Below, in pieces: positions 1-53,548 of a stretch of 53,548 nt of DNA (the first letter of the stretch is position 1; the number at the start of each line of letters is the position of its first letter). Below the pieces are notes generated by a model that worked only from the letters and a program-made list of their open reading frames with translations, ran no database searches and was not told where the DNA came from. Source of the stretch: an uncultured Opitutia bacterium (GTDB lineage Bacteria; Verrucomicrobiota; Verrucomicrobiia; Opitutales; Opitutaceae); contig CAIONS010000030.1 in assembly GCA_903859715.1 (NCBI GenBank), positions 1 to 53,548 on the forward strand. The letters run 5' to 3'. Both the position numbers and the translations under genes were made by a program.

Positions 1-73
1 CGATGCTCTTCCCTCCGTCCACCTCCCGCAGGAGGCGGACTTTGTCTTCGGTATTGTAGCGTTTTCCTTTCAT
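1..73 (-). CDS. IS3-family transposase OrfA, N-terminal fragment (cut by window edge)
   Basis: Reading the minus strand from an ATG at 71-73 gives 24 residues beginning MKGKRYNTEDKVRLLRE and ending GGKSI before the window ends. This is the opening of an IS3-family OrfA, the helix-turn-helix subunit that binds the element's ends. In intact elements OrfA is joined to the OrfB catalytic domain by frameshifting. Only the start is visible, so I cannot say whether the copy is intact. An imperfect stem-loop (74-102, arms GGTCTGGG and CCCAGACC) sits directly 5' of the start codon and could sequester it. Confidence 0.75.
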   Translation of the reverse strand, partial: MKGKRYNTEDKVRLLREVDGGKSI

Positions 74-102
74 GGTCTGGGTCCTTTTTAGGGGCCCAGA
101 CC
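74..102 (-). promoter_or_regulatory. Stem-loop abutting the transposase start codon
   Basis: An 8-bp perfect outer stem (74-81 with 95-102) with a short inner CC/GG continuation encloses a T-rich loop. On the transposase mRNA it ends one base before the ATG. Such structures commonly limit transposase translation. That role is inferred from position only. Confidence 0.4.
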
Positions 103-224
103 GACTCTTCAAGCGGCCCGAATAAGCGGGATCACGTCACCCAGGCGTGTCGGCATCATGCCCGAAGCCTTTGGTCCGGCCGAAAAAGGGCAAGCCCGCG
201 GCCGCGAAGCGGCCAGCCGGGCAA

Positions 225-322
225 ATGTGGAACTCAGGAAATCAGGAATCGATCCGTTGAGTTCTGATCAAGGACCGATTGATCTGGTTCGGGGATTGTC
301 CCTGATTTCCTGAGTTCCACAT
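225..322. repeat. Inverted repeat with perfect 22-bp arms
   Basis: The arm at 225-246 is the exact reverse complement of 301-322. The right arm ends 8 nt from the purT stop codon. An identical third copy of the right arm lies at 36296-36317, 4 nt from the stop of an unrelated PhyH gene, so this is a dispersed element and not a purT terminator. Confidence 0.85.
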
Positions 323-330
323 CGAATCCC

Positions 331-1527
331 TCATTCCCTCGTCAGCGTGATCTTCACCGCCGCGGCACAGTCGCGTGCGCGGGCCTTGGCCTCGTCGAGA
401 TTCTCACCGGTCGCCACCGCGACCGCCAGCCGTCGGTGGCCGCGGCATTCCGGTTTGCCGAAGAGCCGCAAGTGCGTCTCGGGCACGGCGAGCGCGGCCT
501 CGAGACCGCTGAAGACTGGCACGCCGTCGCCCTGGCCCAGCAGCGCGACACTGAACGCCGGCCGCAACAACCGGATCGGCGGCACGGGCAGGCCGAGGAT
601 CGCGCGCGCGTGCAGCGCGAACTCCGACCATTGCTGGCTGCCGATGGTCACGAGGCCGGTGTCGTGCGGCCGCGGGCTGACTTCGCTGAAAATGACTTCC
701 TCACCGCGCACAAAGCACTCCACACCGAAGAGTCCCCAGCCTCCGAGCGAACTCACCACCGTTTTCGCCACCCGCTGCGCCTCGGCCCAGGTCTTTTCCG
801 ACATCGGGCATGGCTGCCAGCTTTCGCGATAATCGCCGTCGATCTGGACGTGGCCGATCGGCGGGCAGCATTGCACGCCGTTGGCCGCCGAAACCGTGAG
901 CACGGTGATTTCGTAGTCGAAGCGAATGAAGCCCTCGACGATGCAGCGACCCGAGCCGGCCCGCGCTCCTTCCTGCGAATAGCGCCACGCCACCGGCAGA
1001 TCGGCCGCGGTCTTCACGACACTCTGGCCGTGGCCGCTGGACGACATGAGGGGCTTGAGCACGCAGGGGAAACCGAGCGCGTTCGCCGCGGCCAATGCCT
1101 CGGCCTCGGTGGCAACAAAGCGGTAGGGCGACGTGGGCAGGCCCAGTTGCTCGGCGGCGAGCCGGCGGATGCCCTCGCGGTTCATGGTGAGCTGGGCGGC
1201 GCGGGCCGTGGGTACGACGCGCTGACCGGCCTGTTCCAGTTCGACGAGCACATCGGTCGCGATGGCCTCGATCTCCGGGACAATAATATCCGGTTTCTCG
1301 CGGGCAATGACGCGGCGCAGAGCCAGCGCATCGAGCATCGGAAATACATAACTCCGGTGCGCAACCTGCATGGCGGGGGCGTTCTGGTAGCGGTCGCAGG
1401 CGATGACCTCGCAACCGAGCCGCTGGAGCTCGATGGCGACCTCCTTGCCCAGTTCACCGGAGCCAAGCAGCATAACACGCGTGGCGCCCGCCGTGAGGGG
1501 TGTACCGAGAGTTCCGAGGGTAAGCAT
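331..1527 (-). CDS. purT: Formate-dependent phosphoribosylglycinamide formyltransferase (PurT)
   Basis: PurT makes formyl-GAR from GAR, formate and ATP in the third step of purine synthesis, as a folate-independent alternative to PurN. The 398-residue protein matches the family length (about 392). It shows the N-terminal [16 protein letters not shown] nucleotide fold, the ATP-grasp loop [12 protein letters not shown] and the metal-binding [10 protein letters not shown] segment. The frame stays open upstream to 1875, but that part overlaps tag and has no PurT similarity, so the ATG at 1525-1527 is chosen. A GTG four codons earlier is possible. It lies downstream of tag on the same strand across a 125-bp gap that holds no clear terminator. 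No Shine-Dalgarno sequence is visible. Confidence 0.96.
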
Positions 1528-1652
1528 GCGTCCGATGTTCACACCCAGCCCCCGCTTGGCAAACGGGTTTTGCAAAGCACCAACGTCCCTGAAGGGGTCA
1601 GCCCCTAACCTTTGTGGTCGGACGGTCCGTGCCCGCACATTCCTGGCACGTA

Positions 1653-2231
1653 TCAACCGCGGGAACGGCCACGCCGGTAACAATCCGCCGCATGGTCGTT
1701 CACGATGCCGACCGCTTGCATCCACGCATAGACGATCACGGGGCCGACGAACTTGAACCCGCGCTTTTTCAGGGCGGCGGAGATTTCCTCGGAGAGGGGC
1801 GTTTTTGACGGAAGCGTGGCCGATTTCTTCCAGGTATTCTGGATCGGTTTTCCGCCTGCCATGGTCCAAACCCACGTGGAGAAATCCTCGCCGGCCGCTT
1901 CCATCGCCAGATAGGCGCGGGCGTTGCCGATCGTCGCCTCGATCTTCGCCCGCGAACGGACGATCCCGGCATCCTTCATCAGGCGGTTCACATCCGCCGC
2001 AGTGAACTTCGCCACGACCTTCGGCTTGAAGCCCTTGAAGGCCCGGCGAAACGCGTCACGCTTTCGCAGGATGATGATCCACGCGAGCCCGGCTTGAAAA
2101 CCGTCGAGCACGAGCTTTTCCCACAGGGCGCGGCTGTCGCGCTCGGGCACGCCCCACTCCTCATCGTGGTAGGCACTCATCAACGGGTCATGATCCGCCC
2201 AGGCGCAGCGATGGAGGGTTTTCGTCTTCAT
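1653..2231 (-). CDS. tag: DNA-3-methyladenine glycosylase I (Tag)
   Basis: Tag excises 3-methyladenine from alkylated DNA in base-excision repair. The 192-residue protein covers the whole family (187 in E. coli). The zinc ligands are present with the usual spacing: Cys9 and His22 at the N terminus, His180 and Cys184 near the C terminus. The base-recognition Glu of E. coli Tag (E38) is Asp43 here, in [11 protein letters not shown] recall this variant in many homologues, so I do not read it as inactivating. It lies 21 bp downstream of the STAS gene on the same strand, suggesting cotranscription. Confidence 0.95.
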
Positions 2232-2252
2232 GATGATTTTGGACAGACGCGC

Positions 2253-2708
2253 TTACGCCAACAACAGCTTCTCCGCCTCTTCCACCGTGTCGCAGGTGAT
2301 GATATGGACCTGCCCCCGGTAATGGATCAGCGAGAGGATATTGAGCCCAATGTCCTTGCTTGGGTCGGGAATCACCCGGATCACCGTGCCAACGCCCTGC
2401 ACCCGGCAGAAATCCATGATGGTCGAGAGGAACGGCACGCAGTCGATGTCCATGGCGTCCAATCCACTCAGGTCGACCAGCACGGTGAATCCGGCGCGAA
2501 GCTGCGGGAGGAGGGTGGTGATCTGCGCGACGCAGTCAGGCATATGCGCCGCCGTGACTTTCCCGGAATACTGCAGGCGCGAGACATTGCGCGCGGCATC
2601 GATGGCGATTTCGAACGTGGGCTTTAATTTCACAGATAGGGGCTTCCGGGAATGGTCGTGCTTCGCCAAGCTCAACCGGGCCCCGTCATCCGTCAACCGT
2701 GCGACCAC
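2253..2708 (-). CDS. STAS-domain protein
   Basis: A 151-residue protein whose central part has the alternating strand/helix pattern of STAS (anti-sigma-factor-antagonist-like) domains, with VLVDLSGLDAMDIDCVPFLS at the usual regulatory loop. The phosphorylatable Ser/Thr-Ser-Gly of SpoIIAA-type antagonists is not obvious (the loop reads MDIDCVP), so classic phospho-switching is doubtful. The first 25 or so residues look unstructured. A GTG at 2631-2633, giving a start just before KLKPTFEIAID, may be the true start. Partner and pathway are unknown. It sits directly upstream of tag on the same strand. Confidence 0.7.
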   Translation of the reverse strand: MVARLTDDGARLSLAKHDHSRKPLSVKLKPTFEIAIDAARNVSRLQYSGKVTAAHMPDCVAQITTLLPQLRAGFTVLVDLSGLDAMDIDCVPFLSTIMDFCRVQGVGTVIRVIPDPSKDIGLNILSLIHYRGQVHIITCDTVEEAEKLLLA

Positions 2709-2768
2709 AAATTTCGCCCATTTCAGGAAACCGACAGAAGGAGACTGGAGACAGGGTTCGGATCAGGC

Positions 2769-2875
2769 GAACATCGAACGCTCAACTTCGAACGTCCAAC
2801 GTCGAAGTTCGCATGACCTTTGCTACTCTCCGGATCTCGACGTTGGATGTTCAGCGTTGAATGTTGAACGTTCGG
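2769..2875. repeat. Inverted repeat built of GAACRTTSRACG-like words (family D)
   Basis: The left arm (2769-2805) and right arm (2837-2874) are imperfect reverse complements. Each is made of variations on a roughly 9-nt word (GAACGTTCAAC, CAACGTCGAA, GAACATC). A close relative lies at 3978-4082. It fills the gap between the DUF4337 and STAS genes, which otherwise holds nothing recognisable. Confidence 0.8.
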
Positions 2876-2894
2876 CTTGATCCGGCATCCAACC

Positions 2895-2918
2895 CAGCCT
2901 CGTTACCTTGTCTGCTAC
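2895..2918 (-). repeat. Family B repeat arm (GTAGCAG...GAGGCTG)
   Basis: On the minus strand it reads GTAGCAGACAAGGTAACG then AGGCTG. Related copies lie at 3928-3952, 4103-4126, 41333-41357 and 42773-42796. It begins 15 nt after the stop codon of the DUF4337 gene. A degenerate partner may lie around 2730-2755, outside the family D repeat. Confidence 0.7.
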
Positions 2919-2933
2919 GGGCTGCGGATCGGA

Positions 2934-3467
2934 TCAATGCCAGCCCTGCACGAGGAAGAAAACCCCGGCGACTCCGAACGCCAGGCTCACGAACCAAAAC
3001 GCCCGCCGGTTCGTCAGCGCGGAGATCGCGCCGATGGCGATGGCGATTTGGAACAGCGTGACACCCCGCGCGAAAATGACGTGCCGGCGAAGGTGCTCCT
3101 CGGCGGCGTGCTCCTTTTCCTTGGCCTCGGCGGAAATTTCCTCCTGGTCCTTTCTGTAGCCCGCGAGCTTCTCATGGTCCTTGGCGGAAGCCGGCTTGCC
3201 CTCGGCCTCGAGCAGCTCGAGCTTCGATTCCAGGACCGCGGCCTTGATGCCCTTGGCCTGGTAATAGGACCATTTGTCCGAGCTCTGGATCTGCTCGACC
3301 ATCGCCTCATTGGCGTGATGACCGGCCATCAGCGAGCAGACGGCCGCCAGCCCCGCCAGCAGCGCCGAACTCAGGGCGACGCCCATCGTCCAGCTCGCCT
3401 TCGCATGCGCCGCGTGGTGATTGATTTCCTCGTTGAGGTGTTCGGTGGGGACTTCGGGTTCTTCCAT
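2934..3467 (-). CDS. DUF4337-family membrane protein
   Basis: A 177-residue protein with one membrane segment near residues 27-48, a charged coiled-coil-like stretch (residues about 60-125) and two C-terminal membrane segments (about 133-152 and 158-175). The SSDKWSYYQAKGIK motif after the first membrane segment is the hallmark of DUF4337. The family's function is unknown. The frame is open to 3539, but those 24 residues are low-complexity and the MEEPEVPTEHLNEE start fits the family. An A-type repeat lies just upstream (3546-3607), so its promoter must lie in or beyond that repeat. Confidence 0.85.
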   Translation of the reverse strand: MEEPEVPTEHLNEEINHHAAHAKASWTMGVALSSALLAGLAAVCSLMAGHHANEAMVEQIQSSDKWSYYQAKGIKAAVLESKLELLEAEGKPASAKDHEKLAGYRKDQEEISAEAKEKEHAAEEHLRRHVIFARGVTLFQIAIAIGAISALTNRRAFWFVSLAFGVAGVFFLVQGWH

Positions 3468-3545
3468 TCGGGCACTAGGAAGCGGCGGACCGGCGGATGG
3501 CCAAGCGAAAAATCTTCGGGCCGGTACGAACTCCGGCAATTAACC

Positions 3546-3607
3546 GTAGGGCGGGTCTCTGACCCGCCTTCAACGCGCAAGATGGCGGGTCAAAGACCCG
3601 CCCTACC
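3546..3607. repeat. Double inverted repeat, family A (GTAGGGCGGGTCnnnGACCCGCC)
   Basis: The arms at 3546-3568 and 3584-3606 match at 22 of 23 positions as reverse complements. Each arm is itself a hairpin (GCGGGTC, 3-nt loop, GACCCGC), so the element can fold as two small hairpins or one long one. Relatives: 10605-10697, 29385-29446, and the pair 52695-52719 / 53520-53544. Confidence 0.9.
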
Positions 3608-3645
3608 TTCGATATTGCATGCGTGTCCGCGCGGGTTCCCAACCT

Positions 3646-3888
3646 TCAATTTCCCGATGGGGCCTTTGACGCGTAATGCGGGATCAGCTGCTTAAGATGA
3701 CCCTGGACGATGGCCGCAACCGTGTCGGCCGGGACGATCCCTTTGTGGAGCTCGAAGATTGCGACCAGCAGCGCGAGCTCGATGTCCACTTTCTTCGGAC
3801 TCGTCGCCTTCATCTCCGCGAGCAGCTCAAGGGCTTTTTTTTCGGCTTTCTTGTAGTCGTGGAAGTTCTGTTCGGTCGGCGTCGCCAT
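3646..3888 (-). CDS. Small protein of unknown function (80 aa)
   Basis: An 80-residue acidic-to-neutral soluble protein, predicted mostly helical (KKAEKKALELLAEMKA, then IELALLVAIFELHKG). There is no signal peptide or metal motif. I do not recognise the family. Support for it being real: an intact frame with an ATG, position between two same-strand genes in a gap otherwise filled by repeats, and sensible amino-acid composition. It could be a small partner of the neighbouring DUF4337 protein, but nothing proves this. Confidence 0.6.
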   Translation of the reverse strand: MATPTEQNFHDYKKAEKKALELLAEMKATSPKKVDIELALLVAIFELHKGIVPADTVAAIVQGHLKQLIPHYASKAPSGN

Positions 3889-3927
3889 GCGTCAAGGGGC
3901 TCCGCAATGGCCGCAGTCGTCAAGCGC

Positions 3928-4126
3928 GTAGCAGCCGACGTGAGGAGGCTGGGTCGGATGTCGGACGAGGCTGAACGGCCAACATTCAACGCTGAACATC
4001 CAACGTCGAAGGCCGGAGAGGATCGAAGGTCGCGCCTCAAACTTCGATGTTGAACGTTCAAAGTCGAACGTTCGATGTTCGGTTGAATCGTCGCTTGCCG
4101 GACAGCCTCCTCATGTTGCCTGCTAC
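3928..4126. repeat. Nested inverted repeats: family B outside, family D inside
   Basis: The outer arms 3928-3952 and 4103-4126 are family B copies in opposite orientation (about 21 of 24 matches). The inner arms 3978-4010 and 4043-4082 are family D. The right outer arm reads GTAGCAG on the minus strand, and its TAG is the stop codon of the protease gene (4123-4125). The whole 199-bp structure separates the protease from the 80-aa gene. Confidence 0.85.
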
Positions 4127-5094
4127 GAACGCGCGGGCATTTCCAGCGGGATGATCGCATGCCGGCGCAACTCGACGCCGCGGAGAAACGTGACAATCGC
4201 CCGTTCGCCGACCCGGTCGCCCGTGAGCAGCTTGTGCAGGACATCGACAGCCGGCGTCCGCGCGTCATCCAGCGCCAGCACGATGTCACCTTCAAGCAGG
4301 CCGGCACGGGTCGCGGGACTGTTCGGCTCCAAGCCGGCGACGAGCACGCCGGTCTCCTGGGTGAGATGGTGGTAGCGCGCGACCTTGCGGATGAGTGGAA
4401 CGTTCTGGCCGGCGACGCCGATGAAACTGCGGCGGATGCGGCCATCCTTGATGAGCCAGGCCACAACCCAGCGGGCGGTGTTGCTCGCGATGGCGAAGCA
4501 GATGCCCTGCGCCGGCCGGATGATGGCAGTGTTCACCCCGATGACCTCGCCTCGCGTGTTGACGAGCGGACCGCCGGAGTTGCCGGGGTTGAGCGCGGCA
4601 TCGGTCTGGATGACGTTGTCGATCAGCCGCCCGGAGGCGCCGCGGAGCGAACGCCCCAGCCCGCTGACGATACCGGCTGTGACCGTTTGCTGGAAGCCCA
4701 TCGGCGAGCCGATCGCGATGGCAATCTGGCCGGGCCGCACCGCACCACTGTCGGCCAGTGTCAGGTGCGCGAGTTCATCGGCGCTCACGCGAAGCACGGC
4801 CAGATCCGTGTCCGGGTCATCGCCGATCAGGTCGGCGGCGAGCTTGCGGCCATCGGCGAGGAAGACCGTCAGTTCGCGCGCGCCATGGACGACATGGCTG
4901 TTGGTGAGCAAGTAGCCATCAGGCGAAATGAAGAAGCCCGAGCCGGATCCGCCGGGAGCGTCGTTGCCGCGGACCTCGATATGAACCACGGCGGGGTGCG
5001 CGGCGGCGACGGCACCGGAGACCGCGTGGGAGTAGGCGTCGATAAGGGATTCGTCCGTCGTCGCGGCCGGGGCATGCGAGAGAAATGAAACCAT
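4123..5094 (-). CDS. Trypsin-like serine protease with C-terminal PDZ domain (S1C, HtrA-like)
   Basis: A 323-residue S1C protease. The catalytic triad is clear: His67 (TNSHVV), Asp97 (DPDTDLAVL) and Ser173 (NPGNSGGPL). A single PDZ domain follows (about residues 230-320, with GVLVAGLEPNSPATRAGLLEGD). Unlike DegP or DegQ it has no signal peptide or membrane anchor at the chosen start MVSFLSHAPAATT, so a cytoplasmic enzyme is implied. The frame is open to 5286, but the upstream residues show no signal sequence either. The stop codon lies within a dispersed repeat arm. The substrate is unknown. Protein quality control is the family's usual role. Confidence 0.9.
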   Translation of the reverse strand: MVSFLSHAPAATTDESLIDAYSHAVSGAVAAAHPAVVHIEVRGNDAPGGSGSGFFISPDGYLLTNSHVVHGARELTVFLADGRKLAADLIGDDPDTDLAVLRVSADELAHLTLADSGAVRPGQIAIAIGSPMGFQQTVTAGIVSGLGRSLRGASGRLIDNVIQTDAALNPGNSGGPLVNTRGEVIGVNTAIIRPAQGICFAIASNTARWVVAWLIKDGRIRRSFIGVAGQNVPLIRKVARYHHLTQETGVLVAGLEPNSPATRAGLLEGDIVLALDDARTPAVDVLHKLLTGDRVGERAIVTFLRGVELRRHAIIPLEMPARS

Positions 5095-5189
5095 GATCCC
5101 ACGAAGAAGTGGAAGAAATCCCGTTTCGCAAACGGCGCACCCTCCTCCGCCCAACTCCACCCATGCTCCTGTCGCCCGTATTCCAATCT

Positions 5190-5214
5190 GTTTGTCACCC
5201 AATAGGTGACAAAC
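5190..5214. promoter_or_regulatory. Perfect 10-bp-stem palindrome between the protease and PEP-CTERM genes
   Basis: GTTTGTCACC (5190-5199) pairs with GGTGACAAAC (5205-5214) around CAATA. It lies 13 nt past the stop of the PEP-CTERM gene and about 95 nt upstream of the protease start. No T-run follows on the minus strand, so an intrinsic terminator is unlikely. An operator for the protease or a transcript-end hairpin is possible. Confidence 0.5.
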
Positions 5215-5227
5215 GGCTGGGGCCGGA

Positions 5228-8200
5228 TCACGCCCTCGGGCAGCCCGCGCGACGGCGACGGAGCGAGCGGAACCCGAGGAGCGCAAGGCCCGCGCCCAGC
5301 AGTGCGTAGGTGCTGGGTTCGGGGACCGCGATGAAGTTGAGTGTCGCGCCGGACGAGAGGTAATTGACCGTAAACTGGTAATTGTTGGCGCCGTAGTTGG
5401 CGTAGAAGGTGGAACCCGAGCTGGGCAACCCGGCGAACGTTCCGGCGAAGGTGTTCGAACCCGAGGTGATCGTCATAATGTTGTAGGTCGTGCCGAGCGT
5501 GGGGTTGCTGAGCAGCGTCAGGCTGAGGGTCACGAGGCCGGAGCCGATATTGACGTTGGCCGTCGGACTCTGGAACAGCACGCGGTCCGAAGTGGCGCCG
5601 CTGACCTCGATGTCGAGCACCGCGGTATTGGTGACCGCGAATGTGCCGTTGTAGAACGTAAGGTTGCCAATGCCGCTGTTGCCGGGAGCGATCGTGCCGC
5701 CGGCGAACGCCACATTGCCTTGAATCGTGCCCGCACCGGTGATCGTGCCGCCGGTGTTGTTCAGGGTGTAGTAGGAGTAAAGGGTTCCGCCCTGGACATT
5801 GAGCGCGCCCGTGTTGGTGAAGGTCGGTACGTAAAGGTAGCCGGTCCCGGCCGTCTGCGTGATCGTGCCCTGATTCAGCAACGAGGAGCCGCTGTTGCCG
5901 TTGAGATAAACGTCGCCGGTCAGCGTCGTGGTGCTGCCGAGCGTGAGGGCGTTGTTCGTACCCAGGCTGATTTCAGCGTAATTCCCCGCCGTAGTGCCGG
6001 AGGTGATGGTCTTGCCGGTCAGGGTTCCGTTCTGGTTCCAGTACAGGGTGGAGTAATTCCCCAAGTTGAGATTGTTGCCGGAGAAGGTCGTACCGGGAGA
6101 GCCCGTGAGCGTCAGGTAAGCACTGGCCGGCAGGGTGAGATCGCCGGTGTAGGTAACGTTGTTCAAGGTGCCGCCATAGTTGCTGAAAGTCAGCGCGCTT
6201 GCGGCGATCATGCCGTTGTTGATCGTGCCGCCGTAAAGCTCGTAGCTTCCGCCCGTCGGCGCCGACAGGGTCGTGCCCGTGTTGTCGAACGTGCCGTTCA
6301 GCAGTGCCTGGCCGCCACCCGACAGAATCACGTTGCCAAGATTCGAAACCAGATTGCTCGAGCCTTCGAATTCCAGGATGCCACTGTTCTGCGCGTTCAG
6401 CGTGCCCAGATTGGAGATGTTCTCGAGGTGCACAATGGCGTTGCTGCCGTTGGCCGTGATGCTGCCGCCGCTCTCATTCGTCACGCCGGCATTGTAATAG
6501 TACCCGAGGGTCACGCCCGCGTTCGCGGCCGCCGTGATCGTGCCGTAATTGTTGAGTATCGGGGCGTACACCGTGCCATTACCCGAAGTCTGCGTGATTG
6601 TGCCATTGTTGGTGATCGTCGTTCCGCCGTACCCGTACAAATAAACATCGCCCGTCAGCGCCGTCCCGGTGCCCAGTGTCAGCGAGTAACCCGTGCCGAC
6701 ATAGATCGGGGCATAATAGCCGGCCGTTACCCCCGAAGTGATCGTCTTGCCTGTCAGCGTCCCGTTTTGGTTCCAGTACAGCGTTGCATAGTCACCCAGT
6801 GCCAGCGTCGTGCCGGGGAAAAAAGTGCCGGCGGTCAGCGTCAGGTTGGCGCTGGACCCAAGGCTGATGTTTCCCGACAGCGTGTCGTTCGACAGCGTCA
6901 CGCTCGTGCTCGCCGGCAGCGTCAGCAGGCTGTCCAGTAGTGTGGCCCCGGCAATCGTGCCGCCATAATTGGTGAACGTCAGCGCGCCCGCGGCGATCGT
7001 ACCGTTGTTGATCGTCCCGCCATAGAGTCCATACGTTCCTCCGGTCGGCGCTGTCAGCGTCGTCCCCGTATTGTCGAACGTGCCGTTCAGCAGCGCCTGG
7101 CCACCGCTGGTCAGGATCACCGTGCCCAGGTTGGAGATCAGGTTGGTGCTGCCTGTGAATTCCAAGATGCCGCTGTTCGTCGCGGTCAGCGTGCCCAGGT
7201 TGACGATGTTGTTCATCGCCACGGTCGTACCGCTGCCGTTCGCCGTGATCGTGCCGATGGCTTCGTTCGTGAAACCAGTATTGTAGTAATAGCCGACGTT
7301 CAGGGAACTGTTCGCCGTGATGATGTGATAGTTATTGAAGACCGGCGCATAGAGGTAGCCCGTGCCCGAGTTCTGTGTGATCGTCCCGTAATTGTTGATC
7401 GTCGAGCCGGTAGTCCCCGCCAGATATACGTCGCCGGTCAGCGTCGTGTTGAGGTCCAGGGTCAGCGCGTCGTTGTAGCCGACTTGGAGGTAGCCGTAGA
7501 TCCCGGAGGTGGATCCCGACGTAATCGTGTTCCCCGTCAGGGTCCCGATCTGGTTCCAGTTCAGCGTCGAGTAATTGCCCAGGTTCACATTCGCCCCGGC
7601 CGGAATGGCGGTGTTGCTGCTCAGAGTGTTGTTCAGCGTCAGCGTGGAGGAGTTACCGAGGTTGATGTCTCCTGTCACCGTGTCGCTCGATAGCGTCACG
7701 CTCGTGCTCGCCGGTAATGTCACCGGAGCTTGGAGCGTCGCGCCGGCAATCGTTCCGCCGTAATTGGTGAACGTCAGCGCGCCCGCGGCGATCGTGCCGT
7801 TGTTGATCGTCCCGCCGTACAGCTCGTAGGTGCCCCCTGTCGGGGCCGTCAGCGTCGTGCCCGTGTTGTCGAATATACCCTGCAGCAGCGCCCGGCCGCC
7901 GCTCGACAGGACCACGTTCCCAAGGTTGGAGACCAGGTTGCTGCCGCCCTCAAACTCCAAAATACCGCTACTCGTCGCGTTCAATTGCCCTTGGTTCAGC
8001 AAATTTACGAGCTGCACCGTCGCTCCATTCGCCGTGATCACGCCCGTGCTGCCGTTCGTCGTGCCCGTGTAATAATAGTAATACCCAATCGTCAGGTTGG
8101 TGCCGGAGGTCGCACTGATCGTTCCGTTGTTCGTAAACGTCGGTGAGGAAATATAGCCATAACTCGTGCCCCCATTCTGCGTGATGGTGCCGTTGTTGAT

Positions 8201-8593
8201 GATCGTCGAGCCGGTGGTGCCCGATAGGTTCAGGTAGCCGGTCAGCAAGGACGCAGAGTCGAGCGTGAGCGAATAGCCCGAACCGACATTGAAGTAGGCA
8301 TAAGCCGTGGATCCGGACGCAATCGTCGTGCCTGCCAGCGTGCCGTTTTGATTCCAGTTCAGCGTCGCGTAGTTCCCCAGCGTGAGGTTGGTCGTGGCTT
8401 GAAAAGTGTAGCCCGAGGTGAATGTCGCTGTCGTGCTGGCATTGATGATGTAGCTGCCAGAATTACTGCCCGGAGTACTGTAGGTCCCCGACAGCACGGT
8501 CTGGCCCTTAACCCATGTGCCGGCCAGTGCGACGGCCACGAACAGAACCAGCTTCAAATGACGACAGATATGTACAGTGGCTGGGGTAGTCAT
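5228..8593 (-). CDS. Giant secreted repeat protein with PEP-CTERM anchor
   Basis: A 1121-residue, Thr/Gly/Asn-rich beta-helix-like protein. Residues 1-32 form a signal peptide (hydrophobic LVLFVAVALAGTW). The C terminus has the PEP-CTERM sorting signal: AVPEPSTYALLGAGLALLGF followed by an Arg-rich tail. That signal is recognised by an exosortase, which is not in this window. The body holds three full tandem units of about 245-265 residues plus a partial fourth. Each carries one WNQ(N/I)GTL motif (codons near 8350, 7553, 6771 and 6034) and the segments FDNTGTTL(T/S)APTGG and GGTINNGTI. The unit pattern resembles autotransporter-associated beta-strand repeats. A surface or matrix role is inferred. 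Confidence 0.9.
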   Translation of the reverse strand: MTTPATVHICRHLKLVLFVAVALAGTWVKGQTVLSGTYSTPGSNSGSYIINASTTATFTSGYTFQATTNLTLGNYATLNWNQNGTLAGTTIASGSTAYAYFNVGSGYSLTLDSASLLTGYLNLSGTTGSTIINNGTITQNGGTSYGYISSPTFTNNGTISATSGTNLTIGYYYYYTGTTNGSTGVITANGATVQLVNLLNQGQLNATSSGILEFEGGSNLVSNLGNVVLSSGGRALLQGIFDNTGTTLTAPTGGTYELYGGTINNGTIAAGALTFTNYGGTIAGATLQAPVTLPASTSVTLSSDTVTGDINLGNSSTLTLNNTLSSNTAIPAGANVNLGNYSTLNWNQIGTLTGNTITSGSTSGIYGYLQVGYNDALTLDLNTTLTGDVYLAGTTGSTINNYGTITQNSGTGYLYAPVFNNYHIITANSSLNVGYYYNTGFTNEAIGTITANGSGTTVAMNNIVNLGTLTATNSGILEFTGSTNLISNLGTVILTSGGQALLNGTFDNTGTTLTAPTGGTYGLYGGTINNGTIAAGALTFTNYGGTIAGATLLDSLLTLPASTSVTLSNDTLSGNISLGSSANLTLTAGTFFPGTTLALGDYATLYWNQNGTLTGKTITSGVTAGYYAPIYVGTGYSLTLGTGTALTGDVYLYGYGGTTITNNGTITQTSGNGTVYAPILNNYGTITAAANAGVTLGYYYNAGVTNESGGSITANGSNAIVHLENISNLGTLNAQNSGILEFEGSSNLVSNLGNVILSGGGQALLNGTFDNTGTTLSAPTGGSYELYGGTINNGMIAASALTFSNYGGTLNNVTYTGDLTLPASAYLTLTGSPGTTFSGNNLNLGNYSTLYWNQNGTLTGKTITSGTTAGNYAEISLGTNNALTLGSTTTLTGDVYLNGNSGSSLLNQGTITQTAGTGYLYVPTFTNTGALNVQGGTLYSYYTLNNTGGTITGAGTIQGNVAFAGGTIAPGNSGIGNLTFYNGTFAVTNTAVLDIEVSGATSDRVLFQSPTANVNIGSGLVTLSLTLLSNPTLGTTYNIMTITSGSNTFAGTFAGLPSSGSTFYANYGANNYQFTVNYLSSGATLNFIAVPEPSTYALLGAGLALLGFRSLRRRRAGCPRA

Positions 8594-8684
8594 GCCGATT
8601 AACGCGGACTCATCTCAAACACATATTGCAAGTCGTTGGAAGTAATAAAATGGAGGAAATGCCCTATCCGATGAGCCAACCGTG

Positions 8685-9614
8685 CTATTTCGCCCGATTG
8701 CGCGGGTGAAACTTCGTGTGCTGTTCGAGCAGGCGCTTCGACTCGACCGCGGTGTAGATCTGCGTCGTCGAGATGCTCGCATGCCCCAGCATTTCCTGGA
8801 TCGCACGCAGGTCGGCGCCGCCACTGAGCAGATGCGTGGCAAACGAATGCCGCAGGCCGTGTGGCTTCACGTTCTTCGTGATCCCGGCGCGCTGCGCGTT
8901 CTTCTTCACAATCATCCAGAGCGCCACGCGGGAGAGCGCGGTCCCGCGCGGATTCAGAAACAACTGGCTGCCGGTCTTCGGTTTCACGAGCTGAGGCCGC
9001 CCGGAAAGCAGATAAGTCGCCACGGCATCGGCCGCCCGGCCGCCGATGGGCACGACCCGCTCCTTCGAGCCCTTGCCAAAAACGCGGAGAAACCCCTGCT
9101 CAAGGTTCACTTGCTGCAGGGTCAACCCCGCCAGTTCCGACACGCGCAGGCCGCTCGAGTAAAACAACTCCAGCAGCGCCCGATCACGCAGCGCCCGGGC
9201 ATCACCGCCGGTCGGGGCGGCCAGCAGCCGGCCGATTTCCTCCGGCGTGAGCGTGCCGGGAATGCGCCGCGTCAGTTTCGGCCCGGACAACAGGTCGGTG
9301 AAATCGTCGGCGCGGATTTTCTCGCGGACGAGGAAGCGGGCGAGCCCACGCAGCGCCGTGAGCTTGCGCGCCAAGCTGGCCGGCGCACAGACGCGGCCGT
9401 TTAACGAATGGATCCACTCCGCCGCCTGCGCGCGGGTCAGTCCGCGCCAGTCGGCGGCGCCGCGCTTCGCGAGGAATGCCGCGGCCTGATCGAGATCGCT
9501 ACGATAGGCCGAGAGCGTGTTCCTGGACAGCGCGCGCTCCAGCCCGAGGAAGGCGAGAAACGCCTCGATGTCGTTCGCAAATGCGGGAGCGGCCTGGCTG
9601 TGATCAACCCGCAT
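8685..9614 (-). CDS. xerD: Site-specific tyrosine recombinase XerD
   Basis: A 309-residue tyrosine recombinase that, with XerC, resolves chromosome dimers at dif. The N-terminal SAM-like DNA-binding domain spans about residues 10-100. The catalytic domain has Arg157 (SGLRVSE), Lys184 (GKGSKER), His252-Arg255 (HGLRHSFATHL), His278 (LGHASISTT) and nucleophile Tyr287 (TQIYT). The tail SKRLLEQHTKFHPR and the lack of flanking integrase-type att structures point to the housekeeping XerD and not a phage integrase. It lies 42 bp downstream of infA on the same strand and may be cotranscribed with it. Confidence 0.95.
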   Translation of the reverse strand: MRVDHSQAAPAFANDIEAFLAFLGLERALSRNTLSAYRSDLDQAAAFLAKRGAADWRGLTRAQAAEWIHSLNGRVCAPASLARKLTALRGLARFLVREKIRADDFTDLLSGPKLTRRIPGTLTPEEIGRLLAAPTGGDARALRDRALLELFYSSGLRVSELAGLTLQQVNLEQGFLRVFGKGSKERVVPIGGRAADAVATYLLSGRPQLVKPKTGSQLFLNPRGTALSRVALWMIVKKNAQRAGITKNVKPHGLRHSFATHLLSGGADLRAIQEMLGHASISTTQIYTAVESKRLLEQHTKFHPRNRAK

Positions 9615-9656
9615 GGCGTGAAAAGGGACGGTAACCGGCGCTGCCGGGGGCGGCGC

Positions 9657-9920
9657 TCAGAAGCGGCGACGTGGCGGCGGCGGACGGTAGCCGTTGTTCT
9701 GTTCCTTGACGCGGAACGTGATGCGCGCCTTCTCCAGATCGTAGGGGCTCATCTCCATCTTCACGGTGTCGCCCGCGGCGATCTTGATGAAATTCTTCCG
9801 CAGCTTGCCCGAGATGTGCGCCAGCACGACATGGCCGTTGGCGAGCTGCACCTTGAACATGGTGCCCGGCAGCACGGTTACGACCTTGCCCTCCACTTCG
9901 ATCGAATTGCTATCAGCCAT
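9657..9920 (-). CDS. infA: Translation initiation factor IF-1
   Basis: An 87-residue OB-fold S1-like protein with the IF-1 signature: [21 protein letters not shown] at the start, [18 protein letters not shown], then [21 protein letters not shown]. It binds the ribosomal A site during initiation. It carries a C-terminal basic/proline extension ([10 protein letters not shown]) that lengthens it beyond the usual 72 residues. It is divergent from tadA, with a 123-bp shared upstream region. The gene is away from the ribosomal-protein operon where it sits in many bacteria. Confidence 0.96.
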
Positions 9921-9942
9921 GGTGGGGAGTGTCGGACGTGGT

Positions 9943-9971
9943 TTGGGTCATAGGTGGGTCAGCGGTATAAA
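9943..9971 (+). promoter_or_regulatory. Predicted sigma-70 promoter of tadA
   Basis: A -35-like TTGGGT (9943-9948) and a -10 TATAAA (9966-9971) are separated by exactly 17 nt, pointing at tadA. The start of transcription would be near 9978, giving a roughly 65-nt leader. The -10 is the best AT-rich hexamer in the infA-tadA gap. Confidence 0.45.
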
Positions 9972-10013
9972 AGCCCCTTGTAAGGCGGAAACGCCCCGCG
10001 TAAGCAAGGCTTT
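9970..10013 (+). promoter_or_regulatory. Structured element at the start of the tadA leader
   Basis: AAAGC (9970-9974) can pair with GCTTT (10009-10013). CTTG (9977-9980) pairs with CAAG (10005-10008), and an apical GGCG-GAAA-CGCC tetraloop hairpin forms at 9984-9995. It resembles no riboswitch class I can name. It overlaps the predicted promoter -10 and start site, so it could equally be DNA-level dyad symmetry. Confidence 0.35.
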
Positions 10014-10043
10014 CCCTCGGTCCACCCGACCCACCGCGACCCT

Positions 10044-10562
10044 ATGGCCGATCCTCTCCCGCCGCCCTGTCCGTTCGAGAAGCGCTTCCCGTCGCAGCTC
10101 GTGCGCGACGATGCCTTCTTCATGAGCCTGGCCTTCAACCAGGCCATCGACGCGTGGCGGCAGGACGAGGTCCCGATCGGTGCGGTGATTGAATTGGGCG
10201 GCGAGATCATCGCCGCCGCGCACAACACGGTCGAGGGCGCGCATGACCCGACCGCGCATGCCGAGATGCTCGCGCTCACCCAGGCCGCCGCGAAGCTCGG
10301 CAACTGGCGGCTCGAGGGCGCCACGCTCTACGTCACGAAGGAGCCCTGCCCGATGTGCTCCGGCGCCACGCTCATGTCGCGGCTCAAGCGCGTGTGCTAT
10401 GCGGTGCCCGACCCGAAGATGGGCTGCCTCGGCGGTGCGACCAACCTCAACGACCTTCCGCGCGTGAACCACCATGTCGAGCTGACCGCCGGAGGCGTGC
10501 TCGAGCATGAGTGCCGGGAATTGTTGCAGGCGTTTTTTAAACTGAAGCGGAAGGAGGAATGA
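10044..10562 (+). CDS. tadA: tRNA-specific adenosine deaminase (TadA)
   Basis: TadA deaminates A34 of tRNA-Arg(ACG) to inosine, using a zinc-activated water. The 172-residue protein has the deaminase zinc site: HAE with His72 and proton-shuttle Glu74, and PCPMC with Cys102 and Cys105. Other family landmarks are DEVPIGAVI and the MSRLKRVCYAV-DPKMGCLGG region. The N terminus is about 15 residues longer than in E. coli, with a proline-rich MADPLPPPCPF start. A guanine deaminase or other CDA-family member is less likely given the substrate-loop residues. It is followed by a nested inverted repeat (10568-10724). Confidence 0.93.
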   Translation: MADPLPPPCPFEKRFPSQLVRDDAFFMSLAFNQAIDAWRQDEVPIGAVIELGGEIIAAAHNTVEGAHDPTAHAEMLALTQAAAKLGNWRLEGATLYVTKEPCPMCSGATLMSRLKRVCYAVPDPKMGCLGGATNLNDLPRVNHHVELTAGGVLEHECRELLQAFFKLKRKEE

Positions 10563-10567
10563 AAGGT

Positions 10568-10724
10568 GCGCAGGCATCCTGCCTGCTCCGAGACTTGGTC
10601 TGAGGTAGGGCGGGACCGCTGGGACCGCCGTCATGTCCGATTGCGTTATGGGTCGATCACGGACGATGCATCGGCGGGCCCAGCGGTCCCGCCCTACCTT
10701 TCGGAGCAGGCAGGACGCCTGCGC
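10568..10724. repeat. Nested inverted repeats: GCGCAGGCNTCCTGCCTGCTC family outside, family A inside
   Basis: The outer arms 10568-10591 and 10701-10724 match at 23 of 24 positions and are themselves partly self-complementary (GCAGG...CCTGC). The inner family A arms lie at 10605-10629 and 10673-10697. The repeat occupies more than half of the 294-bp tadA-sodB gap. The remainder (10725-10856) contains a TTGACG at 10789-10794 that could be a sodB -35, but I see no convincing -10. Confidence 0.85.
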
Positions 10725-10856
10725 TCCAACATACCCGCGAACCCGACGCACATCCCCGGTCCATGAACCGGCAAATCCTCCTCAGCAGTTGACGGCGCCG
10801 GCGAGTCGCGGCACGTTCGCGAGGTTTCCCTCCAACCCGAAAAACGAAATAACATC

Positions 10857-11489
10857 ATGGCCTACACTCTTCCCGCCCTCCCCTACGCCGTCGACGCCCT
10901 CGTGCCGCACATCGATGCGAAGACGATGGAAATCCACCACGGCAAGCACCACCAGGCGTACATCACGAACGCCAACAATCTCCTCAAGGATCACGCGGCC
11001 CTCGCCGCCCTCGACGTCAATGTCCTCATCGCCGACCTGAGCCAGGTTCCCGAGGCGATCCGCGGCGGCGTGCGCAACAACGCCGGCGGCCACTCGAACC
11101 ACTCGTTCTTCTGGACCATCCTCGGTCCCGGCAAGGGCGGCGCGCCCAAGGGCCAGCTGGCTGATGCCATCACCGCGACGTTCGGCGGCTTCGACAAGTT
11201 CAAGGAAGAGTTCGCCAAGGCCGGCGCGACGCGCTTCGGCTCCGGCTGGGCCTGGCTCTACGTCACCGCCGACAAGAAACTCGCCGTGGGCTCCACCGCC
11301 AACCAGGACAGCCCGCTGATGGGCAAGGCCGGCGCCGGCATCGAGGGCAAGCCCGTCATCGGCCTCGATGTCTGGGAGCACGCCTACTATCTCAACTACC
11401 AGAACCGCCGTCCCGATTACATCACGGCCTTCTGGAACGTCGCCAACTGGGACGCCGCCGAGGCCAACTTCGCCGCTGCGACGAAGTAA
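10857..11489 (+). CDS. sodB: Superoxide dismutase (Fe/Mn family)
   Basis: A 210-residue cytoplasmic Fe/Mn superoxide dismutase, full length, converting superoxide to peroxide and oxygen. The four metal ligands are His27 (EIHHGKHH), His82 (NHSFFW), Asp171 and His175 (DVWEHAYY). The TANQDSPL motif before the last ligands is more typical of Mn or cambialistic enzymes, so sodA would be an equally fair name. There is no signal peptide. A good intrinsic terminator follows at 11518. The ATG at 10857 is the only sensible start, preceded by an A-rich stretch without a Shine-Dalgarno. Confidence 0.95.
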
Positions 11490-11517
11490 ACCCGCCGCGA
11501 AATTATTTCACCCGACC

Positions 11518-11549
11518 AAAAGCCGCGCCCGAAATGGCGTGGCTTTTTT
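11518..11549 (+). terminator. Intrinsic terminator after sodB
   Basis: AAAAGCCGCGCC (11518-11529) pairs with GGCGTGGCTTTT around a short loop, with a single G-U pair, and ends in six Ts. It starts 28 nt after the sodB stop. Confidence 0.8.
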
Positions 11550-11562
11550 GTCTTATTCTCAC

Positions 11563-11715
11563 GTCATCCTGAGCGAAGCCGAAGGATCTCTGTCATTTCT
11601 CACGATATGTCCGTGTTTGATTCGGACACTTGGGCGTCGTCGTGGGAGTAGCTATGGCCGGAGGCGGACTTGAGAGAAATAATCACAGAGATCCTTCGGC
11701 TTCGCTCAGGATGAC
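11563..11715. repeat. Inverted repeat with perfect 31-bp arms (family C, CATCCTGAGCGAAG type)
   Basis: Arms 11563-11593 and 11685-11715 are exact reverse complements. The CATYCTGAGCGNAG core recurs at 34026-34109 and 47725-47815, each time as a pair. Similar cores are scattered through many environmental bacterial genomes. It lies between convergent sodB and tolB. Confidence 0.9.
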
Positions 11716-11748
11716 GACACTTGAGGGAAGGCCCGAAGCGGGCCTGGC

Positions 11749-12933
11749 TCACGGCGTCCACACGCTAGCCTGCATCGCGGGGCCAAAGCTCCGCGGGCTG
11801 ATGGGCGTGCTCTTCCCCGTCTCAGTGTCGAGGATGCAGAGCACACTCGTGTTGCGATCGCGCGCGGTGTAAACCACATGGCGGCCGTCGGCGAGCCAGC
11901 TGGCCTCGATGCCGTCAAATGGCGCCTTGGAAACAATCTCCGCCGTACCCTTGGAAAAGTCGTACACCGCGATCTGGTAGGCGGAGCTGGGGCGGACCGT
12001 GCAGACAATCTTGTTCGGGTCAGTCCGGCTCCAATCCGGCTCCGCTGTAAACCTAAAGCCCGTCACGAGCCGCGAGGGTGTGCCGCCACCCGCCGACATC
12101 ACATAGAGCTGCGGGCCGGGTTCCATTGCAAACACGAGCCGTGAGCCGTCCGGCGACCAGCACGGGGAGGCCTTGGTGGAGTCCGAGCGCGTCTTGCGCG
12201 AAACCTGCCGCCCTTGGGCGCTGCTGATATAGATCTCGGGGTTGCCTTCGCCGCTGAGCACCATCGCCACCTGGCCGCCACTCGGGCTGTAGCGGGCGCC
12301 GCCATTCGTGCCCTTGAAGCTCACGAACGACGTACGCTGGTAGCTGTTGAGGTCGATCTGGAAAATATCCGGGAAGCCCGACTTGAAGAAACTCGTGTAG
12401 AGCAGCCTGCCGCCATCCGGCGACCAGCGGGGAAACAGGGCGATCGCGTTGTCATGGGTAACCTGCGTCACCCGGTGGAAAAAGAGGTCGCTGGTGTAGA
12501 CCTCGCGGCGGCCGCCACCTCCGCCAATGAAGGCAATCTTCGCGGTGAAAAATCCCTTCAACCCGAGGCCGTTCGTCTTCACGACCGCGATGTCGGCGGC
12601 GCGCAGGAGGGCGTCCATGCCGTTCCGGCCCGTCGCGACATCCGAGGAAAACGGCGTGCCGGCGGAGCCCTTCGTGATGTCCACGCGCACTTGCGTCGGG
12701 GTCACGAGCGAAAAACGGATATCGTAGGCAAACCCGCTGGCGGTGAGCCGGTAGCGGCCGTGCACGTTGAAGGCGCGGACCGCGAGGTCGTTCAGCTCGG
12801 GCGTGTTGGCGGAGACGCGGACCGGGATGGTCTTGTTTTCAGCGGTGACGGTGACCTCGCCGATGTTGCGCTGGGCCAGGGCGGGTGCGGCGGCGACGGC
12901 GAGGAGGAGAAAAAGACGCAGGAGTTTTTGCAT
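11749..12933 (-). CDS. tolB: TolB-like periplasmic beta-propeller protein
   Basis: A 394-residue exported protein with a Sec signal peptide (hydrophobic LLRLFLLLAVAAAPALAQ). An N-terminal alpha/beta domain includes a RYRLTASGFAYDIRF stretch. Then come at least five propeller blades with WSPDG-type motifs (FPRWSPDGGRLLY, ARYSPSGGQVA, PCWSPDGSRLVF, PDWSRTD, ASWLADGRHVVY). In the Tol-Pal system TolB links Pal at the outer membrane to TolA. No tolA, pal or tolQR is adjacent, so the assignment rests on architecture. A related WD40-like surface protein cannot be excluded. It is divergently arranged with mrp across about 100 bp. Confidence 0.8.
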   Translation of the reverse strand: MQKLLRLFLLLAVAAAPALAQRNIGEVTVTAENKTIPVRVSANTPELNDLAVRAFNVHGRYRLTASGFAYDIRFSLVTPTQVRVDITKGSAGTPFSSDVATGRNGMDALLRAADIAVVKTNGLGLKGFFTAKIAFIGGGGGRREVYTSDLFFHRVTQVTHDNAIALFPRWSPDGGRLLYTSFFKSGFPDIFQIDLNSYQRTSFVSFKGTNGGARYSPSGGQVAMVLSGEGNPEIYISSAQGRQVSRKTRSDSTKASPCWSPDGSRLVFAMEPGPQLYVMSAGGGTPSRLVTGFRFTAEPDWSRTDPNKIVCTVRPSSAYQIAVYDFSKGTAEIVSKAPFDGIEASWLADGRHVVYTARDRNTSVLCILDTETGKSTPISPRSFGPAMQASVWTP

Positions 12934-13035
12934 GGGAAAGTGTGGCTTAAAGATGAGCGGGTCCGGGCATTTCTATTTACACCCCGACCGCGCATAACAA
13001 CTTTATTTCCCTTCCGTCTGACATTTTCTCCACGC

Positions 13036-14115
13036 GTGACGCCCGACGATATCAAAGAGCAGCTCAAGCAAGTGAAGTATCCCGGCTTCAGCCGTGACAT
13101 CGTTTCGTTCGGGCTGGTGCGCAGCGCGGCGCTCGTCGACGGCACGGCCAAGGTCTCGCTCACGCTCACGACCAGCGACCCGAAGATCCCGCTGTTCCTG
13201 AAGACCGAGGTCGACAAATGCCTGCGCGCGATCCCCGGCGTGAAGGAGACCATCATCGACATCGCGGTCTCGCCCGTGAAGACCCCGACCGCGGGTGGCG
13301 GCAATCTCGGCGGCAACGCCGGCGCCCCCAAGGGCATCAAACACTCCGTCGCCATCGCCTCGGGCAAGGGCGGCGTCGGCAAGAGCACCTTTGCCGTCAA
13401 TCTCGCCTGCGCCCTCGCCCAGATCGGCATCGCCGCGGGCCGCCCCGGCCGCATCGGCCTGATGGATTGCGACATCTATGGCCCAAGCGTGCCGTTGATG
13501 ATGGGCCTGCAAGGCCGCCCCGAGGTCGACGGCGAGTGGCTCGTGCCGATGGAGCGCCACGGCGTGAAGGTGATGAGCATGGGCTTCCTCGTGGACGACA
13601 ACACGCCCGTCGTCTGGCGCGGCCCCATGATCATGAAAACGATCCAGCAGTTCGTCCAAAACGTGAAGTGGGGCGAACTCGACGTGCTGCTCGTGGACCT
13701 CCCGCCGGGCACCGGCGATGCGCAACTTTCGCTCGTGCAGACTCTCCCGCTCGACGGTGCGATCCTCGTCACCACGCCCCAGCCGGCCGCAACCAACGTC
13801 GCGCGGAAGGGCGGCCTGATGTTCCAGAAGGTCAACGTGCCGCTGATCGGCGTCGCGGAGAACATGAGCTGGTTCATCGACCCGGCCGGCCAGAAACACA
13901 CGCTGTTCGGGTCGGGCGGCGGTATCCTGACGGCGGAAAAACTCGGCACTACCCTCCTCGGCCAGGTGCCGCTGATCGCCGCCATCCGCGAGGGCGGCGA
14001 TGCGGGCCTGCCCATCGTCGTCAGCACGCCGGAAAGCCCCGCGGCCGAGACCTTTCGGACCATTGCGCGGACGCTGCTCGACCGGCTGGCCCGGCCGGGG
14101 CCGCCCCGCGTGTGA
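13036..14115 (+). CDS. apbC: Mrp/ApbC-type P-loop iron-sulfur cluster carrier
   Basis: A 359-residue protein with an N-terminal MIP18/DUF59 domain (about residues 1-90) and a ParA-like P-loop ATPase with deviant Walker A SGKGGVGKS (Lys116), MDCDIYGPS, and VDLPPGTGDAQLSL. The family carries and inserts Fe-S clusters. The usual C-terminal CxxC that binds the cluster is missing: where it should be, the sequence reads NMSWFIDPAGQKH. Start: a GTG at 13036 gives VTPDDIKEQLKQVKYPG, the conserved beginning. The longer open frame (from 12214) runs antisense to tolB and is discarded. Two small genes follow closely and may be cotranscribed. Confidence 0.9.
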   Translation: MTPDDIKEQLKQVKYPGFSRDIVSFGLVRSAALVDGTAKVSLTLTTSDPKIPLFLKTEVDKCLRAIPGVKETIIDIAVSPVKTPTAGGGNLGGNAGAPKGIKHSVAIASGKGGVGKSTFAVNLACALAQIGIAAGRPGRIGLMDCDIYGPSVPLMMGLQGRPEVDGEWLVPMERHGVKVMSMGFLVDDNTPVVWRGPMIMKTIQQFVQNVKWGELDVLLVDLPPGTGDAQLSLVQTLPLDGAILVTTPQPAATNVARKGGLMFQKVNVPLIGVAENMSWFIDPAGQKHTLFGSGGGILTAEKLGTTLLGQVPLIAAIREGGDAGLPIVVSTPESPAAETFRTIARTLLDRLARPGPPRV

Positions 14116-14187
14116 CAATTGGGAAAATTGCAGGCATTGACACTCATCGCCGCCTCGCTCTCATCTTCCCCCGCCTCGCTCAGCTGC

Positions 14188-14457
14188 ATGACTTCCTCTG
14201 CCCAAGAACCCGCGACCACTCGCGAATTCGTCAAACAATCCAGCCTCTACCAGGAATTCCTGGCTGAGCGGGAGGAAATCTTGAAGCACAAGTGGCTTGA
14301 GTCCGAGCGGCTCGGCTACGACATCGGTTTCGAACGCGCCCTGCTGGACTGGATCCGCAAGCATCGCGAAAGCTGGCGCGCCGCGCGCCGCCAGCAGGTG
14401 GCCTCCGGCGCAACGCCGGTCCCCGCCGACGCCGTCAAGAAAACGACCGCGGCATGA
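14188..14457 (+). CDS. Small conserved-looking protein of unknown function
   Basis: An 89-residue soluble helical protein. Its middle reads FLAEREEILKHKWLESERLG then YDIGFERALLDWI, which recalls a motif in DUF4032 proteins, but I am not sure of this link. The frame is open from 14119, only three bases after mrp. The extra 23 residues are weakly hydrophobic (LTLIAASLSSSPASLS) and could be a poor signal peptide, so the start is uncertain. Its TGA overlaps the ATG of the next gene, so the two are translationally coupled. Confidence 0.65.
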   Translation: MTSSAQEPATTREFVKQSSLYQEFLAEREEILKHKWLESERLGYDIGFERALLDWIRKHRESWRAARRQQVASGATPVPADAVKKTTAA

Positions 14458-14702
14458 AACGGGCCCTCCTCTGGGCCCCGTTCGTCATCCTGACCGGCTG
14501 TCATCTCGCCTCGCACTGGGTCCATGACAGTCGCGTCCTCGGGAATGTGTGGATCGCCGCCTTGATCGGCTGCCTCCTGTGCGTGCCCGTCATCTCCCGC
14601 TCCAAACTGTGGCTGAGCTATGTGGCCCTCTTTTTCCCGTTTGTCATGCTCGCCCTGCACATCGCGCTGGACTGGGGTTCGCTGAGCATCGGGCTGAACT
14701 GA
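14454..14702 (+). CDS. Small integral membrane protein (82 aa)
   Basis: An 82-residue protein that is almost entirely hydrophobic, with about three membrane helices (LLWAPFVILTGCHLA, VWIAALIGCLLCVPVI, LSYVALFFPFVMLALHIAL). No family is recognised. The ATG overlaps the stop of the preceding gene (ATGA), suggesting coupled translation and a functional pairing. It is followed by a shared terminator region. Confidence 0.65.
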   Translation: MKRALLWAPFVILTGCHLASHWVHDSRVLGNVWIAALIGCLLCVPVISRSKLWLSYVALFFPFVMLALHIALDWGSLSIGLN

Positions 14703-14747
14703 GCTGGAGACGCGGCGTCCGTCGGCCGGTTCAACCCATCCGGGCAT

Positions 14748-14775
14748 AAAAAAGCCGGGCGCAGGGCCCGGCTTT
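14748..14775 (-). terminator. Intrinsic terminator for rpmG (probably bidirectional)
   Basis: AAAGCCGGGC (14751-14760) and GCCCGGCTTT (14766-14775) form a perfect 10-bp stem with a GCAGG loop. On the minus strand the stem is followed by a run of six Ts, ending rpmG transcription. On the plus strand only three Ts follow, a weaker stop for the 82-aa gene. Confidence 0.85.
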
Positions 14776-14805
14776 GGAAAATGACGCGGAAAACGCGACG
14801 GAGGC

Positions 14806-14970
14806 TTACTTGATCTCCTTGTGCAGCGTGTGGCGCTTGAGGAAGGGGTTGTACTTCTTCTTCTCGATGCGCTCGGTGACGGTCTTCTTGTTCCGCTTCG
14901 TGAGATAGCGGGAGACGGGTTTGCCCTCTTTCTTGGCCTCGGTGCATTCCAGGGTGACGGTTTCGTTCAT
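14806..14970 (-). CDS. rpmG: Large-subunit ribosomal protein bL33
   Basis: A 54-residue basic protein beginning [16 protein letters not shown] and ending [12 protein letters not shown], a clear bL33 by the TKRNKKT and KKKYNPF...HTLHKE motifs. Zinc-binding L33 proteins have two CxxC pairs. Here only one Cys (Cys9) remains, and the later pair is replaced in YNPFLKRH, so this is a zinc-independent (C-minus) form. It starts 67 nt after the stop of the upstream EIIA/DisA_N gene on the same strand and ends before a strong terminator. Confidence 0.93.
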
Positions 14971-15037
14971 GGTTTTTAAATGGTTGAGGGGTCAGGACAC
15001 AGGGCCGGCCGGGCCGGCGCAACCTCAAAGTTGGCCG

Positions 15038-16381
15038 TTACCGCCGCTTCTCCGTCAACGGCAGCATCACGCCGCGGCGGAACATCGTCACCTGCCCCGT
15101 GCTCGATGACACCACGATGGCGATGCAATTGGCGGCCACGCTGATCGCCGCCGCCGCCGCATGCCGGCTGCCGAGCCCGCTGGGCAGCGCATGGTCGCTG
15201 TCCGTCGCCTGGATCAGGCTGCCGGCCGACTCTACCACGCCATCTCCGCGGATCACAAACGCCCCGTCGATGGAGGAAAACTCCTTCACGGTTTCATCCA
15301 TGAAGGGGTTGAGGATGTTGCGGTCCTCCTCCTTGTAACCGTAAAACGGGTTCAGCACGAGCGGCTTGGTGTAGGTCTCGACCTTCTCGATGTCGCCCAC
15401 GACGAACAGGCATCCGACCGGCCGGCCTTCGCGACCCTCGACCGCCAGCTCGGTGGCGACGGCGATAACGCGCTCCAGCACCTCGGGCTTCACGTCTTCC
15501 GGCAGCAGGTCGGCCGTCTGACCCGTGAGCAGCGTCTGAAACTCCCGCTCCACGTCCACCACGACCAGCGTGTCGAACTGGTTGCTCCCCGTCATACCGC
15601 CGACACAGCAGATGCGGTCGGTGAACGCGATGACCCCGCGGGTCAGCGCCACCAGCATCGCGCTGCGCAACTGGGCCAGCCGTTGGGTGGAAAACGAGCG
15701 CACTTGGATCGTCTCGGCGAACGCATTCTGGTCCTCGCTCGGCTCGATGGGATTGCGCGTGACGAGGATGGTCTTGAGCTTCGAGCGCACGGTGCCGGAC
15801 TCGATGCCGCCGATGAACGTGTCGCCAAAAATCATGATCGCCCCGCAATCCGCGCCACGCGCCACGCGCTCCGCCTCGCGGAACATCAGCCGGTTGACGC
15901 GGTTCTGCTGAGTCTGCACCGGGCGGATGCCGCCGAAGCCGCCGATGAGCCGCTCGTGCAGCGCATCGAGATCAGGGGCGTTGACCAGCTTGTCGACCAG
16001 CTCGGGCTCCTTCACCTGCCGCGCGATCGATGCCAGCACCTGCAGGTAGTCGCGGGCGTTTTCCCCTGCGATGAGCATGACGATAAGGTGTACCCGCTCG
16101 TCGCCCGCCGCGCCGTCATGGCGGATGCCGATGCGGCTGCGGCCGATGGCGAGCACATAGCGGCGGCGCATCTTGACGCGGACGTGCGGCAGCGCGACGC
16201 CGAGGCCGAGGTAGGTGGTCATCGTGCCCTCGCGGGCGAGGAGGCCCCTCAGCAGCGACTCCGGCTTCAGGTCCGGGAAGCGCTCGACCGAGACCGCGAG
16301 CAGTTCCTGCAGCGCACCCTCGAGGTCGAGACTCCGCAGGTCGATGATGCGGCCGCGGGCGATGATTTTATCGAGCCGCAT
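15038..16381 (-). CDS. PTS EIIA-like domain fused to a DisA_N (diadenylate cyclase-type) domain
   Basis: A 447-residue protein. Residues about 1-145 form a fructose/nitrogen-type EIIA domain, with the phospho-acceptor His66 in GLGVALPHVRV. A middle region (about 165-345) has an alternating hydrophobic pattern. The C terminus (about 345-440) matches the DisA_N/DAC fold that makes cyclic di-AMP from two ATP: DGAFVI at 372-377, then GLGSRHAAAAAIS around 402-414, then IVVSSSTGQVTMFRRG. The DGA motif is intact. The RHR motif reads Arg406-His407-Ala408, so catalysis is uncertain and the domain may only bind nucleotide. There is no membrane segment. This fusion could link phosphotransfer status to a nucleotide second messenger. 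Confidence 0.85.
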   Translation of the reverse strand: MRLDKIIARGRIIDLRSLDLEGALQELLAVSVERFPDLKPESLLRGLLAREGTMTTYLGLGVALPHVRVKMRRRYVLAIGRSRIGIRHDGAAGDERVHLIVMLIAGENARDYLQVLASIARQVKEPELVDKLVNAPDLDALHERLIGGFGGIRPVQTQQNRVNRLMFREAERVARGADCGAIMIFGDTFIGGIESGTVRSKLKTILVTRNPIEPSEDQNAFAETIQVRSFSTQRLAQLRSAMLVALTRGVIAFTDRICCVGGMTGSNQFDTLVVVDVEREFQTLLTGQTADLLPEDVKPEVLERVIAVATELAVEGREGRPVGCLFVVGDIEKVETYTKPLVLNPFYGYKEEDRNILNPFMDETVKEFSSIDGAFVIRGDGVVESAGSLIQATDSDHALPSGLGSRHAAAAAISVAANCIAIVVSSSTGQVTMFRRGVMLPLTEKRR

Positions 16382-16387
16382 GGTACG

Positions 16388-16421
16388 CTAGAGTCGAAAG
16401 TCGAGAGTCCAGAGTCGAAAG
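16388..16421. repeat. Quasi-tandem GAGTCGAAAGTC repeat (family G)
   Basis: Tandem variations on a 10-nt word (GAGTCGAAAG, TCGAGAGTCC, AGAGTCGAAA) lie directly upstream of the EIIA/DisA_N start. A degenerate complementary arm lies at 16455-16476. It fills the gap between nuoA and the fusion gene. A relative lies at 21811-21926. Confidence 0.65.
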
Positions 16422-16491
16422 CCAGTCCATAAAAACCGAGCCGATTCCGTCGGGCTTCTCGACGCTCGACAATCGGCCTTCGGCACCATGG

Positions 16492-16866
16492 TCATTTCTC
16501 CCAATCGAGCGCGCCTTTCTTGATTTCGTAAATCAAGCCCAGCACGAGGACGCCGATGAAGAACATGATCGGACCGAGGATCGGGATGTGGTTCGCGAGA
16601 AACTCGCGGTAGATGAACGTCCACGGCACGAGGATGACGATCTCCAGGTCGAACAGCATGAACAGGAGCGCGGTGAGAAAAAACTTCACCGAGAACCGCG
16701 TGTGGATGAGCTCCTCGGCGGGCACGCCACACTCGTAGGCCGAGTCCTTGATCTTGCTGTGCTTGCTGCGCTGGCCGAACAGGTGGCTGGCACCGATGAT
16801 CACCGCGGTGATGCCCGCGGCCAGCACGGCCTGGATCAGGAAGGGAAGATACGCGGCGGAAATCAT
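16492..16866 (-). CDS. nuoA: NADH-quinone oxidoreductase subunit A
   Basis: A 124-residue three-helix membrane subunit of respiratory complex I. Helices lie near residues 7-28, 62-85 and 92-113. The conserved matrix loop YECGVPAEELIHTRFSVKFF and LFMLFDLEIVILVPW identify it firmly. The unusual point is context: nuoB to nuoN are not next to it. Upstream lies a DUF362-like gene and downstream the EIIA/DisA_N gene. The rest of the complex must be encoded elsewhere. Confidence 0.96.
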   Translation of the reverse strand: MISAAYLPFLIQAVLAAGITAVIIGASHLFGQRSKHSKIKDSAYECGVPAEELIHTRFSVKFFLTALLFMLFDLEIVILVPWTFIYREFLANHIPILGPIMFFIGVLVLGLIYEIKKGALDWEK

Positions 16867-16911
16867 GTCAGGCTAGAATTGGGCGCAGCGGCGCGATGCT
16901 GACAAGCGGTT

Positions 16912-17952
16912 TTATTGCACCACCGGGATGAATTTCGCGGACGAGATATGGGTCGAGCCCACACCGAGTGTCTCGGCGAATTCCAGGGTGCGGATTTCCT
17001 CCGAGATCGGATCGAAGCCGGACTGCTTGCGCAGGCCGTTGATGCGGCTGCGCATCAGCGAATCCAGCAGCACGGGATCCGTGCTCAGCCACAGCAGCGG
17101 TTCCGAGGCCGAGTACAGCGAATTGAAGTACGGGCCGCCGATGAACTGGTAGTGCTCGAGGCTCACAATCGTGAACACCCACGTTTGCAGCAATTCGGGG
17201 ATGGCGCTCATCTCGGCGACGGCCGCCGGGGCGTTCGCGGGCGAGCGGAAGAACCGGCCGGTGTTGGAGGCGTTCCACAGCGTGGCGTTCACCAGCGCGC
17301 CGTTCACACCCAGCATCGGGTGGTCGGTGTAGACCGGCAGGTTGATCCAGAAGTCGGAGTCGAGGAACAGCGGCGTGGCGAGGAAGCTCTTGCGGTCCTC
17401 ATCCTTCGTCGAGTTGTTCGGGTAGTCTTTCGTCTGCTGCTCGGCCATGATCGGGTCGAAACGCTGCGGCAGCGGGCTTTCATAGAACCAGCCGGAATCG
17501 TAGAACTTGCCCGATTCGAGCACGTAGACCGGATGGCCCTTGAAGGGCGTCTCCCCGGTCACCAGCGACGGCAGGTAGCCGGTCATGCGCAGCCGGAGCT
17601 GGTTCAGCCCGACGAGGAAAATATTCTTCTGCTCAAATCCCCGGCGCTCCAGCGCGGTGATCACCGCCTTCACCAGCGGCACGGGCGTGGCCATGCCGGG
17701 GCCGGAATCCGTGTAGATCTTCAGGCCGACCTTCTTTTTGAGCCCGGGCACGAGTCGTTTTCCGGTCGCAGCCTCAAAGCGCGAGATCAACGCCTCCACG
17801 TCCTTCGCATAGGTCTCGTCGTCAAAGGCCGTCAGCTGGGCCTGCCAGACCGGGTCGTTCGGCGGCGTCCGCGGCACGGCGGTTTCGGTCGCACGGACGG
17901 CCAGCGGCGCGAGGGCGGCGGCGAGAAAAAGCGGGAAAAGGGAAAGGCGCAT
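16912..17952 (-). CDS. Secreted DUF362-like protein
   Basis: A 346-residue protein with a Sec signal peptide (LSLFPLFLAAALAPLAVRA). The mature part begins TETAVPRTPPNDPVW. The VGLKIYTDSGPGMATP stretch followed by LVKAVITALERRG, and DPVLLDSLMRSRINGLRKQ near the end, resemble the DUF362 fold, whose function is unknown. Four Cys for an Fe-S cluster are absent. The frame continues upstream to 19809 antisense to dnaG. The signal peptide fixes the start at the ATG 17950-17952. It ends 45 bp before nuoA and may share its transcript. Confidence 0.7.
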   Translation of the reverse strand: MRLSLFPLFLAAALAPLAVRATETAVPRTPPNDPVWQAQLTAFDDETYAKDVEALISRFEAATGKRLVPGLKKKVGLKIYTDSGPGMATPVPLVKAVITALERRGFEQKNIFLVGLNQLRLRMTGYLPSLVTGETPFKGHPVYVLESGKFYDSGWFYESPLPQRFDPIMAEQQTKDYPNNSTKDEDRKSFLATPLFLDSDFWINLPVYTDHPMLGVNGALVNATLWNASNTGRFFRSPANAPAAVAEMSAIPELLQTWVFTIVSLEHYQFIGGPYFNSLYSASEPLLWLSTDPVLLDSLMRSRINGLRKQSGFDPISEEIRTLEFAETLGVGSTHISSAKFIPVVQ

Positions 17953-18069
17953 AGGGATGAGTGAGTCGCCCAAAAACCGGCAATGTTTCCTCGGCGAGCC
18001 GCGAAACTTGACAGTCTCTCCCGTGGGTTGAAAGTGCATTCTTTTCGCGCCACCGTCGACGCTCCGCCC

Positions 18070-19932
18070 ATGCCCGCCATCAAGCCCACCTGCGTCCGCG
18101 ACCTGAAGTTGCGCATCAACCTCGCCGATGTGGTCTCGCGCGTCGTGACATTGAAGAAGGCCGGCGCCGGCCGGCTGAAGGGCCTGTGTCCCTTTCACAA
18201 CGAAAAGACCCCGTCCTTCAACGTCGATGCGGACAAGGGCTTCTACAAGTGCTTCGGCTGCGGCAAGGCGGGCGACCTCATCACTTTTGTGCGGGAAACG
18301 GAGCAGCTGGGTTTTACCGAGGCCGTCGAGGCGCTCGGCCAGCGCTTCAACATCGTCATCGAGTATGAGGAGGGTTCCGGCGGACCGAGCCGCGAGGAAC
18401 GTTCGTTGCGGCAGGAGATTTTCGAGATCCACGAACTCGCCGCGGAGCATTTCCACCAGGCGTTCAAGGGCGCCTCGCCCGCCGGCGACTTCATGCGCAC
18501 GTACTGGGTGGAGAAGCGCCGCTTCACCCTGGAGCTGGCCGATGAATTCAAGATCGGTGTCGCCGCGGCCGTCGACGAGGGGCTCGGCGCGCTGCTGCTG
18601 AAGCGGAAGTTTTCCGAGGAGGCGATCCGCCAGTGCGGCCTGTTCTTCGTCCGCGACGGCGCGATGCTTTCGCTCGGTTCGCTGAAGCCGCGGTTCCGCG
18701 GCCGGCTGATGGTTCCCATCCGCGATCACCAGGGACGCGTCGTCGCGTTCACCGCACGGCAGACGGACCTGACACCCGAGGATGATCCGGCGCGCGAGGC
18801 CAAGTACGTCAACTCGCCCGAGACTCCCATTTTCACGAAGGGCAACCTGCTCTTCAACCTCGACCGCGCCCGGACCCACGTCGGCGAAGGCCGGCCGTTC
18901 GTGATGGTTGAGGGCCAGCTCGACGCGCTGCGCTGCTGGAGTGTCGGCCTCAAGTCCGCCATCGCGCCCCAGGGCACGTCGATCACCGAGCCGCAGCTCG
19001 TGCTGCTGCGCCGCTATCACACGCAGGTCGAGTGCTTCCTCGACGGCGACAGCGCCGGCCAGAAGGCCGCGCTGCGGTTCCTGCCGATGGCGCTGAAAGC
19101 CGGCCTCGAGGTTAAGTTCCTCATGCTCGCGAAAGGCGACGACCCCGACTCGCTCTTCCGCGAACGCGGTCTTGCGGCTTACGAGGAGGTACGCCGCGGC
19201 GGACTCTCCGCCATGGCGTTCGCCTGCCACACCGCGCTCCCGGATCCCGCGGCCGCCTCGGCCGAATTCAAATCCCGCGCCGCCCAATCCGTGCTCGAGC
19301 TGGTCGCCTCCGCCGAGGGCGAGGTTTCCCGCTCCGAGTTCCTCGCCGAGGCTGCCGGCCATCTCCGCCTCGCGCCCGCCGCGCTGCAGCGCGATTTCCA
19401 GACCTTCATCGCCCGCCAAAGCCGCCAGGCCGCCGGCCGGCCCGCCGGCAACCCGGCCGCCACCCCGCCCCAACCGCCCACCAACACCGGCCAGAGTTCG
19501 GAACACCACCTGCTCCTCCTCTGCCTGCATTTCGAGTCGCTCGGCCGGCCCCTCAGCTCCGCCCTGCCCCATGAGTGGATCGACACCTCCCACCCGGCGG
19601 GTATCCTCCTCAACCGGTTCCTCGGCGAGTTCGAGCACGACACCTGGCCGGGGCGCGACCACCTCGACAGTCTGCTCGAAACCCCTGAGCAAAAGACGCT
19701 TGTCGCCTCCCTCCTGTTTGACACCCCCGCGATCGACGATCCGGTCAAGGTCGCCAATGAAGGCCTCCGCCAGCTGCGCGCCCGCGCCCTCGAGCCGCGC
19801 CTCCGGCAAATAGAACTTGCTTTAGCCAATCACGGTGCGGACAGTAATTCTGACCCAATTTCACTCTTAAAAGAACGCTCAGAAATCCAACGCCAGCTCC
19901 GCCAGCCACTCCAGTTGCCCGTGGCGGTTTAG
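18070..19932 (+). CDS. dnaG: DNA primase (DnaG)
   Basis: Synthesises RNA primers at the replication fork. The 620-residue protein has the N-terminal CHC2 zinc ribbon (Cys40, His43, Cys61, Cys64). The TOPRIM catalytic domain has Glu281 (VEGQLDALR) and Asp325/Asp327 (DGDSAG). The C-terminal helicase-interaction domain is preceded by an Ala/Pro-rich linker (about residues 455-480). Start: ATG at 18070. The 29 upstream codons lack family similarity. A perfect -35 hexamer TTGACA lies at 18008-18013 but its -10 is unconvincing. It is followed after 29 bp by rpoD, the conserved dnaG-rpoD pairing of the macromolecular synthesis operon without rpsU. Confidence 0.96.
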
Positions 19933-19942
19933 CCCTTATAGT
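19915..19942 (+). promoter_or_regulatory. Possible internal promoter for rpoD
   Basis: TTGCCC (19915-19920), a 16-nt spacer and TATAGT (19937-19942) lie across the dnaG stop codon, ahead of rpoD. Separate rpoD promoters inside or just after dnaG are known in other bacteria. Here the evidence is hexamer match only. Confidence 0.35.
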
Positions 19943-19961
19943 AGAGACCACTTCCTTTTCT

Positions 19962-21809
<1,848 letters not shown>

Positions 21810-21810
21810 A

Positions 21811-21926
21811 GGCAGGTCGAGGGTCGATTGCCGGGGAACGATTTCTGATCCGGTTGAACGCCGGCCAGAGCCAGCACGTTGGCCTTGATTCCAAATCGTC
21901 TCTCGATCCTCGTCCCTCGACTCTCC
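21811..21926. repeat. Inverted repeat, family G (GTCGAGGGTCGA words)
   Basis: The left arm starting at 21811 and the right arm 21891-21926 are imperfect complements built of TCGAGGGTCGA / CTCGATCCTCGTCCCTCGA words. It starts two bases after the rpoD stop and occupies most of the rpoD-tatA gap. Confidence 0.7.
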
Positions 21927-21980
21927 GCTCAGCGCGCTTTCCCGCTTTACAGTCGGTGACACCGGCATAGCTTGCGCATC

Positions 21981-22214
21981 ATGGCTACTTTACCCGCTTA
22001 CTTCGCCGCGTTTGGCATCGGTGGGAGCGAACTCGTCCTCATCCTCCTGATCCTGTTGCTGCTGTTCGGCGGTTCCAAACTGCCGTCCCTCGCCAAGGGT
22101 CTTGGCCAGTCGATCAAGGAATTCAAGAAGGCCAGCAAGGACGAGCCCGAGGAAGAGAAGGTCGCCGAGGTCAAGAAGACGACCGATTCATCCAAGACCA
22201 ACGGCTCGAACTGA
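21981..22214 (+). CDS. tatA: Twin-arginine translocase subunit TatA/E
   Basis: A 77-residue protein with one N-terminal membrane helix ([16 protein letters not shown]), the short hinge [15 protein letters not shown] and a charged amphipathic helix and tail ([13 protein letters not shown]). TatA forms the pore for folded-protein export. tatB and tatC are not nearby. The ATG at 21981 is preferred over an in-frame TTG at 21972. A strong terminator follows. Confidence 0.92.
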
Positions 22215-22238
22215 GCCCGTCCGTTTTCATCGTTCCCG

Positions 22239-22266
22239 AGCGCGCCCTTCCCGGCGCGCTTTTTTT
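22239..22266 (+). terminator. Intrinsic terminator after tatA
   Basis: AGCGCGCC and GGCGCGCT form a perfect 8-bp stem with a CTTCC-type loop, followed by a run of Ts (22260-22266). It overlaps the last codon of the convergent kefB gene. Confidence 0.85.
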
Positions 22267-24568
22267 ATTCCGCCGGATGACCGGTATCCATCAGCCAGAT
22301 CCGGAAAGCCTCGATCTGCGCGGGCGTGCCGAGCGCGAGCACCTCGTCGCCGGCCTGCAGCCGCTCATCCGCGCTCGGGTTCAACACGCGCATGCCGCGG
22401 TGATTCACGCCGGCGATCTGGACGCCGTGCGTGCGTGCGAGGGCTAGCTCGGCGAGGGTCCGGCCCGACGCCGGGCCGTGGGGCGGGATCTTGATCGATT
22501 CCATCAGCACTTCCTCGAACAGCGAGTCCGAGGCGCCCGACACCGCCCCGAGGAACGCCTTCCCCGCCCGCACCTGCTCCGTCGTGCCCATCAGCAGCAC
22601 GCGGTCGCGCGGGTACAGCACGGCATCCGGCGGCGGCAGCGGGATCATGTAGCCCTGCCGCTCGATGCCGACCACCGAGCAGCCAAATTTCGCGCGCAGG
22701 TCCAGCTCCGCAATCTTCCGGCCCTGCGCGTCCGCCAGGTCCGGCAGCATGCAGTCGATCATGTGCAGCTTCCAGTCCCCGTGCGGCTGCAGCCACGGCG
22801 CGGAGGTTGACGTCATCTTGCCCTCGGCCGAGGTGATCACGGTCTTCAGCTCAACCTCCAGCTGGCTGTGCCAGAAGACCAGCTTGCGCCAGAGCAGGCC
22901 CAGCGCCGCCATCGCAATGAGCGCGCTGCCCAGCAGCAACCACCGCGCGCTTCCTTCCGCCGGCATCAGCGCAAACAGCCAGAAGAAAATCGCCGCCCCG
23001 GCCAGCGCCTTGATCACGGTTTCCACGATCGGCGCGAGCCGCGCCGCCCGCGGGTTGCCCGTGGTCGACACCTGCGCATACATCAGCGCCAGCGCCGAGC
23101 AGTTCCGCCAGATCGCCACCAGCGGCGCCAGCACGACCAGGCAGAGCGCGATCCAGAAGAGCACCTGCAGCCCGTGCGGAAACATCCAGTCCCGGCCGAG
23201 CCAGCGCTCGGCGGCGATGAACATCTGCCCGGAAAACACCAGCAGGCCGCTCACCAGCAGCACTTCCACCCCGATCTGCACAAAGCGCTTCCGGCTGAGT
23301 TGCCAGAGCCGGTTGCGCCGCGCATGGGCCTGCAGCTGATCCAGCCACTCGCGGTAAAAGCGCAGCGCGTCCTCCAGCCAGCGCGGCTGTCGCGCCAGCA
23401 GCGCGTCGGCGATCGGCGCCGACCGCCGCATCAGCACCGGTGCGACCAGCGTGGTGAGGAGCGACACGCCGACCGCGAGCGGGTAAAAATTCGCCGGCAC
23501 GACCGCCGCACTCACGCCCAGCTGCGCAATGATGAAGGAAAACTCGCCGATCGGCGTGACCGCCATGCCCGTGCGCAAGGCCTCGCGCGGCGAGGTGCCG
23601 ATCAGGGCCAGCGCCATCGTGCTCGCCCCGAAGCGCGCCACCAATGTGAAGACCGCGACCCCCACGATCAGGCCGGCCGACCCGACCAGCGCGTGCAGGT
23701 CGATCTGCATGCCGATCGCCACGAAGAAAACCGCGCTGAAGACGTCCCGCATCCCCTCGAACGTCCGCTCGACCTGGTGCCGGTGCGGTGTCTCCGCCAC
23801 GATGGTGCCGAGCAAAAACGCCCCCAGCGCCAGCGAATAGCCCGCATGCTGCGCCACCACGGCCAGCCCGAAGAGCAGCGCCGCGATCCCGAGCGTCTGT
23901 AATTCCTCGTCGGCCGAAATGCTCATGCGCCGCAGCAGCCAGGGCACGAGCAGCAGCCCGCCCACGCCCGCCAGCGCGACAAACGCCCCGAGCGTACCCA
24001 GTGTCTCACCCAGCGACGAAGCGTGGCCGCCGGTCGCCCCGCCGAGTTGCACCAGCGAGTTGAGCAGCGTCAGCATCACGACGGCGACCACGTCCTCCAG
24101 CACCGAAACGCCCATCGCCAGCTGGCCGGAACGCTCATGGTTCTCCCCGGTTTCCTGCAGGATCTTGCTGATGATCGCCGACGACGACACCATCAGCATC
24201 CCAGCCAGAAACAGGCTTTCGGTCGCCCCGAGCCCCAGTGCCGCGCCCAGCAGCCGCGTGAGATAATACATCACCAGCGCCCCACCGAAGGTCGCCAGCA
24301 TGAGTGACAAGCCCAGCCGACGCAGCTTGCGCACGCTCAGCCGCAGCCCGATGGAAAACATCAGGAACACGAGGCCCACCTGCGCCAGTGTCTCGATCCG
24401 GTTCACATCCGACACCAGCGAGAACGGCGGCGTATAGGGGCCGACCACCATGCCCGCGGCCAGGAAACCCACCACCACCGAAAGCCCCAGGCGCTGGCAA
24501 ATCCAGCCGACCACCCCCGCCACCACGAGGATCACCGCCAGGTCCTGAATGAATTGAATGCCGTGCAT
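22265..24568 (-). CDS. Monovalent cation:proton antiporter, CPA2/KefB type, with two RCK_C domains
   Basis: A 767-residue inner-membrane antiporter. Residues about 5-385 form the Na+/H+ exchanger-type domain with roughly 12 helices (GFLAAGMVVGPYT, LMFSIGLRLSVRKL, AMGVSVLEDVVAVVML). An extra block of four or five helices spans about 430-570. The C terminus carries two RCK_C (TrkA-C) modules: about 590-665, and about 675-760 with VQIAGVNHRGMRVLNPSADE. The NAD-binding RCK_N (GxGxxG) of KefB and KefC is absent. RCK_C domains bind small ligands, in some potassium transporters cyclic di-AMP. It is convergent with tatA and divergent from mreB. Confidence 0.88.
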   Translation of the reverse strand: MHGIQFIQDLAVILVVAGVVGWICQRLGLSVVVGFLAAGMVVGPYTPPFSLVSDVNRIETLAQVGLVFLMFSIGLRLSVRKLRRLGLSLMLATFGGALVMYYLTRLLGAALGLGATESLFLAGMLMVSSSAIISKILQETGENHERSGQLAMGVSVLEDVVAVVMLTLLNSLVQLGGATGGHASSLGETLGTLGAFVALAGVGGLLLVPWLLRRMSISADEELQTLGIAALLFGLAVVAQHAGYSLALGAFLLGTIVAETPHRHQVERTFEGMRDVFSAVFFVAIGMQIDLHALVGSAGLIVGVAVFTLVARFGASTMALALIGTSPREALRTGMAVTPIGEFSFIIAQLGVSAAVVPANFYPLAVGVSLLTTLVAPVLMRRSAPIADALLARQPRWLEDALRFYREWLDQLQAHARRNRLWQLSRKRFVQIGVEVLLVSGLLVFSGQMFIAAERWLGRDWMFPHGLQVLFWIALCLVVLAPLVAIWRNCSALALMYAQVSTTGNPRAARLAPIVETVIKALAGAAIFFWLFALMPAEGSARWLLLGSALIAMAALGLLWRKLVFWHSQLEVELKTVITSAEGKMTSTSAPWLQPHGDWKLHMIDCMLPDLADAQGRKIAELDLRAKFGCSVVGIERQGYMIPLPPPDAVLYPRDRVLLMGTTEQVRAGKAFLGAVSGASDSLFEEVLMESIKIPPHGPASGRTLAELALARTHGVQIAGVNHRGMRVLNPSADERLQAGDEVLALGTPAQIEAFRIWLMDTGHPAE

Positions 24569-24600
24569 GATCGGAGTCGCCGGCCCTCGGCGAGCAGAGG

Positions 24601-24740
24601 GCAGAAGTCAGAGGTCAGATGTCGGCACTGGCAAGCCGGGCTGTGGGCGACGCCCGACTTTCATGGACGAGCATCCAGCTCCGCTTGCCGGCCCATTCTT
24701 GCCCTGATCTGACTTCTGAACTCTGACTTCTGATCTCTGG
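24601..24740. repeat. Inverted repeat, family F (AGAAGTCAGAGGTCAGA words)
   Basis: The left arm 24601-24625 and right arm 24704-24740 are imperfect complements. The right arm repeats CTGACTTCTGA, CTCTGACTTCTGATCTCTGG. It fills most of the 259-bp gap between divergent kefB and mreB. A second partial pairing (GGCAAGCCGG with CTTGCCGGCC) lies inside. Confidence 0.8.
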
Positions 24741-24792
24741 TTTTTGGCATCTGCCATCTTGCAGCGTTGACACCCCGGGCGCCCGCCGATTC

Positions 24793-24810
24793 GTTTCCGT
24801 CGGCGGAAAC
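24793..24810 (+). promoter_or_regulatory. Hairpin in the mreB 5' leader
   Basis: GTTTCCG (24793-24799) and CGGAAAC (24804-24810) form a perfect 7-bp stem with a TCGG loop, 17 nt before the mreB ATG. A TTGACA at 24767-24772 could be a -35, but its -10 is poor. Its role is unknown. Confidence 0.4.
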
Positions 24811-24827
24811 AGCCCCACCTCGCAATC

Positions 24828-25841
24828 ATGGCCAACTTCCTCGGTTACTTCTCCAACGACATCGGCATCGACCTCGGCACCGCTAACACGCTCGTTTACG
24901 TCAAGGACAAGGGCATCGTTCTCCGCGAGCCGTCCGTCGTCGCTCTCGACACCGTCAGCCGCAAGGTCCGCGCCGTCGGCGACGAGGCCAAGCGCATGCT
25001 GGGCCGCACGCCCGGCAACATCACCGCCATCCGCCCGATGAAGGACGGCGTCATCGCCGACTTCGATGTCACCGAGGCGATGCTCCGCTATTTCATCCGC
25101 AAGGTCAGCAGCGGCTCCTTCCGCGCCCCACCCCGCGTCGTCATCGCCATTCCCTCCGGCATCACCGAGGTGGAAAAACGCGCGGTCAAGGACTCCGCCC
25201 TCCACGCCGGCGCCCGCGACGTCATCACCATTCCCGAGCCCATGGCCGCCGCCATCGGCGTCGGTCTCCCGATCGACGAGCCCGCCGCCAACATGATCGT
25301 CGACATCGGCGGTGGCACCACCGAGATCGCGATCATTTCGCTCAACGGCATCGTCTTCTCGAAGTCGATCCGTGTCGCCGGTGACGAGCTCGACGCCGCC
25401 ATCATCAATTACATGAAGCGCGCCTATAATCTCCTCATCGGTGAGCGCACCGCGGAAGAGATCAAGATGCGCGTCGGTTCCGCTTACCCCCTCGACGAGG
25501 AGCTCACGATGGAGGTCAAGGGCCGCGATTCCGTCGCCGGCCTGCCCAAGACGATTCACATCACCTCGCAGGAGATCCGCGAGGCCCTTGCCGACACCAT
25601 CGCCGCCATTGTGGACGCTGTCCGCGTGACGCTCGAACGCTGCCCGCCCGAGCTTTCCGCCGATCTGGTTGACCGTGGCTTCGTGATGGCCGGCGGCGGC
25701 GCGCTGATCCGCGGCATCGACCGCCTGCTGAGCGAGAAGACCGGCCTGCCGGTGACGATCGCCGACGACCCGCTCTCCGCCGTCGCCAACGGCACGGGCG
25801 CCGTCCTCAACGACCTCGCCTGGCTGATGCAGAACGTCTGA
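24828..25841 (+). CDS. mreB: Rod-shape-determining actin homologue MreB
   Basis: A 337-residue bacterial actin that forms membrane-bound filaments directing lateral wall synthesis. The actin ATP-binding motifs are present: phosphate 1 [14 protein letters not shown], phosphate 2 [15 protein letters not shown] and the adenosine loop [15 protein letters not shown]. The N-terminal MANFLGYF supplies the amphipathic membrane-binding segment. It is first in mreB-mreC-mreD-mrdA. The gaps to mreC and to mreD each hold a different inverted-repeat family, so the operon is interrupted twice by structured DNA. Confidence 0.97.
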
Positions 25842-25863
25842 GGGCGCGATGCGCCCAAGTGGG

Positions 25864-25940
25864 AAGTAACAAGGGACAAGTAACAGGAATTGCCGGCCAC
25901 CGCCTGCCTCTTGCCACTTGACCCTTGATCCTTGTTACTT
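25864..25940. repeat. Inverted repeat, family E (AAGTAACAAGNGACAAG words), mreB-mreC gap
   Basis: The left arm 25864-25886 and right arm 25910-25940 are imperfect complements made of ACTTG/CAAGT words. The right arm ends 8 nt before the mreC GTG start and so occupies its translation-initiation region. Relatives: 32922-32953 and 46062-46198. Confidence 0.85.
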
Positions 25941-25948
25941 AGCCGCAC

Positions 25949-26779
25949 GTGCCTTCCAAACGCCTTGATCAAGCCCGCCCGTTCCTGACGCTCATCGTCG
26001 TCGTGGCCGCATGGCTGATTATCCCGGTCGTGGTGAAGACGTTCACCCGCGCCGGGTTTTTCGAATTGCAGGCCCCGCTGAATGTCGCCGCCTCCTACGC
26101 CCGCGACCTGCAGGAATACTGGTCGCTGCGCCTCCACACCAATGACGAGCTCATCGAGGCCAGCCGCGACCTCTCGCGCCTCAACGCCCAGTACGAGGTC
26201 GCCGCGCAGCAGAACGCCGGGCTGCAGGCCGAGATCGAGCGGCTTCAGGAGCTCCTGAAACTACCCGCCTATGCCGAGTATCACTCCGAGCATGCCCGCG
26301 TCGTGCGCCGGGATTTCTCCGGCTGGTGGCAGCGCATCGTCATCCGGAAGGGCAGGAACTACGGCATCCCCGTCGGCGCCCCCGTCATCTTCAGCGGCGG
26401 CGTCGTCGGCCACGTGACCGAGGTCTATGCCTACACCTCCGTCGTCGAGCTCATCAGCAATCCCGGCGTCCGGCTCGCCGGCGTCGTCGAGGGCGAAACG
26501 CAGCCGATCAGCTACCAGGGCGGCATCAATCCCACCTTCGGCAACCCCCGGGGCGTGATTGAATTCGTGCCGCTGAATGTCTTCGCCAACGCGTCCGCAC
26601 CCAAGCGGCTGGTCACCTCCGGCCTCGGCGGCGTCTACCCGCCCGGCCTCACCATCGGCACCGTCGTCAAGGTCGAGCCCAGCACCGACGGCCTCTTCAA
26701 GACCGGCGAGGTGGAGCTGGATCCCCGCCTCAGTTCCCTCACCGAGGTCACCGTGCTGGTGCCGCTGAATCCGGAATGA
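25949..26779 (+). CDS. mreC: Rod-shape-determining protein MreC
   Basis: A 276-residue bitopic protein, with an N-terminal membrane helix (FLTLIVVVAAWLIIPVVV), a periplasmic coiled coil (about residues 70-105, LNAQYEVAAQQNAGLQAEIE) and the double beta-barrel typical of MreC (ARVVRRDFSGWWQRIVI, NYGIPVGAPVI, VVGHVTEV). It activates the PBP2-RodA complex. It starts with GTG at 25949. No Shine-Dalgarno is visible because the repeat arm lies directly upstream. Confidence 0.94.
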   Translation: MPSKRLDQARPFLTLIVVVAAWLIIPVVVKTFTRAGFFELQAPLNVAASYARDLQEYWSLRLHTNDELIEASRDLSRLNAQYEVAAQQNAGLQAEIERLQELLKLPAYAEYHSEHARVVRRDFSGWWQRIVIRKGRNYGIPVGAPVIFSGGVVGHVTEVYAYTSVVELISNPGVRLAGVVEGETQPISYQGGINPTFGNPRGVIEFVPLNVFANASAPKRLVTSGLGGVYPPGLTIGTVVKVEPSTDGLFKTGEVELDPRLSSLTEVTVLVPLNPE

Positions 26780-26784
26780 AGTAT

Positions 26785-26873
26785 GTGACGTGTGTCATGT
26801 GACCTGTGACCAGCCCATGATTTCCGTCTAAATCTCCGCCTGCTCGTCACAGGTCACACGCCGCACGTCACAC
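26785..26873. repeat. Inverted repeat, family H (GTGACGTGTGTCATGTGACC words), mreC-mreD gap
   Basis: The left arm 26785-26810 and right arm 26846-26873 share a perfectly complementary core (GTGACCTGTGAC / GTCACAGGTCAC) plus diverged ends of the same word. It begins 6 nt after the mreC stop and ends 6 nt before the mreD ATG, so it is effectively the whole spacer. Confidence 0.85.
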
Positions 26874-26879
26874 TCTCAA

Positions 26880-27389
26880 ATGCTCCGCCCCTTCGTCACC
26901 TTTCTCACCCTGCTTGTGCTCTGGGTGCTGGTCGCGCAGGTGAATCATCTCCTCGCGGAAACCCAGGTGTATCTTTTTATCGGCGGCCTGTTCGTGGCCT
27001 ATGCGGCGCTCGCACTGCCGCTGCGCGACGGCCTCGCCGCGGTCCTGCTCGGCGGCCTGCTCTTTGATTCCGGCGCGCCCGTCCCGTTCGGCACGCACGC
27101 CCTCCTCTTTGCCGCCGTCCATGCCATCGTGTTCAACATCCGCGACCGCCTCCCGCGCGATGAAACCGTCGCCCGCGTCATCGTCGCGCTGCTCGCCAAC
27201 CTCGGCCTGTTCCTCGCGCTTTCCTTCGCGCTGATCGGCCGCGGACCCGCGCCGGGCACCGCGTGGCCGCGGCTGATCATCGATCTGGCCTGCTCCCAGG
27301 TTTTCCTCGCGCTCCTCGCCCCGTGGTTTTTCGCCCTGCAGTCGCGTGCCCTCGTGCTGACCGGGGCCGAGCGCGACAACCTCGCCTGA
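26880..27389 (+). CDS. mreD: Rod-shape-determining protein MreD
   Basis: A 169-residue polytopic membrane protein with five or six helices. Residues 1-20 (VTFLTLLVLWVLVAQV) and the later LLANLGLFLALSFALIG are the clearest. Sequence conservation in MreD is low, so the call leans on its place between mreC and mrdA, its size and its hydrophobicity. It lies 9 bp before mrdA, which is likely cotranscribed. Confidence 0.88.
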   Translation: MLRPFVTFLTLLVLWVLVAQVNHLLAETQVYLFIGGLFVAYAALALPLRDGLAAVLLGGLLFDSGAPVPFGTHALLFAAVHAIVFNIRDRLPRDETVARVIVALLANLGLFLALSFALIGRGPAPGTAWPRLIIDLACSQVFLALLAPWFFALQSRALVLTGAERDNLA

Positions 27390-27398
27390 GCTCCGGCC

Positions 27399-29360
27399 AT
27401 GGCCACCACGGATACCAACCTCGCCGACCGTTCCGGCAGCCTGCTCGAGACGCACAAGAGCTATCAGCCGCGCGTCATCTTTTTCTATTTCGTCATCTTC
27501 ATCCTGCTGGCGACGCTCGTGATTGGCCTCGCCCACGAGCAGCTCTTCAACAGCGCGCGCCACCTCGATTCGGAGCGCATGCAGAACCAGCGCCGGATCC
27601 TCCTGCCCGGCCCGCGCGGCAACATCTATGACCGCGAGGGCCGCCTGCTCGTCGGCAACCGCCCGCGCTTCGCCGTCGTGCTCTACCTCGACGAGCTGAA
27701 ATCCGAGTTCATCAACGAGGCCCGCATCATCCGCCGCAATTATTCCGACGCCGGCGACAAGGACCTGCCCACCCGCGACCAGTTCAACCAGATCGCCCGC
27801 GTCAGCGTCGCCCAGCGCTACCTCGACCAGGTGAACGACATCCTCCACCGGGCCTCCACCGTCGACCGCGTGGATCTCAAGAAGCACTTCGACCGCCAGC
27901 TGCTTCTGCCGTACACGCTCATCGACGACCTCGAGCCCGCGGACTACGCGCGGCTCGTCGAGCGGCTCCCGGTGAAGTCGCCCCTCCAGCTCTACGCTTC
28001 CAGCACGCGCTTCTACCCGTACGGTTCCGCCGCCTCGCACACCCTCGGCTACGTCGGGGTCGAGACCGACCTCAATGTCGAGGATTTCCCCGGCGAAGAC
28101 CTCAAGACGTTCAAGATGAAGGGCACCATCGGCCGCGATGGCCTCGAGAAGGTCTTCGACACCCGCCTGCAGGGCGAGGCCGGCGGCACGATCTTCCGCG
28201 TCAGCCCCGCCGGCTACAAAATCAACCCGCCCCTCGAAAAACGCCTGCCGGTCCAGGGCAAAAACCTCGTCACGTCCCTGGATATCGACCTGCAGCAGGT
28301 CGCCGAGGAAGCCATCGGCGAGCAGACGGGCGCCGCCGTGGCCATCGACGTAAAAACCGGCGAGGTGCTCGTCCTCGCCAGCAAGCCCGACTACAACCTC
28401 TCCGACTTCTCGCCCCGGCTCACGCAGGCGGCCGGTGCGGACATCGAGGCCCGCCAAGCCTGGGCCAATCGCGCCATCAGCGGCGCCTATCCGCCGGGCT
28501 CCACGTTCAAGATCATCACGTCCATCGCCGCGCTCCGCAGCGGTGCCATCAACCCCGACGACCCCATCGTCGACTGCGAGGGCACGCTGCGTAAATATAA
28601 CCACAACTTCGTCTGCGAAAACGGCCTCGTCCATCACGGCGAGATTCTTTTGCGCGAAGCCATCGCCCAGAGCTGCGACATTTATTTCTACACCGCGGCC
28701 TGGCTGACATCCGTCGAAAAGCTCGCCGCCGAGGCCAAGCGTTTTCACCTCGACGAGAAAACCGGCATCGAGCTGCCCAACGAAACCTCCCGGATGGTCG
28801 TGCCCGATCCTGAGTGGAAAATGCGCACCCGGGATGAGAGCTGGGTCCCCGGCGACACCGCCCACATGGGCATCGGCCAGGGCGATGTCCTTGTCACGCC
28901 GCTGCAAATGGCCTGTTTCGTCGCGTCGCTCGCACGGGGCGAGACCGTCACGCATCCCACGCTGCTCCATCAGGCCGATCGTGCCGCGCAGCACAGTGAA
29001 CCCATCGGCCTCAAGCCCGAACAGATGCAGGCGATCCTTGACGGCATGGAAGGCTGCGTGACCCATGGCACCGCCAAGAGCATTTCTTTACCCGCCCTCA
29101 AGCTTCCGGGAGGAATCCGGATCGCCGGCAAAACCGGCACCGCGCAGGTACCCGGCCGGAAGAACGTCGCCTGGTTCATCTGTTTCGCTCCGTTGGAGAA
29201 ACCGGAAATCGCGATTGCCGTGGCCGTCGAGGGCGACACCCCCGGCGAAAGCTATGGTGGTGGCCTCTATGCCGCACCCGTTGCGAATTCCGTGCTCAAA
29301 AAATACTTCGACAAGCAGGCCCACCCGTCCGCGTTCGTGCAGCCGCTCAAGCCGGAGTAA
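27399..29360 (+). CDS. mrdA: Penicillin-binding protein 2 (elongation transpeptidase)
   Basis: A 653-residue class B PBP. There is an N-terminal membrane helix (FFYFVIFILLATLVIGL), a pedestal domain opening with RRILLPGPRGNIYDREGRLL, and the transpeptidase domain. Its motifs are Ser368-x-x-Lys (GSTFKIITS), SCD at 425-427 (the SxD form used by PBP2-type enzymes) and Lys578-Thr-Gly (GKTGTAQ). It cross-links side-wall peptidoglycan with RodA, whose gene is not in the window. Convergent with the transglutaminase gene, with a family A repeat between them. Confidence 0.95.
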   Translation: MATTDTNLADRSGSLLETHKSYQPRVIFFYFVIFILLATLVIGLAHEQLFNSARHLDSERMQNQRRILLPGPRGNIYDREGRLLVGNRPRFAVVLYLDELKSEFINEARIIRRNYSDAGDKDLPTRDQFNQIARVSVAQRYLDQVNDILHRASTVDRVDLKKHFDRQLLLPYTLIDDLEPADYARLVERLPVKSPLQLYASSTRFYPYGSAASHTLGYVGVETDLNVEDFPGEDLKTFKMKGTIGRDGLEKVFDTRLQGEAGGTIFRVSPAGYKINPPLEKRLPVQGKNLVTSLDIDLQQVAEEAIGEQTGAAVAIDVKTGEVLVLASKPDYNLSDFSPRLTQAAGADIEARQAWANRAISGAYPPGSTFKIITSIAALRSGAINPDDPIVDCEGTLRKYNHNFVCENGLVHHGEILLREAIAQSCDIYFYTAAWLTSVEKLAAEAKRFHLDEKTGIELPNETSRMVVPDPEWKMRTRDESWVPGDTAHMGIGQGDVLVTPLQMACFVASLARGETVTHPTLLHQADRAAQHSEPIGLKPEQMQAILDGMEGCVTHGTAKSISLPALKLPGGIRIAGKTGTAQVPGRKNVAWFICFAPLEKPEIAIAVAVEGDTPGESYGGGLYAAPVANSVLKKYFDKQAHPSAFVQPLKPE

Positions 29361-29384
29361 AGCGCTGCGAGTTTGATGTCCTGG

Positions 29385-29446
29385 GTAGGGCGGGTCTTTG
29401 ACCCGCCTTCACGATCCCCGGAGGCGGGTCGAAGACACCGCCCTAC
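29385..29446. repeat. Double inverted repeat, family A
   Basis: Arms 29385-29407 and 29423-29446 are near-complementary copies of GTAGGGCGGGTCTTTGACCC-type units (the right copy has one extra base). The minus-strand GTAG of the right arm supplies the TAG stop codon (29443-29445) of the transglutaminase gene. The element could also serve as a terminator-like structure between convergent genes, but no T-run is present. Confidence 0.85.
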
Positions 29447-31659
29447 TTCCGGGCGCCTGCACGCCGGCGCAGTTCGCGCACTGCCTGCCGGGCCCGCCGG
29501 AACACCGCCTCCGGTTCCGGCCACGTCGCCGGCGCCCCAAACCGCAGGCGCTGGAGTTCCTCCATCACGGCCAAAGTATCCGGTGTCCGGTATCCAAAAT
29601 CCGCAATCCGGCGCAGCCAGACTCCCGCCTCCCGCCGCACCGGGTCGTCCTTCGCGCCCCGGCGGCGCGTTCCGGCTCCGAAAATCCCCAACCGAAAATT
29701 CCGCCACGCCCAGCCCGCCCCCGCCAACCCAGCCGCCAGCGCCAGCAACTTCGCCACGCGCCGCACATCCCACGGCCCGGCCAGCCAGGCCTTGATTCGC
29801 TCCACCGCAGCGGTCAGCAGCGCGCGCAGCTGCCGGCCGGAATTCTCCGTCGCTTCCTTCATCGCCTTCAGCGTCTCGACTTGCGAGCGCTGGTCAAAAT
29901 TCACGATCCGCCGGTACCAGAACACCCGCAGGCTGTCGAAGCGCGCCGACCAGCTCCGGTCCGTCCGCCGCGCCAGCGTCGCCTCGCCCTTGGCCCCGTG
30001 CGGTTGCGTGCCACCCGCTCCCAGCGTGGGATCCGCCCGCAGCCACGCCCCCGTCGCCCGGTCAAATATCTCGCACCATGCGTGTGCGTCGGAATTCCGC
30101 AGCGTGAAGTTACCCGAGTAGGCGTTCCAAGTTCCGCCCTTGAAGCCCGTGACGACCCGCGCCGGAAATCCAGCCGCCCGCGCCAGCAGCACAAATGAGC
30201 CGGCGAACAGCTCGCAGTGGCCGCCTTCCTCCGAACTCATCCAGCGCACCAGCGGATCACCTGGTCCGTCCGGAATCCGCGGCGACAGCGAATACGGATG
30301 ACGGCCCAGCCATACATCCACCCGCCGCGCGAATTCTCCGGTCGTCAGCTCCGCGCCCCCGGTGATCTCCTTCACGCGCTGTTCCAGCAGCGCGCGGTCC
30401 GCCGCACCTACACCCAACCGCAGCATCAGCAGCGTGTCTGACTTTGGGGTGGATTTTTTATGCTCCTTCAGACTCTTCGCAAACGCCGCATCCGGCAGCG
30501 TGCCGCCCGTGCTCAAGCCCTCGACGCGATAGGCCGTCATCGTCGCCGGCTCCTCGCGCAACGCCACGAGGCCCAGCTCCTCGCCAAAGCGGAAATTTTG
30601 GGTCTCCCGGAAGCGCAGCTGCTCGAATGAGCCGAGCAGCGGCAGATAGCGGCTGATGCCCGACTCCAGGTAAAACGTCCAGTACACCGGCTCGCCCAGC
30701 ACCGGCCGCAGCGCCCCGCGCAACGCCGTCTCCGTGCGCTCGGGAGTAAACGCCGCGCGTCGCAGCGTCGGCGACAGCCGGAACGTCCCGTCGCGATACT
30801 CATCGAGCACCAGCATCCGCCAGTAGGGATTGGCCGGGATCTGCGTGCGGTCCGTCACATCGACACTCGCGGCCACGCTGGTGTCCTGCTGAATGTCCGT
30901 CACGTCGCCAAATTTGATCGTCTCATTGAATCCCGACCGCGCCTTCTTGGACACAAACCGCTCGAGGAACAGGCTGTTCTCCAGCTGAAACCGCGGAATC
31001 GCCAAAAACAGTAGCGCCGACACCACCACGACGCCGGCAAAGAGCGCGGCGCCCAACGCCACCACCCGCCAGTCCGTCACTTCGCGCACGCGCACCCACA
31101 GCCGCCGCCAGCGGGTGTGCATCGCCCATGAGGGCGTCCCGTTCGCCACCTTCTTCCCCGCTCCTTTCTCCGCCGACTCGACGAGCGTGATTACCAGCAG
31201 GAAACCCAGCGCGCAGGCCGTAAACACCAGGATCTGCGCCGCAAACACGAGCGACACCGTCAGCACGCCCGCCACCACGATCAGGAACAGCCCGAGCACG
31301 ATTACCTGCAGGTCATCGCGCTTCTGCCGGTAGCTCACGCCGCGGTAGAGCAGCAGCAGGATGTCCAGCCGCACGACCGCCGGCAGCACCTCGCCCGTCA
31401 CCCAGAGATCGCCGATGAAAAAAGCCACCACCGCGGGGAACACCAGCCGGTGCGTCCACGCCGGCACCCGCGCCGGCCAGTCCGGCCGCACCAGGGTCGC
31501 GCTCACCGCCACCGTCGTCAGGCCCATGAGGGTCCACGCGTCGAATTCCAGGTAGAACACGGTCCACACCGACAGCAGCACGAGCACGCCGCCGAGCAGC
31601 CACTTGAGCTGGTGCAGCTCGTCGAGGTTAAGCTGTGGCCGTTTTCTCTCCATCGGCAT
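29443..31659 (-). CDS. TgpA-like membrane-anchored transglutaminase
   Basis: A 738-residue protein. The N-terminal part (about residues 20-245) has six or seven membrane helices. A periplasmic region follows, with a transglutaminase core whose triad is Cys482 (EGGHCELFA), His526 (SDAHAWCEIF) and Asp543 (RADPTLG). One more membrane helix lies near 645-660 and a cytoplasmic tail follows. The family (DUF3488 plus transglutaminase-like) is typically next to MoxR and DUF58 genes, as here. The substrate is unknown. Its start overlaps the end of the DUF58 gene by about 30 nt (ATG at 31657-31659, or 31651-31653), implying translational coupling. Confidence 0.87.
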   Translation of the reverse strand: MPMERKRPQLNLDELHQLKWLLGGVLVLLSVWTVFYLEFDAWTLMGLTTVAVSATLVRPDWPARVPAWTHRLVFPAVVAFFIGDLWVTGEVLPAVVRLDILLLLYRGVSYRQKRDDLQVIVLGLFLIVVAGVLTVSLVFAAQILVFTACALGFLLVITLVESAEKGAGKKVANGTPSWAMHTRWRRLWVRVREVTDWRVVALGAALFAGVVVVSALLFLAIPRFQLENSLFLERFVSKKARSGFNETIKFGDVTDIQQDTSVAASVDVTDRTQIPANPYWRMLVLDEYRDGTFRLSPTLRRAAFTPERTETALRGALRPVLGEPVYWTFYLESGISRYLPLLGSFEQLRFRETQNFRFGEELGLVALREEPATMTAYRVEGLSTGGTLPDAAFAKSLKEHKKSTPKSDTLLMLRLGVGAADRALLEQRVKEITGGAELTTGEFARRVDVWLGRHPYSLSPRIPDGPGDPLVRWMSSEEGGHCELFAGSFVLLARAAGFPARVVTGFKGGTWNAYSGNFTLRNSDAHAWCEIFDRATGAWLRADPTLGAGGTQPHGAKGEATLARRTDRSWSARFDSLRVFWYRRIVNFDQRSQVETLKAMKEATENSGRQLRALLTAAVERIKAWLAGPWDVRRVAKLLALAAGLAGAGWAWRNFRLGIFGAGTRRRGAKDDPVRREAGVWLRRIADFGYRTPDTLAVMEELQRLRFGAPATWPEPEAVFRRARQAVRELRRRAGARK

Positions 31660-32899
31660 AAGCCGCCACCCCGCGCGCGCCATCCGGCACGAAGGTCAGC
31701 ATGTTTTTTCGTTTGATTGCCATCCCTGTGGGCGGGGTGCCCTCACCCCGCATCGACCCTTCGCGAGGTGAGGATACCCCGCCTAAATTCTCCCCCCGCG
31801 GCTGCACCGCCGCCAGCCGGTCAAGAAACAGTTCCAAGTCGCGCACCCGCCGGATCGGCATCGGCGCCTCGTCATCGATCGCCGCGGCCACCAGCTGCCC
31901 TTCACGGAACAGGTCCTCCGCCAGCGTCGCACAAAAACTCACCAGCAGCTCAAACTGCTCCGGCCGCGGCCAGACCGACGCATCCGTGCGCAGCCAGAGT
32001 GAATAGCCCTCCGCGCTCTCCGCCGCCAGCTGCCGCACCAGCAACTGCCGCGACCGCGCGCTCGCCTTCCAGTGGATCAGCCGGTGCGAGTCGCCCGTCG
32101 CATAGCGCCGCAGCGCCTGCAGGTCGCCGGCGCTCCCCGCGCGCGCCGTGCGCTCGCCGCCCGCCGTGCGCCGGGCCGCCGCGGTCCCCTGACGCCGGTA
32201 CTCGACCGGCGCGGGCCAGACCGTGACTTCCTCCACCAGTTCGGCACTCAGCGTCTTGCGCAGGAACCCGAAGGGAAACAGCGAACCGATCCCGGCCAGC
32301 TCTACGCGCAGCCGCCCGCGCCGCACCGGCTGAAACCGCCACTCCAGCCGCGTCACCCCGCGCGGGTCGAGCCGCTCCCGCAAAAACAACTGCCCGCGCG
32401 CCTCCTCCTTCGCCGCCTTCGCCAGCATTTCCCGGAGGTCCAGGCCTTTCCCCGTGATCGTCGATTCCGCCACCGCCGGCGGCCCCTGGTCCACCGCCCG
32501 CGCCACAAGGTCAAACCACAGGCCGTAGGTCGGCAGGAACGGCTTGCGGTTCCGCAGCCCGAGCCCGACCACCGCCTCGTGCCCGGCGCGCAGCGGCGGC
32601 GCCAGCTCCAGCCGCCACGCCACCCCGCGGAAATTGAGCCACGACAGCACGCCGCTCAGGATCAGGCACGCCAGCAGCAGCGAGAGCGTGATGAAGAGAA
32701 TGTTGTTCGCCGAATTGTACGCCGCCGAGCCAATGCCCAGGGCGAGCGCAATCAGCAGCGTGCCCGAGACCGTCGGCACGATCCGCTGCCCGCGCTGCGG
32801 ATAAACCATCGCCCACAGCAGCGCGTTCCAAGTGAACCGCCGGCGACGCCCCGACGCCGCAGAAACATCCCACTCATCACTGGTGGTCACATCAGCCAT
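31628..32899 (-). CDS. DUF58-domain protein (vWA-like), MoxR partner
   Basis: A 423-residue protein with two N-terminal membrane helices (about residues 30-70, TLLIALALGIGSAAYNSANN and LFITLSLLLACLILSG). A periplasmic beta-rich part follows, then a DUF58 motif around DLQALRRYATGDSHRLIHWK. DUF58 proteins carry a vWA-like fold and act with MoxR ATPases. Start: the ATG at 32897-32899 is chosen because a GGAG lies 9-12 nt upstream, one of the very few Shine-Dalgarno-like sequences in this window. An in-frame ATG at 32915-32917 is the alternative. Confidence 0.88.
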   Translation of the reverse strand: MADVTTSDEWDVSAASGRRRRFTWNALLWAMVYPQRGQRIVPTVSGTLLIALALGIGSAAYNSANNILFITLSLLLACLILSGVLSWLNFRGVAWRLELAPPLRAGHEAVVGLGLRNRKPFLPTYGLWFDLVARAVDQGPPAVAESTITGKGLDLREMLAKAAKEEARGQLFLRERLDPRGVTRLEWRFQPVRRGRLRVELAGIGSLFPFGFLRKTLSAELVEEVTVWPAPVEYRRQGTAAARRTAGGERTARAGSAGDLQALRRYATGDSHRLIHWKASARSRQLLVRQLAAESAEGYSLWLRTDASVWPRPEQFELLVSFCATLAEDLFREGQLVAAAIDDEAPMPIRRVRDLELFLDRLAAVQPRGENLGGVSSPREGSMRGEGTPPTGMAIKRKNMLTFVPDGARGVAAYADGEKTATA

Positions 32900-32921
32900 G
32901 CATTTCTCTCCAGCCAATCAG

Positions 32922-32953
32922 CTTGATACTTGCCCCTTGTCACTTGGCACTTC
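32922..32953. repeat. Single family E repeat arm
   Basis: CTTGATACTTGCCCCTTGTC followed by ACTTGGCACTTC, an unpaired copy of the arm found in the mreB-mreC and permease-GldG gaps. It occupies the 64-bp gap between moxR and the DUF58 gene. Confidence 0.75.
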
Positions 32954-32963
32954 CTCTCCCCGT

Positions 32964-33935
32964 TCATGCCGGCGGAGGCAACGCCGCCAGAATCCGTTTC
33001 AGGGCGCTCATGATCGCGCGTCGCTCCTCCAGCGCATCGCTGGTCTGGCGCACCAGCACCAGGCGGTGGGCCAGGATCGGCATGACCAGTTCCGTCACGT
33101 CGTCCGGCAGCACAAAATCACGTCCGTGCAACAGCGCCCGCGCCTGGGCCGCCGTCCGCAGCGCGAGGCCGCCGCGCACGCTCACCCCGGTCTTGAACTC
33201 CGCCTCGGTGCGCGTCGCGGTCACGATGCGCAGGATGTAGTCGAGCACGCTGTCCTCCACGAACACCTGCGCGGCCAGCGCCTGGAATCCCAGCACCTCC
33301 GCCCGCGTGACGACCGGGTTCACCGCAATCGCATCGTAGCTGGTGCGCGCAATCCGCAAGATCTCGAGCTCATCCGCCGGCTGCGGATAACCCATCTGCA
33401 ACCGCATGAGAAACCGGTCCATCTGGCTCTCCGGCAGCGGAAACGTCCCCTCGTAGTCCACCGGGTTCTGCGTCGCGAACACCATGAACGGCGCGCCCAC
33501 CGCGTGCGCCACGCCATCCACGGTCACCCGCGCGCGGTCCATCACCTCCAGCAGCGCCGACTGCGTCTTCGGCGTGGCGCGGTTGATCTCGTCCGCCAGC
33601 ACCACGCTCGCGAACACCGGGCCCTGCTTGAACACAAATTCCTTCTCCGTCTCGTCGTAGATCGCGACGCCCGTCACATCGCCCGGCAGGAGGTCGCTGG
33701 TGAACTGGATGCGCGAGAACGTGCAGTCCATCGAGCGCGCCAGCGCGTAAGCGAGCGTCGTCTTGCCGACACCCGGCAGGTCTTCGATGAGGAGATGACC
33801 GCCGGCGACGAGGCAGACCAGCACCTGCTCGATGACCTCATCCTTGCCCTTGATGAAGGTCTGCATGCTCCCGCGGAGCCGGTCCAGCGCCTGTTTCGTC
33901 TCGGTGACCTGGGCCGCCTGAAGGAAATCGCTCAT
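32964..33935 (-). CDS. MoxR-family AAA+ ATPase
   Basis: A 323-residue cytoplasmic AAA+ ATPase. Walker A is LPGVGKTTLA, Walker B VVLADEINRA, with sensor 1 in FATQNPVDYEGTFPLPESQMD and a C-terminal lid (AQARALLHGRDFVLPDDV). MoxR proteins act as chaperones for vWA-domain partners, here probably the DUF58 protein encoded just downstream. The start MSDFLQAAQVTETK at 33935 is favoured over an open extension to 33971. The upstream gap holds a large nested inverted repeat. Confidence 0.92.
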   Translation of the reverse strand: MSDFLQAAQVTETKQALDRLRGSMQTFIKGKDEVIEQVLVCLVAGGHLLIEDLPGVGKTTLAYALARSMDCTFSRIQFTSDLLPGDVTGVAIYDETEKEFVFKQGPVFASVVLADEINRATPKTQSALLEVMDRARVTVDGVAHAVGAPFMVFATQNPVDYEGTFPLPESQMDRFLMRLQMGYPQPADELEILRIARTSYDAIAVNPVVTRAEVLGFQALAAQVFVEDSVLDYILRIVTATRTEAEFKTGVSVRGGLALRTAAQARALLHGRDFVLPDDVTELVMPILAHRLVLVRQTSDALEERRAIMSALKRILAALPPPA

Positions 33936-33979
33936 GGCTCGCGAAGATGCGCAGGAGCGGCGCGGCGTCAACCAAGGCC

Positions 33980-34161
33980 GATCGCGGAAGCGCGGAGGAG
34001 CGGAAACGCGGAGAAGACCGCTGGTTTGTCATTCTGAGCACAGCGAAGAATCCAGAGCGACTCGGTTAGCAGTATCCAACTGGATTCTTCGCTGCGCTCA
34101 GAATGACAAGATGTGGTCTTGGATTGCCTCCGCGTTTCCGCTCCTCCGCGCTTCCGCGATC
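33980..34161. repeat. Nested inverted repeats: perfect 34-bp family I arms around family C arms
   Basis: The outer arms 33980-34013 and 34128-34161 are exact 34-bp reverse complements built of GCGGAAGCGCGGAGGAGCGG words. The inner arms 34026-34054 and 34081-34109 match at 28 of 29 positions and carry the CATTCTGAGC core. Weaker complementarity joins the two levels. A degraded family I pair lies at 35089-35184. Confidence 0.92.
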
Positions 34162-34172
34162 CGTCTGAAACC

Positions 34173-34982
34173 CTATTTCTTACTCCGCCGCGGCCCGTAT
34201 TTTTCCGCCAGGTCCCCGGCGGCATCGTAGATGATCTTCCCGTCTTTGACGAACGGCACGGCCATCGCCCACTCCTTGATCTCGTCGCCACCAATCGGGG
34301 CCGCGGCATACTGCGGCAGATAGATCCGGCGCATGCGGTTGGTCAGGTTGGCGCCGCTGCGGTGCAACGTATAGCTCGTGAAGGCCGCGATGCTGCCCGC
34401 CGGCACGATCACCGGATCGCCCGGGTCGTCCCCCTGGTAGCCCACCAGGTCGTGGGTGCCGGGCTCCTGGATGTGGTCGATGATCCGACCGGCCGTGCCG
34501 CCGCGCGAATGCGGCAGGATGTACGCCGTACCGTTGGCCTCGCTGACATCGTCCAACGTGCACCAGCAGGTCAGGTACGGGGGATGCGCCACCTCAGGAT
34601 GACTCCGCTTTAGGTAGCCGCTGTCCTGGTGCCAGCTGAACTTCATCCCCTGCTCCGCGTTTTTCACGACCCATTGTTCGTTGAACAGATACACTTCCGG
34701 TCCCAGCACCGACTGGGCGATCTCGGCCATCAACGGACTGAAGATGAAATCCCGCATCCGGCTGCTCAGACGGTAGTAGTTGCTGATGAAATAGCGTTTG
34801 CCGCGATGGTTGATGTCTTCGACCTCGACTCCCTTGGCATCCATCATCGAATCCTTGTAACCCAGAAAGTAGGAGCACTCCTCCCGCAGCATCGTGAGCA
34901 TGTCCGGCGGGATGACCCCCGGCAGGATCATGTAGCCTTCACGTTGATAGAGTTCGCGCTGGGCTGGGGTAACAACAGGCAT
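34173..34982 (-). CDS. PhyH-family Fe(II)/2-oxoglutarate-dependent dioxygenase
   Basis: A 269-residue soluble enzyme of the phytanoyl-CoA dioxygenase family. The iron facial triad is complete: His118 and Asp120 (WHQDSGY) and His207 (YTLHRSGANLT). The RMRRIYLPQYAA segment after His207 supplies the 2-oxoglutarate-binding Arg. The N-terminal half has the typical YQREGYMILPGVIPPD opening. The substrate cannot be told from sequence. It lies near a second PhyH gene and a HIBADH-like dehydrogenase on the same strand. Open frame upstream to 35552 is antisense to the dehydrogenase's frame, so the start is set at the ATG 34980-34982. Confidence 0.88.
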   Translation of the reverse strand: MPVVTPAQRELYQREGYMILPGVIPPDMLTMLREECSYFLGYKDSMMDAKGVEVEDINHRGKRYFISNYYRLSSRMRDFIFSPLMAEIAQSVLGPEVYLFNEQWVVKNAEQGMKFSWHQDSGYLKRSHPEVAHPPYLTCWCTLDDVSEANGTAYILPHSRGGTAGRIIDHIQEPGTHDLVGYQGDDPGDPVIVPAGSIAAFTSYTLHRSGANLTNRMRRIYLPQYAAAPIGGDEIKEWAMAVPFVKDGKIIYDAAGDLAEKYGPRRSKK

Positions 34983-35088
34983 ATGGGATGGGGTTGGGAC
35001 GAAAGCCAGTTGGAGCAAAGCCGACACGTCAACTCCACGAGTCACCGTGTAGAGCAGGCACCCGCACCCGCCTTTCAACCAAGCACGA

Positions 35089-35184
35089 GATCGCGGAAGC
35101 GCGGAGGAGCGGAAACGCAGAAGCCAGCCAGAATGACAAGACCACGGTCTTCTCCGCGCTTCCGCCTTTCCGCGTTTCCGCGAT
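35089..35184. repeat. Inverted repeat, family I (diverged)
   Basis: The left arm 35089-35123 and right arm 35149-35184 use the same GCGGAAGCGCGGAGGAGCGG words as 33980-34161 but with several changes and a deletion. Between them lies GAATGACAAGACCACGG, a remnant of the family C arm, so it looks like a decayed copy of the same nested element. Confidence 0.8.
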
Positions 35185-35191
35185 AAACTCT

Positions 35192-36022
35192 CTACCGCGT
35201 TTCCAGCACCTTGATCAGCGCCGAGAAATCCTCCTCGGCCATCCCGCGCGCCTCCGCGGTCTTGAGCGCCTCGCGCACGGCGTCGAGCACCGGGAACCCG
35301 GCCCCCGCCGCCGTGCCGGTCGCCAGGCGCAGGTCCTTGTGCATGTGTTTCACCGAAAACTGCGGCGAGAAATCCCGGGCCTTCAACTTCGGCTCCTTCA
35401 GTTTCGTGAGCCCGGAGTAGCCCGCGTTCTTGCCCATCGCCTCGAAAAACACGTCGTCGGTCACACCCGCGCGCCGCGCCAGCGTCAGCGCCTCGCTCAG
35501 CCCCTGCATCTGCGCCGCGAGGTTGAGGTTCATCGCCAGCTTCAACGTGCACGCCTGCTCGTTGGTGCCGATGACGAAGCGGTGCGCGGACACCAGTGAC
35601 AGCAGCGGCTCCAGCTCCGCGATCAGTCCACGGTCGCCGCCGAGATAATAAATCGTCTGCCGCTGCTCCGCCGCCGGCTTGCTCCCGGTGAACGGCGCCG
35701 CGAGAAACCGCGCGCCGCGCGCCACCACGAGCGCCGCGAACTTCGCGCTGCTCGCCGCATCGATCGTGCTCGATTGCACCACCACCTTGCCCGGGCCCAG
35801 CACCGGCAGGATCCGTATCAGCACGCTCTCCACCGCCGACGGATCGGCGACGACGATCTGCACGACATCCGCCGCGGTCACGACGGCCTCAGGCGTCGGC
35901 AGCCAACCCGGGAAGTCCGGCTGCGCCGTGCGATTCCACGTCCCGGCCAGCACGCCCGCCGCGTGATAATGCCGCGCCCACACGCCACCGATGATCCCCA
36001 GACCGATTACGCCGATTTTCAT
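35192..36022 (-). CDS. NAD(P)-dependent dehydrogenase of the 3-hydroxyisobutyrate dehydrogenase family
   Basis: A 276-residue beta-hydroxyacid dehydrogenase. It has an N-terminal Rossmann fold (GVIGLGIIGG at 4-13), a substrate loop near AAPFTGSKPAAEQRQ, and catalytic Lys161 in TLKLAMNLNLAA. The C-terminal helical domain includes DVFFEAMGKNAG. Likely reactions are oxidation of a beta-hydroxyacid or the reverse reduction of a semialdehyde. The exact substrate is unknown. It lies between two PhyH genes on the same strand, but nested repeats separate all three, so a common operon is uncertain. Confidence 0.87.
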   Translation of the reverse strand: MKIGVIGLGIIGGVWARHYHAAGVLAGTWNRTAQPDFPGWLPTPEAVVTAADVVQIVVADPSAVESVLIRILPVLGPGKVVVQSSTIDAASSAKFAALVVARGARFLAAPFTGSKPAAEQRQTIYYLGGDRGLIAELEPLLSLVSAHRFVIGTNEQACTLKLAMNLNLAAQMQGLSEALTLARRAGVTDDVFFEAMGKNAGYSGLTKLKEPKLKARDFSPQFSVKHMHKDLRLATGTAAGAGFPVLDAVREALKTAEARGMAEEDFSALIKVLETR

Positions 36023-36033
36023 GATTAAGTTTC

Positions 36034-36272
36034 ACCACGAAGCGCACGAAGTTCACGAAGGCAAACCCTCGCTGATAATACCGGGCCAAACCGCCGATCC
36101 CGGAGGTTGGCCACTAAGAGGCACGAAAATTATCCAAGGTTCTCGCCCTAATCTCCATTGCGCCTATAGGCGCAATGGAGACTCTTTCGCAGCCCTGATC
36201 CCCTTGCGCCTTTTTGTGGCCATCAATCCGATGGATCGAGTCCGGCACCTTCGTGCCCTTCGTGCGCTTGGT
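36034..36272. repeat. Three-level nested inverted repeat
   Basis: Outer arms 36034-36061 and 36248-36272 (CACGAAGCGCACGAAG words, family J). Middle arms 36109-36127 and 36202-36222 (GGCCACNAANAGGC). At the centre is a perfect 30-bp palindrome at 36152-36181. This structure fills nearly all of the 299-bp gap between the dehydrogenase and the second PhyH gene. No gene or clear promoter is seen in the gap. Confidence 0.88.
36152..36181. promoter_or_regulatory. Perfect 30-bp palindrome
   Basis: TCTCCATTGCGCC (36152-36164), TATA, then GGCGCAATGGAGA (36169-36181). Every base is symmetric. It lies in the middle of the larger nested repeat. It could be a dimeric-protein binding site, a hairpin in RNA, or simply the core of the repeat unit. 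Confidence 0.6.
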
Positions 36273-36295
36273 AGTAAAAATCCGAAGGCCTGATT

Positions 36296-36317
36296 CCTGA
36301 TTTCCTGAGTTCCACAT
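36296..36317 (+). repeat. Third copy of the 22-bp arm seen at 225-322
   Basis: Identical over 22 bp to 301-322 and, inverted, to 225-246. No partner arm is present here. It ends 4 nt before the PhyH stop codon. Confidence 0.8.
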
Positions 36318-36321
36318 GAAC

Positions 36322-37134
36322 TCACCAGCTCCGGAACAGCAATTGCTGCTCCAGCGTGTAGCGCGCCAGCGTTTCCGGTCGGATATTCTGCGGCTCGTCC
36401 ATCGTGCCGATGTTCTGCGACTTCATCCAATACGGCCCGTAGCCGATGTGCAGCGTCTTGCGCGTCCGGCCCGAGCGGATCGATTTGCCGCCGTGTCGCA
36501 GGTGCTCGGTGAACAGGATCGCGTCGCCCGCCTTGACCGGCAGTCCGATCATGCCCGGCTCCGCGTCGGAATCGTTCGTGCCATAAGGTGTCGGGAAATT
36601 GCCCTTGTGCGTCGCCGGCACGACGCAAAACGGACCGTCCTCCGCCTCCACGTCGCGCACAAAATACACCATGCGCACCATCATGCAGTCGATGCCGTTG
36701 CCGTTGAAACCGTAGCGGTACTTCGCCGCGATCGGCCCGCCCATGTGCGCGGTGGTCTGGTTGCTGGGATAGCGGATGCGGATCTCGGAATTGTTGATCG
36801 TCGGCCGGTCCTGCACGATCGCGCGGATGAGCGCCATCGTCGGCGCATGCTCGACGAGCAGGTCAAACGCCGGGTCCGCGTTGAAAAAATCCTCGATGAT
36901 CAGCGTCTTGCCCGGCTCGCGCTCGCCCGAGGCCAGGTAGCCTTTCTCCGGGCTCACATGATACTCCGGCCCCCAGACGCTCTTCTTCAGCGGCGCCTGC
37001 TTCACGCGCGTCGCCGCATGCTCTTCCAACCCATCCATCGCGGTCGCCAGCTTGGTGCACTCCGCCGCGTTCAGGATGCCGGGCAGCACGAGATAGCCCA
37101 GCCGGTCGAATTCGTATTTTTGAATGTCAGTCAT
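36322..37134 (-). CDS. PhyH-family protein with HxG in place of the HxD iron motif
   Basis: A 270-residue protein of the phytanoyl-CoA dioxygenase superfamily (FDRLGYLVLPGILNAAE, DVEAEDGPFCVVPATHKGNF, KAGDAILFTEHLRHG). The distal iron ligand His214 and Arg residues for 2-oxoglutarate (SGRTRKTLHI) are in place. At the first iron-binding site the sequence is His130-Met131-Gly132 (TTAHMGGP), where dioxygenases have HxD/E. I recall similar HGG-type members in Planctomycetes and Verrucomicrobia, so this may be a subfamily trait. Substrate and reaction are unknown. It lies 13 bp downstream of the phosphorylase gene on the same strand. Confidence 0.82.
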   Translation of the reverse strand: MTDIQKYEFDRLGYLVLPGILNAAECTKLATAMDGLEEHAATRVKQAPLKKSVWGPEYHVSPEKGYLASGEREPGKTLIIEDFFNADPAFDLLVEHAPTMALIRAIVQDRPTINNSEIRIRYPSNQTTAHMGGPIAAKYRYGFNGNGIDCMMVRMVYFVRDVEAEDGPFCVVPATHKGNFPTPYGTNDSDAEPGMIGLPVKAGDAILFTEHLRHGGKSIRSGRTRKTLHIGYGPYWMKSQNIGTMDEPQNIRPETLARYTLEQQLLFRSW

Positions 37135-37147
37135 GGGGGGATTTTGC

Positions 37148-37846
37148 TCAGCCCAGGATCTCCAGCATCCGCGTAAACAACCGGTTCACCTTCGCCTGGT
37201 TGTCCTTCACGAGATCCTTGAACTTCGCAAAGTCGATCTCCGTGCCTTCGAGCCCGTTCGCATAGTTGTCGATCAGCGCGAGGCTGTTGTACCGCAGCCC
37301 CGCCTCCGTGCAGAGGTCGGCCTCGTGCGCCGCCGTCATGCCGATGACATCGCCCCACGACTGCACGATCCGGATTTCCGCCTTCGTCTCGAACCGCGGC
37401 CCGCGCATCTGCACATAGACCTTGCCCGGATGGATCGTGAATTCCGGCGCGAGCTTTTCGAGCAGCAGCGGGATGAGGTTGTTCGCGATCCCCGGCGCAC
37501 CGCCCTTCAGCTCGGTGTCGTAGAACGTCGCCGGCCCCTGCTGCAGGCCCACATAGTCGCTGCACGAGACAAATGTGCCGGGCGGCAGCTCCTTCTTCAG
37601 CGAGCCCACCGAGTTGAGCGACACCACATCCTGGAATCCGAGGTCCGCCAGCGCGCGGATGTTGGCGCGGTAGTTGATCGAGTGCGGCGGCAGCGGAAAC
37701 GCGTAGCCGTGCCGGTTGATCAGCGCCATGTCGCCCTTCGCCTTGTACGTGACCGGCCCGTGCGCCGTCTGGATGGTCTTCACCTCCCACGCCGAAAACA
37801 GCGTGGAGTTGACGATGCTGGTGCCACTGATGAAGGCGACTTTCAT
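37148..37846 (-). CDS. Nucleoside phosphorylase, MTAP/PNP-II family
   Basis: A 232-residue enzyme of the trimeric methylthioadenosine/purine nucleoside phosphorylase family. Seen: the N-terminal phosphate loop region VAFISGTSIVNS, the LINRHGYAFPLPPHSINYRAN loop, VGSLKKELPPG, and the base/ribose site MRGPRFETKAEIRI with GDVIGMTAAHEADLC. It likely releases a base from MTA or a purine nucleoside. At 232 residues it is shorter than human MTAP (283). Start: MKVAFISG at 37846. The in-frame extension to 37900 lacks family similarity. The next gene downstream, 13 bp away, encodes the HxG PhyH protein. Confidence 0.85.
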   Translation of the reverse strand: MKVAFISGTSIVNSTLFSAWEVKTIQTAHGPVTYKAKGDMALINRHGYAFPLPPHSINYRANIRALADLGFQDVVSLNSVGSLKKELPPGTFVSCSDYVGLQQGPATFYDTELKGGAPGIANNLIPLLLEKLAPEFTIHPGKVYVQMRGPRFETKAEIRIVQSWGDVIGMTAAHEADLCTEAGLRYNSLALIDNYANGLEGTEIDFAKFKDLVKDNQAKVNRLFTRMLEILG

Positions 37847-37951
37847 GCCGGTACTCACACCCCCCGGCCGCCCGGTCACAACATGAAAAACCATAGACAA
37901 TCGTCCGTACTCGCGCTCTGTTTGTCCCGCCCTTCAACCTCAATCCCTTTA

Positions 37952-38062
37952 ACCACGGATTTCACGGCTGCCCCGGATTGAGATCGGAATCGTCGATGTT
38001 CGTGACCCGGCTTCTTTCGTTCGTGGCTTTTTTGGATCCGTGTGATTCGCGAAATCCGCGGT
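37952..38062. repeat. Inverted repeat, family M (ACCACGGATTTCACGG)
   Basis: Left arm 37952-37978 and right arm 38036-38062 are imperfect complements (about 20 of 27). It lies between divergent phosphorylase and M48 genes. Confidence 0.75.
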
Positions 38063-38111
38063 CGCGAATTTCCCCAGGCTTTCCCCACCCCAAGCCCCAA
38101 TCCGCCCTCAA

Positions 38112-39293
38112 ATGATTCCCCCTACCCTGACCTCCCCCAACAAGCTCACCGTTCCGAAGGAAGAAACCTACTTCACCTTTGCCGTCATCGTCTCGGTCAT
38201 CGCCTGGGCCGCCCTGGCTATCACGATCGTCGGTTTGTTCTACGCGCTCCTCATCGCGTTTTTCATCTGGATGGGCAACGGCCTCCTCGCCGCGCACCTC
38301 CGTTCCGAAGCCGTTCAGGTCAACGAGCAACAGTTGCCCCGGCTGTATGCCGCCTACCGTGAGGTCTGCGCAAAATTCAATCTCGATGAGCCGCCCGATC
38401 TTTATGTCGTGCAAGCCGGGGGCGCGCTCAATGCCTTTGCCGCCCGGCACGCGGGCCGCAGCTTTGTCGTCGTCTTTTCGGACTTCGTCGACGCCCTCGG
38501 GACCGACAGCGCCGAGATGAAGTTCATCCTCGGCCATGAGATCGGCCACCTGCGCAGCCGGCACATTCTGAAACAGATCCTGCTCGCCCCCGGTTTGATC
38601 ACGCCCCTGCTCGGGCCGGCCTACCGTCGTTCTTGGGAAACCTCCTGTGACCGTTATGGTGCGTTTGCCGCGCAGGACATCAACGCCTCGACGCGCGCCA
38701 TGATGGTGCTTTCCGGCGGCAAGGATCACGCCAAGGAGCTCCAAGCCGGGCCTTTCGCCGACCAGCACTACCACGAGCGCGGCTTCTTTGTTTCGTTGCA
38801 TGAGCTGTCGTCGACCTATCCGACCTTGAGCAAACGCGTCACGGACCTGCTTGCCTTGGAAACAGGAATTCCCGCCGAGCGCCCGCCCCGCAATCCGTTC
38901 GCCTACTTGTTTGCCTCCTTCGTCCCCGGCGGCAATACCGGCGCTCCGGCCAATGCACTGATCTTTGTCGTGATCATCGGTCTGCTGGCAGCCATGGCCA
39001 TCCCCGCGTTTCAAAAAGTGCGCGAAGCCTCGCAGCTCAAGGTCTGCCTCAACAACGAACGCATGCTCTCGGCGGCCTTCGATCAGGCCGTGCTGGAGAA
39101 CGGCAAGCCCCCGACCTCCGTGGCCGAGCTGGTGGGCCCAGGCAAATACATCAAGCAAATGCCGGTATGCCTGAATGGCGGCACTTATGTGATTCCGCGT
39201 GGTGCGACGTCCGGCGAGGAAATCTTCTGCACGGTACACGGCACGATGGAAAACATTCAGCGCAAGTTTAACCCCACCGCCGTCCGCCACTGA
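38112..39293 (+). CDS. M48-family metalloprotease fused to a type-IV-pilin-like C-terminal segment
   Basis: A 393-residue protein. Two N-terminal membrane helices lie at about residues 20-55. The zinc protease domain has HEIGH (His142, Glu143, His146) and the third ligand Glu176 in SWETSCDRYG, as in HtpX and other M48 peptidases. A Pro-rich linker follows, then a hydrophobic helix at 283-300 (LIFVVIIGLLAAMAIPAF) running into QKVREAS. This is the N-terminal helix of type IV pilins and pseudopilins, followed by the small pseudopilin-like module LKVCLNNERMLSAAFDQ and CLNGGTYVI with a final CTVHGT. There is no prepilin cleavage site ahead of it. Here the pilin helix is probably just a membrane anchor. 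Confidence 0.85.
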   Translation: MIPPTLTSPNKLTVPKEETYFTFAVIVSVIAWAALAITIVGLFYALLIAFFIWMGNGLLAAHLRSEAVQVNEQQLPRLYAAYREVCAKFNLDEPPDLYVVQAGGALNAFAARHAGRSFVVVFSDFVDALGTDSAEMKFILGHEIGHLRSRHILKQILLAPGLITPLLGPAYRRSWETSCDRYGAFAAQDINASTRAMMVLSGGKDHAKELQAGPFADQHYHERGFFVSLHELSSTYPTLSKRVTDLLALETGIPAERPPRNPFAYLFASFVPGGNTGAPANALIFVVIIGLLAAMAIPAFQKVREASQLKVCLNNERMLSAAFDQAVLENGKPPTSVAELVGPGKYIKQMPVCLNGGTYVIPRGATSGEEIFCTVHGTMENIQRKFNPTAVRH

Positions 39294-39330
39294 TCCGATC
39301 CCCGGCTTCGCGCCCTTCGCCTGCGTCTTC

Positions 39331-39367
39331 CAATCGAAAATTCAAAATCGAAATTCCAAAATCTGCC
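39331..39367. repeat. Single repeat arm abutting the esterase start codon
   Basis: AATCGAAAATTCAAAATCG followed by AAATTCCAAAATC, tandem variants of an 8-10-nt AT-rich word, unlike the GC-rich surroundings. It lies directly before the ATG at 39368. Confidence 0.65.
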
Positions 39368-40333
39368 ATGCCCCTGATCGACAAACCTCTCTCCGAACTC
39401 AAAACGTACGCCGGCCGGAATCCCCGCCCGGCGGACTACGACGCCTATTGGGCCGCCGCGCTCAAGGAGCTCGACGCCACCGATCCCAAGCCGGAGCTCG
39501 TCCCGACGAAGGAGATCACCCCGCGCCACAGCGAGGCATTCGACCTATGGTTCACCGGCGTGGGCGGCGCGCGCGTGTACGCCAAGTACGTCCGCCCGAA
39601 AAAATCCTCCGGCAAGAATCCCGCCGTGCTCCAGTTCCACGGGTACACCGGCAACAGCGGTGATTTCTCCGGCCGCCTCGCGTGGTCCGGCGAAGGCTTC
39701 TGCGTCGCCGCCATGGACTGCCGCGGCCAGGGCGGCCGCTCCGAGGACGCCGGCGCTGTGAAGGGCACGACGTACCGAGGCCAGATCATCCGCGGTCTCG
39801 ACGACCCTGATCCGCGCAAGCTGCTTTACCGGCAGATCTTTCTCGATACCGCGCAACTCGCCCGCGTGCTGATGAGTTTCCCCGAGGTCGACGCCGCGCG
39901 CGTCGGCGCAATGGGCGGGTCCCAAGGCGGCGCGCTCACCCTCGCCTGCGCCGCGCTCGAGCCGCGCATCAAACGCGCCGCGCCGGTCTTCCCGTTTCTC
40001 TGCGACTACCAACGCGTCTGGGAAATGGATCAGGCCAAGGATGCCTACGACGAGCTGCGCACGTGGTTCCGCCAGTTCGACCCGCTGCATGCCCGCGAGC
40101 AGGAAATCTTCACGAAGCTCGGCTATATCGACTGCCAGCACCTCGCGCCACGGATCAAGGCCGAAGTCCTGATGTTCACCGGCCTGATGGATTCAGTTTG
40201 TCCGCCGAGCACGCAGTACGCCGCCTACAACAAGATCACGTCCAAGAAGGATGTCGTCCTCTACCCCGACTACGGCCACGAAGGCCTCCCCGGCGAAAGC
40301 GACCGGACATTTAATTTTATGCTGGGGCTTTGA
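39368..40333 (+). CDS. Carbohydrate esterase family 7 (acetylxylan esterase / cephalosporin-C deacetylase-like)
   Basis: A 321-residue alpha/beta hydrolase of the CE7 type. The PADYDAYWAAAL opening, oxyanion RGQGGRS, nucleophile Ser185 in GGSQGGAL, Asp275 in TGLMDSVCPPS and His304 in DYGHEG all match the family. CE7 enzymes remove acetyl groups from xylo-oligosaccharides and related compounds. There is no signal peptide, so it acts on imported, already shortened substrates. No glycoside hydrolase or transporter is adjacent. Confidence 0.93.
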   Translation: MPLIDKPLSELKTYAGRNPRPADYDAYWAAALKELDATDPKPELVPTKEITPRHSEAFDLWFTGVGGARVYAKYVRPKKSSGKNPAVLQFHGYTGNSGDFSGRLAWSGEGFCVAAMDCRGQGGRSEDAGAVKGTTYRGQIIRGLDDPDPRKLLYRQIFLDTAQLARVLMSFPEVDAARVGAMGGSQGGALTLACAALEPRIKRAAPVFPFLCDYQRVWEMDQAKDAYDELRTWFRQFDPLHAREQEIFTKLGYIDCQHLAPRIKAEVLMFTGLMDSVCPPSTQYAAYNKITSKKDVVLYPDYGHEGLPGESDRTFNFMLGL

Positions 40334-40377
40334 GGCACTCCAGTAGTCCAAGAGTCGAATATCTTTCACCGGATAAC

Positions 40378-40896
40378 ATGATTCCGGCTATTCTTCGGTT
40401 TCGTCCGTTCGAAAAGCGCCACGCCCTGGAGATGCTATCTTGGCGTTATGCTCCGCCGTACGACATGTACAATGCAGCCGAGCCTACAGCCGAAGCGGCC
40501 GTCCACGCTCTACTGCGACCCGAATTTCATTACACGGCTGTATTTGACGAGCGGGATGAAATGATAGCGTTTCGTTGTTTTGGTCCCGACGCACAGGTAT
40601 CAGGCGGCGACTACACGGCGCAAGCGTTGGACCTAGGAGGAGGCTTGCGTCCCAATTTAACCGGGAAAGGAATCGGCCGATACGTCATCGCTGCTGCGAT
40701 GAATTATGCCATCGCTCAATTCCACCCACACTTTTTTCGCGTCACTGTGGCCAGCTTCAACCACCGCGCGAAAAAAGTGTGTGTGAAGCTTGGCTATAAA
40801 GTGCTCAGCGAATTCATCCGTCCGTCCGACGGACTGAAATTTGAAATCATGACCCAAACAGCGCAAAAATCTGCGCTTACCATTCCGATAGAGTAG
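40378..40896 (+). CDS. GNAT-family N-acetyltransferase
   Basis: A 172-residue GCN5-related acetyltransferase. The acetyl-CoA-binding motif reads LTGKGIGRYVIAAAMNYA, followed by FRVTVASFNHRAKKVCVKLGY, the usual motif B with Tyr near the end. The N terminus LRFRPFEKRHALEMLSW is also typical. Substrate unknown. Base composition and codon choice are clearly less GC-rich than the neighbours, suggesting recent acquisition. The frame extends upstream to 40330, but the ATG at 40378 fits the family. Confidence 0.85.
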   Translation: MIPAILRFRPFEKRHALEMLSWRYAPPYDMYNAAEPTAEAAVHALLRPEFHYTAVFDERDEMIAFRCFGPDAQVSGGDYTAQALDLGGGLRPNLTGKGIGRYVIAAAMNYAIAQFHPHFFRVTVASFNHRAKKVCVKLGYKVLSEFIRPSDGLKFEIMTQTAQKSALTIPIE

Positions 40897-40959
40897 TTCG
40901 AAATGATCGGCTGATTTAATTGTGATTGAACGGACGAGCGCCCGCACCCACCAACCCAT

Positions 40960-41021
40960 GCGGGCACGGGACGTGCCCGCCCACCCTTTCCTTCGCCGCT
41001 TCGCGCCTTTGCGATTCAACC
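40960..41021. repeat. GC hairpin followed by a single family K arm
   Basis: GCGGGCACG (40960-40968) and CGTGCCCGC (40972-40980) form a perfect 9-bp hairpin. It is followed by CTTCGCCGCTTCGCGCCTTT and GCGATTCAAC (40990-41021), a copy of the family K arm seen paired at 42669-42765. It lies upstream of the 83-aa gene. No T-run is present. Confidence 0.65.
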
Positions 41022-41053
41022 TCTCCCCGCTCCACCTTTTCCCGACTCACTTT

Positions 41054-41305
41054 ATGGAATCATCCCCCAATCTCCGCACCATGGCTGAGTATTACATTCG
41101 CGGTCTGACCGAGGGTTTCATCACCGCCGCGCAAGTCATTGCCTGGGCCGATGAGGTCATCGTCGCCGCGCCCAAGACCGAGGACTGGATGCTCGACATC
41201 TCGACCGCCGGTCCCGACGACCGCATGGGCGTCCTGCATCACCTTCACGCCGTCCAAGGCGAGGTCGATGCCGCCGCCCTGCAGCGCCTGCTGGAGAAAA
41301 AGTAA
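41054..41305 (+). CDS. Small protein of unknown function (83 aa)
   Basis: An 83-residue, predicted helical, soluble protein (TMAEYYIRGLTEGFITAAQV, then GVLHHLHAVQGEVDAAALQRL). No cysteines, signal or known domain. An open frame reaches back to 40922 but runs through a repeat, so the internal ATG at 41054 is preferred. I do not recognise the family. Confidence 0.6.
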   Translation: MESSPNLRTMAEYYIRGLTEGFITAAQVIAWADEVIVAAPKTEDWMLDISTAGPDDRMGVLHHLHAVQGEVDAAALQRLLEKK

Positions 41306-41332
41306 TCCCGCAGGCCCGGCTCAACCCGCCGG

Positions 41333-41357
41333 GTAGCAGCCGAGGTAACGAGGCTGG
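41333..41357 (+). repeat. Family B repeat arm
   Basis: GTAGCAGCCGAGGTAACGAG then GCTGG, 28 nt after the stop of the 83-aa gene. The nearest inverted partner is 42773-42796, so the two bracket the 150-aa and secreted-protein genes. Confidence 0.75.
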
Positions 41358-41408
41358 GATTGATTCGCCGTTGCCACCCCCGGCCTCATCCGCCAGCCTG
41401 AGCGGGTC

Positions 41409-41861
41409 ATGGACCCCACTGAACGCGAGCTGCGTGACATGCTGGCGGATAACCGGCTGGTTCGCTGGCCGACCGAGCCGCAGTGGAATGCGATCTGGCT
41501 CGCCGCCAATGCCAAGGGCCACACCGGAGGAGTCTCGGCCGCCGTGCATCAAGTGGACCCCGGGCTGCTCAATCCCGAATGGGTCGAGATGATGGGTGTG
41601 GACCCGGCGGATGCCAAGATGCTGTGGGCCGAGATCTGCGTCCGGAACTCGGTCTCCCCTTTTGTGGAGGTGAATACGCCCTTCACTGACCGGCAGAAAG
41701 CCGAGGCCGCCTTCCAGCAGGACTACCAGGAACTCACCGCCCAAGGCTGGAAGGTCATCAGCAACGGCCCCGACGGCCTGGAACTCCAGGCGCCCCGCAA
41801 ACTCCTGACCGGCTGGCTCTCCAAGCCCGAGACCCGGTTCCTGCAGCGGCCGCCCCCGTAA
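41409..41861 (+). CDS. Protein of unknown function (150 aa)
   Basis: A 150-residue soluble protein with several Trp residues (VRWPTEPQWNAIWLAANAKG) and no signal peptide or membrane helix. The QDYQELTAQGWKVISNGPDG segment looks like a beta-rich end of a small domain. I do not recognise the family. It is flanked by family B repeats and is followed by a secreted-protein gene on the same strand. Confidence 0.55.
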   Translation: MDPTERELRDMLADNRLVRWPTEPQWNAIWLAANAKGHTGGVSAAVHQVDPGLLNPEWVEMMGVDPADAKMLWAEICVRNSVSPFVEVNTPFTDRQKAEAAFQQDYQELTAQGWKVISNGPDGLELQAPRKLLTGWLSKPETRFLQRPPP

Positions 41862-41887
41862 CCCCGCGTGTCCCGCACACTCGGTTC

Positions 41888-41922
41888 TCATCCGTGCGCC
41901 TTCGTGTCTGTTCGTGGTTCAC
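41888..41922. repeat. Single family J-like arm
   Basis: CATCCGTGCGCCTTCGTGTC then TGTTCGTGGTTCAC, matching the words of the right arm at 36248-36272. It lies in the 147-bp gap before the secreted-protein gene. The rest of the gap shows nothing clear. Confidence 0.6.
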
Positions 41923-42008
41923 TTCCCCACTCCGGTTTCCCCGGCTTTTTTCTGAATTCCCGGGATTGCAGGGAACTCCCGCGCCGGCAAACTGACCTCA
42001 TCATTCCC

Positions 42009-42659
42009 ATGCCACGCCCCCTGCGCCTTTCCCTCCTGACGGTGTTGCTTGCCCTCGGCCTCGCTTCCTCCGGCCACGCTCAATCCACCTCCGCGCCCAC
42101 GACCCGACCGGCGGCCGGGACCACCGTGTTCACCGATCCCACCAAGACCACGGGCACCCCCGATGCACCCGTCCCGGCAGAGCCCGCCAAACCGCCGCAC
42201 GAACGCGTCATGTCGGATGAGGTCGCGGCCACGCTGGCCGTCGGCATGCCCAAGTACAATCCGCCCAAGCCCGTCGTGAAGAAGCCCGACGACGAGCCCC
42301 GCGAGGAGGACAAGCCGAAGAACGGCATCGTGCGCCTCGAAAAGTACATCGTGCGCGAGAAGCGGCCGGCCATTTTCAAGGATGCCGACATCACCACCGC
42401 GGCCGGCAAGGCCGATCTCGCGCTGAAGCGCAACGCCGGCCTGCACGCCGGCAACGCGCTTGGGCTGAACGACCCCATCGCCCTCCAGATGTACCGGGAG
42501 CAGGAGCGGCTCGACAACATGGCCGAGCTCACCGACGAGGCCCGGTCGGCCAAACGCTCGGGTGACGCCGCCGCCGCCGATTACATCATGAAGCAGAGCC
42601 AGCAGACCTATCTGCGGGATGGCAATTTCGGCTCGCTCAACGAACTCGGCCCGAAATGA
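42009..42659 (+). CDS. Secreted protein of unknown function, proline- and charge-rich
   Basis: A 216-residue protein with a Sec signal peptide (LRLSLLTVLLALGLASSGHAQ). A low-complexity Thr/Pro/Ala stretch follows (about residues 25-65), then a highly charged segment (KKPDDEPREEDKPK), and a helical C-terminal part (about 140-210) ending in YLRDGNFGSLNELGPK. I recognise no family. The VRLEKYIVREKRPAIF motif in the middle recalls short segments in other verrucomicrobial exported proteins, but this is a loose impression. Confidence 0.65.
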   Translation: MPRPLRLSLLTVLLALGLASSGHAQSTSAPTTRPAAGTTVFTDPTKTTGTPDAPVPAEPAKPPHERVMSDEVAATLAVGMPKYNPPKPVVKKPDDEPREEDKPKNGIVRLEKYIVREKRPAIFKDADITTAAGKADLALKRNAGLHAGNALGLNDPIALQMYREQERLDNMAELTDEARSAKRSGDAAAADYIMKQSQQTYLRDGNFGSLNELGPK

Positions 42660-42668
42660 CCGGGGCGG

Positions 42669-42765
42669 TTGAAACGCGAAGGCGCGAAGGCCGGAACGAA
42701 GACTGAATTAGGGCGGCAGGGCTTTCTTCCGATCGGACTTTGCCCCTTCGCGCCTTTGCGTTTAA
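42669..42765. repeat. Inverted repeat, family K (GAAACGCGAAGGCGCGAAGG)
   Basis: The left arm 42669-42691 and right arm 42743-42765 are complementary with a few mismatches. It starts 10 nt after the stop of the secreted-protein gene and is followed at once by a family B arm at 42773. Confidence 0.8.
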
Positions 42766-42772
42766 AAAATAC

Positions 42773-42796
42773 CAGCCTCGCCACCTCGGCTGCTAC
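42773..42796 (-). repeat. Family B repeat arm touching a stop codon
   Basis: On the minus strand it reads GTAGCAGCCGAGGTGGCG then AGGCTG, immediately after (and overlapping by one base) the TAG stop of the 103-aa gene. Confidence 0.75.
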
Positions 42797-43107
42797 TATT
42801 CGGATCCGGCCTTGGCCAGCAGCGCCCGCGTGATCGCCTCGCGCTCCGCCTCGAGCGTGACGCTCGCCGCCGGCACTTTCCGGCCCGCCCGCGCATACCA
42901 GTAGCCGGCATTCGCATCGTCGCCTTCCACGCGGTGCAGGTAGGCGTGCACCCATGCACCGTCGCGGCTCCCGTCATCCTGCACGCCGGCATGCGCGCGG
43001 TCCCACCCACCTGAATCAGCTTTCCCGGCCGCATGCCAGAGCGCCTGCAGCGCGGGACTCATACCTGCGGGCGGGACGGGAGCGGCCAGAAATTCCTCAA
43101 ATGACAT
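42796..43107 (-). CDS. Small conserved protein of unknown function (103 aa)
   Basis: A 103-residue soluble protein. The sequence WDRAHAGVQDDGSRDGAWVH followed by AYLHRVEGDDANAGYWYARA is a pattern I recall from widespread uncharacterised proteins of bacteria and fungi (AHxxVQ, LHRxEGD, NAxYWYxRA). His and Glu in it could form an active site, but no function is known to me. Start: the ATG at 43105-43107 (MSFEEFLAAP), with an in-frame ATG five codons earlier as the alternative. It is divergent from birA across 55 bp. Confidence 0.72.
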   Translation of the reverse strand: MSFEEFLAAPVPPAGMSPALQALWHAAGKADSGGWDRAHAGVQDDGSRDGAWVHAYLHRVEGDDANAGYWYARAGRKVPAASVTLEAEREAITRALLAKAGSE

Positions 43108-43162
43108 TTGCCCACCCTGCACGGAGGCTGTCTAGTTTCAACTGCGTCCGCACCCCGCCTTC

Positions 43163-44155
43163 ATGCCCAGCACCGAACTCGTCATCCTTCGTGAATTGCT
43201 CGCCCGCGAACCCGGCTTCATGTCGGGCGCGGCGCTCGCCGCGAAGCTGGACATCAGCCGCGTGGCGGTCTGGCAGCACATGGAGAAGCTGCGGTCCCAG
43301 GGCTTTGAATTCGAGGTCGCGCGCGCGCGCGGCTACCGCCTCGTCCGCCGCCCGTCTGCCCTGCACGCCCTGTTTATTGCCGCACACCTCAAGGGCCGCG
43401 CGCGCGATTTTCCCATCACGGTGCTCGACGAAGTCGACAGCACCAACGACGAGGCCGCGCGCCAGCTGGCCGGCGGCCGCGCCGCGCCCTTCGTCATCCT
43501 CGCCCGCCGCCAGACCCGCGGCCGCGGCCGGCTCGGCCGCGCCTGGCACAGCGAGGCCAATGGCAATCTCTACGCCAGCTTCGCCTTCCGCCCGCAGCTC
43601 GCCCCCGCCCGCATGCCGACCTTCACACTCTGGATGGGCGTCAACGTCTGCGAGCTGATCGCGAACTTCTGCCGCAACGCCCCGGGCATCAAGTGGCCCA
43701 ACGACCTCCTCTTCGACGGACGCAAGGCCGGCGGCATGCTCACCGAGGCGCGCATTGACGCCGACCAGATCCGCGACCTCGTCTTCGGCCTCGGGCTCAA
43801 CCTCAACAGCCCCGCCGGCGCCTGGCCCGCCGACCTCGCCCGCCGCGCCATCTCGCTCGCCGAGCAGACCGCCGGCCCCATCGATCCCAATCGCTTCACT
43901 GCAGCGCTCATCGGCCGCGTGCTCCTCGCCTACACCCAGTTCGTCGACGGCGACCACCATAAGACGTTCGCCGACCTGTGGAACCGCCACGATGTCCTTC
44001 GCGGCCAACCGGTCACGGTCCTGCAGGGGACCAAGCGCTTCGCCGGCATTGCCGCGGGCGTGGACGACGCCGGCTCGCTCCTCGTCCGCCCCATCGGCGG
44101 TGGCCGGCCCCAGCGGTTCCATGCTGGCGACGTCACCCTCGAAAAAGACGCATGA
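43163..44155 (+). CDS. birA: Bifunctional biotin-protein ligase / biotin operon repressor
   Basis: A 330-residue BirA. The N-terminal winged helix (about residues 1-65, LAAKLDISRVAVWQHMEKLR) suggests DNA binding and autoregulation of biotin genes. The catalytic domain has the biotinyl-AMP loop GRGRLGRAW, KWPNDLLFDGRKAGGML and a C-terminal SH3-like domain. It attaches biotin to carboxylase carrier proteins. No biotin genes or BirA operator are adjacent. Confidence 0.95.
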   Translation: MPSTELVILRELLAREPGFMSGAALAAKLDISRVAVWQHMEKLRSQGFEFEVARARGYRLVRRPSALHALFIAAHLKGRARDFPITVLDEVDSTNDEAARQLAGGRAAPFVILARRQTRGRGRLGRAWHSEANGNLYASFAFRPQLAPARMPTFTLWMGVNVCELIANFCRNAPGIKWPNDLLFDGRKAGGMLTEARIDADQIRDLVFGLGLNLNSPAGAWPADLARRAISLAEQTAGPIDPNRFTAALIGRVLLAYTQFVDGDHHKTFADLWNRHDVLRGQPVTVLQGTKRFAGIAAGVDDAGSLLVRPIGGGRPQRFHAGDVTLEKDA

Positions 44156-44221
44156 AAACCGCGCCCCGCCGCGAAACATTCCTGTTTATTCGTGTCCATC
44201 GCTGATTCACCCTCTTCCCTG

Positions 44222-45208
44222 ATGCCCGATACGCCTGCCATTGAAGTCACCCACCTGGTCAAAGCCTACGCGGGCATCACGGCGGTCAACGACATCAACT
44301 TCCGGGTCGCCCGCGGCGAAATCCTCGGGTTTCTCGGCCCCAACGGCGCCGGCAAGTCCACCACGATGCGCATCCTCACGGGCTACCTGCCTGCGACCTC
44401 GGGCAGCGTCCACATCTGCGGCATCCCGGTCGCCTCTCAGCCCGACGAGGTCAAACGCCAGATCGGCTACATGCCGGAAAACAATCCGCTCCCCGAGGAC
44501 ATGCGCGTCTCGGAGTACCTGTATTTCCGCGGCCGGCTGAAGGAAATCACCCGCCGCAAGCTCGGCCCGCGCATCGACGAGGTCCTCGAGCTCTGCGACC
44601 TCAAGCGCGTCCGCCACAAGATCATCGGCCAGCTCTCCAAGGGTTACCGCCAGCGCGTCGGCATCGCCGAGGCCATCCTTGCCGAGCCGCCCGTCATCAT
44701 CATGGACGAGCCCACCATCGGCCTCGACCCGCACCAGATCCTCATTGTGCGCGACCTCATCGCCAGCCTCCGCGGCCGCATGACCGTCATCATCTCCTCG
44801 CACATCCTCCCCGAGATCGAGGTGACGTGCGACCGCGTGCTCATCATCAACCAGGGCCGCGTCGTCGCGCAGGGCACGCCCGCCGACCTCCGCCGCGAGG
44901 TCCTCGGCAAGTCCACCTACCAGGTCGAGCTGGCCGGCGACCCCGGCACGCTGCCGCCTGTGCTCGCCGCGGTCGAACCCACGCTGCAGGTCACTGCGCA
45001 AGGCGAGCCCGATGCCGAAGGTTTCCGCCGGCTCACCCTCAGCACTGAGCGCGACGCCGAGCTGGGCGAGCCGCTGTTGCGCTCTCTCTCGGCCCCGCCC
45101 TACCGGCTCCGCTCCCTCAGCCGCGCCCACCCGACGCTCGAGGACGTATTTCTCGCCGCCACCCGCCGCAGCTGGGACGTGAAGTCCTCCGACCTCCGCA
45201 AGAAATGA
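44222..45208 (+). CDS. ABC transporter ATPase (GldA-like)
   Basis: A 328-residue ATPase. Walker A GPNGAGKST, the signature LSKGYRQRVG, Walker B VIIMDEP and the switch His in SSHIL are all present, with a C-terminal extension of about 100 residues. The ATPase, the following permease, the GldG-like protein and the DUF4340 protein match the gldA/gldF/gldG arrangement found in non-gliding bacteria too. The ATG at 44222 gives a family-like start. A GTG at 44192 is the alternative. Confidence 0.92.
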   Translation: MPDTPAIEVTHLVKAYAGITAVNDINFRVARGEILGFLGPNGAGKSTTMRILTGYLPATSGSVHICGIPVASQPDEVKRQIGYMPENNPLPEDMRVSEYLYFRGRLKEITRRKLGPRIDEVLELCDLKRVRHKIIGQLSKGYRQRVGIAEAILAEPPVIIMDEPTIGLDPHQILIVRDLIASLRGRMTVIISSHILPEIEVTCDRVLIINQGRVVAQGTPADLRREVLGKSTYQVELAGDPGTLPPVLAAVEPTLQVTAQGEPDAEGFRRLTLSTERDAELGEPLLRSLSAPPYRLRSLSRAHPTLEDVFLAATRRSWDVKSSDLRKK

Positions 45209-45264
45209 AGACCTCCCTTTTTTGTCATTGCGAGGAGACCGCTCGGGGCTGCGCGAATCAACTA

Positions 45265-45290
45265 TCCGGTTTCCGGTTTCCGGTTTCCGC
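45265..45290. repeat. Short tandem repeat before the permease start
   Basis: Four copies of a 7-nt word (TCCGGTT type) end 6 nt before the ATG at 45297, taking the place of a Shine-Dalgarno. The first part of this gap (about 45226-45240) holds GTCATTGCGAGGAGACC, a short relative of another common environmental repeat. Confidence 0.7.
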
Positions 45291-45296
45291 AATCGT

Positions 45297-46058
45297 ATGA
45301 AGCATTTCTTCACCCTCCTCAGCCACGAGATCCGGATGCTGCTCGTCAGCGCGAGCACCTACATCGCGGCGATGCTCTTTCTCGCGTTCATGGGCTTCGT
45401 CTTCACCAGCATCCTCGAGAACTACAGCAAGGTCGCGCAGGAAGTTTCGCCCGCGCAGACCTTCTTCCAGTTTTTCTGGTTCCCGGTGCTCTTCATGGTG
45501 CCGATGCTCACCATGAAGTGCCTCGCCGAGGAACGCCGCCTCGGCACCATCGAGACCCTGCTCACCACGCCCGTGACCACGACCGAGGTCGTCCTCGCGA
45601 AATACGGTGCGGCCTATTTTCTCTATCTCGCGCTCTGGTGCTCGACCGGCGTCTTCTTCTACATCCTGAGCAAGTTCTCCGGCGACACCCGCTTCCTCGA
45701 CGCCGGCCCGCTGATCGGCGGCTATCTGTTCATCGCGGTCTCCGGCCTGCTGTTCATCGCCCTCGGGGTTTTCGCCAGCTCGCTTTCCCGCAACCAGGCC
45801 GTCGCCGCCATCCTCTGCGCCACCATGATCTTCGGGCTCATCTTCGGCCTGAGCTGGCTCGCCGGTTCCAGCGCGCTCAACCGCGAAGTCCTCCAGCCCG
45901 TCCGCGACGCCGTGGATTACGCCCAGGTGATCACCCACCGCGACGACTTCACGCGCGGCATCGTGGACACCCGCCAGCTGCTGTTCTACCTGAGCGGCAC
46001 CGTCCTCGCCATCATCTTCAGCATCCTCAGCGTCGAGGCGAAGCTGCTGCACTCCTGA
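45297..46058 (+). CDS. ABC-2-type permease (GldF-like)
   Basis: A 253-residue integral membrane protein with six helices, beginning FFTLLSHEIRMLLVSASTYI and including AMLFLAFMGFVFTSI, YFLYLALWCSTGVFFYIL, GLLFIALGVFASSL and a last helix near the end (GTVLAIIFSILSVEAK). It is the membrane partner of the ATPase encoded upstream. The open frame back to 45222 runs through the short tandem repeat and is discarded. Confidence 0.9.
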   Translation: MKHFFTLLSHEIRMLLVSASTYIAAMLFLAFMGFVFTSILENYSKVAQEVSPAQTFFQFFWFPVLFMVPMLTMKCLAEERRLGTIETLLTTPVTTTEVVLAKYGAAYFLYLALWCSTGVFFYILSKFSGDTRFLDAGPLIGGYLFIAVSGLLFIALGVFASSLSRNQAVAAILCATMIFGLIFGLSWLAGSSALNREVLQPVRDAVDYAQVITHRDDFTRGIVDTRQLLFYLSGTVLAIIFSILSVEAKLLHS

Positions 46059-46061
46059 GGG

Positions 46062-46198
46062 GAAGTAACAAGTGACAGGTACCCAGTAACAAGAAATTCG
46101 CCCCATAAAATGTCCCACCCGTCTCATCTTCCCTGGCCGTTGAAACTTGGTCTTTCTGCCCTGGCTCTTGGCACTTGTTACTTGGGACTTGTTACTTC
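46062..46198. repeat. Inverted repeat, family E, between permease and GldG-like gene
   Basis: The left arm 46062-46093 and right arm 46167-46198 are imperfect complements made of AAGTAACAAG/CTTGTTACTT words. It starts 3 nt after the permease stop and ends 7 nt before the next ATG. Confidence 0.85.
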
Positions 46199-46205
46199 GT
46201 AACCC

Positions 46206-47702
46206 ATGTCCCCCTTCGACAGCTTCCGCACCGCCCGCTGGATCCGCACGTTCAACCTCGTGCTGCAGGCGGTCCTGTTCCTCACGCTGTTCGGCGGGCT
46301 GAACTACCTCGCGCGCAACCATCCCTCGCGCTACGATCTGACCGCCCGGCACCGCTACTCGCTTTCGCCCGAGACCACAGCCTACCTGGGCAACCTGTCG
46401 CAGCCCACCCGCGTGGTCGTGACGATCACCCCGGACTCCGACAACCCCGGGAACCTGCAGGCCTACCGTGACGTCAGCGGCCTGCTCCGCGAGTACGCCT
46501 ACGCCAGCGAGAGCAACCCGAACGGCCGCATCACCGTGGAGTACCTCGATGTCTACAAGAACCGCCACAAGGCCGAGGAATACGGGATCGAGTCGCCGGA
46601 GATCGTCGTGGTGATCTGCGGCGAGAAGCGCCGCGCCCTGACCATCGACGACCTGTACAGCGTGAAGGACAAGCAGCGCGAGGCCTTCCAGGGCGAGCAG
46701 GCGCTGACGGCCGCCCTCCTCGAGGTCTCCAGCCAGGGCCGTAAGAAAATCTATTTCCTCACCGGTCACGGCGAACTCAACCCCGAGGATGTCGATCCCG
46801 TCCGCGGACTCTCCTACCTCAAGGACCAGCTGCACGCGCGCAACTTCGACGTCGACCGTCTCGACCTCGCGACCGTGGGCAAGATCCCCGCCGATGCCGC
46901 CCTGATCGTCGCCGTCTCCCCAGAGGTCGGTTACACCGCCGCCGAGCAGGAAATGCTCCGCCAATATCTCGGCGCCGGCGCCGGCCGCTTCCTCGCCCTG
47001 CTCGCGCCCGCCCAGCCGCACGGCCTGGCGAACCTGCTGCTCGACTGGGGCATTCTCATCGACGATGACGTCATCTATGATCCGGGCGCCGGCTACATGA
47101 CCGAGGAAGGCGACCTGATCCTGAAGATTTTCCAACCCCATCCCATCACGCAGGCGCTCATCGACCGTCAGATGCCGCTGCGCATCGGGCAGGCCCGCAG
47201 CGTGCGGCCCGATCCCGGCCGCAAGCTCGGCGGCGGCCTGACCGTCACCACGCTCGCCGTCACCTCCAAGGACGCCTGGGGCGAGGTCAGCTACCGCCTG
47301 CACAACGCGCCGGAATACAATGCGGGCTACGACATCAAGAACGACCGGCCCGGCCTCGAGCCGCCCGATCATCTCGGCGTCGTCATCGCCTCCGAACGGG
47401 TCTCGGCGCGCGCCGGACTCGACTTCAGTGTGCGCGGCGGCCGCATTGTCGTCTTCGGCACCGGCGACCTGATCGCCAACAACCGCATCGCCCTGCCCGG
47501 CAACCTCGACATTTTCCTCAGCGCGGTGAACTGGGCCGTCGACCGCGACACCCAGTTCAACATTCCCGTGCGCCCGATCGAGCGCTTCCAGCTCTCCCTC
47601 AGTGCCAGCGAACTGTCCCGTCTCCGCAGCGTCCTGCTGCTCGGCCTGCCCGGCGCCGTCCTGCTGCTCGGCCTCATCGTCTACTGGACGCGGCGGCGGT
47701 AG
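46206..47702 (+). CDS. GldG-like ABC transporter auxiliary protein
   Basis: A 498-residue protein with one N-terminal helix (LVLQAVLFLTLFGGLNYL), a large extracytoplasmic part and a C-terminal helix (LRSVLLLGLPGAVLLLGLIVYW) followed by basic residues. RYDLTARHRYSLSPETTAYL is the conserved opening of the GldG/ABC-auxiliary family, and KKIYFLTGHGELNPED its central motif. It is probably part of the transporter with the two genes upstream. The substrate is unknown. Confidence 0.88.
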   Translation: MSPFDSFRTARWIRTFNLVLQAVLFLTLFGGLNYLARNHPSRYDLTARHRYSLSPETTAYLGNLSQPTRVVVTITPDSDNPGNLQAYRDVSGLLREYAYASESNPNGRITVEYLDVYKNRHKAEEYGIESPEIVVVICGEKRRALTIDDLYSVKDKQREAFQGEQALTAALLEVSSQGRKKIYFLTGHGELNPEDVDPVRGLSYLKDQLHARNFDVDRLDLATVGKIPADAALIVAVSPEVGYTAAEQEMLRQYLGAGAGRFLALLAPAQPHGLANLLLDWGILIDDDVIYDPGAGYMTEEGDLILKIFQPHPITQALIDRQMPLRIGQARSVRPDPGRKLGGGLTVTTLAVTSKDAWGEVSYRLHNAPEYNAGYDIKNDRPGLEPPDHLGVVIASERVSARAGLDFSVRGGRIVVFGTGDLIANNRIALPGNLDIFLSAVNWAVDRDTQFNIPVRPIERFQLSLSASELSRLRSVLLLGLPGAVLLLGLIVYWTRRR

Positions 47703-47724
47703 CGCCGGCGCCTTATGCCATGAT

Positions 47725-47815
47725 TGTCATTCTGAACGCAGTGAAGAATCCACTTGGATAGCATCGAAGCGCGCCGCGAGGTCTCACTGGATTCTTCGCT
47801 GCGCTCAGAATGACA
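47725..47815. repeat. Inverted repeat, family C
   Basis: The left arm 47725-47752 and right arm 47788-47815 are near-perfect complements around a CATTCTGAACGCAG core. It fills the gap between the GldG-like and DUF4340 genes. Confidence 0.88.
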
Positions 47816-47816
47816 G

Positions 47817-47850
47817 CCTCTTTCAACTTTACTCTTTCAACTTTCAACCC
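47817..47850. repeat. Tandem CTTTCAA repeat before the DUF4340 start
   Basis: CTCTTTCAACTTTACTC then TTTCAACTTTCAACCC, several copies of a short word, ending 9 nt before the ATG at 47860. No Shine-Dalgarno follows. Confidence 0.65.
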
Positions 47851-47859
47851 ACCCGGAAC

Positions 47860-49830
47860 ATGCGCACCAAAGTCACGCTCGTCCTCCTTTTCCTGAACGT
47901 CGCCCTGTTCTTCTTCATCTTCCAGTTCGAGCGCCGCTGGCGCACCGAGGAAGGCTGGAAGGAGGCGCGCCGCCGCGTCCTCGGCGCCGAGGCGGCCGAC
48001 ATCCGCGCGCTCGAAATCACCGGCGGCACCCACGTCCTCGCCCTCGAGAAGCGCGGCGACACCTGGTTCGTCACCTCGCCCCTGGAATGGCCCGCCAATC
48101 CCAACGCCGTCAACCGCATCCTCACCGAGCTCCAGTTTCTCGAGCATGAGACCAGCTTCAACGTCGCCGATCTCGCCAAGAGCGGCCTGACCCTTGCCAA
48201 CTACGGCCTCGATCAGCCGCGGCTCACCATCACCATCACCTCCGGCGATCCCGCCAGCCCGTCGCTCGCCACCAATCCCACCCGCGTCACGCGCCTCCGG
48301 ATCGGTGACCTGACCAAGGACGGGCTCCGTCTCTATCTCCTCTCGCCTGACGGCGAGCGCATCCATGTCGTCAGCCAGAGCCTCGCCCGCAGCCTCGGGC
48401 TCACGGTCGATGACCTCCGCTCCGATGCGCTCTTCACCATCCCCGTCTTCGAGGCCGTCTCGCTCAACCTCCAGACCGCCGCGCCCGCCAGTCTCCGCAT
48501 CCGCCTGCACCGCGCCGGCAGCCGCTGGTCGTTCGAGACGCCGATCGTCGCCCGCGCCAGCAAGAACGCCGCCGAGCTCGCCATCAACGGCCTGAACGCC
48601 CTCCGCGTGGATACCTTCATCACCGCCAACCCGCCCGCCACACTGCCCGCCGACAAGCCCTCCCTGAGCATCAGCCTCGAGGGCAACAACCGCCGCGAAA
48701 CTCTCTTCCTTGGCGATCAGGTCGCCGCCGCCGGACCGGCGAAGAAATCCGACGCCCCGGCGTACTATGCCCAGCTCAAGGACAGCAGCGCGCTGCGCAG
48801 CGCGTTTTTCACCGTCCGGATTCCCGCCGCCTTGATGGACACCCTGCGCACCGCGCAGGTCTCGCTGCGCGAAAAACGCGTGCTCGATTTTGATGCCGCC
48901 ACGGTCAGCGCGATTACCCTCATCGCTCCCTATCAGCCCGATCTCACGCTGCAGCGACTGGAAACCGGCGCCGCGTCCACCGACAGCCCCGCGTGGCAGA
49001 TCATCCGCCGGGGCGAGGCCGCTGCCGGGCCGCAAACCCAGCCGGCCGACCGCGCCACCGTGCAGCGGCTGCTCGATCAACTCGCCCAGCTCACGGCGGT
49101 CGATCCGGATGCCTTCAAGAGCGATGCGCCCACCGCGGCCGACCTGGAGGCGTGGGGTTTCAACCGCCCCGAACGCGAAGTCTCGCTCACGGTCGCCGGC
49201 AGCCCGGTGCCCGTTTCCCTGCAGCTGGGCACGGACGCGAAGCACAATGTCTATGCCCGCCTCGGTCCCACCGCCAACCCGGGTTCGTCCATCTACTCCG
49301 TCGACGCCGCCATCCTGCGCGAGTTGTCCGTGGCGCCGCGCGCCTGGCGCGAACGCCTCCTGGGCGAACTGCCCGCTGGCGCGCATCTCACCGCGCTCAA
49401 GCTGACCGATCTCAGCACCGGCAAGGTCGTGTTCGACACGACCCTCAATGAAGCCGGCCAGCCGCCCGCCGGCGTGGCGAACGCGCCCGCCCTCGCCACC
49501 GTCGCGGCCCAATTGCGCAGCCTCCGCGCCCGGGAGTTCATCCTCGACCAGTTCGCCGACAAGGTGACCGTCGCCGGTGAGGAGCGCCCGTGGCACTACC
49601 GGCTTGAGGCCACCGTCACCCTCGTCGGCGGCGCCGGCGAACAGACCCGTGTGACCACGCTGTTCCTCACCGGCCGCGTCGGCGGCGATCTGCAGCTCGC
49701 CGGCTCGCCCGTGAAGGAATACAACGCCGTGTTCTCCATCGAGCAGCCGCTGCTCGATGCGCTGTGGACGCTCACCGAGGGCCCACGCGACCCCGGCCCG
49801 CCGCCGCCCGCCGCCGACACAAAGCCCTGA
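47860..49830 (+). CDS. DUF4340-domain membrane-anchored protein
   Basis: A 656-residue protein with an N-terminal anchor helix (VTLVLLFLNVALFFFIFQF) and an extracytoplasmic part with at least two DUF4340 modules (VLALEKRGDTWFVTSPLEWP and later KNAAELAINGLNALRVDTFI), which read as repeated beta-rich units. In other genomes DUF4340 genes commonly follow gldG-like genes, as here. Its function is unknown. The open frame upstream runs back to 47602 through a repeat. The ATG at 47860 is chosen. Confidence 0.87.
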   Translation: MRTKVTLVLLFLNVALFFFIFQFERRWRTEEGWKEARRRVLGAEAADIRALEITGGTHVLALEKRGDTWFVTSPLEWPANPNAVNRILTELQFLEHETSFNVADLAKSGLTLANYGLDQPRLTITITSGDPASPSLATNPTRVTRLRIGDLTKDGLRLYLLSPDGERIHVVSQSLARSLGLTVDDLRSDALFTIPVFEAVSLNLQTAAPASLRIRLHRAGSRWSFETPIVARASKNAAELAINGLNALRVDTFITANPPATLPADKPSLSISLEGNNRRETLFLGDQVAAAGPAKKSDAPAYYAQLKDSSALRSAFFTVRIPAALMDTLRTAQVSLREKRVLDFDAATVSAITLIAPYQPDLTLQRLETGAASTDSPAWQIIRRGEAAAGPQTQPADRATVQRLLDQLAQLTAVDPDAFKSDAPTAADLEAWGFNRPEREVSLTVAGSPVPVSLQLGTDAKHNVYARLGPTANPGSSIYSVDAAILRELSVAPRAWRERLLGELPAGAHLTALKLTDLSTGKVVFDTTLNEAGQPPAGVANAPALATVAAQLRSLRAREFILDQFADKVTVAGEERPWHYRLEATVTLVGGAGEQTRVTTLFLTGRVGGDLQLAGSPVKEYNAVFSIEQPLLDALWTLTEGPRDPGPPPPAADTKP

Positions 49831-49849
49831 TCCCGCCCGCCTGGTCCTG

Positions 49850-52657
49850 ATGAAACCCTGGCTGAAATACTGCTGGCAGGGCACGCGCCTTTGCGGCGCG
49901 TGCGTGCTGGGGCTTGTCCGGTGGACGCTGTGGCTCGCCCTCTGCCTGCTGCTCGCGTTCCAGATCTGGGTCGCCTCGTCGCAGGAACTCGCCGTGCCCG
50001 GCTTTGTGCTGCGGATGTTCGAGGCCCGCCTCGCCGTCTCTCACGTGCAGGTGAAATTCGGCCACGCCCGGTTCGATCCCTCGGGCCGCATCCTGATCGA
50101 TGATCTGCGGCTCTCGCTCCCGGCCTTCGCCGAGCCCATCGCCGTGACCCACGCCGCCTACATCGAGTTTGACCCGTGGCTGCTGCTCGCCGGCAAATTC
50201 GAGCCGCACAGCCTGCATTTGTCCGGCACCAGCTTCGCCGTGCCCGCGATGCTCTCCCGCAGCGGCCGGTCCGAGGATGTGCTCCGCGACCTCGACGCCA
50301 CGTTTCACCTGGAGAAGGACGAACTCGTCATCGAGCACCTGACCGCGCGGATCGCCGGGATCGCCGTGGCGGCCCAGGGCGCGATCCACCTGACGCCGCA
50401 GCTCGGCGCGGCCCGCGTCGAGCCGCTGCCGATCCCCGATTATCTCGCCGAGCATTACCCCGATCTTTGCCGCCAGCTTATCCGCGTGGTCGATCGGCTC
50501 ACCGCACTCGATCAGCCCGAGCTGCGGCTCGATCTGATTCCCTCCAACACCCGCGGAGCCATCGCGACCGTCACCATTTCCGCCCGCGGCTTCAAGCTCA
50601 CCGAGCCCTACCCGGTCCAGGCCAGCGGCCTCCGGCTCACGACCCGTTTTCCCCTGCAGGGCGCGGCCCCCGTCATGGCGCCGCTCAACCTGACCGTGGA
50701 CGACCTGCAACTCGCCGGGGATATCTCGTTCCATGCGGTGCATGCGCGGCTGCGCGGCCCGCTCCAGCCCGAGCAATATACCTACGAGCCGCGTGAGATG
50801 CTCCTGCGCGCTGACCGGGTTTCCGCCCGGGGATTCGTCCTTACTCAACTGTCGGCCCGGATCACTTCCCGGGGATTCGTCTTCACCCAGCCCGCGTCCG
50901 GCACGCTGCCGCGGTTGCAGGGCGAACTCGTCGCCGACTGCGCCGGCCAGCCGCTGGCGATCCGCGGCCAGGCTGACCTCGCGCAAAAAACCGCCACCTT
51001 CCGCCTCGACGGCGCACTGTCCCCCGCGTTGCTCAACCCGATCGGCGCCGCGATCCATCACGATGTGCGGCCGTACATCGGGTTCGGCGCGCCCGTGCAG
51101 TTGGGAATCAACGTGACCTTTGCGCCCGGCTGGCAGTTCACGCGGCTGACCGGCCGCGTGCACGCGAGCCAGGTCGACGCCTACCACGTGCCGATTGACG
51201 AAGGCGGCGGCGAGATCGAGTTCGATGGCCGCCACTTCATCGCCCGCCATGCCTTCGCGCGGCTCGGCGAGAATGCGGCTCGCGGCAGTTTCGAGCAGGA
51301 TTTCTCGAATCTCCAGTTCCGCTTTCTGCTCGAGGGCCGGCTGCGGCCGCTCGAGATCTCGGGCTGGTTTGGCAAATGGTGGCCGGCCTTCTTCGACGAC
51401 TTCGCCTTTCCCGCCGTGCCGCCCGAGGCGAGCGTGGACGTGTCCGGCCAGTGGAAACAGGGCCGGCTCTCGACGGTGTTTGTCTACGCGGACAGCACCG
51501 CGCCCGTCATTCACCAGGTGAAATTCGACCACATGCGGACGCTGCTCTTCATCCGGCCGAACTTCTTCGATGACCTGGAGCTCTTTGCCACGATCGGTTC
51601 CGGTTCCGCCCGCGGCACGTTCACCCGGGAGATCGACGCGGGCAGCTATGCACTGGTCGGCATGAGCCTGGATTTTGACTCTACTCTCGGCCTGGATGTC
51701 CCCGGAAAGATTTTCGGGCCCGCCGTGGTGGATCAATTGGCGGCCTTCCAGTTCGACAATCCGCCGGTGGTAAAACTCCAGGCCCACTTCGACGGACCGG
51801 CCTCACCCACGGGCGTGCATCAGACGATGCAGATCGAGGCCCAGTCCAATGGCGGCTTCGCCTTCCATGGCTTTCCGTTGAGCAACCTGTCCTTCCGGGC
51901 CGGCCTGCGCGACGATGAGCTCACGCTCGACAACGTTAAGGTCAATTTCGCCGGCGGCATAGTGAGCGGCAAAGCCCGCGTCTGGGGCCAGGACGCGGAA
52001 CGCCGCCTGGGTTTCGACTATTCGCTGCGCGACGGCAGCCTCGGGCAGGCGGTGCGCGTGCTGGAGGAATTTGCCGCCCACCAGAAGGGACTGCCGCCGC
52101 CCGCCCCGGGTAAGTTTGTCCAGGACAAGGCCGGCGTGAAGGTCGAGCTCGCCGTGTCCGCCGAGGGCCGCTACGCCGATCCTTACAGCTTCAAGGGCGA
52201 GGGCCACGCGGCGCTGGAGGGCGCGGCCTTGGGCGAAGTCCACCTGCTCGGCCTGCTGTCAGAGCTGCTGCCCTTCACTTCCCTGCGGTTCACCTCCGCC
52301 GTGGCCAATTTCAAGGTCGAGGGCCCCCGGCTCGTGTTCTCCGAGGTCAGTGCGACCGGCGCCAACTCCGCCATCGACGCCCACGGCAGTTACGCCCTCG
52401 ACCAGCGCACGCTCGACTTCAAGGCCCGCGTGAATCCTTTCCGCGAAAGCAAATTCCTGCCCACGATCGTCATCGGCGCCGTGCTCACGCCCTTCGCCAG
52501 CGTGCTCGAGGTCAAGCTCACCGGCACCCTCGACAAGCCGGCCTGGAGCTTCGTGAACGGCCCGACCAATTTCCTGCGCAACCTGGCCCGCCCCGCCGCA
52601 ACCCCCGCCGGTTCGACCGAGGTGCCCGACAAGCAGTCCGATTATCTGCACCGCTGA
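49850..52657 (+). CDS. AsmA/YhdP-like inner-membrane-anchored giant protein
   Basis: A 935-residue protein with an N-terminal helix (LGLVRWTLWLALCLLLAFQIW) and a very long beta-rich extracytoplasmic part. The C-terminal third carries the AsmA-2-type pattern (MSLDFDSTLGLDVPGKIFGP, GHAALEGAALGEVHLLGLLS, ALDQRTLDFKARVNPF). AsmA-like proteins are proposed to carry phospholipids between inner and outer membranes. It starts 19 nt after the DUF4340 stop and may be cotranscribed. Confidence 0.8.
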   Translation: MKPWLKYCWQGTRLCGACVLGLVRWTLWLALCLLLAFQIWVASSQELAVPGFVLRMFEARLAVSHVQVKFGHARFDPSGRILIDDLRLSLPAFAEPIAVTHAAYIEFDPWLLLAGKFEPHSLHLSGTSFAVPAMLSRSGRSEDVLRDLDATFHLEKDELVIEHLTARIAGIAVAAQGAIHLTPQLGAARVEPLPIPDYLAEHYPDLCRQLIRVVDRLTALDQPELRLDLIPSNTRGAIATVTISARGFKLTEPYPVQASGLRLTTRFPLQGAAPVMAPLNLTVDDLQLAGDISFHAVHARLRGPLQPEQYTYEPREMLLRADRVSARGFVLTQLSARITSRGFVFTQPASGTLPRLQGELVADCAGQPLAIRGQADLAQKTATFRLDGALSPALLNPIGAAIHHDVRPYIGFGAPVQLGINVTFAPGWQFTRLTGRVHASQVDAYHVPIDEGGGEIEFDGRHFIARHAFARLGENAARGSFEQDFSNLQFRFLLEGRLRPLEISGWFGKWWPAFFDDFAFPAVPPEASVDVSGQWKQGRLSTVFVYADSTAPVIHQVKFDHMRTLLFIRPNFFDDLELFATIGSGSARGTFTREIDAGSYALVGMSLDFDSTLGLDVPGKIFGPAVVDQLAAFQFDNPPVVKLQAHFDGPASPTGVHQTMQIEAQSNGGFAFHGFPLSNLSFRAGLRDDELTLDNVKVNFAGGIVSGKARVWGQDAERRLGFDYSLRDGSLGQAVRVLEEFAAHQKGLPPPAPGKFVQDKAGVKVELAVSAEGRYADPYSFKGEGHAALEGAALGEVHLLGLLSELLPFTSLRFTSAVANFKVEGPRLVFSEVSATGANSAIDAHGSYALDQRTLDFKARVNPFRESKFLPTIVIGAVLTPFASVLEVKLTGTLDKPAWSFVNGPTNFLRNLARPAATPAGSTEVPDKQSDYLHR

Positions 52658-52694
52658 GGGTTTGTCCTACAGTGAAGCGCATCCCGGAGAAATT

Positions 52695-53544
52695 GTAGGG
52701 CGGGGTCGCTGACCCCGTCTTGGTTTCGAGAATATATTCCCGCAGATCACACAGATAAGGTCAGTCGCGTGGAGGGGCTTTTGACGTGATGCGCTTACCT
52801 TGGCTCGGTAGGCCTGCAAGAACATCGCCTGACGCGGTAAATGTGAAAGCTACATCAACGGACCACGCGATTTTCTCGCCCTCGCGCATCACAGACACTT
52901 CGCGTCCATCGTCACCTTTCACCACTTCAGCATATTGGAGCCTTGCAGGTAAAAAACGCCATTGCATCACTGCCTTTTCCACTGCTTCGCGGAAACCAGA
53001 ACCATACGAATTAGGTGTAGAAAAGACCGCTAAGCTCGGCTGAATTCCCGAGACCAGACCGGTACTATCTATGTCTACTCGTACGCCAATCGTTACCGTG
53101 CCTTTTGGGGAGTCTATTGCGCTCTTTGGGTAAGTCGGCGTCGCCAACGGCAGGAGAGGCTCCGGGGGAATCGCGTACTCGGCGCCGCCGCTAGACTCTT
53201 TCGAGGGCTTTGGCTGGTTCGCGTCTAGCTGAGCTGGCGTCACAAAACTGAACGAGGACGCACCGCTTGGGGTAGGGACCGTTGCGTGGTGACATGCGCT
53301 CGAACTGAGTAAGCCAAGCAATAGGAGGTTTTTCGTAACGCACGATGGACGTACTCGCAAATTCGCTTTTCTGGTAGGACTCATGCGCTGCCTAGATTGG
53401 CACGGTGTCCGTCGTCTCCGCTGGGGTGTCAACGTAATTGGCATACAAAACAGCGGTCTTGTCGTTCCATTATGACGGACCTGTTTCAGATGCTATGACG
53501 GACAAGTTTGCGAAGGGTTGGCGGGGTCAGCGACCCCGCCCTAC
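52695..53544. repeat. Inverted family A arms bracketing the TonB-like gene
   Basis: Arms 52695-52719 and 53520-53544 are reverse complements at 24 of 25 positions, 825 bp apart in start position, with the TonB-like gene between them. All other family A copies in the window have their arms within 100 bp. Confidence 0.8.
52761..53384 (-). CDS. TonB C-terminal-domain lipoprotein
   Basis: A 207-residue protein with a lipoprotein signal: LLLLGLLSSSAC with the lipidated Cys at 31. The C-terminal half has a TonB-like fold: YPKSAIDSPKGTVTIGVRVD, then IDSTGLVSGIQPSLAVFSTP and FREAVEKAVMQWRFLPARL. It lacks the N-terminal transmembrane anchor and the long Pro-rich span of a classic TonB. No ExbB or ExbD is nearby. 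GC content is visibly lower than in the neighbours and the gene is bracketed by inverted repeats. Start: the ATG at 53382-53384. An in-frame ATG at 53442-53444 would add 20 basic residues. Confidence 0.8.
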   Translation of the reverse strand: MSPTRKANLRVRPSCVTKNLLLLGLLSSSACHHATVPTPSGASSFSFVTPAQLDANQPKPSKESSGGAEYAIPPEPLLPLATPTYPKSAIDSPKGTVTIGVRVDIDSTGLVSGIQPSLAVFSTPNSYGSGFREAVEKAVMQWRFLPARLQYAEVVKGDDGREVSVMREGEKIAWSVDVAFTFTASGDVLAGLPSQGKRITSKAPPRD

Positions 53545-53548
53545 ATCG

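What the first reader, a model, noticed from the sequence alone, without database searches (positions are those of the whole stretch)
225..47815. Intergenic space dominated by many unrelated families of nested, word-like inverted repeats
At least 15 gaps hold inverted repeats from a dozen or so sequence families with a shared architecture: two complementary arms of 22-38 bp around a short centre, each arm often made of 8-11 nt near-repeats. Several are nested two or three deep (3928-4126, 10568-10724, 33980-34161, 36034-36272), with one family inside another. Some arms are perfect over 31-34 bp, so they are recent or under constraint. The families share no sequence, only form. I do not know a published class that fits all of them. 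They may be MITE/REPIN-like elements that insert into each other, or hairpins shaping transcripts. No transposase is linked to any of them here.
Basis: partly seen in the sequence, partly recalled or inferred. Interest (0 to 1): 0.75.

Follow-up and report, generated by a model that had tools for sequence, protein, structure and literature searches.

The report
Inverted "word" repeats that bracket genes
Many gaps between genes in this bacterium hold mirror-image strings of short repeated DNA "words", and most of these word families match the sequences that form the two ends of tiny one-gene units carrying one of two little-understood proteins, so they look like gene-less relatives of such units.

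Summary
The inverted repeats are real: 15 of 35 window gaps hold one, against a mean of 0.12 in shuffles. They are not one class. Some are known GTAG- or CGTC-tagged REPs. The rest are arms of degenerate tandem words, period 7 or 8-10.

In this genus and its relatives, GxxExxY nuclease genes (PF13366) are bracketed by inverted word arms in 34 of 49 cases, against 3 of 213 other small genes; 39 of 49 with flanks reaching slightly into the gene, arm period 8-10, never 7. Four-helix-bundle genes (PF05635, the 23S rRNA intervening-sequence family) are bracketed in 30 of 48, period 7 in 23. Period against gene family: p=5e-13. Fourteen of 21 word items in the window match arms of such genes; 0 of 6 REP or REP-like items do.

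Best reading: intergenic word repeats are gene-less relatives of two kinds of one-gene, hairpin-ended elements. They sit near stop codons, turn over between close species, and nest concentrically as if new ones enter the tips of old hairpins. Association is shown; mobility and enzymology are inferred. I found no paper linking GxxExxY to repeats, in a limited library.

The parts
225..322 (.). Solo IR, arms ATGTGGAACTCAGGAAATCAGG (22/22), same arms as those bracketing the GxxExxY gene at G000:C9:158339-158680
2765..2877 (.). Heptad IR (CGAACGT words), matches arms of a four-helix-bundle gene in G003 (L478)
3546..3606 (.). GTAG-tagged REP dimer
   Evidence: no match to gene-bracketing arms
3927..4127 (.). 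Outer GTAGCAG-type IR around an inner heptad IR, common centre
3976..4085 (.). Inner heptad IR, same family as 2765-2877
10565..10727 (.). Outer GC-rich IR (GCGCAGGCNTCCTGCCTGC)
10603..10699 (.). Inner GTAG-tagged REP dimer
11562..11716 (.). CGTC-tagged REP dimer
16388..16480 (.). Heptad array pair (GTCGARA words); above the shuffle maximum against gene arms but not by the margin used
21812..21930 (.). Heptad arm pair (GTCGAGG words); no match to gene arms above shuffles
24595..24739 (.). Heptad IR (CAGANGT words), matches four-helix gene arms of G010 (L487, itself just under the bracket threshold)
25858..25941 (.). Heptad IR (AAGTAAC words), matches arms of the G000 four-helix gene at C44:18786 (L471)
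26784..26872 (.). Heptad IR (GTGACNT words); GTGTAAG words at the same site in G010; no match to gene arms above shuffles
32925..32955 (.). Lone heptad arm, AAGTAAC family
33980..34161 (.). Octad IR (GCGGAAGC words), 34/34; like the arms of the G000 GxxExxY gene at C39:1755
34026..34109 (.). CGTC-type (TGTC) REP dimer nested near the centre of 33980-34161
35090..35184 (.). Octad IR, same family as 33980-34161
36030..36279 (.). Nonad IR (CACGAAG words); like the arms of the G000 GxxExxY gene at C61:91363
36105..36225 (.). 116-bp TTGGCCAC dispersed element inside 36030-36279; no match to gene arms
36288..36318 (.). Lone arm of the ATGTGGAACTCAGG family
37944..38065 (.). Nonad IR (CACGGATTT words); best match G027 GxxExxY arms; the same words flank the G000 GxxExxY gene at C56:328524 by eye
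40985..41020 (.). Lone CGCGAAG-type arm, matches GxxExxY arms of G005 (L424)
41885..41925 (.). Lone CACGAAG/CACGGAG-type arm; not matched by the margin used
42669..42766 (.). Octad/nonad IR (CGCGAAGG words), matches GxxExxY arms (L416)
45258..45292 (.). Lone heptad arm (GGTTTCC words); like the arms of the G000 four-helix gene at C51:5244 (L470)
46062..46198 (.). Heptad IR (AAGTAAC words); other words at the same site in related species; not matched to gene arms by the margin used
47725..47815 (.). CGTC-type (TGTC) REP dimer, also at this site in G004 and G005
47820..47850 (.). Lone heptad arm (TTTCAAC words); no match to gene arms above shuffles

Best explanation
The gaps hold two layers of repeats. 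One is ordinary GTAG/CGTC REPs. The other, the word-like repeats, are gene-less (solo) relatives of two kinds of small one-gene elements found elsewhere in this genome and genus. In kind A a GxxExxY gene (PD-(D/E)XK nuclease fold) lies between inverted arms of 8-10 nt words. In kind B a four-helix-bundle gene (the 23S rRNA intervening-sequence protein family) lies between inverted arms of mostly 7 nt words. Shown: the bracketing, the match between arm period and gene family, the likeness of most window word families to gene-bracketing arms, presence or absence at orthologous sites, placement close after stop codons, scarcity in divergent gaps, common centres of nested repeats. Inferred: the arms are the recognition ends of the element; the encoded protein (a nuclease in kind A, a hairpin- or RNA-binding four-helix protein in kind B) acts on the hairpin that the two arms form; insertion goes to the tip of an existing hairpin, as rRNA intervening sequences sit at helix tips, which gives concentric nests; solo copies are moved in trans. 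Words drift or are rewritten, but both arms of one copy tend to stay matched.
For: Bracketing, strict alignment score 13 or more: GxxExxY 34 of 49, other small genes 3 of 213, upstream of one GxxExxY against downstream of another 70 of 2352, Fisher 1.7e-27; with flanks reaching slightly into the gene 39 of 49 and 86 of 2352 swapped. Four-helix genes 30 of 48, swapped 44 of 2256. Arm period: four-helix 7 in 23, 8 in 4, undefined 3; GxxExxY 8 in 13, 9 in 13, 10 in 8, undefined 5, 7 in 0; Fisher 4.7e-13. A scan of 841 genes of any kind found 10 bracketed at score 15 or more; its top hit was a four-helix gene, found before I looked for that family. Four of five GxxExxY genes of G000 pass the rule; the fifth scores 11 and shows CACGGAT arms by eye. 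Window: 14 of 21 word items match gene arms beyond shuffles, 0 of 6 REP or REP-like items. GxxExxY keeps D and ExK in all six aligned. Nested repeats share a centre: 22 pairs, mean normalised offset 0.24 against 0.5, p=6e-4. At one site G000 and G005 hold a four-helix gene with heptad arms, G010 only a weak short repeat (1% of shuffles reach its score), G003 neither. After what looks like one transporter gene, five genomes carry a GxxExxY gene with different words, each pair of arms matched (orthology by eye). Median distance to the upstream stop 16 nt; gaps with IR: 53 of 262 co-directional, 14 of 47 convergent, 6 of 47 divergent; in the 120-250 nt class 24 of 69, 9 of 14, 1 of 19.
Against: No gene remnant was found in the repeat centres of 60 nt or more searched, so 'deletion derivative' is not shown. 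No target-site duplication was recognised (by eye). Heptad centres are not shared between copies (3 of 109 pairs above a 1% null), unlike a classical MITE. 10 of 49 GxxExxY and 18 of 48 four-helix genes fail the bracket rule, including the G000 four-helix gene at C27. Genes at the same site in different species were counted apart, so the counts are not independent. Seven of 21 word items do not pass. G001 has both gene families but few solo repeats (2 gaps, 0.29 per kb intergenic, against 1.42 in G000); G009, G010 and G003 are also low by this measure (0.36, 0.49, 0.56). Only 11 of 118 nonad loci of the named collection hold a GxxExxY frame, two of them fragments and one 2.5 kb away; a common ABC-ATPase family came next with 8 loci. 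Some gene-bearing units look vertically inherited at fixed sites. No activity was tested.
Confidence: 0.66

Rival explanations
1. All are selected transcript hairpins. Inverted words are kept because they stabilise or end mRNAs, tandem words make pairing robust to slippage, and short genes between arms are passengers.
For: Placement close to stop codons and scarcity in divergent gaps; very stable predicted folds of the 14 nested regions folded; arms of one genome pair better than arms of different genomes at the same site, 22.3 against 14.5, in 37 pairs with a repeat in both; repeats recur at orthologous gaps with different words, odds ratio 2.1 after removing similar pairs, p=0.003.
Against: Does not predict that two specific gene families are bracketed, nor that arm period depends on the family. 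Many orthologous gaps are simply empty. In G002, G004 and G009 one site has two arrays, alike across the three, that do not pair well. Recurrence could reflect gaps that tolerate insertion; pairs are not independent.
Confidence: 0.17
2. A mutational process alone: polymerase slippage makes heptad and nonad arrays and template switching copies them into inverted partners; words arise anew at each site and nothing is mobile.
For: Words change at orthologous sites while arms stay matched in many cases; a pure run of 12 AGCTATC words in G003; heptad centres not shared; published proposal of 7-nt slippage cited in PMC4679880 and PMC4692102.
Against: The same nonad arm, free only at fixed positions, occurs in named genomes of many phyla and 38 times in G000, with the reversed pattern absent in the 288 genomes searched. 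Gene-family specificity of the period.
Confidence: 0.1
3. Everything is REP/RAYT material: GTAG/CGTC REPs and TIRs of tyrosine transposases that have diverged.
For: REPs are present; the genome has one long RAYT-like gene with perfect 29-bp terminal repeats and a Y1_Tnp fragment between two copies of a GTAG-tagged repeat.
Against: Those ends are unrelated to the words. G008 and G011 have no Y1_Tnp match but strong heptad signal in small samples. Heptad, octad and nonad arms lack GTAG/CGTC tags. REP items do not match gene-bracketing arms.
Confidence: 0.04

Closest known systems
23S rRNA intervening sequences with S23p ORF (PF05635/TIGR02436), e.g. PMC4990558 (start of abstract and passages seen)
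   Same: Terminal inverted repeats forming a long stem around a four-helix-bundle ORF; described as replacing the small tetraloop at the tip of an rRNA helix; called selfish.
   Different: Here the units lie between protein genes, the arms are tandem words, mostly 7 nt, that differ by site and species, solo forms are abundant, and a second gene family (GxxExxY) has the same layout with 8-10 nt words.
GTAG and CGTC REPs, REPtrons and TIRtrons (PMC3733652; abstract, first two parts of Results and passages seen)
   Same: Several window sites are of this kind; gene-bearing and solo forms sharing ends is the same logic; REP dimers inside palindromes are reported there for A. variabilis and H. neapolitanus.
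   Different: Word repeats have no GTAG/CGTC tag and are tied to GxxExxY or four-helix genes, not tyrosine transposases.
Heptamer inverted repeats of Xanthomonas and Nostoc (PMC4692102; passages seen)
   Same: Tandem 7-nt words, as inverted pairs in 70 and 75 cases in two Xanthomonas, close to the upstream gene, mostly between the same genes but variable in length and sequence.
   Different: One G-rich word type per genome studied there; many words here, and a link to a gene family that the passages seen do not make.
Nostoc trnL intron P6b heptanucleotide stems (PMC4476775; abstract and passages seen)
   Same: Stem arms of 7-nt repeats whose class is replaced while the structure is kept.
   Different: One intron locus; here many intergenic loci.
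TAACTGA direct repeats of Beggiatoaceae (PMC4679880; abstract and passages seen)
   Same: Intergenic heptamer words shared by distant phyla.
   Different: Direct, one exact word, mostly just upstream of start codons.

Membership tests
CGTC REP | CGTC or TGTC tag at the outer end | tested here: met
   11562 CGTC, 34026 and 47725 TGTC
CGTC REP | head-to-head dimers in many copies | tested here: met
   138 BLAST matches of the arm query in G000 (both strands of a site can count, and only 40 of 51 candidates were scored)
GTAG REP | GTAG tag and inverted dimer | tested here: met
   3546-3606, 10603-10699
GTAG REP | RAYT gene flanked by the same repeat | tested here: inconclusive
   of 2 Y1_Tnp matches in G000 one has unrelated 29-bp ends; the other, a weak fragment, lies between two direct copies of a GTAG-tagged repeat with another body, absent from the window
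GTAG/CGTC REP (word repeats) | GTAG or CGTC tag | tested here: not met
   heptad, octad and nonad arms carry no such tag at their ends, by reading
IVS / S23p element | terminal inverted repeats around a PF05635 ORF | tested here: met
   30 of 48 genes outside the window; no such gene in the window
IVS / S23p element | located in 23S rRNA | tested here: not met
   window repeats are intergenic; no Rfam match in the window
IVS / S23p element | excised by RNase III | not testable with these tools
   needs RNA
MITE | terminal inverted repeats plus conserved interior | tested here: inconclusive
   met for the 116-bp TTGGCCAC element; not met for heptads
MITE | target-site duplication | tested here: inconclusive
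   none recognised by eye in aligned flanks
MITE | gene-bearing partner with the same ends | tested here: met
   gene-bearing units with like arms; that they are autonomous is inferred
heptamer SSR / STRR | tandem 7-nt units, intergenic | tested here: met
   lag 7, 14, 21 peaks
heptamer SSR / STRR | near-identical units | tested here: not met
   most arrays listed are degenerate; G003 has one pure run of 12 units

The most novel reading that the evidence does not exclude
A previously unrecognised class of tiny mobile elements spread over many bacterial phyla: two inverted strings of short words with one small gene between them, either a GxxExxY nuclease (8-10 nt words) or a four-helix-bundle protein (7 nt words), plus large numbers of gene-less copies. 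Elements seek the tips of existing hairpins, so they stack concentrically, and the words are rewritten over time with both arms kept in step. rRNA intervening sequences and the heptamer repeats of Xanthomonas and cyanobacteria would be members.
Probability: 0.4. Interest if true: 0.92.

Novelty: new variant of a known kind. Interest (0 to 1): 0.8.

Why it matters
GxxExxY proteins and four-helix-bundle (S23p-like) proteins are named in databases by motif or fold, without a settled function that I know of; a systematic bracket of inverted words gives them a testable role. It would tie together isolated puzzles: heptamer repeats in cyanobacteria and Xanthomonas, rRNA intervening sequences, and short 'CACGAAG'-type repeats in many phyla. 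It also offers a natural system in which recognition sequences change quickly while the two ends stay matched.

Tried and rejected
RAYT as driver of the words: rejected. Purine-rich left arm as a universal rule: fails at cluster level, 8 clusters above and 18 below 0.5; it holds for the large nonad cluster (0.62), and nonad arms of the named collection have their partner downstream in 49 of 107 and upstream in 4 of 107. Conserved palindromic flanks of the 116-bp element: only a weak excess (p=0.015 beyond 6 nt, 28 of 35 copies usable). Gene remnants inside repeat centres: none. Site conservation as proof of function: 43 of 583 orthologous gap pairs have a repeat in both, arms alike in 13 and not in 30; two of the six unlike G000-G005 pairs are probably the same nested element read at different layers, and the baseline is high, so I do not lean on it. 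The four-helix block (4 of 48) is discarded: its model had, I think, absorbed translated arms and so misplaced the gene start; one search replaces it. (32 of 51) counted three opposite-strand false genes; one search replaces it. In one search I had missed a GTAG-tagged repeat beside the second Y1_Tnp match because I searched one strand; one search mends this.

Literature by sequence words and by terms (one search found no paper): none that I saw listed on the nonad words, none linking GxxExxY to repeats (2 papers hold the word, passages read). One search found 126 papers, 20 listed. PMC12306157 (RepRanger) was looked at by passages only. The library is open-licence PMC only.

Not done: named whole genomes of Xanthomonas or Nostoc were not examined; empty sites of GxxExxY units were not sought; the viral loci were not read.

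Full report
WHAT IS THERE. The window is contig C30 of an unnamed 3.18-Mb genome, G000. A relative in the same family, G014, is a single contig of 5,957,605 bases, the size I recall for Opitutus terrae PB90-1, so I take this to be an Opitutaceae-like bacterium; that label is recalled, not tested. Gene calls are my own codon-usage calls. In the window 15 of 35 gaps of at least 60 nt hold a gapless inverted repeat (IR) of score 12 or more, against 0.12 in shuffles. In 453,548 bases of the same genome there are 68 intergenic and 3 coding IR calls of score 15 or more, none in 3 shuffles. Intergenic DNA has sharp autocorrelation at 7, 14, 21 and at 8-9 nt. In 74 pairs of neighbouring heptad arrays sharing a gap (genus and three relatives), 28 are reverse complements at 6 of 7 positions or better and 5 are direct repeats; random pairs give 2-3%.

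TWO LAYERS. Some sites are REPs as classified by Di Nocera and colleagues (PMC3733652): CGTC-type dimers at 11562-11716, 34026-34109 and 47725-47815, GTAG dimers at 3546-3606 and 10603-10699, with lone GTAG motifs and related GC-rich forms elsewhere. The rest are word arms. By a rough rule the 453-kb sample of G000 has 35 nonad/octad, 15 heptad, 15 GTAG-like, 9 CGTC and 15 unclassified IRs.

PLACE. IRs lie a median 16 nt after the upstream stop and 54 nt before the next start in co-directional gaps (53 cases). Gaps with an IR: 53 of 262 co-directional, 14 of 47 convergent, 6 of 47 divergent; in gaps of 120-250 nt 24 of 69, 9 of 14 and 1 of 19, in longer gaps 20 of 39, 4 of 9 and 4 of 15.

TURNOVER. 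Across same-genus genomes (median protein identity 93% for G000-G005, 80-86% for G000 with G001, G003, G010) the same gap may be empty or may hold a repeat of another family. In gap 46059-46205 G000 has AAGTAAC words, G010 TTGAAAG words, and G004 and G009 GGTCATG on one side and CTCGTCA on the other. Of 583 orthologous gap pairs, 43 have an IR in both, 13 with similar arms and 30 without; odds ratio 3.0 for co-occurrence, 2.1 (p=0.003) after removing similar pairs. The pairs are not independent. In 37 pairs, arms from one genome pair better (22.3) than arms of two genomes at one site (14.5) or of different sites (8.5).

NESTING. Among 201 IRs of the genus contigs then held, 22 nested pairs share a centre more closely than random insertion would give: mean normalised offset 0.24 against 0.5, KS p=6e-4, median centre offset 4 nt; 11 pairs cross. 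Some pairs come from the same triple nest, and a few are far off centre. The nested regions then fold as one long layered hairpin (14 folded). Part of this is a dispersed element: the 116-bp TTGGCCAC family has conserved ends and centre and 35 distinct copies in the DNA held. In the search with the larger nest (at most 40 candidates scored per genome) there are 56 matches in G000, 62 in G003, 49 in G005, 16 in G009, 3 in G004 and none at 1e-6 in G001, G008, G010, G011 and G014. The two-layer element at C56:30956 has copies at two other places in G000 and, besides its own site, two in G005 over nearly its full length.

THE GENE LINK. The nonad arm TTTNACCACGAAGNNCACGAAG occurs 38 times in G000 and in 20 of 288 genomes of the phylum; the reversed pattern is absent. 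About two hits are expected by chance (my estimate from 19 fixed bases). Of 107 such loci with enough flank, 49 have a reverse-complement partner downstream and 4 upstream. The most recurrent reading frame near them was a GxxExxY protein (TIGR04256, PF13366; 9 loci by clustering, just ahead of an ABC-ATPase family with 8); by profile it is in 11 of 118 loci, 9 of them with the motif within about 200 nt, two of those being fragments, and in L165, L183 and L212 it lies between two arms.

I then took PF13366 genes of the genus and relatives up to the order: 30 loci chosen by the search tool and 20 that I chose from its list, giving 50 distinct genes, 49 scorable. With a strict local alignment of upstream against reverse-complemented downstream flank, 34 of 49 score 13 or more, against 3 of 213 other genes of 270-700 nt (one of these three is the four-helix gene below) and 70 of 2352 swapped flanks. 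With flanks reaching a little into the gene, because start and stop codons can lie in the arms, it is 39 of 49 and 86 of 2352. A scan of 841 genes of any kind found 10 bracketed at 15 or more; the top hit was a 138-aa four-helix-bundle gene of G005 (TIGR02436) between heptad arms, and one of the others is the window gene 34173-34931, which merely lies between two octad IRs. PF05635 genes were then collected (30 loci by the tool, 20 by me, and L373): 48 genes scored, 30 bracketed, 44 of 2256 swapped. Arm period separates the two: 7 in 23 and 8 in 4 of the four-helix arms; 8, 9 or 10 in 34 and 7 in none of the GxxExxY arms (3 and 5 undefined); p=4.7e-13. Genes at one site in several species are counted apart.

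BACK TO THE WINDOW. Fourteen of 21 word items match the 76 arms of these genes beyond the maximum of 20 shuffles plus two points (the arm set admits scores from 11 or 12). Several match G000's own genes: 225-322 and 36288 the GxxExxY gene at C9:158339; 33980 and 35090 that at C39:1755; 36030 that at C61:91363; 25858 and 32925 the four-helix gene at C44:18786; 45258 that at C51:5244. None of six REP or REP-like items match. The window itself holds neither gene. After what reads as an ABC-transporter gene, G002, G004, G008, G010 and G014 each have a GxxExxY gene with different words and matched arms (orthology by eye). At C9:130588 G000 and G005 have a four-helix gene with heptad arms; G010 has only a weak short repeat and G003 neither.

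HOW IT MAY WORK. Kind A encodes a PD-(D/E)XK-fold protein with D and ExK invariant in six aligned sequences, so nucleic-acid cutting is likely. Kind B encodes the family of the rRNA intervening-sequence protein; those units have a terminal stem and are reported to replace the tetraloop of an rRNA helix (PMC4990558, passages). A rule of insertion at hairpin tips would explain concentric nests. Matched arms fit recognition of the two-arm hairpin. These steps are inference.

AGAINST. No gene remnants in solo centres, no recognised target duplications, G001 poor in repeats despite having both genes and G003, G009 and G010 also lower than G000, 10 of 49 and 18 of 48 genes unbracketed, and samples of 20 kb or less for most other genomes.

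NOVELTY. Gene-plus-ends units with solo copies are a known kind (REPtron/REP, rRNA intervening sequences). The pairing of GxxExxY with 8-10 nt words and of four-helix proteins with 7 nt words in intergenic DNA did not turn up in searches of the library held. I call it a new variant, with a 0.4 chance that it is a class of its own.

Noticed in passing
window 1594-1618; G000:C47:20293-21351 (L116 10293-11351): A RAYT-like gene (Y1_Tnp) in this genome is flanked by perfect 29-bp inverted ends TGATGGGGTCAGCCCCTAACCTTTGTGGT; window 1594-1618 holds a lone 25-bp exact copy of most of that end.
   Followed up: partly
G000:C48 about 36-550 (L117): A weak Y1_Tnp fragment lies between two direct copies of a GTAG-tagged repeat (GTAGGGCGAATCC...), a repeat not present in the window.
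   Followed up: no
window 40334-41080: Long 'gap' that contains a 188-aa frame (40330-40896) looking like an acetyltransferase by eye; the IR at 40723-40785 lies inside it.
   Followed up: no
G003:C6 about 27623-27900 (G003b): A pure tandem run of 12 AGCTATC words followed by a degenerate inverted partner, as if caught during expansion.
   Followed up: no
Viral contigs, e.g. IMGVR_UViG_3300003358_000002: The nonad arm is in 70 stretches of viral contigs, several in one 45.9-kb contig; could be phage-borne or mislabelled host DNA.
   Followed up: no
G002, G004, G009 gap orthologous to 46059-46205: Left array of GGTCATG words and right array of CTCGTCA words, similar across three species though the two arrays do not pair well.
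   Followed up: partly
L010:18154-18293 and copies in G005: A CGTC dimer with about 20 nt of flank matches five further places in G005 over about 105-140 bp, as if the unit is longer than the dimer.
   Followed up: no
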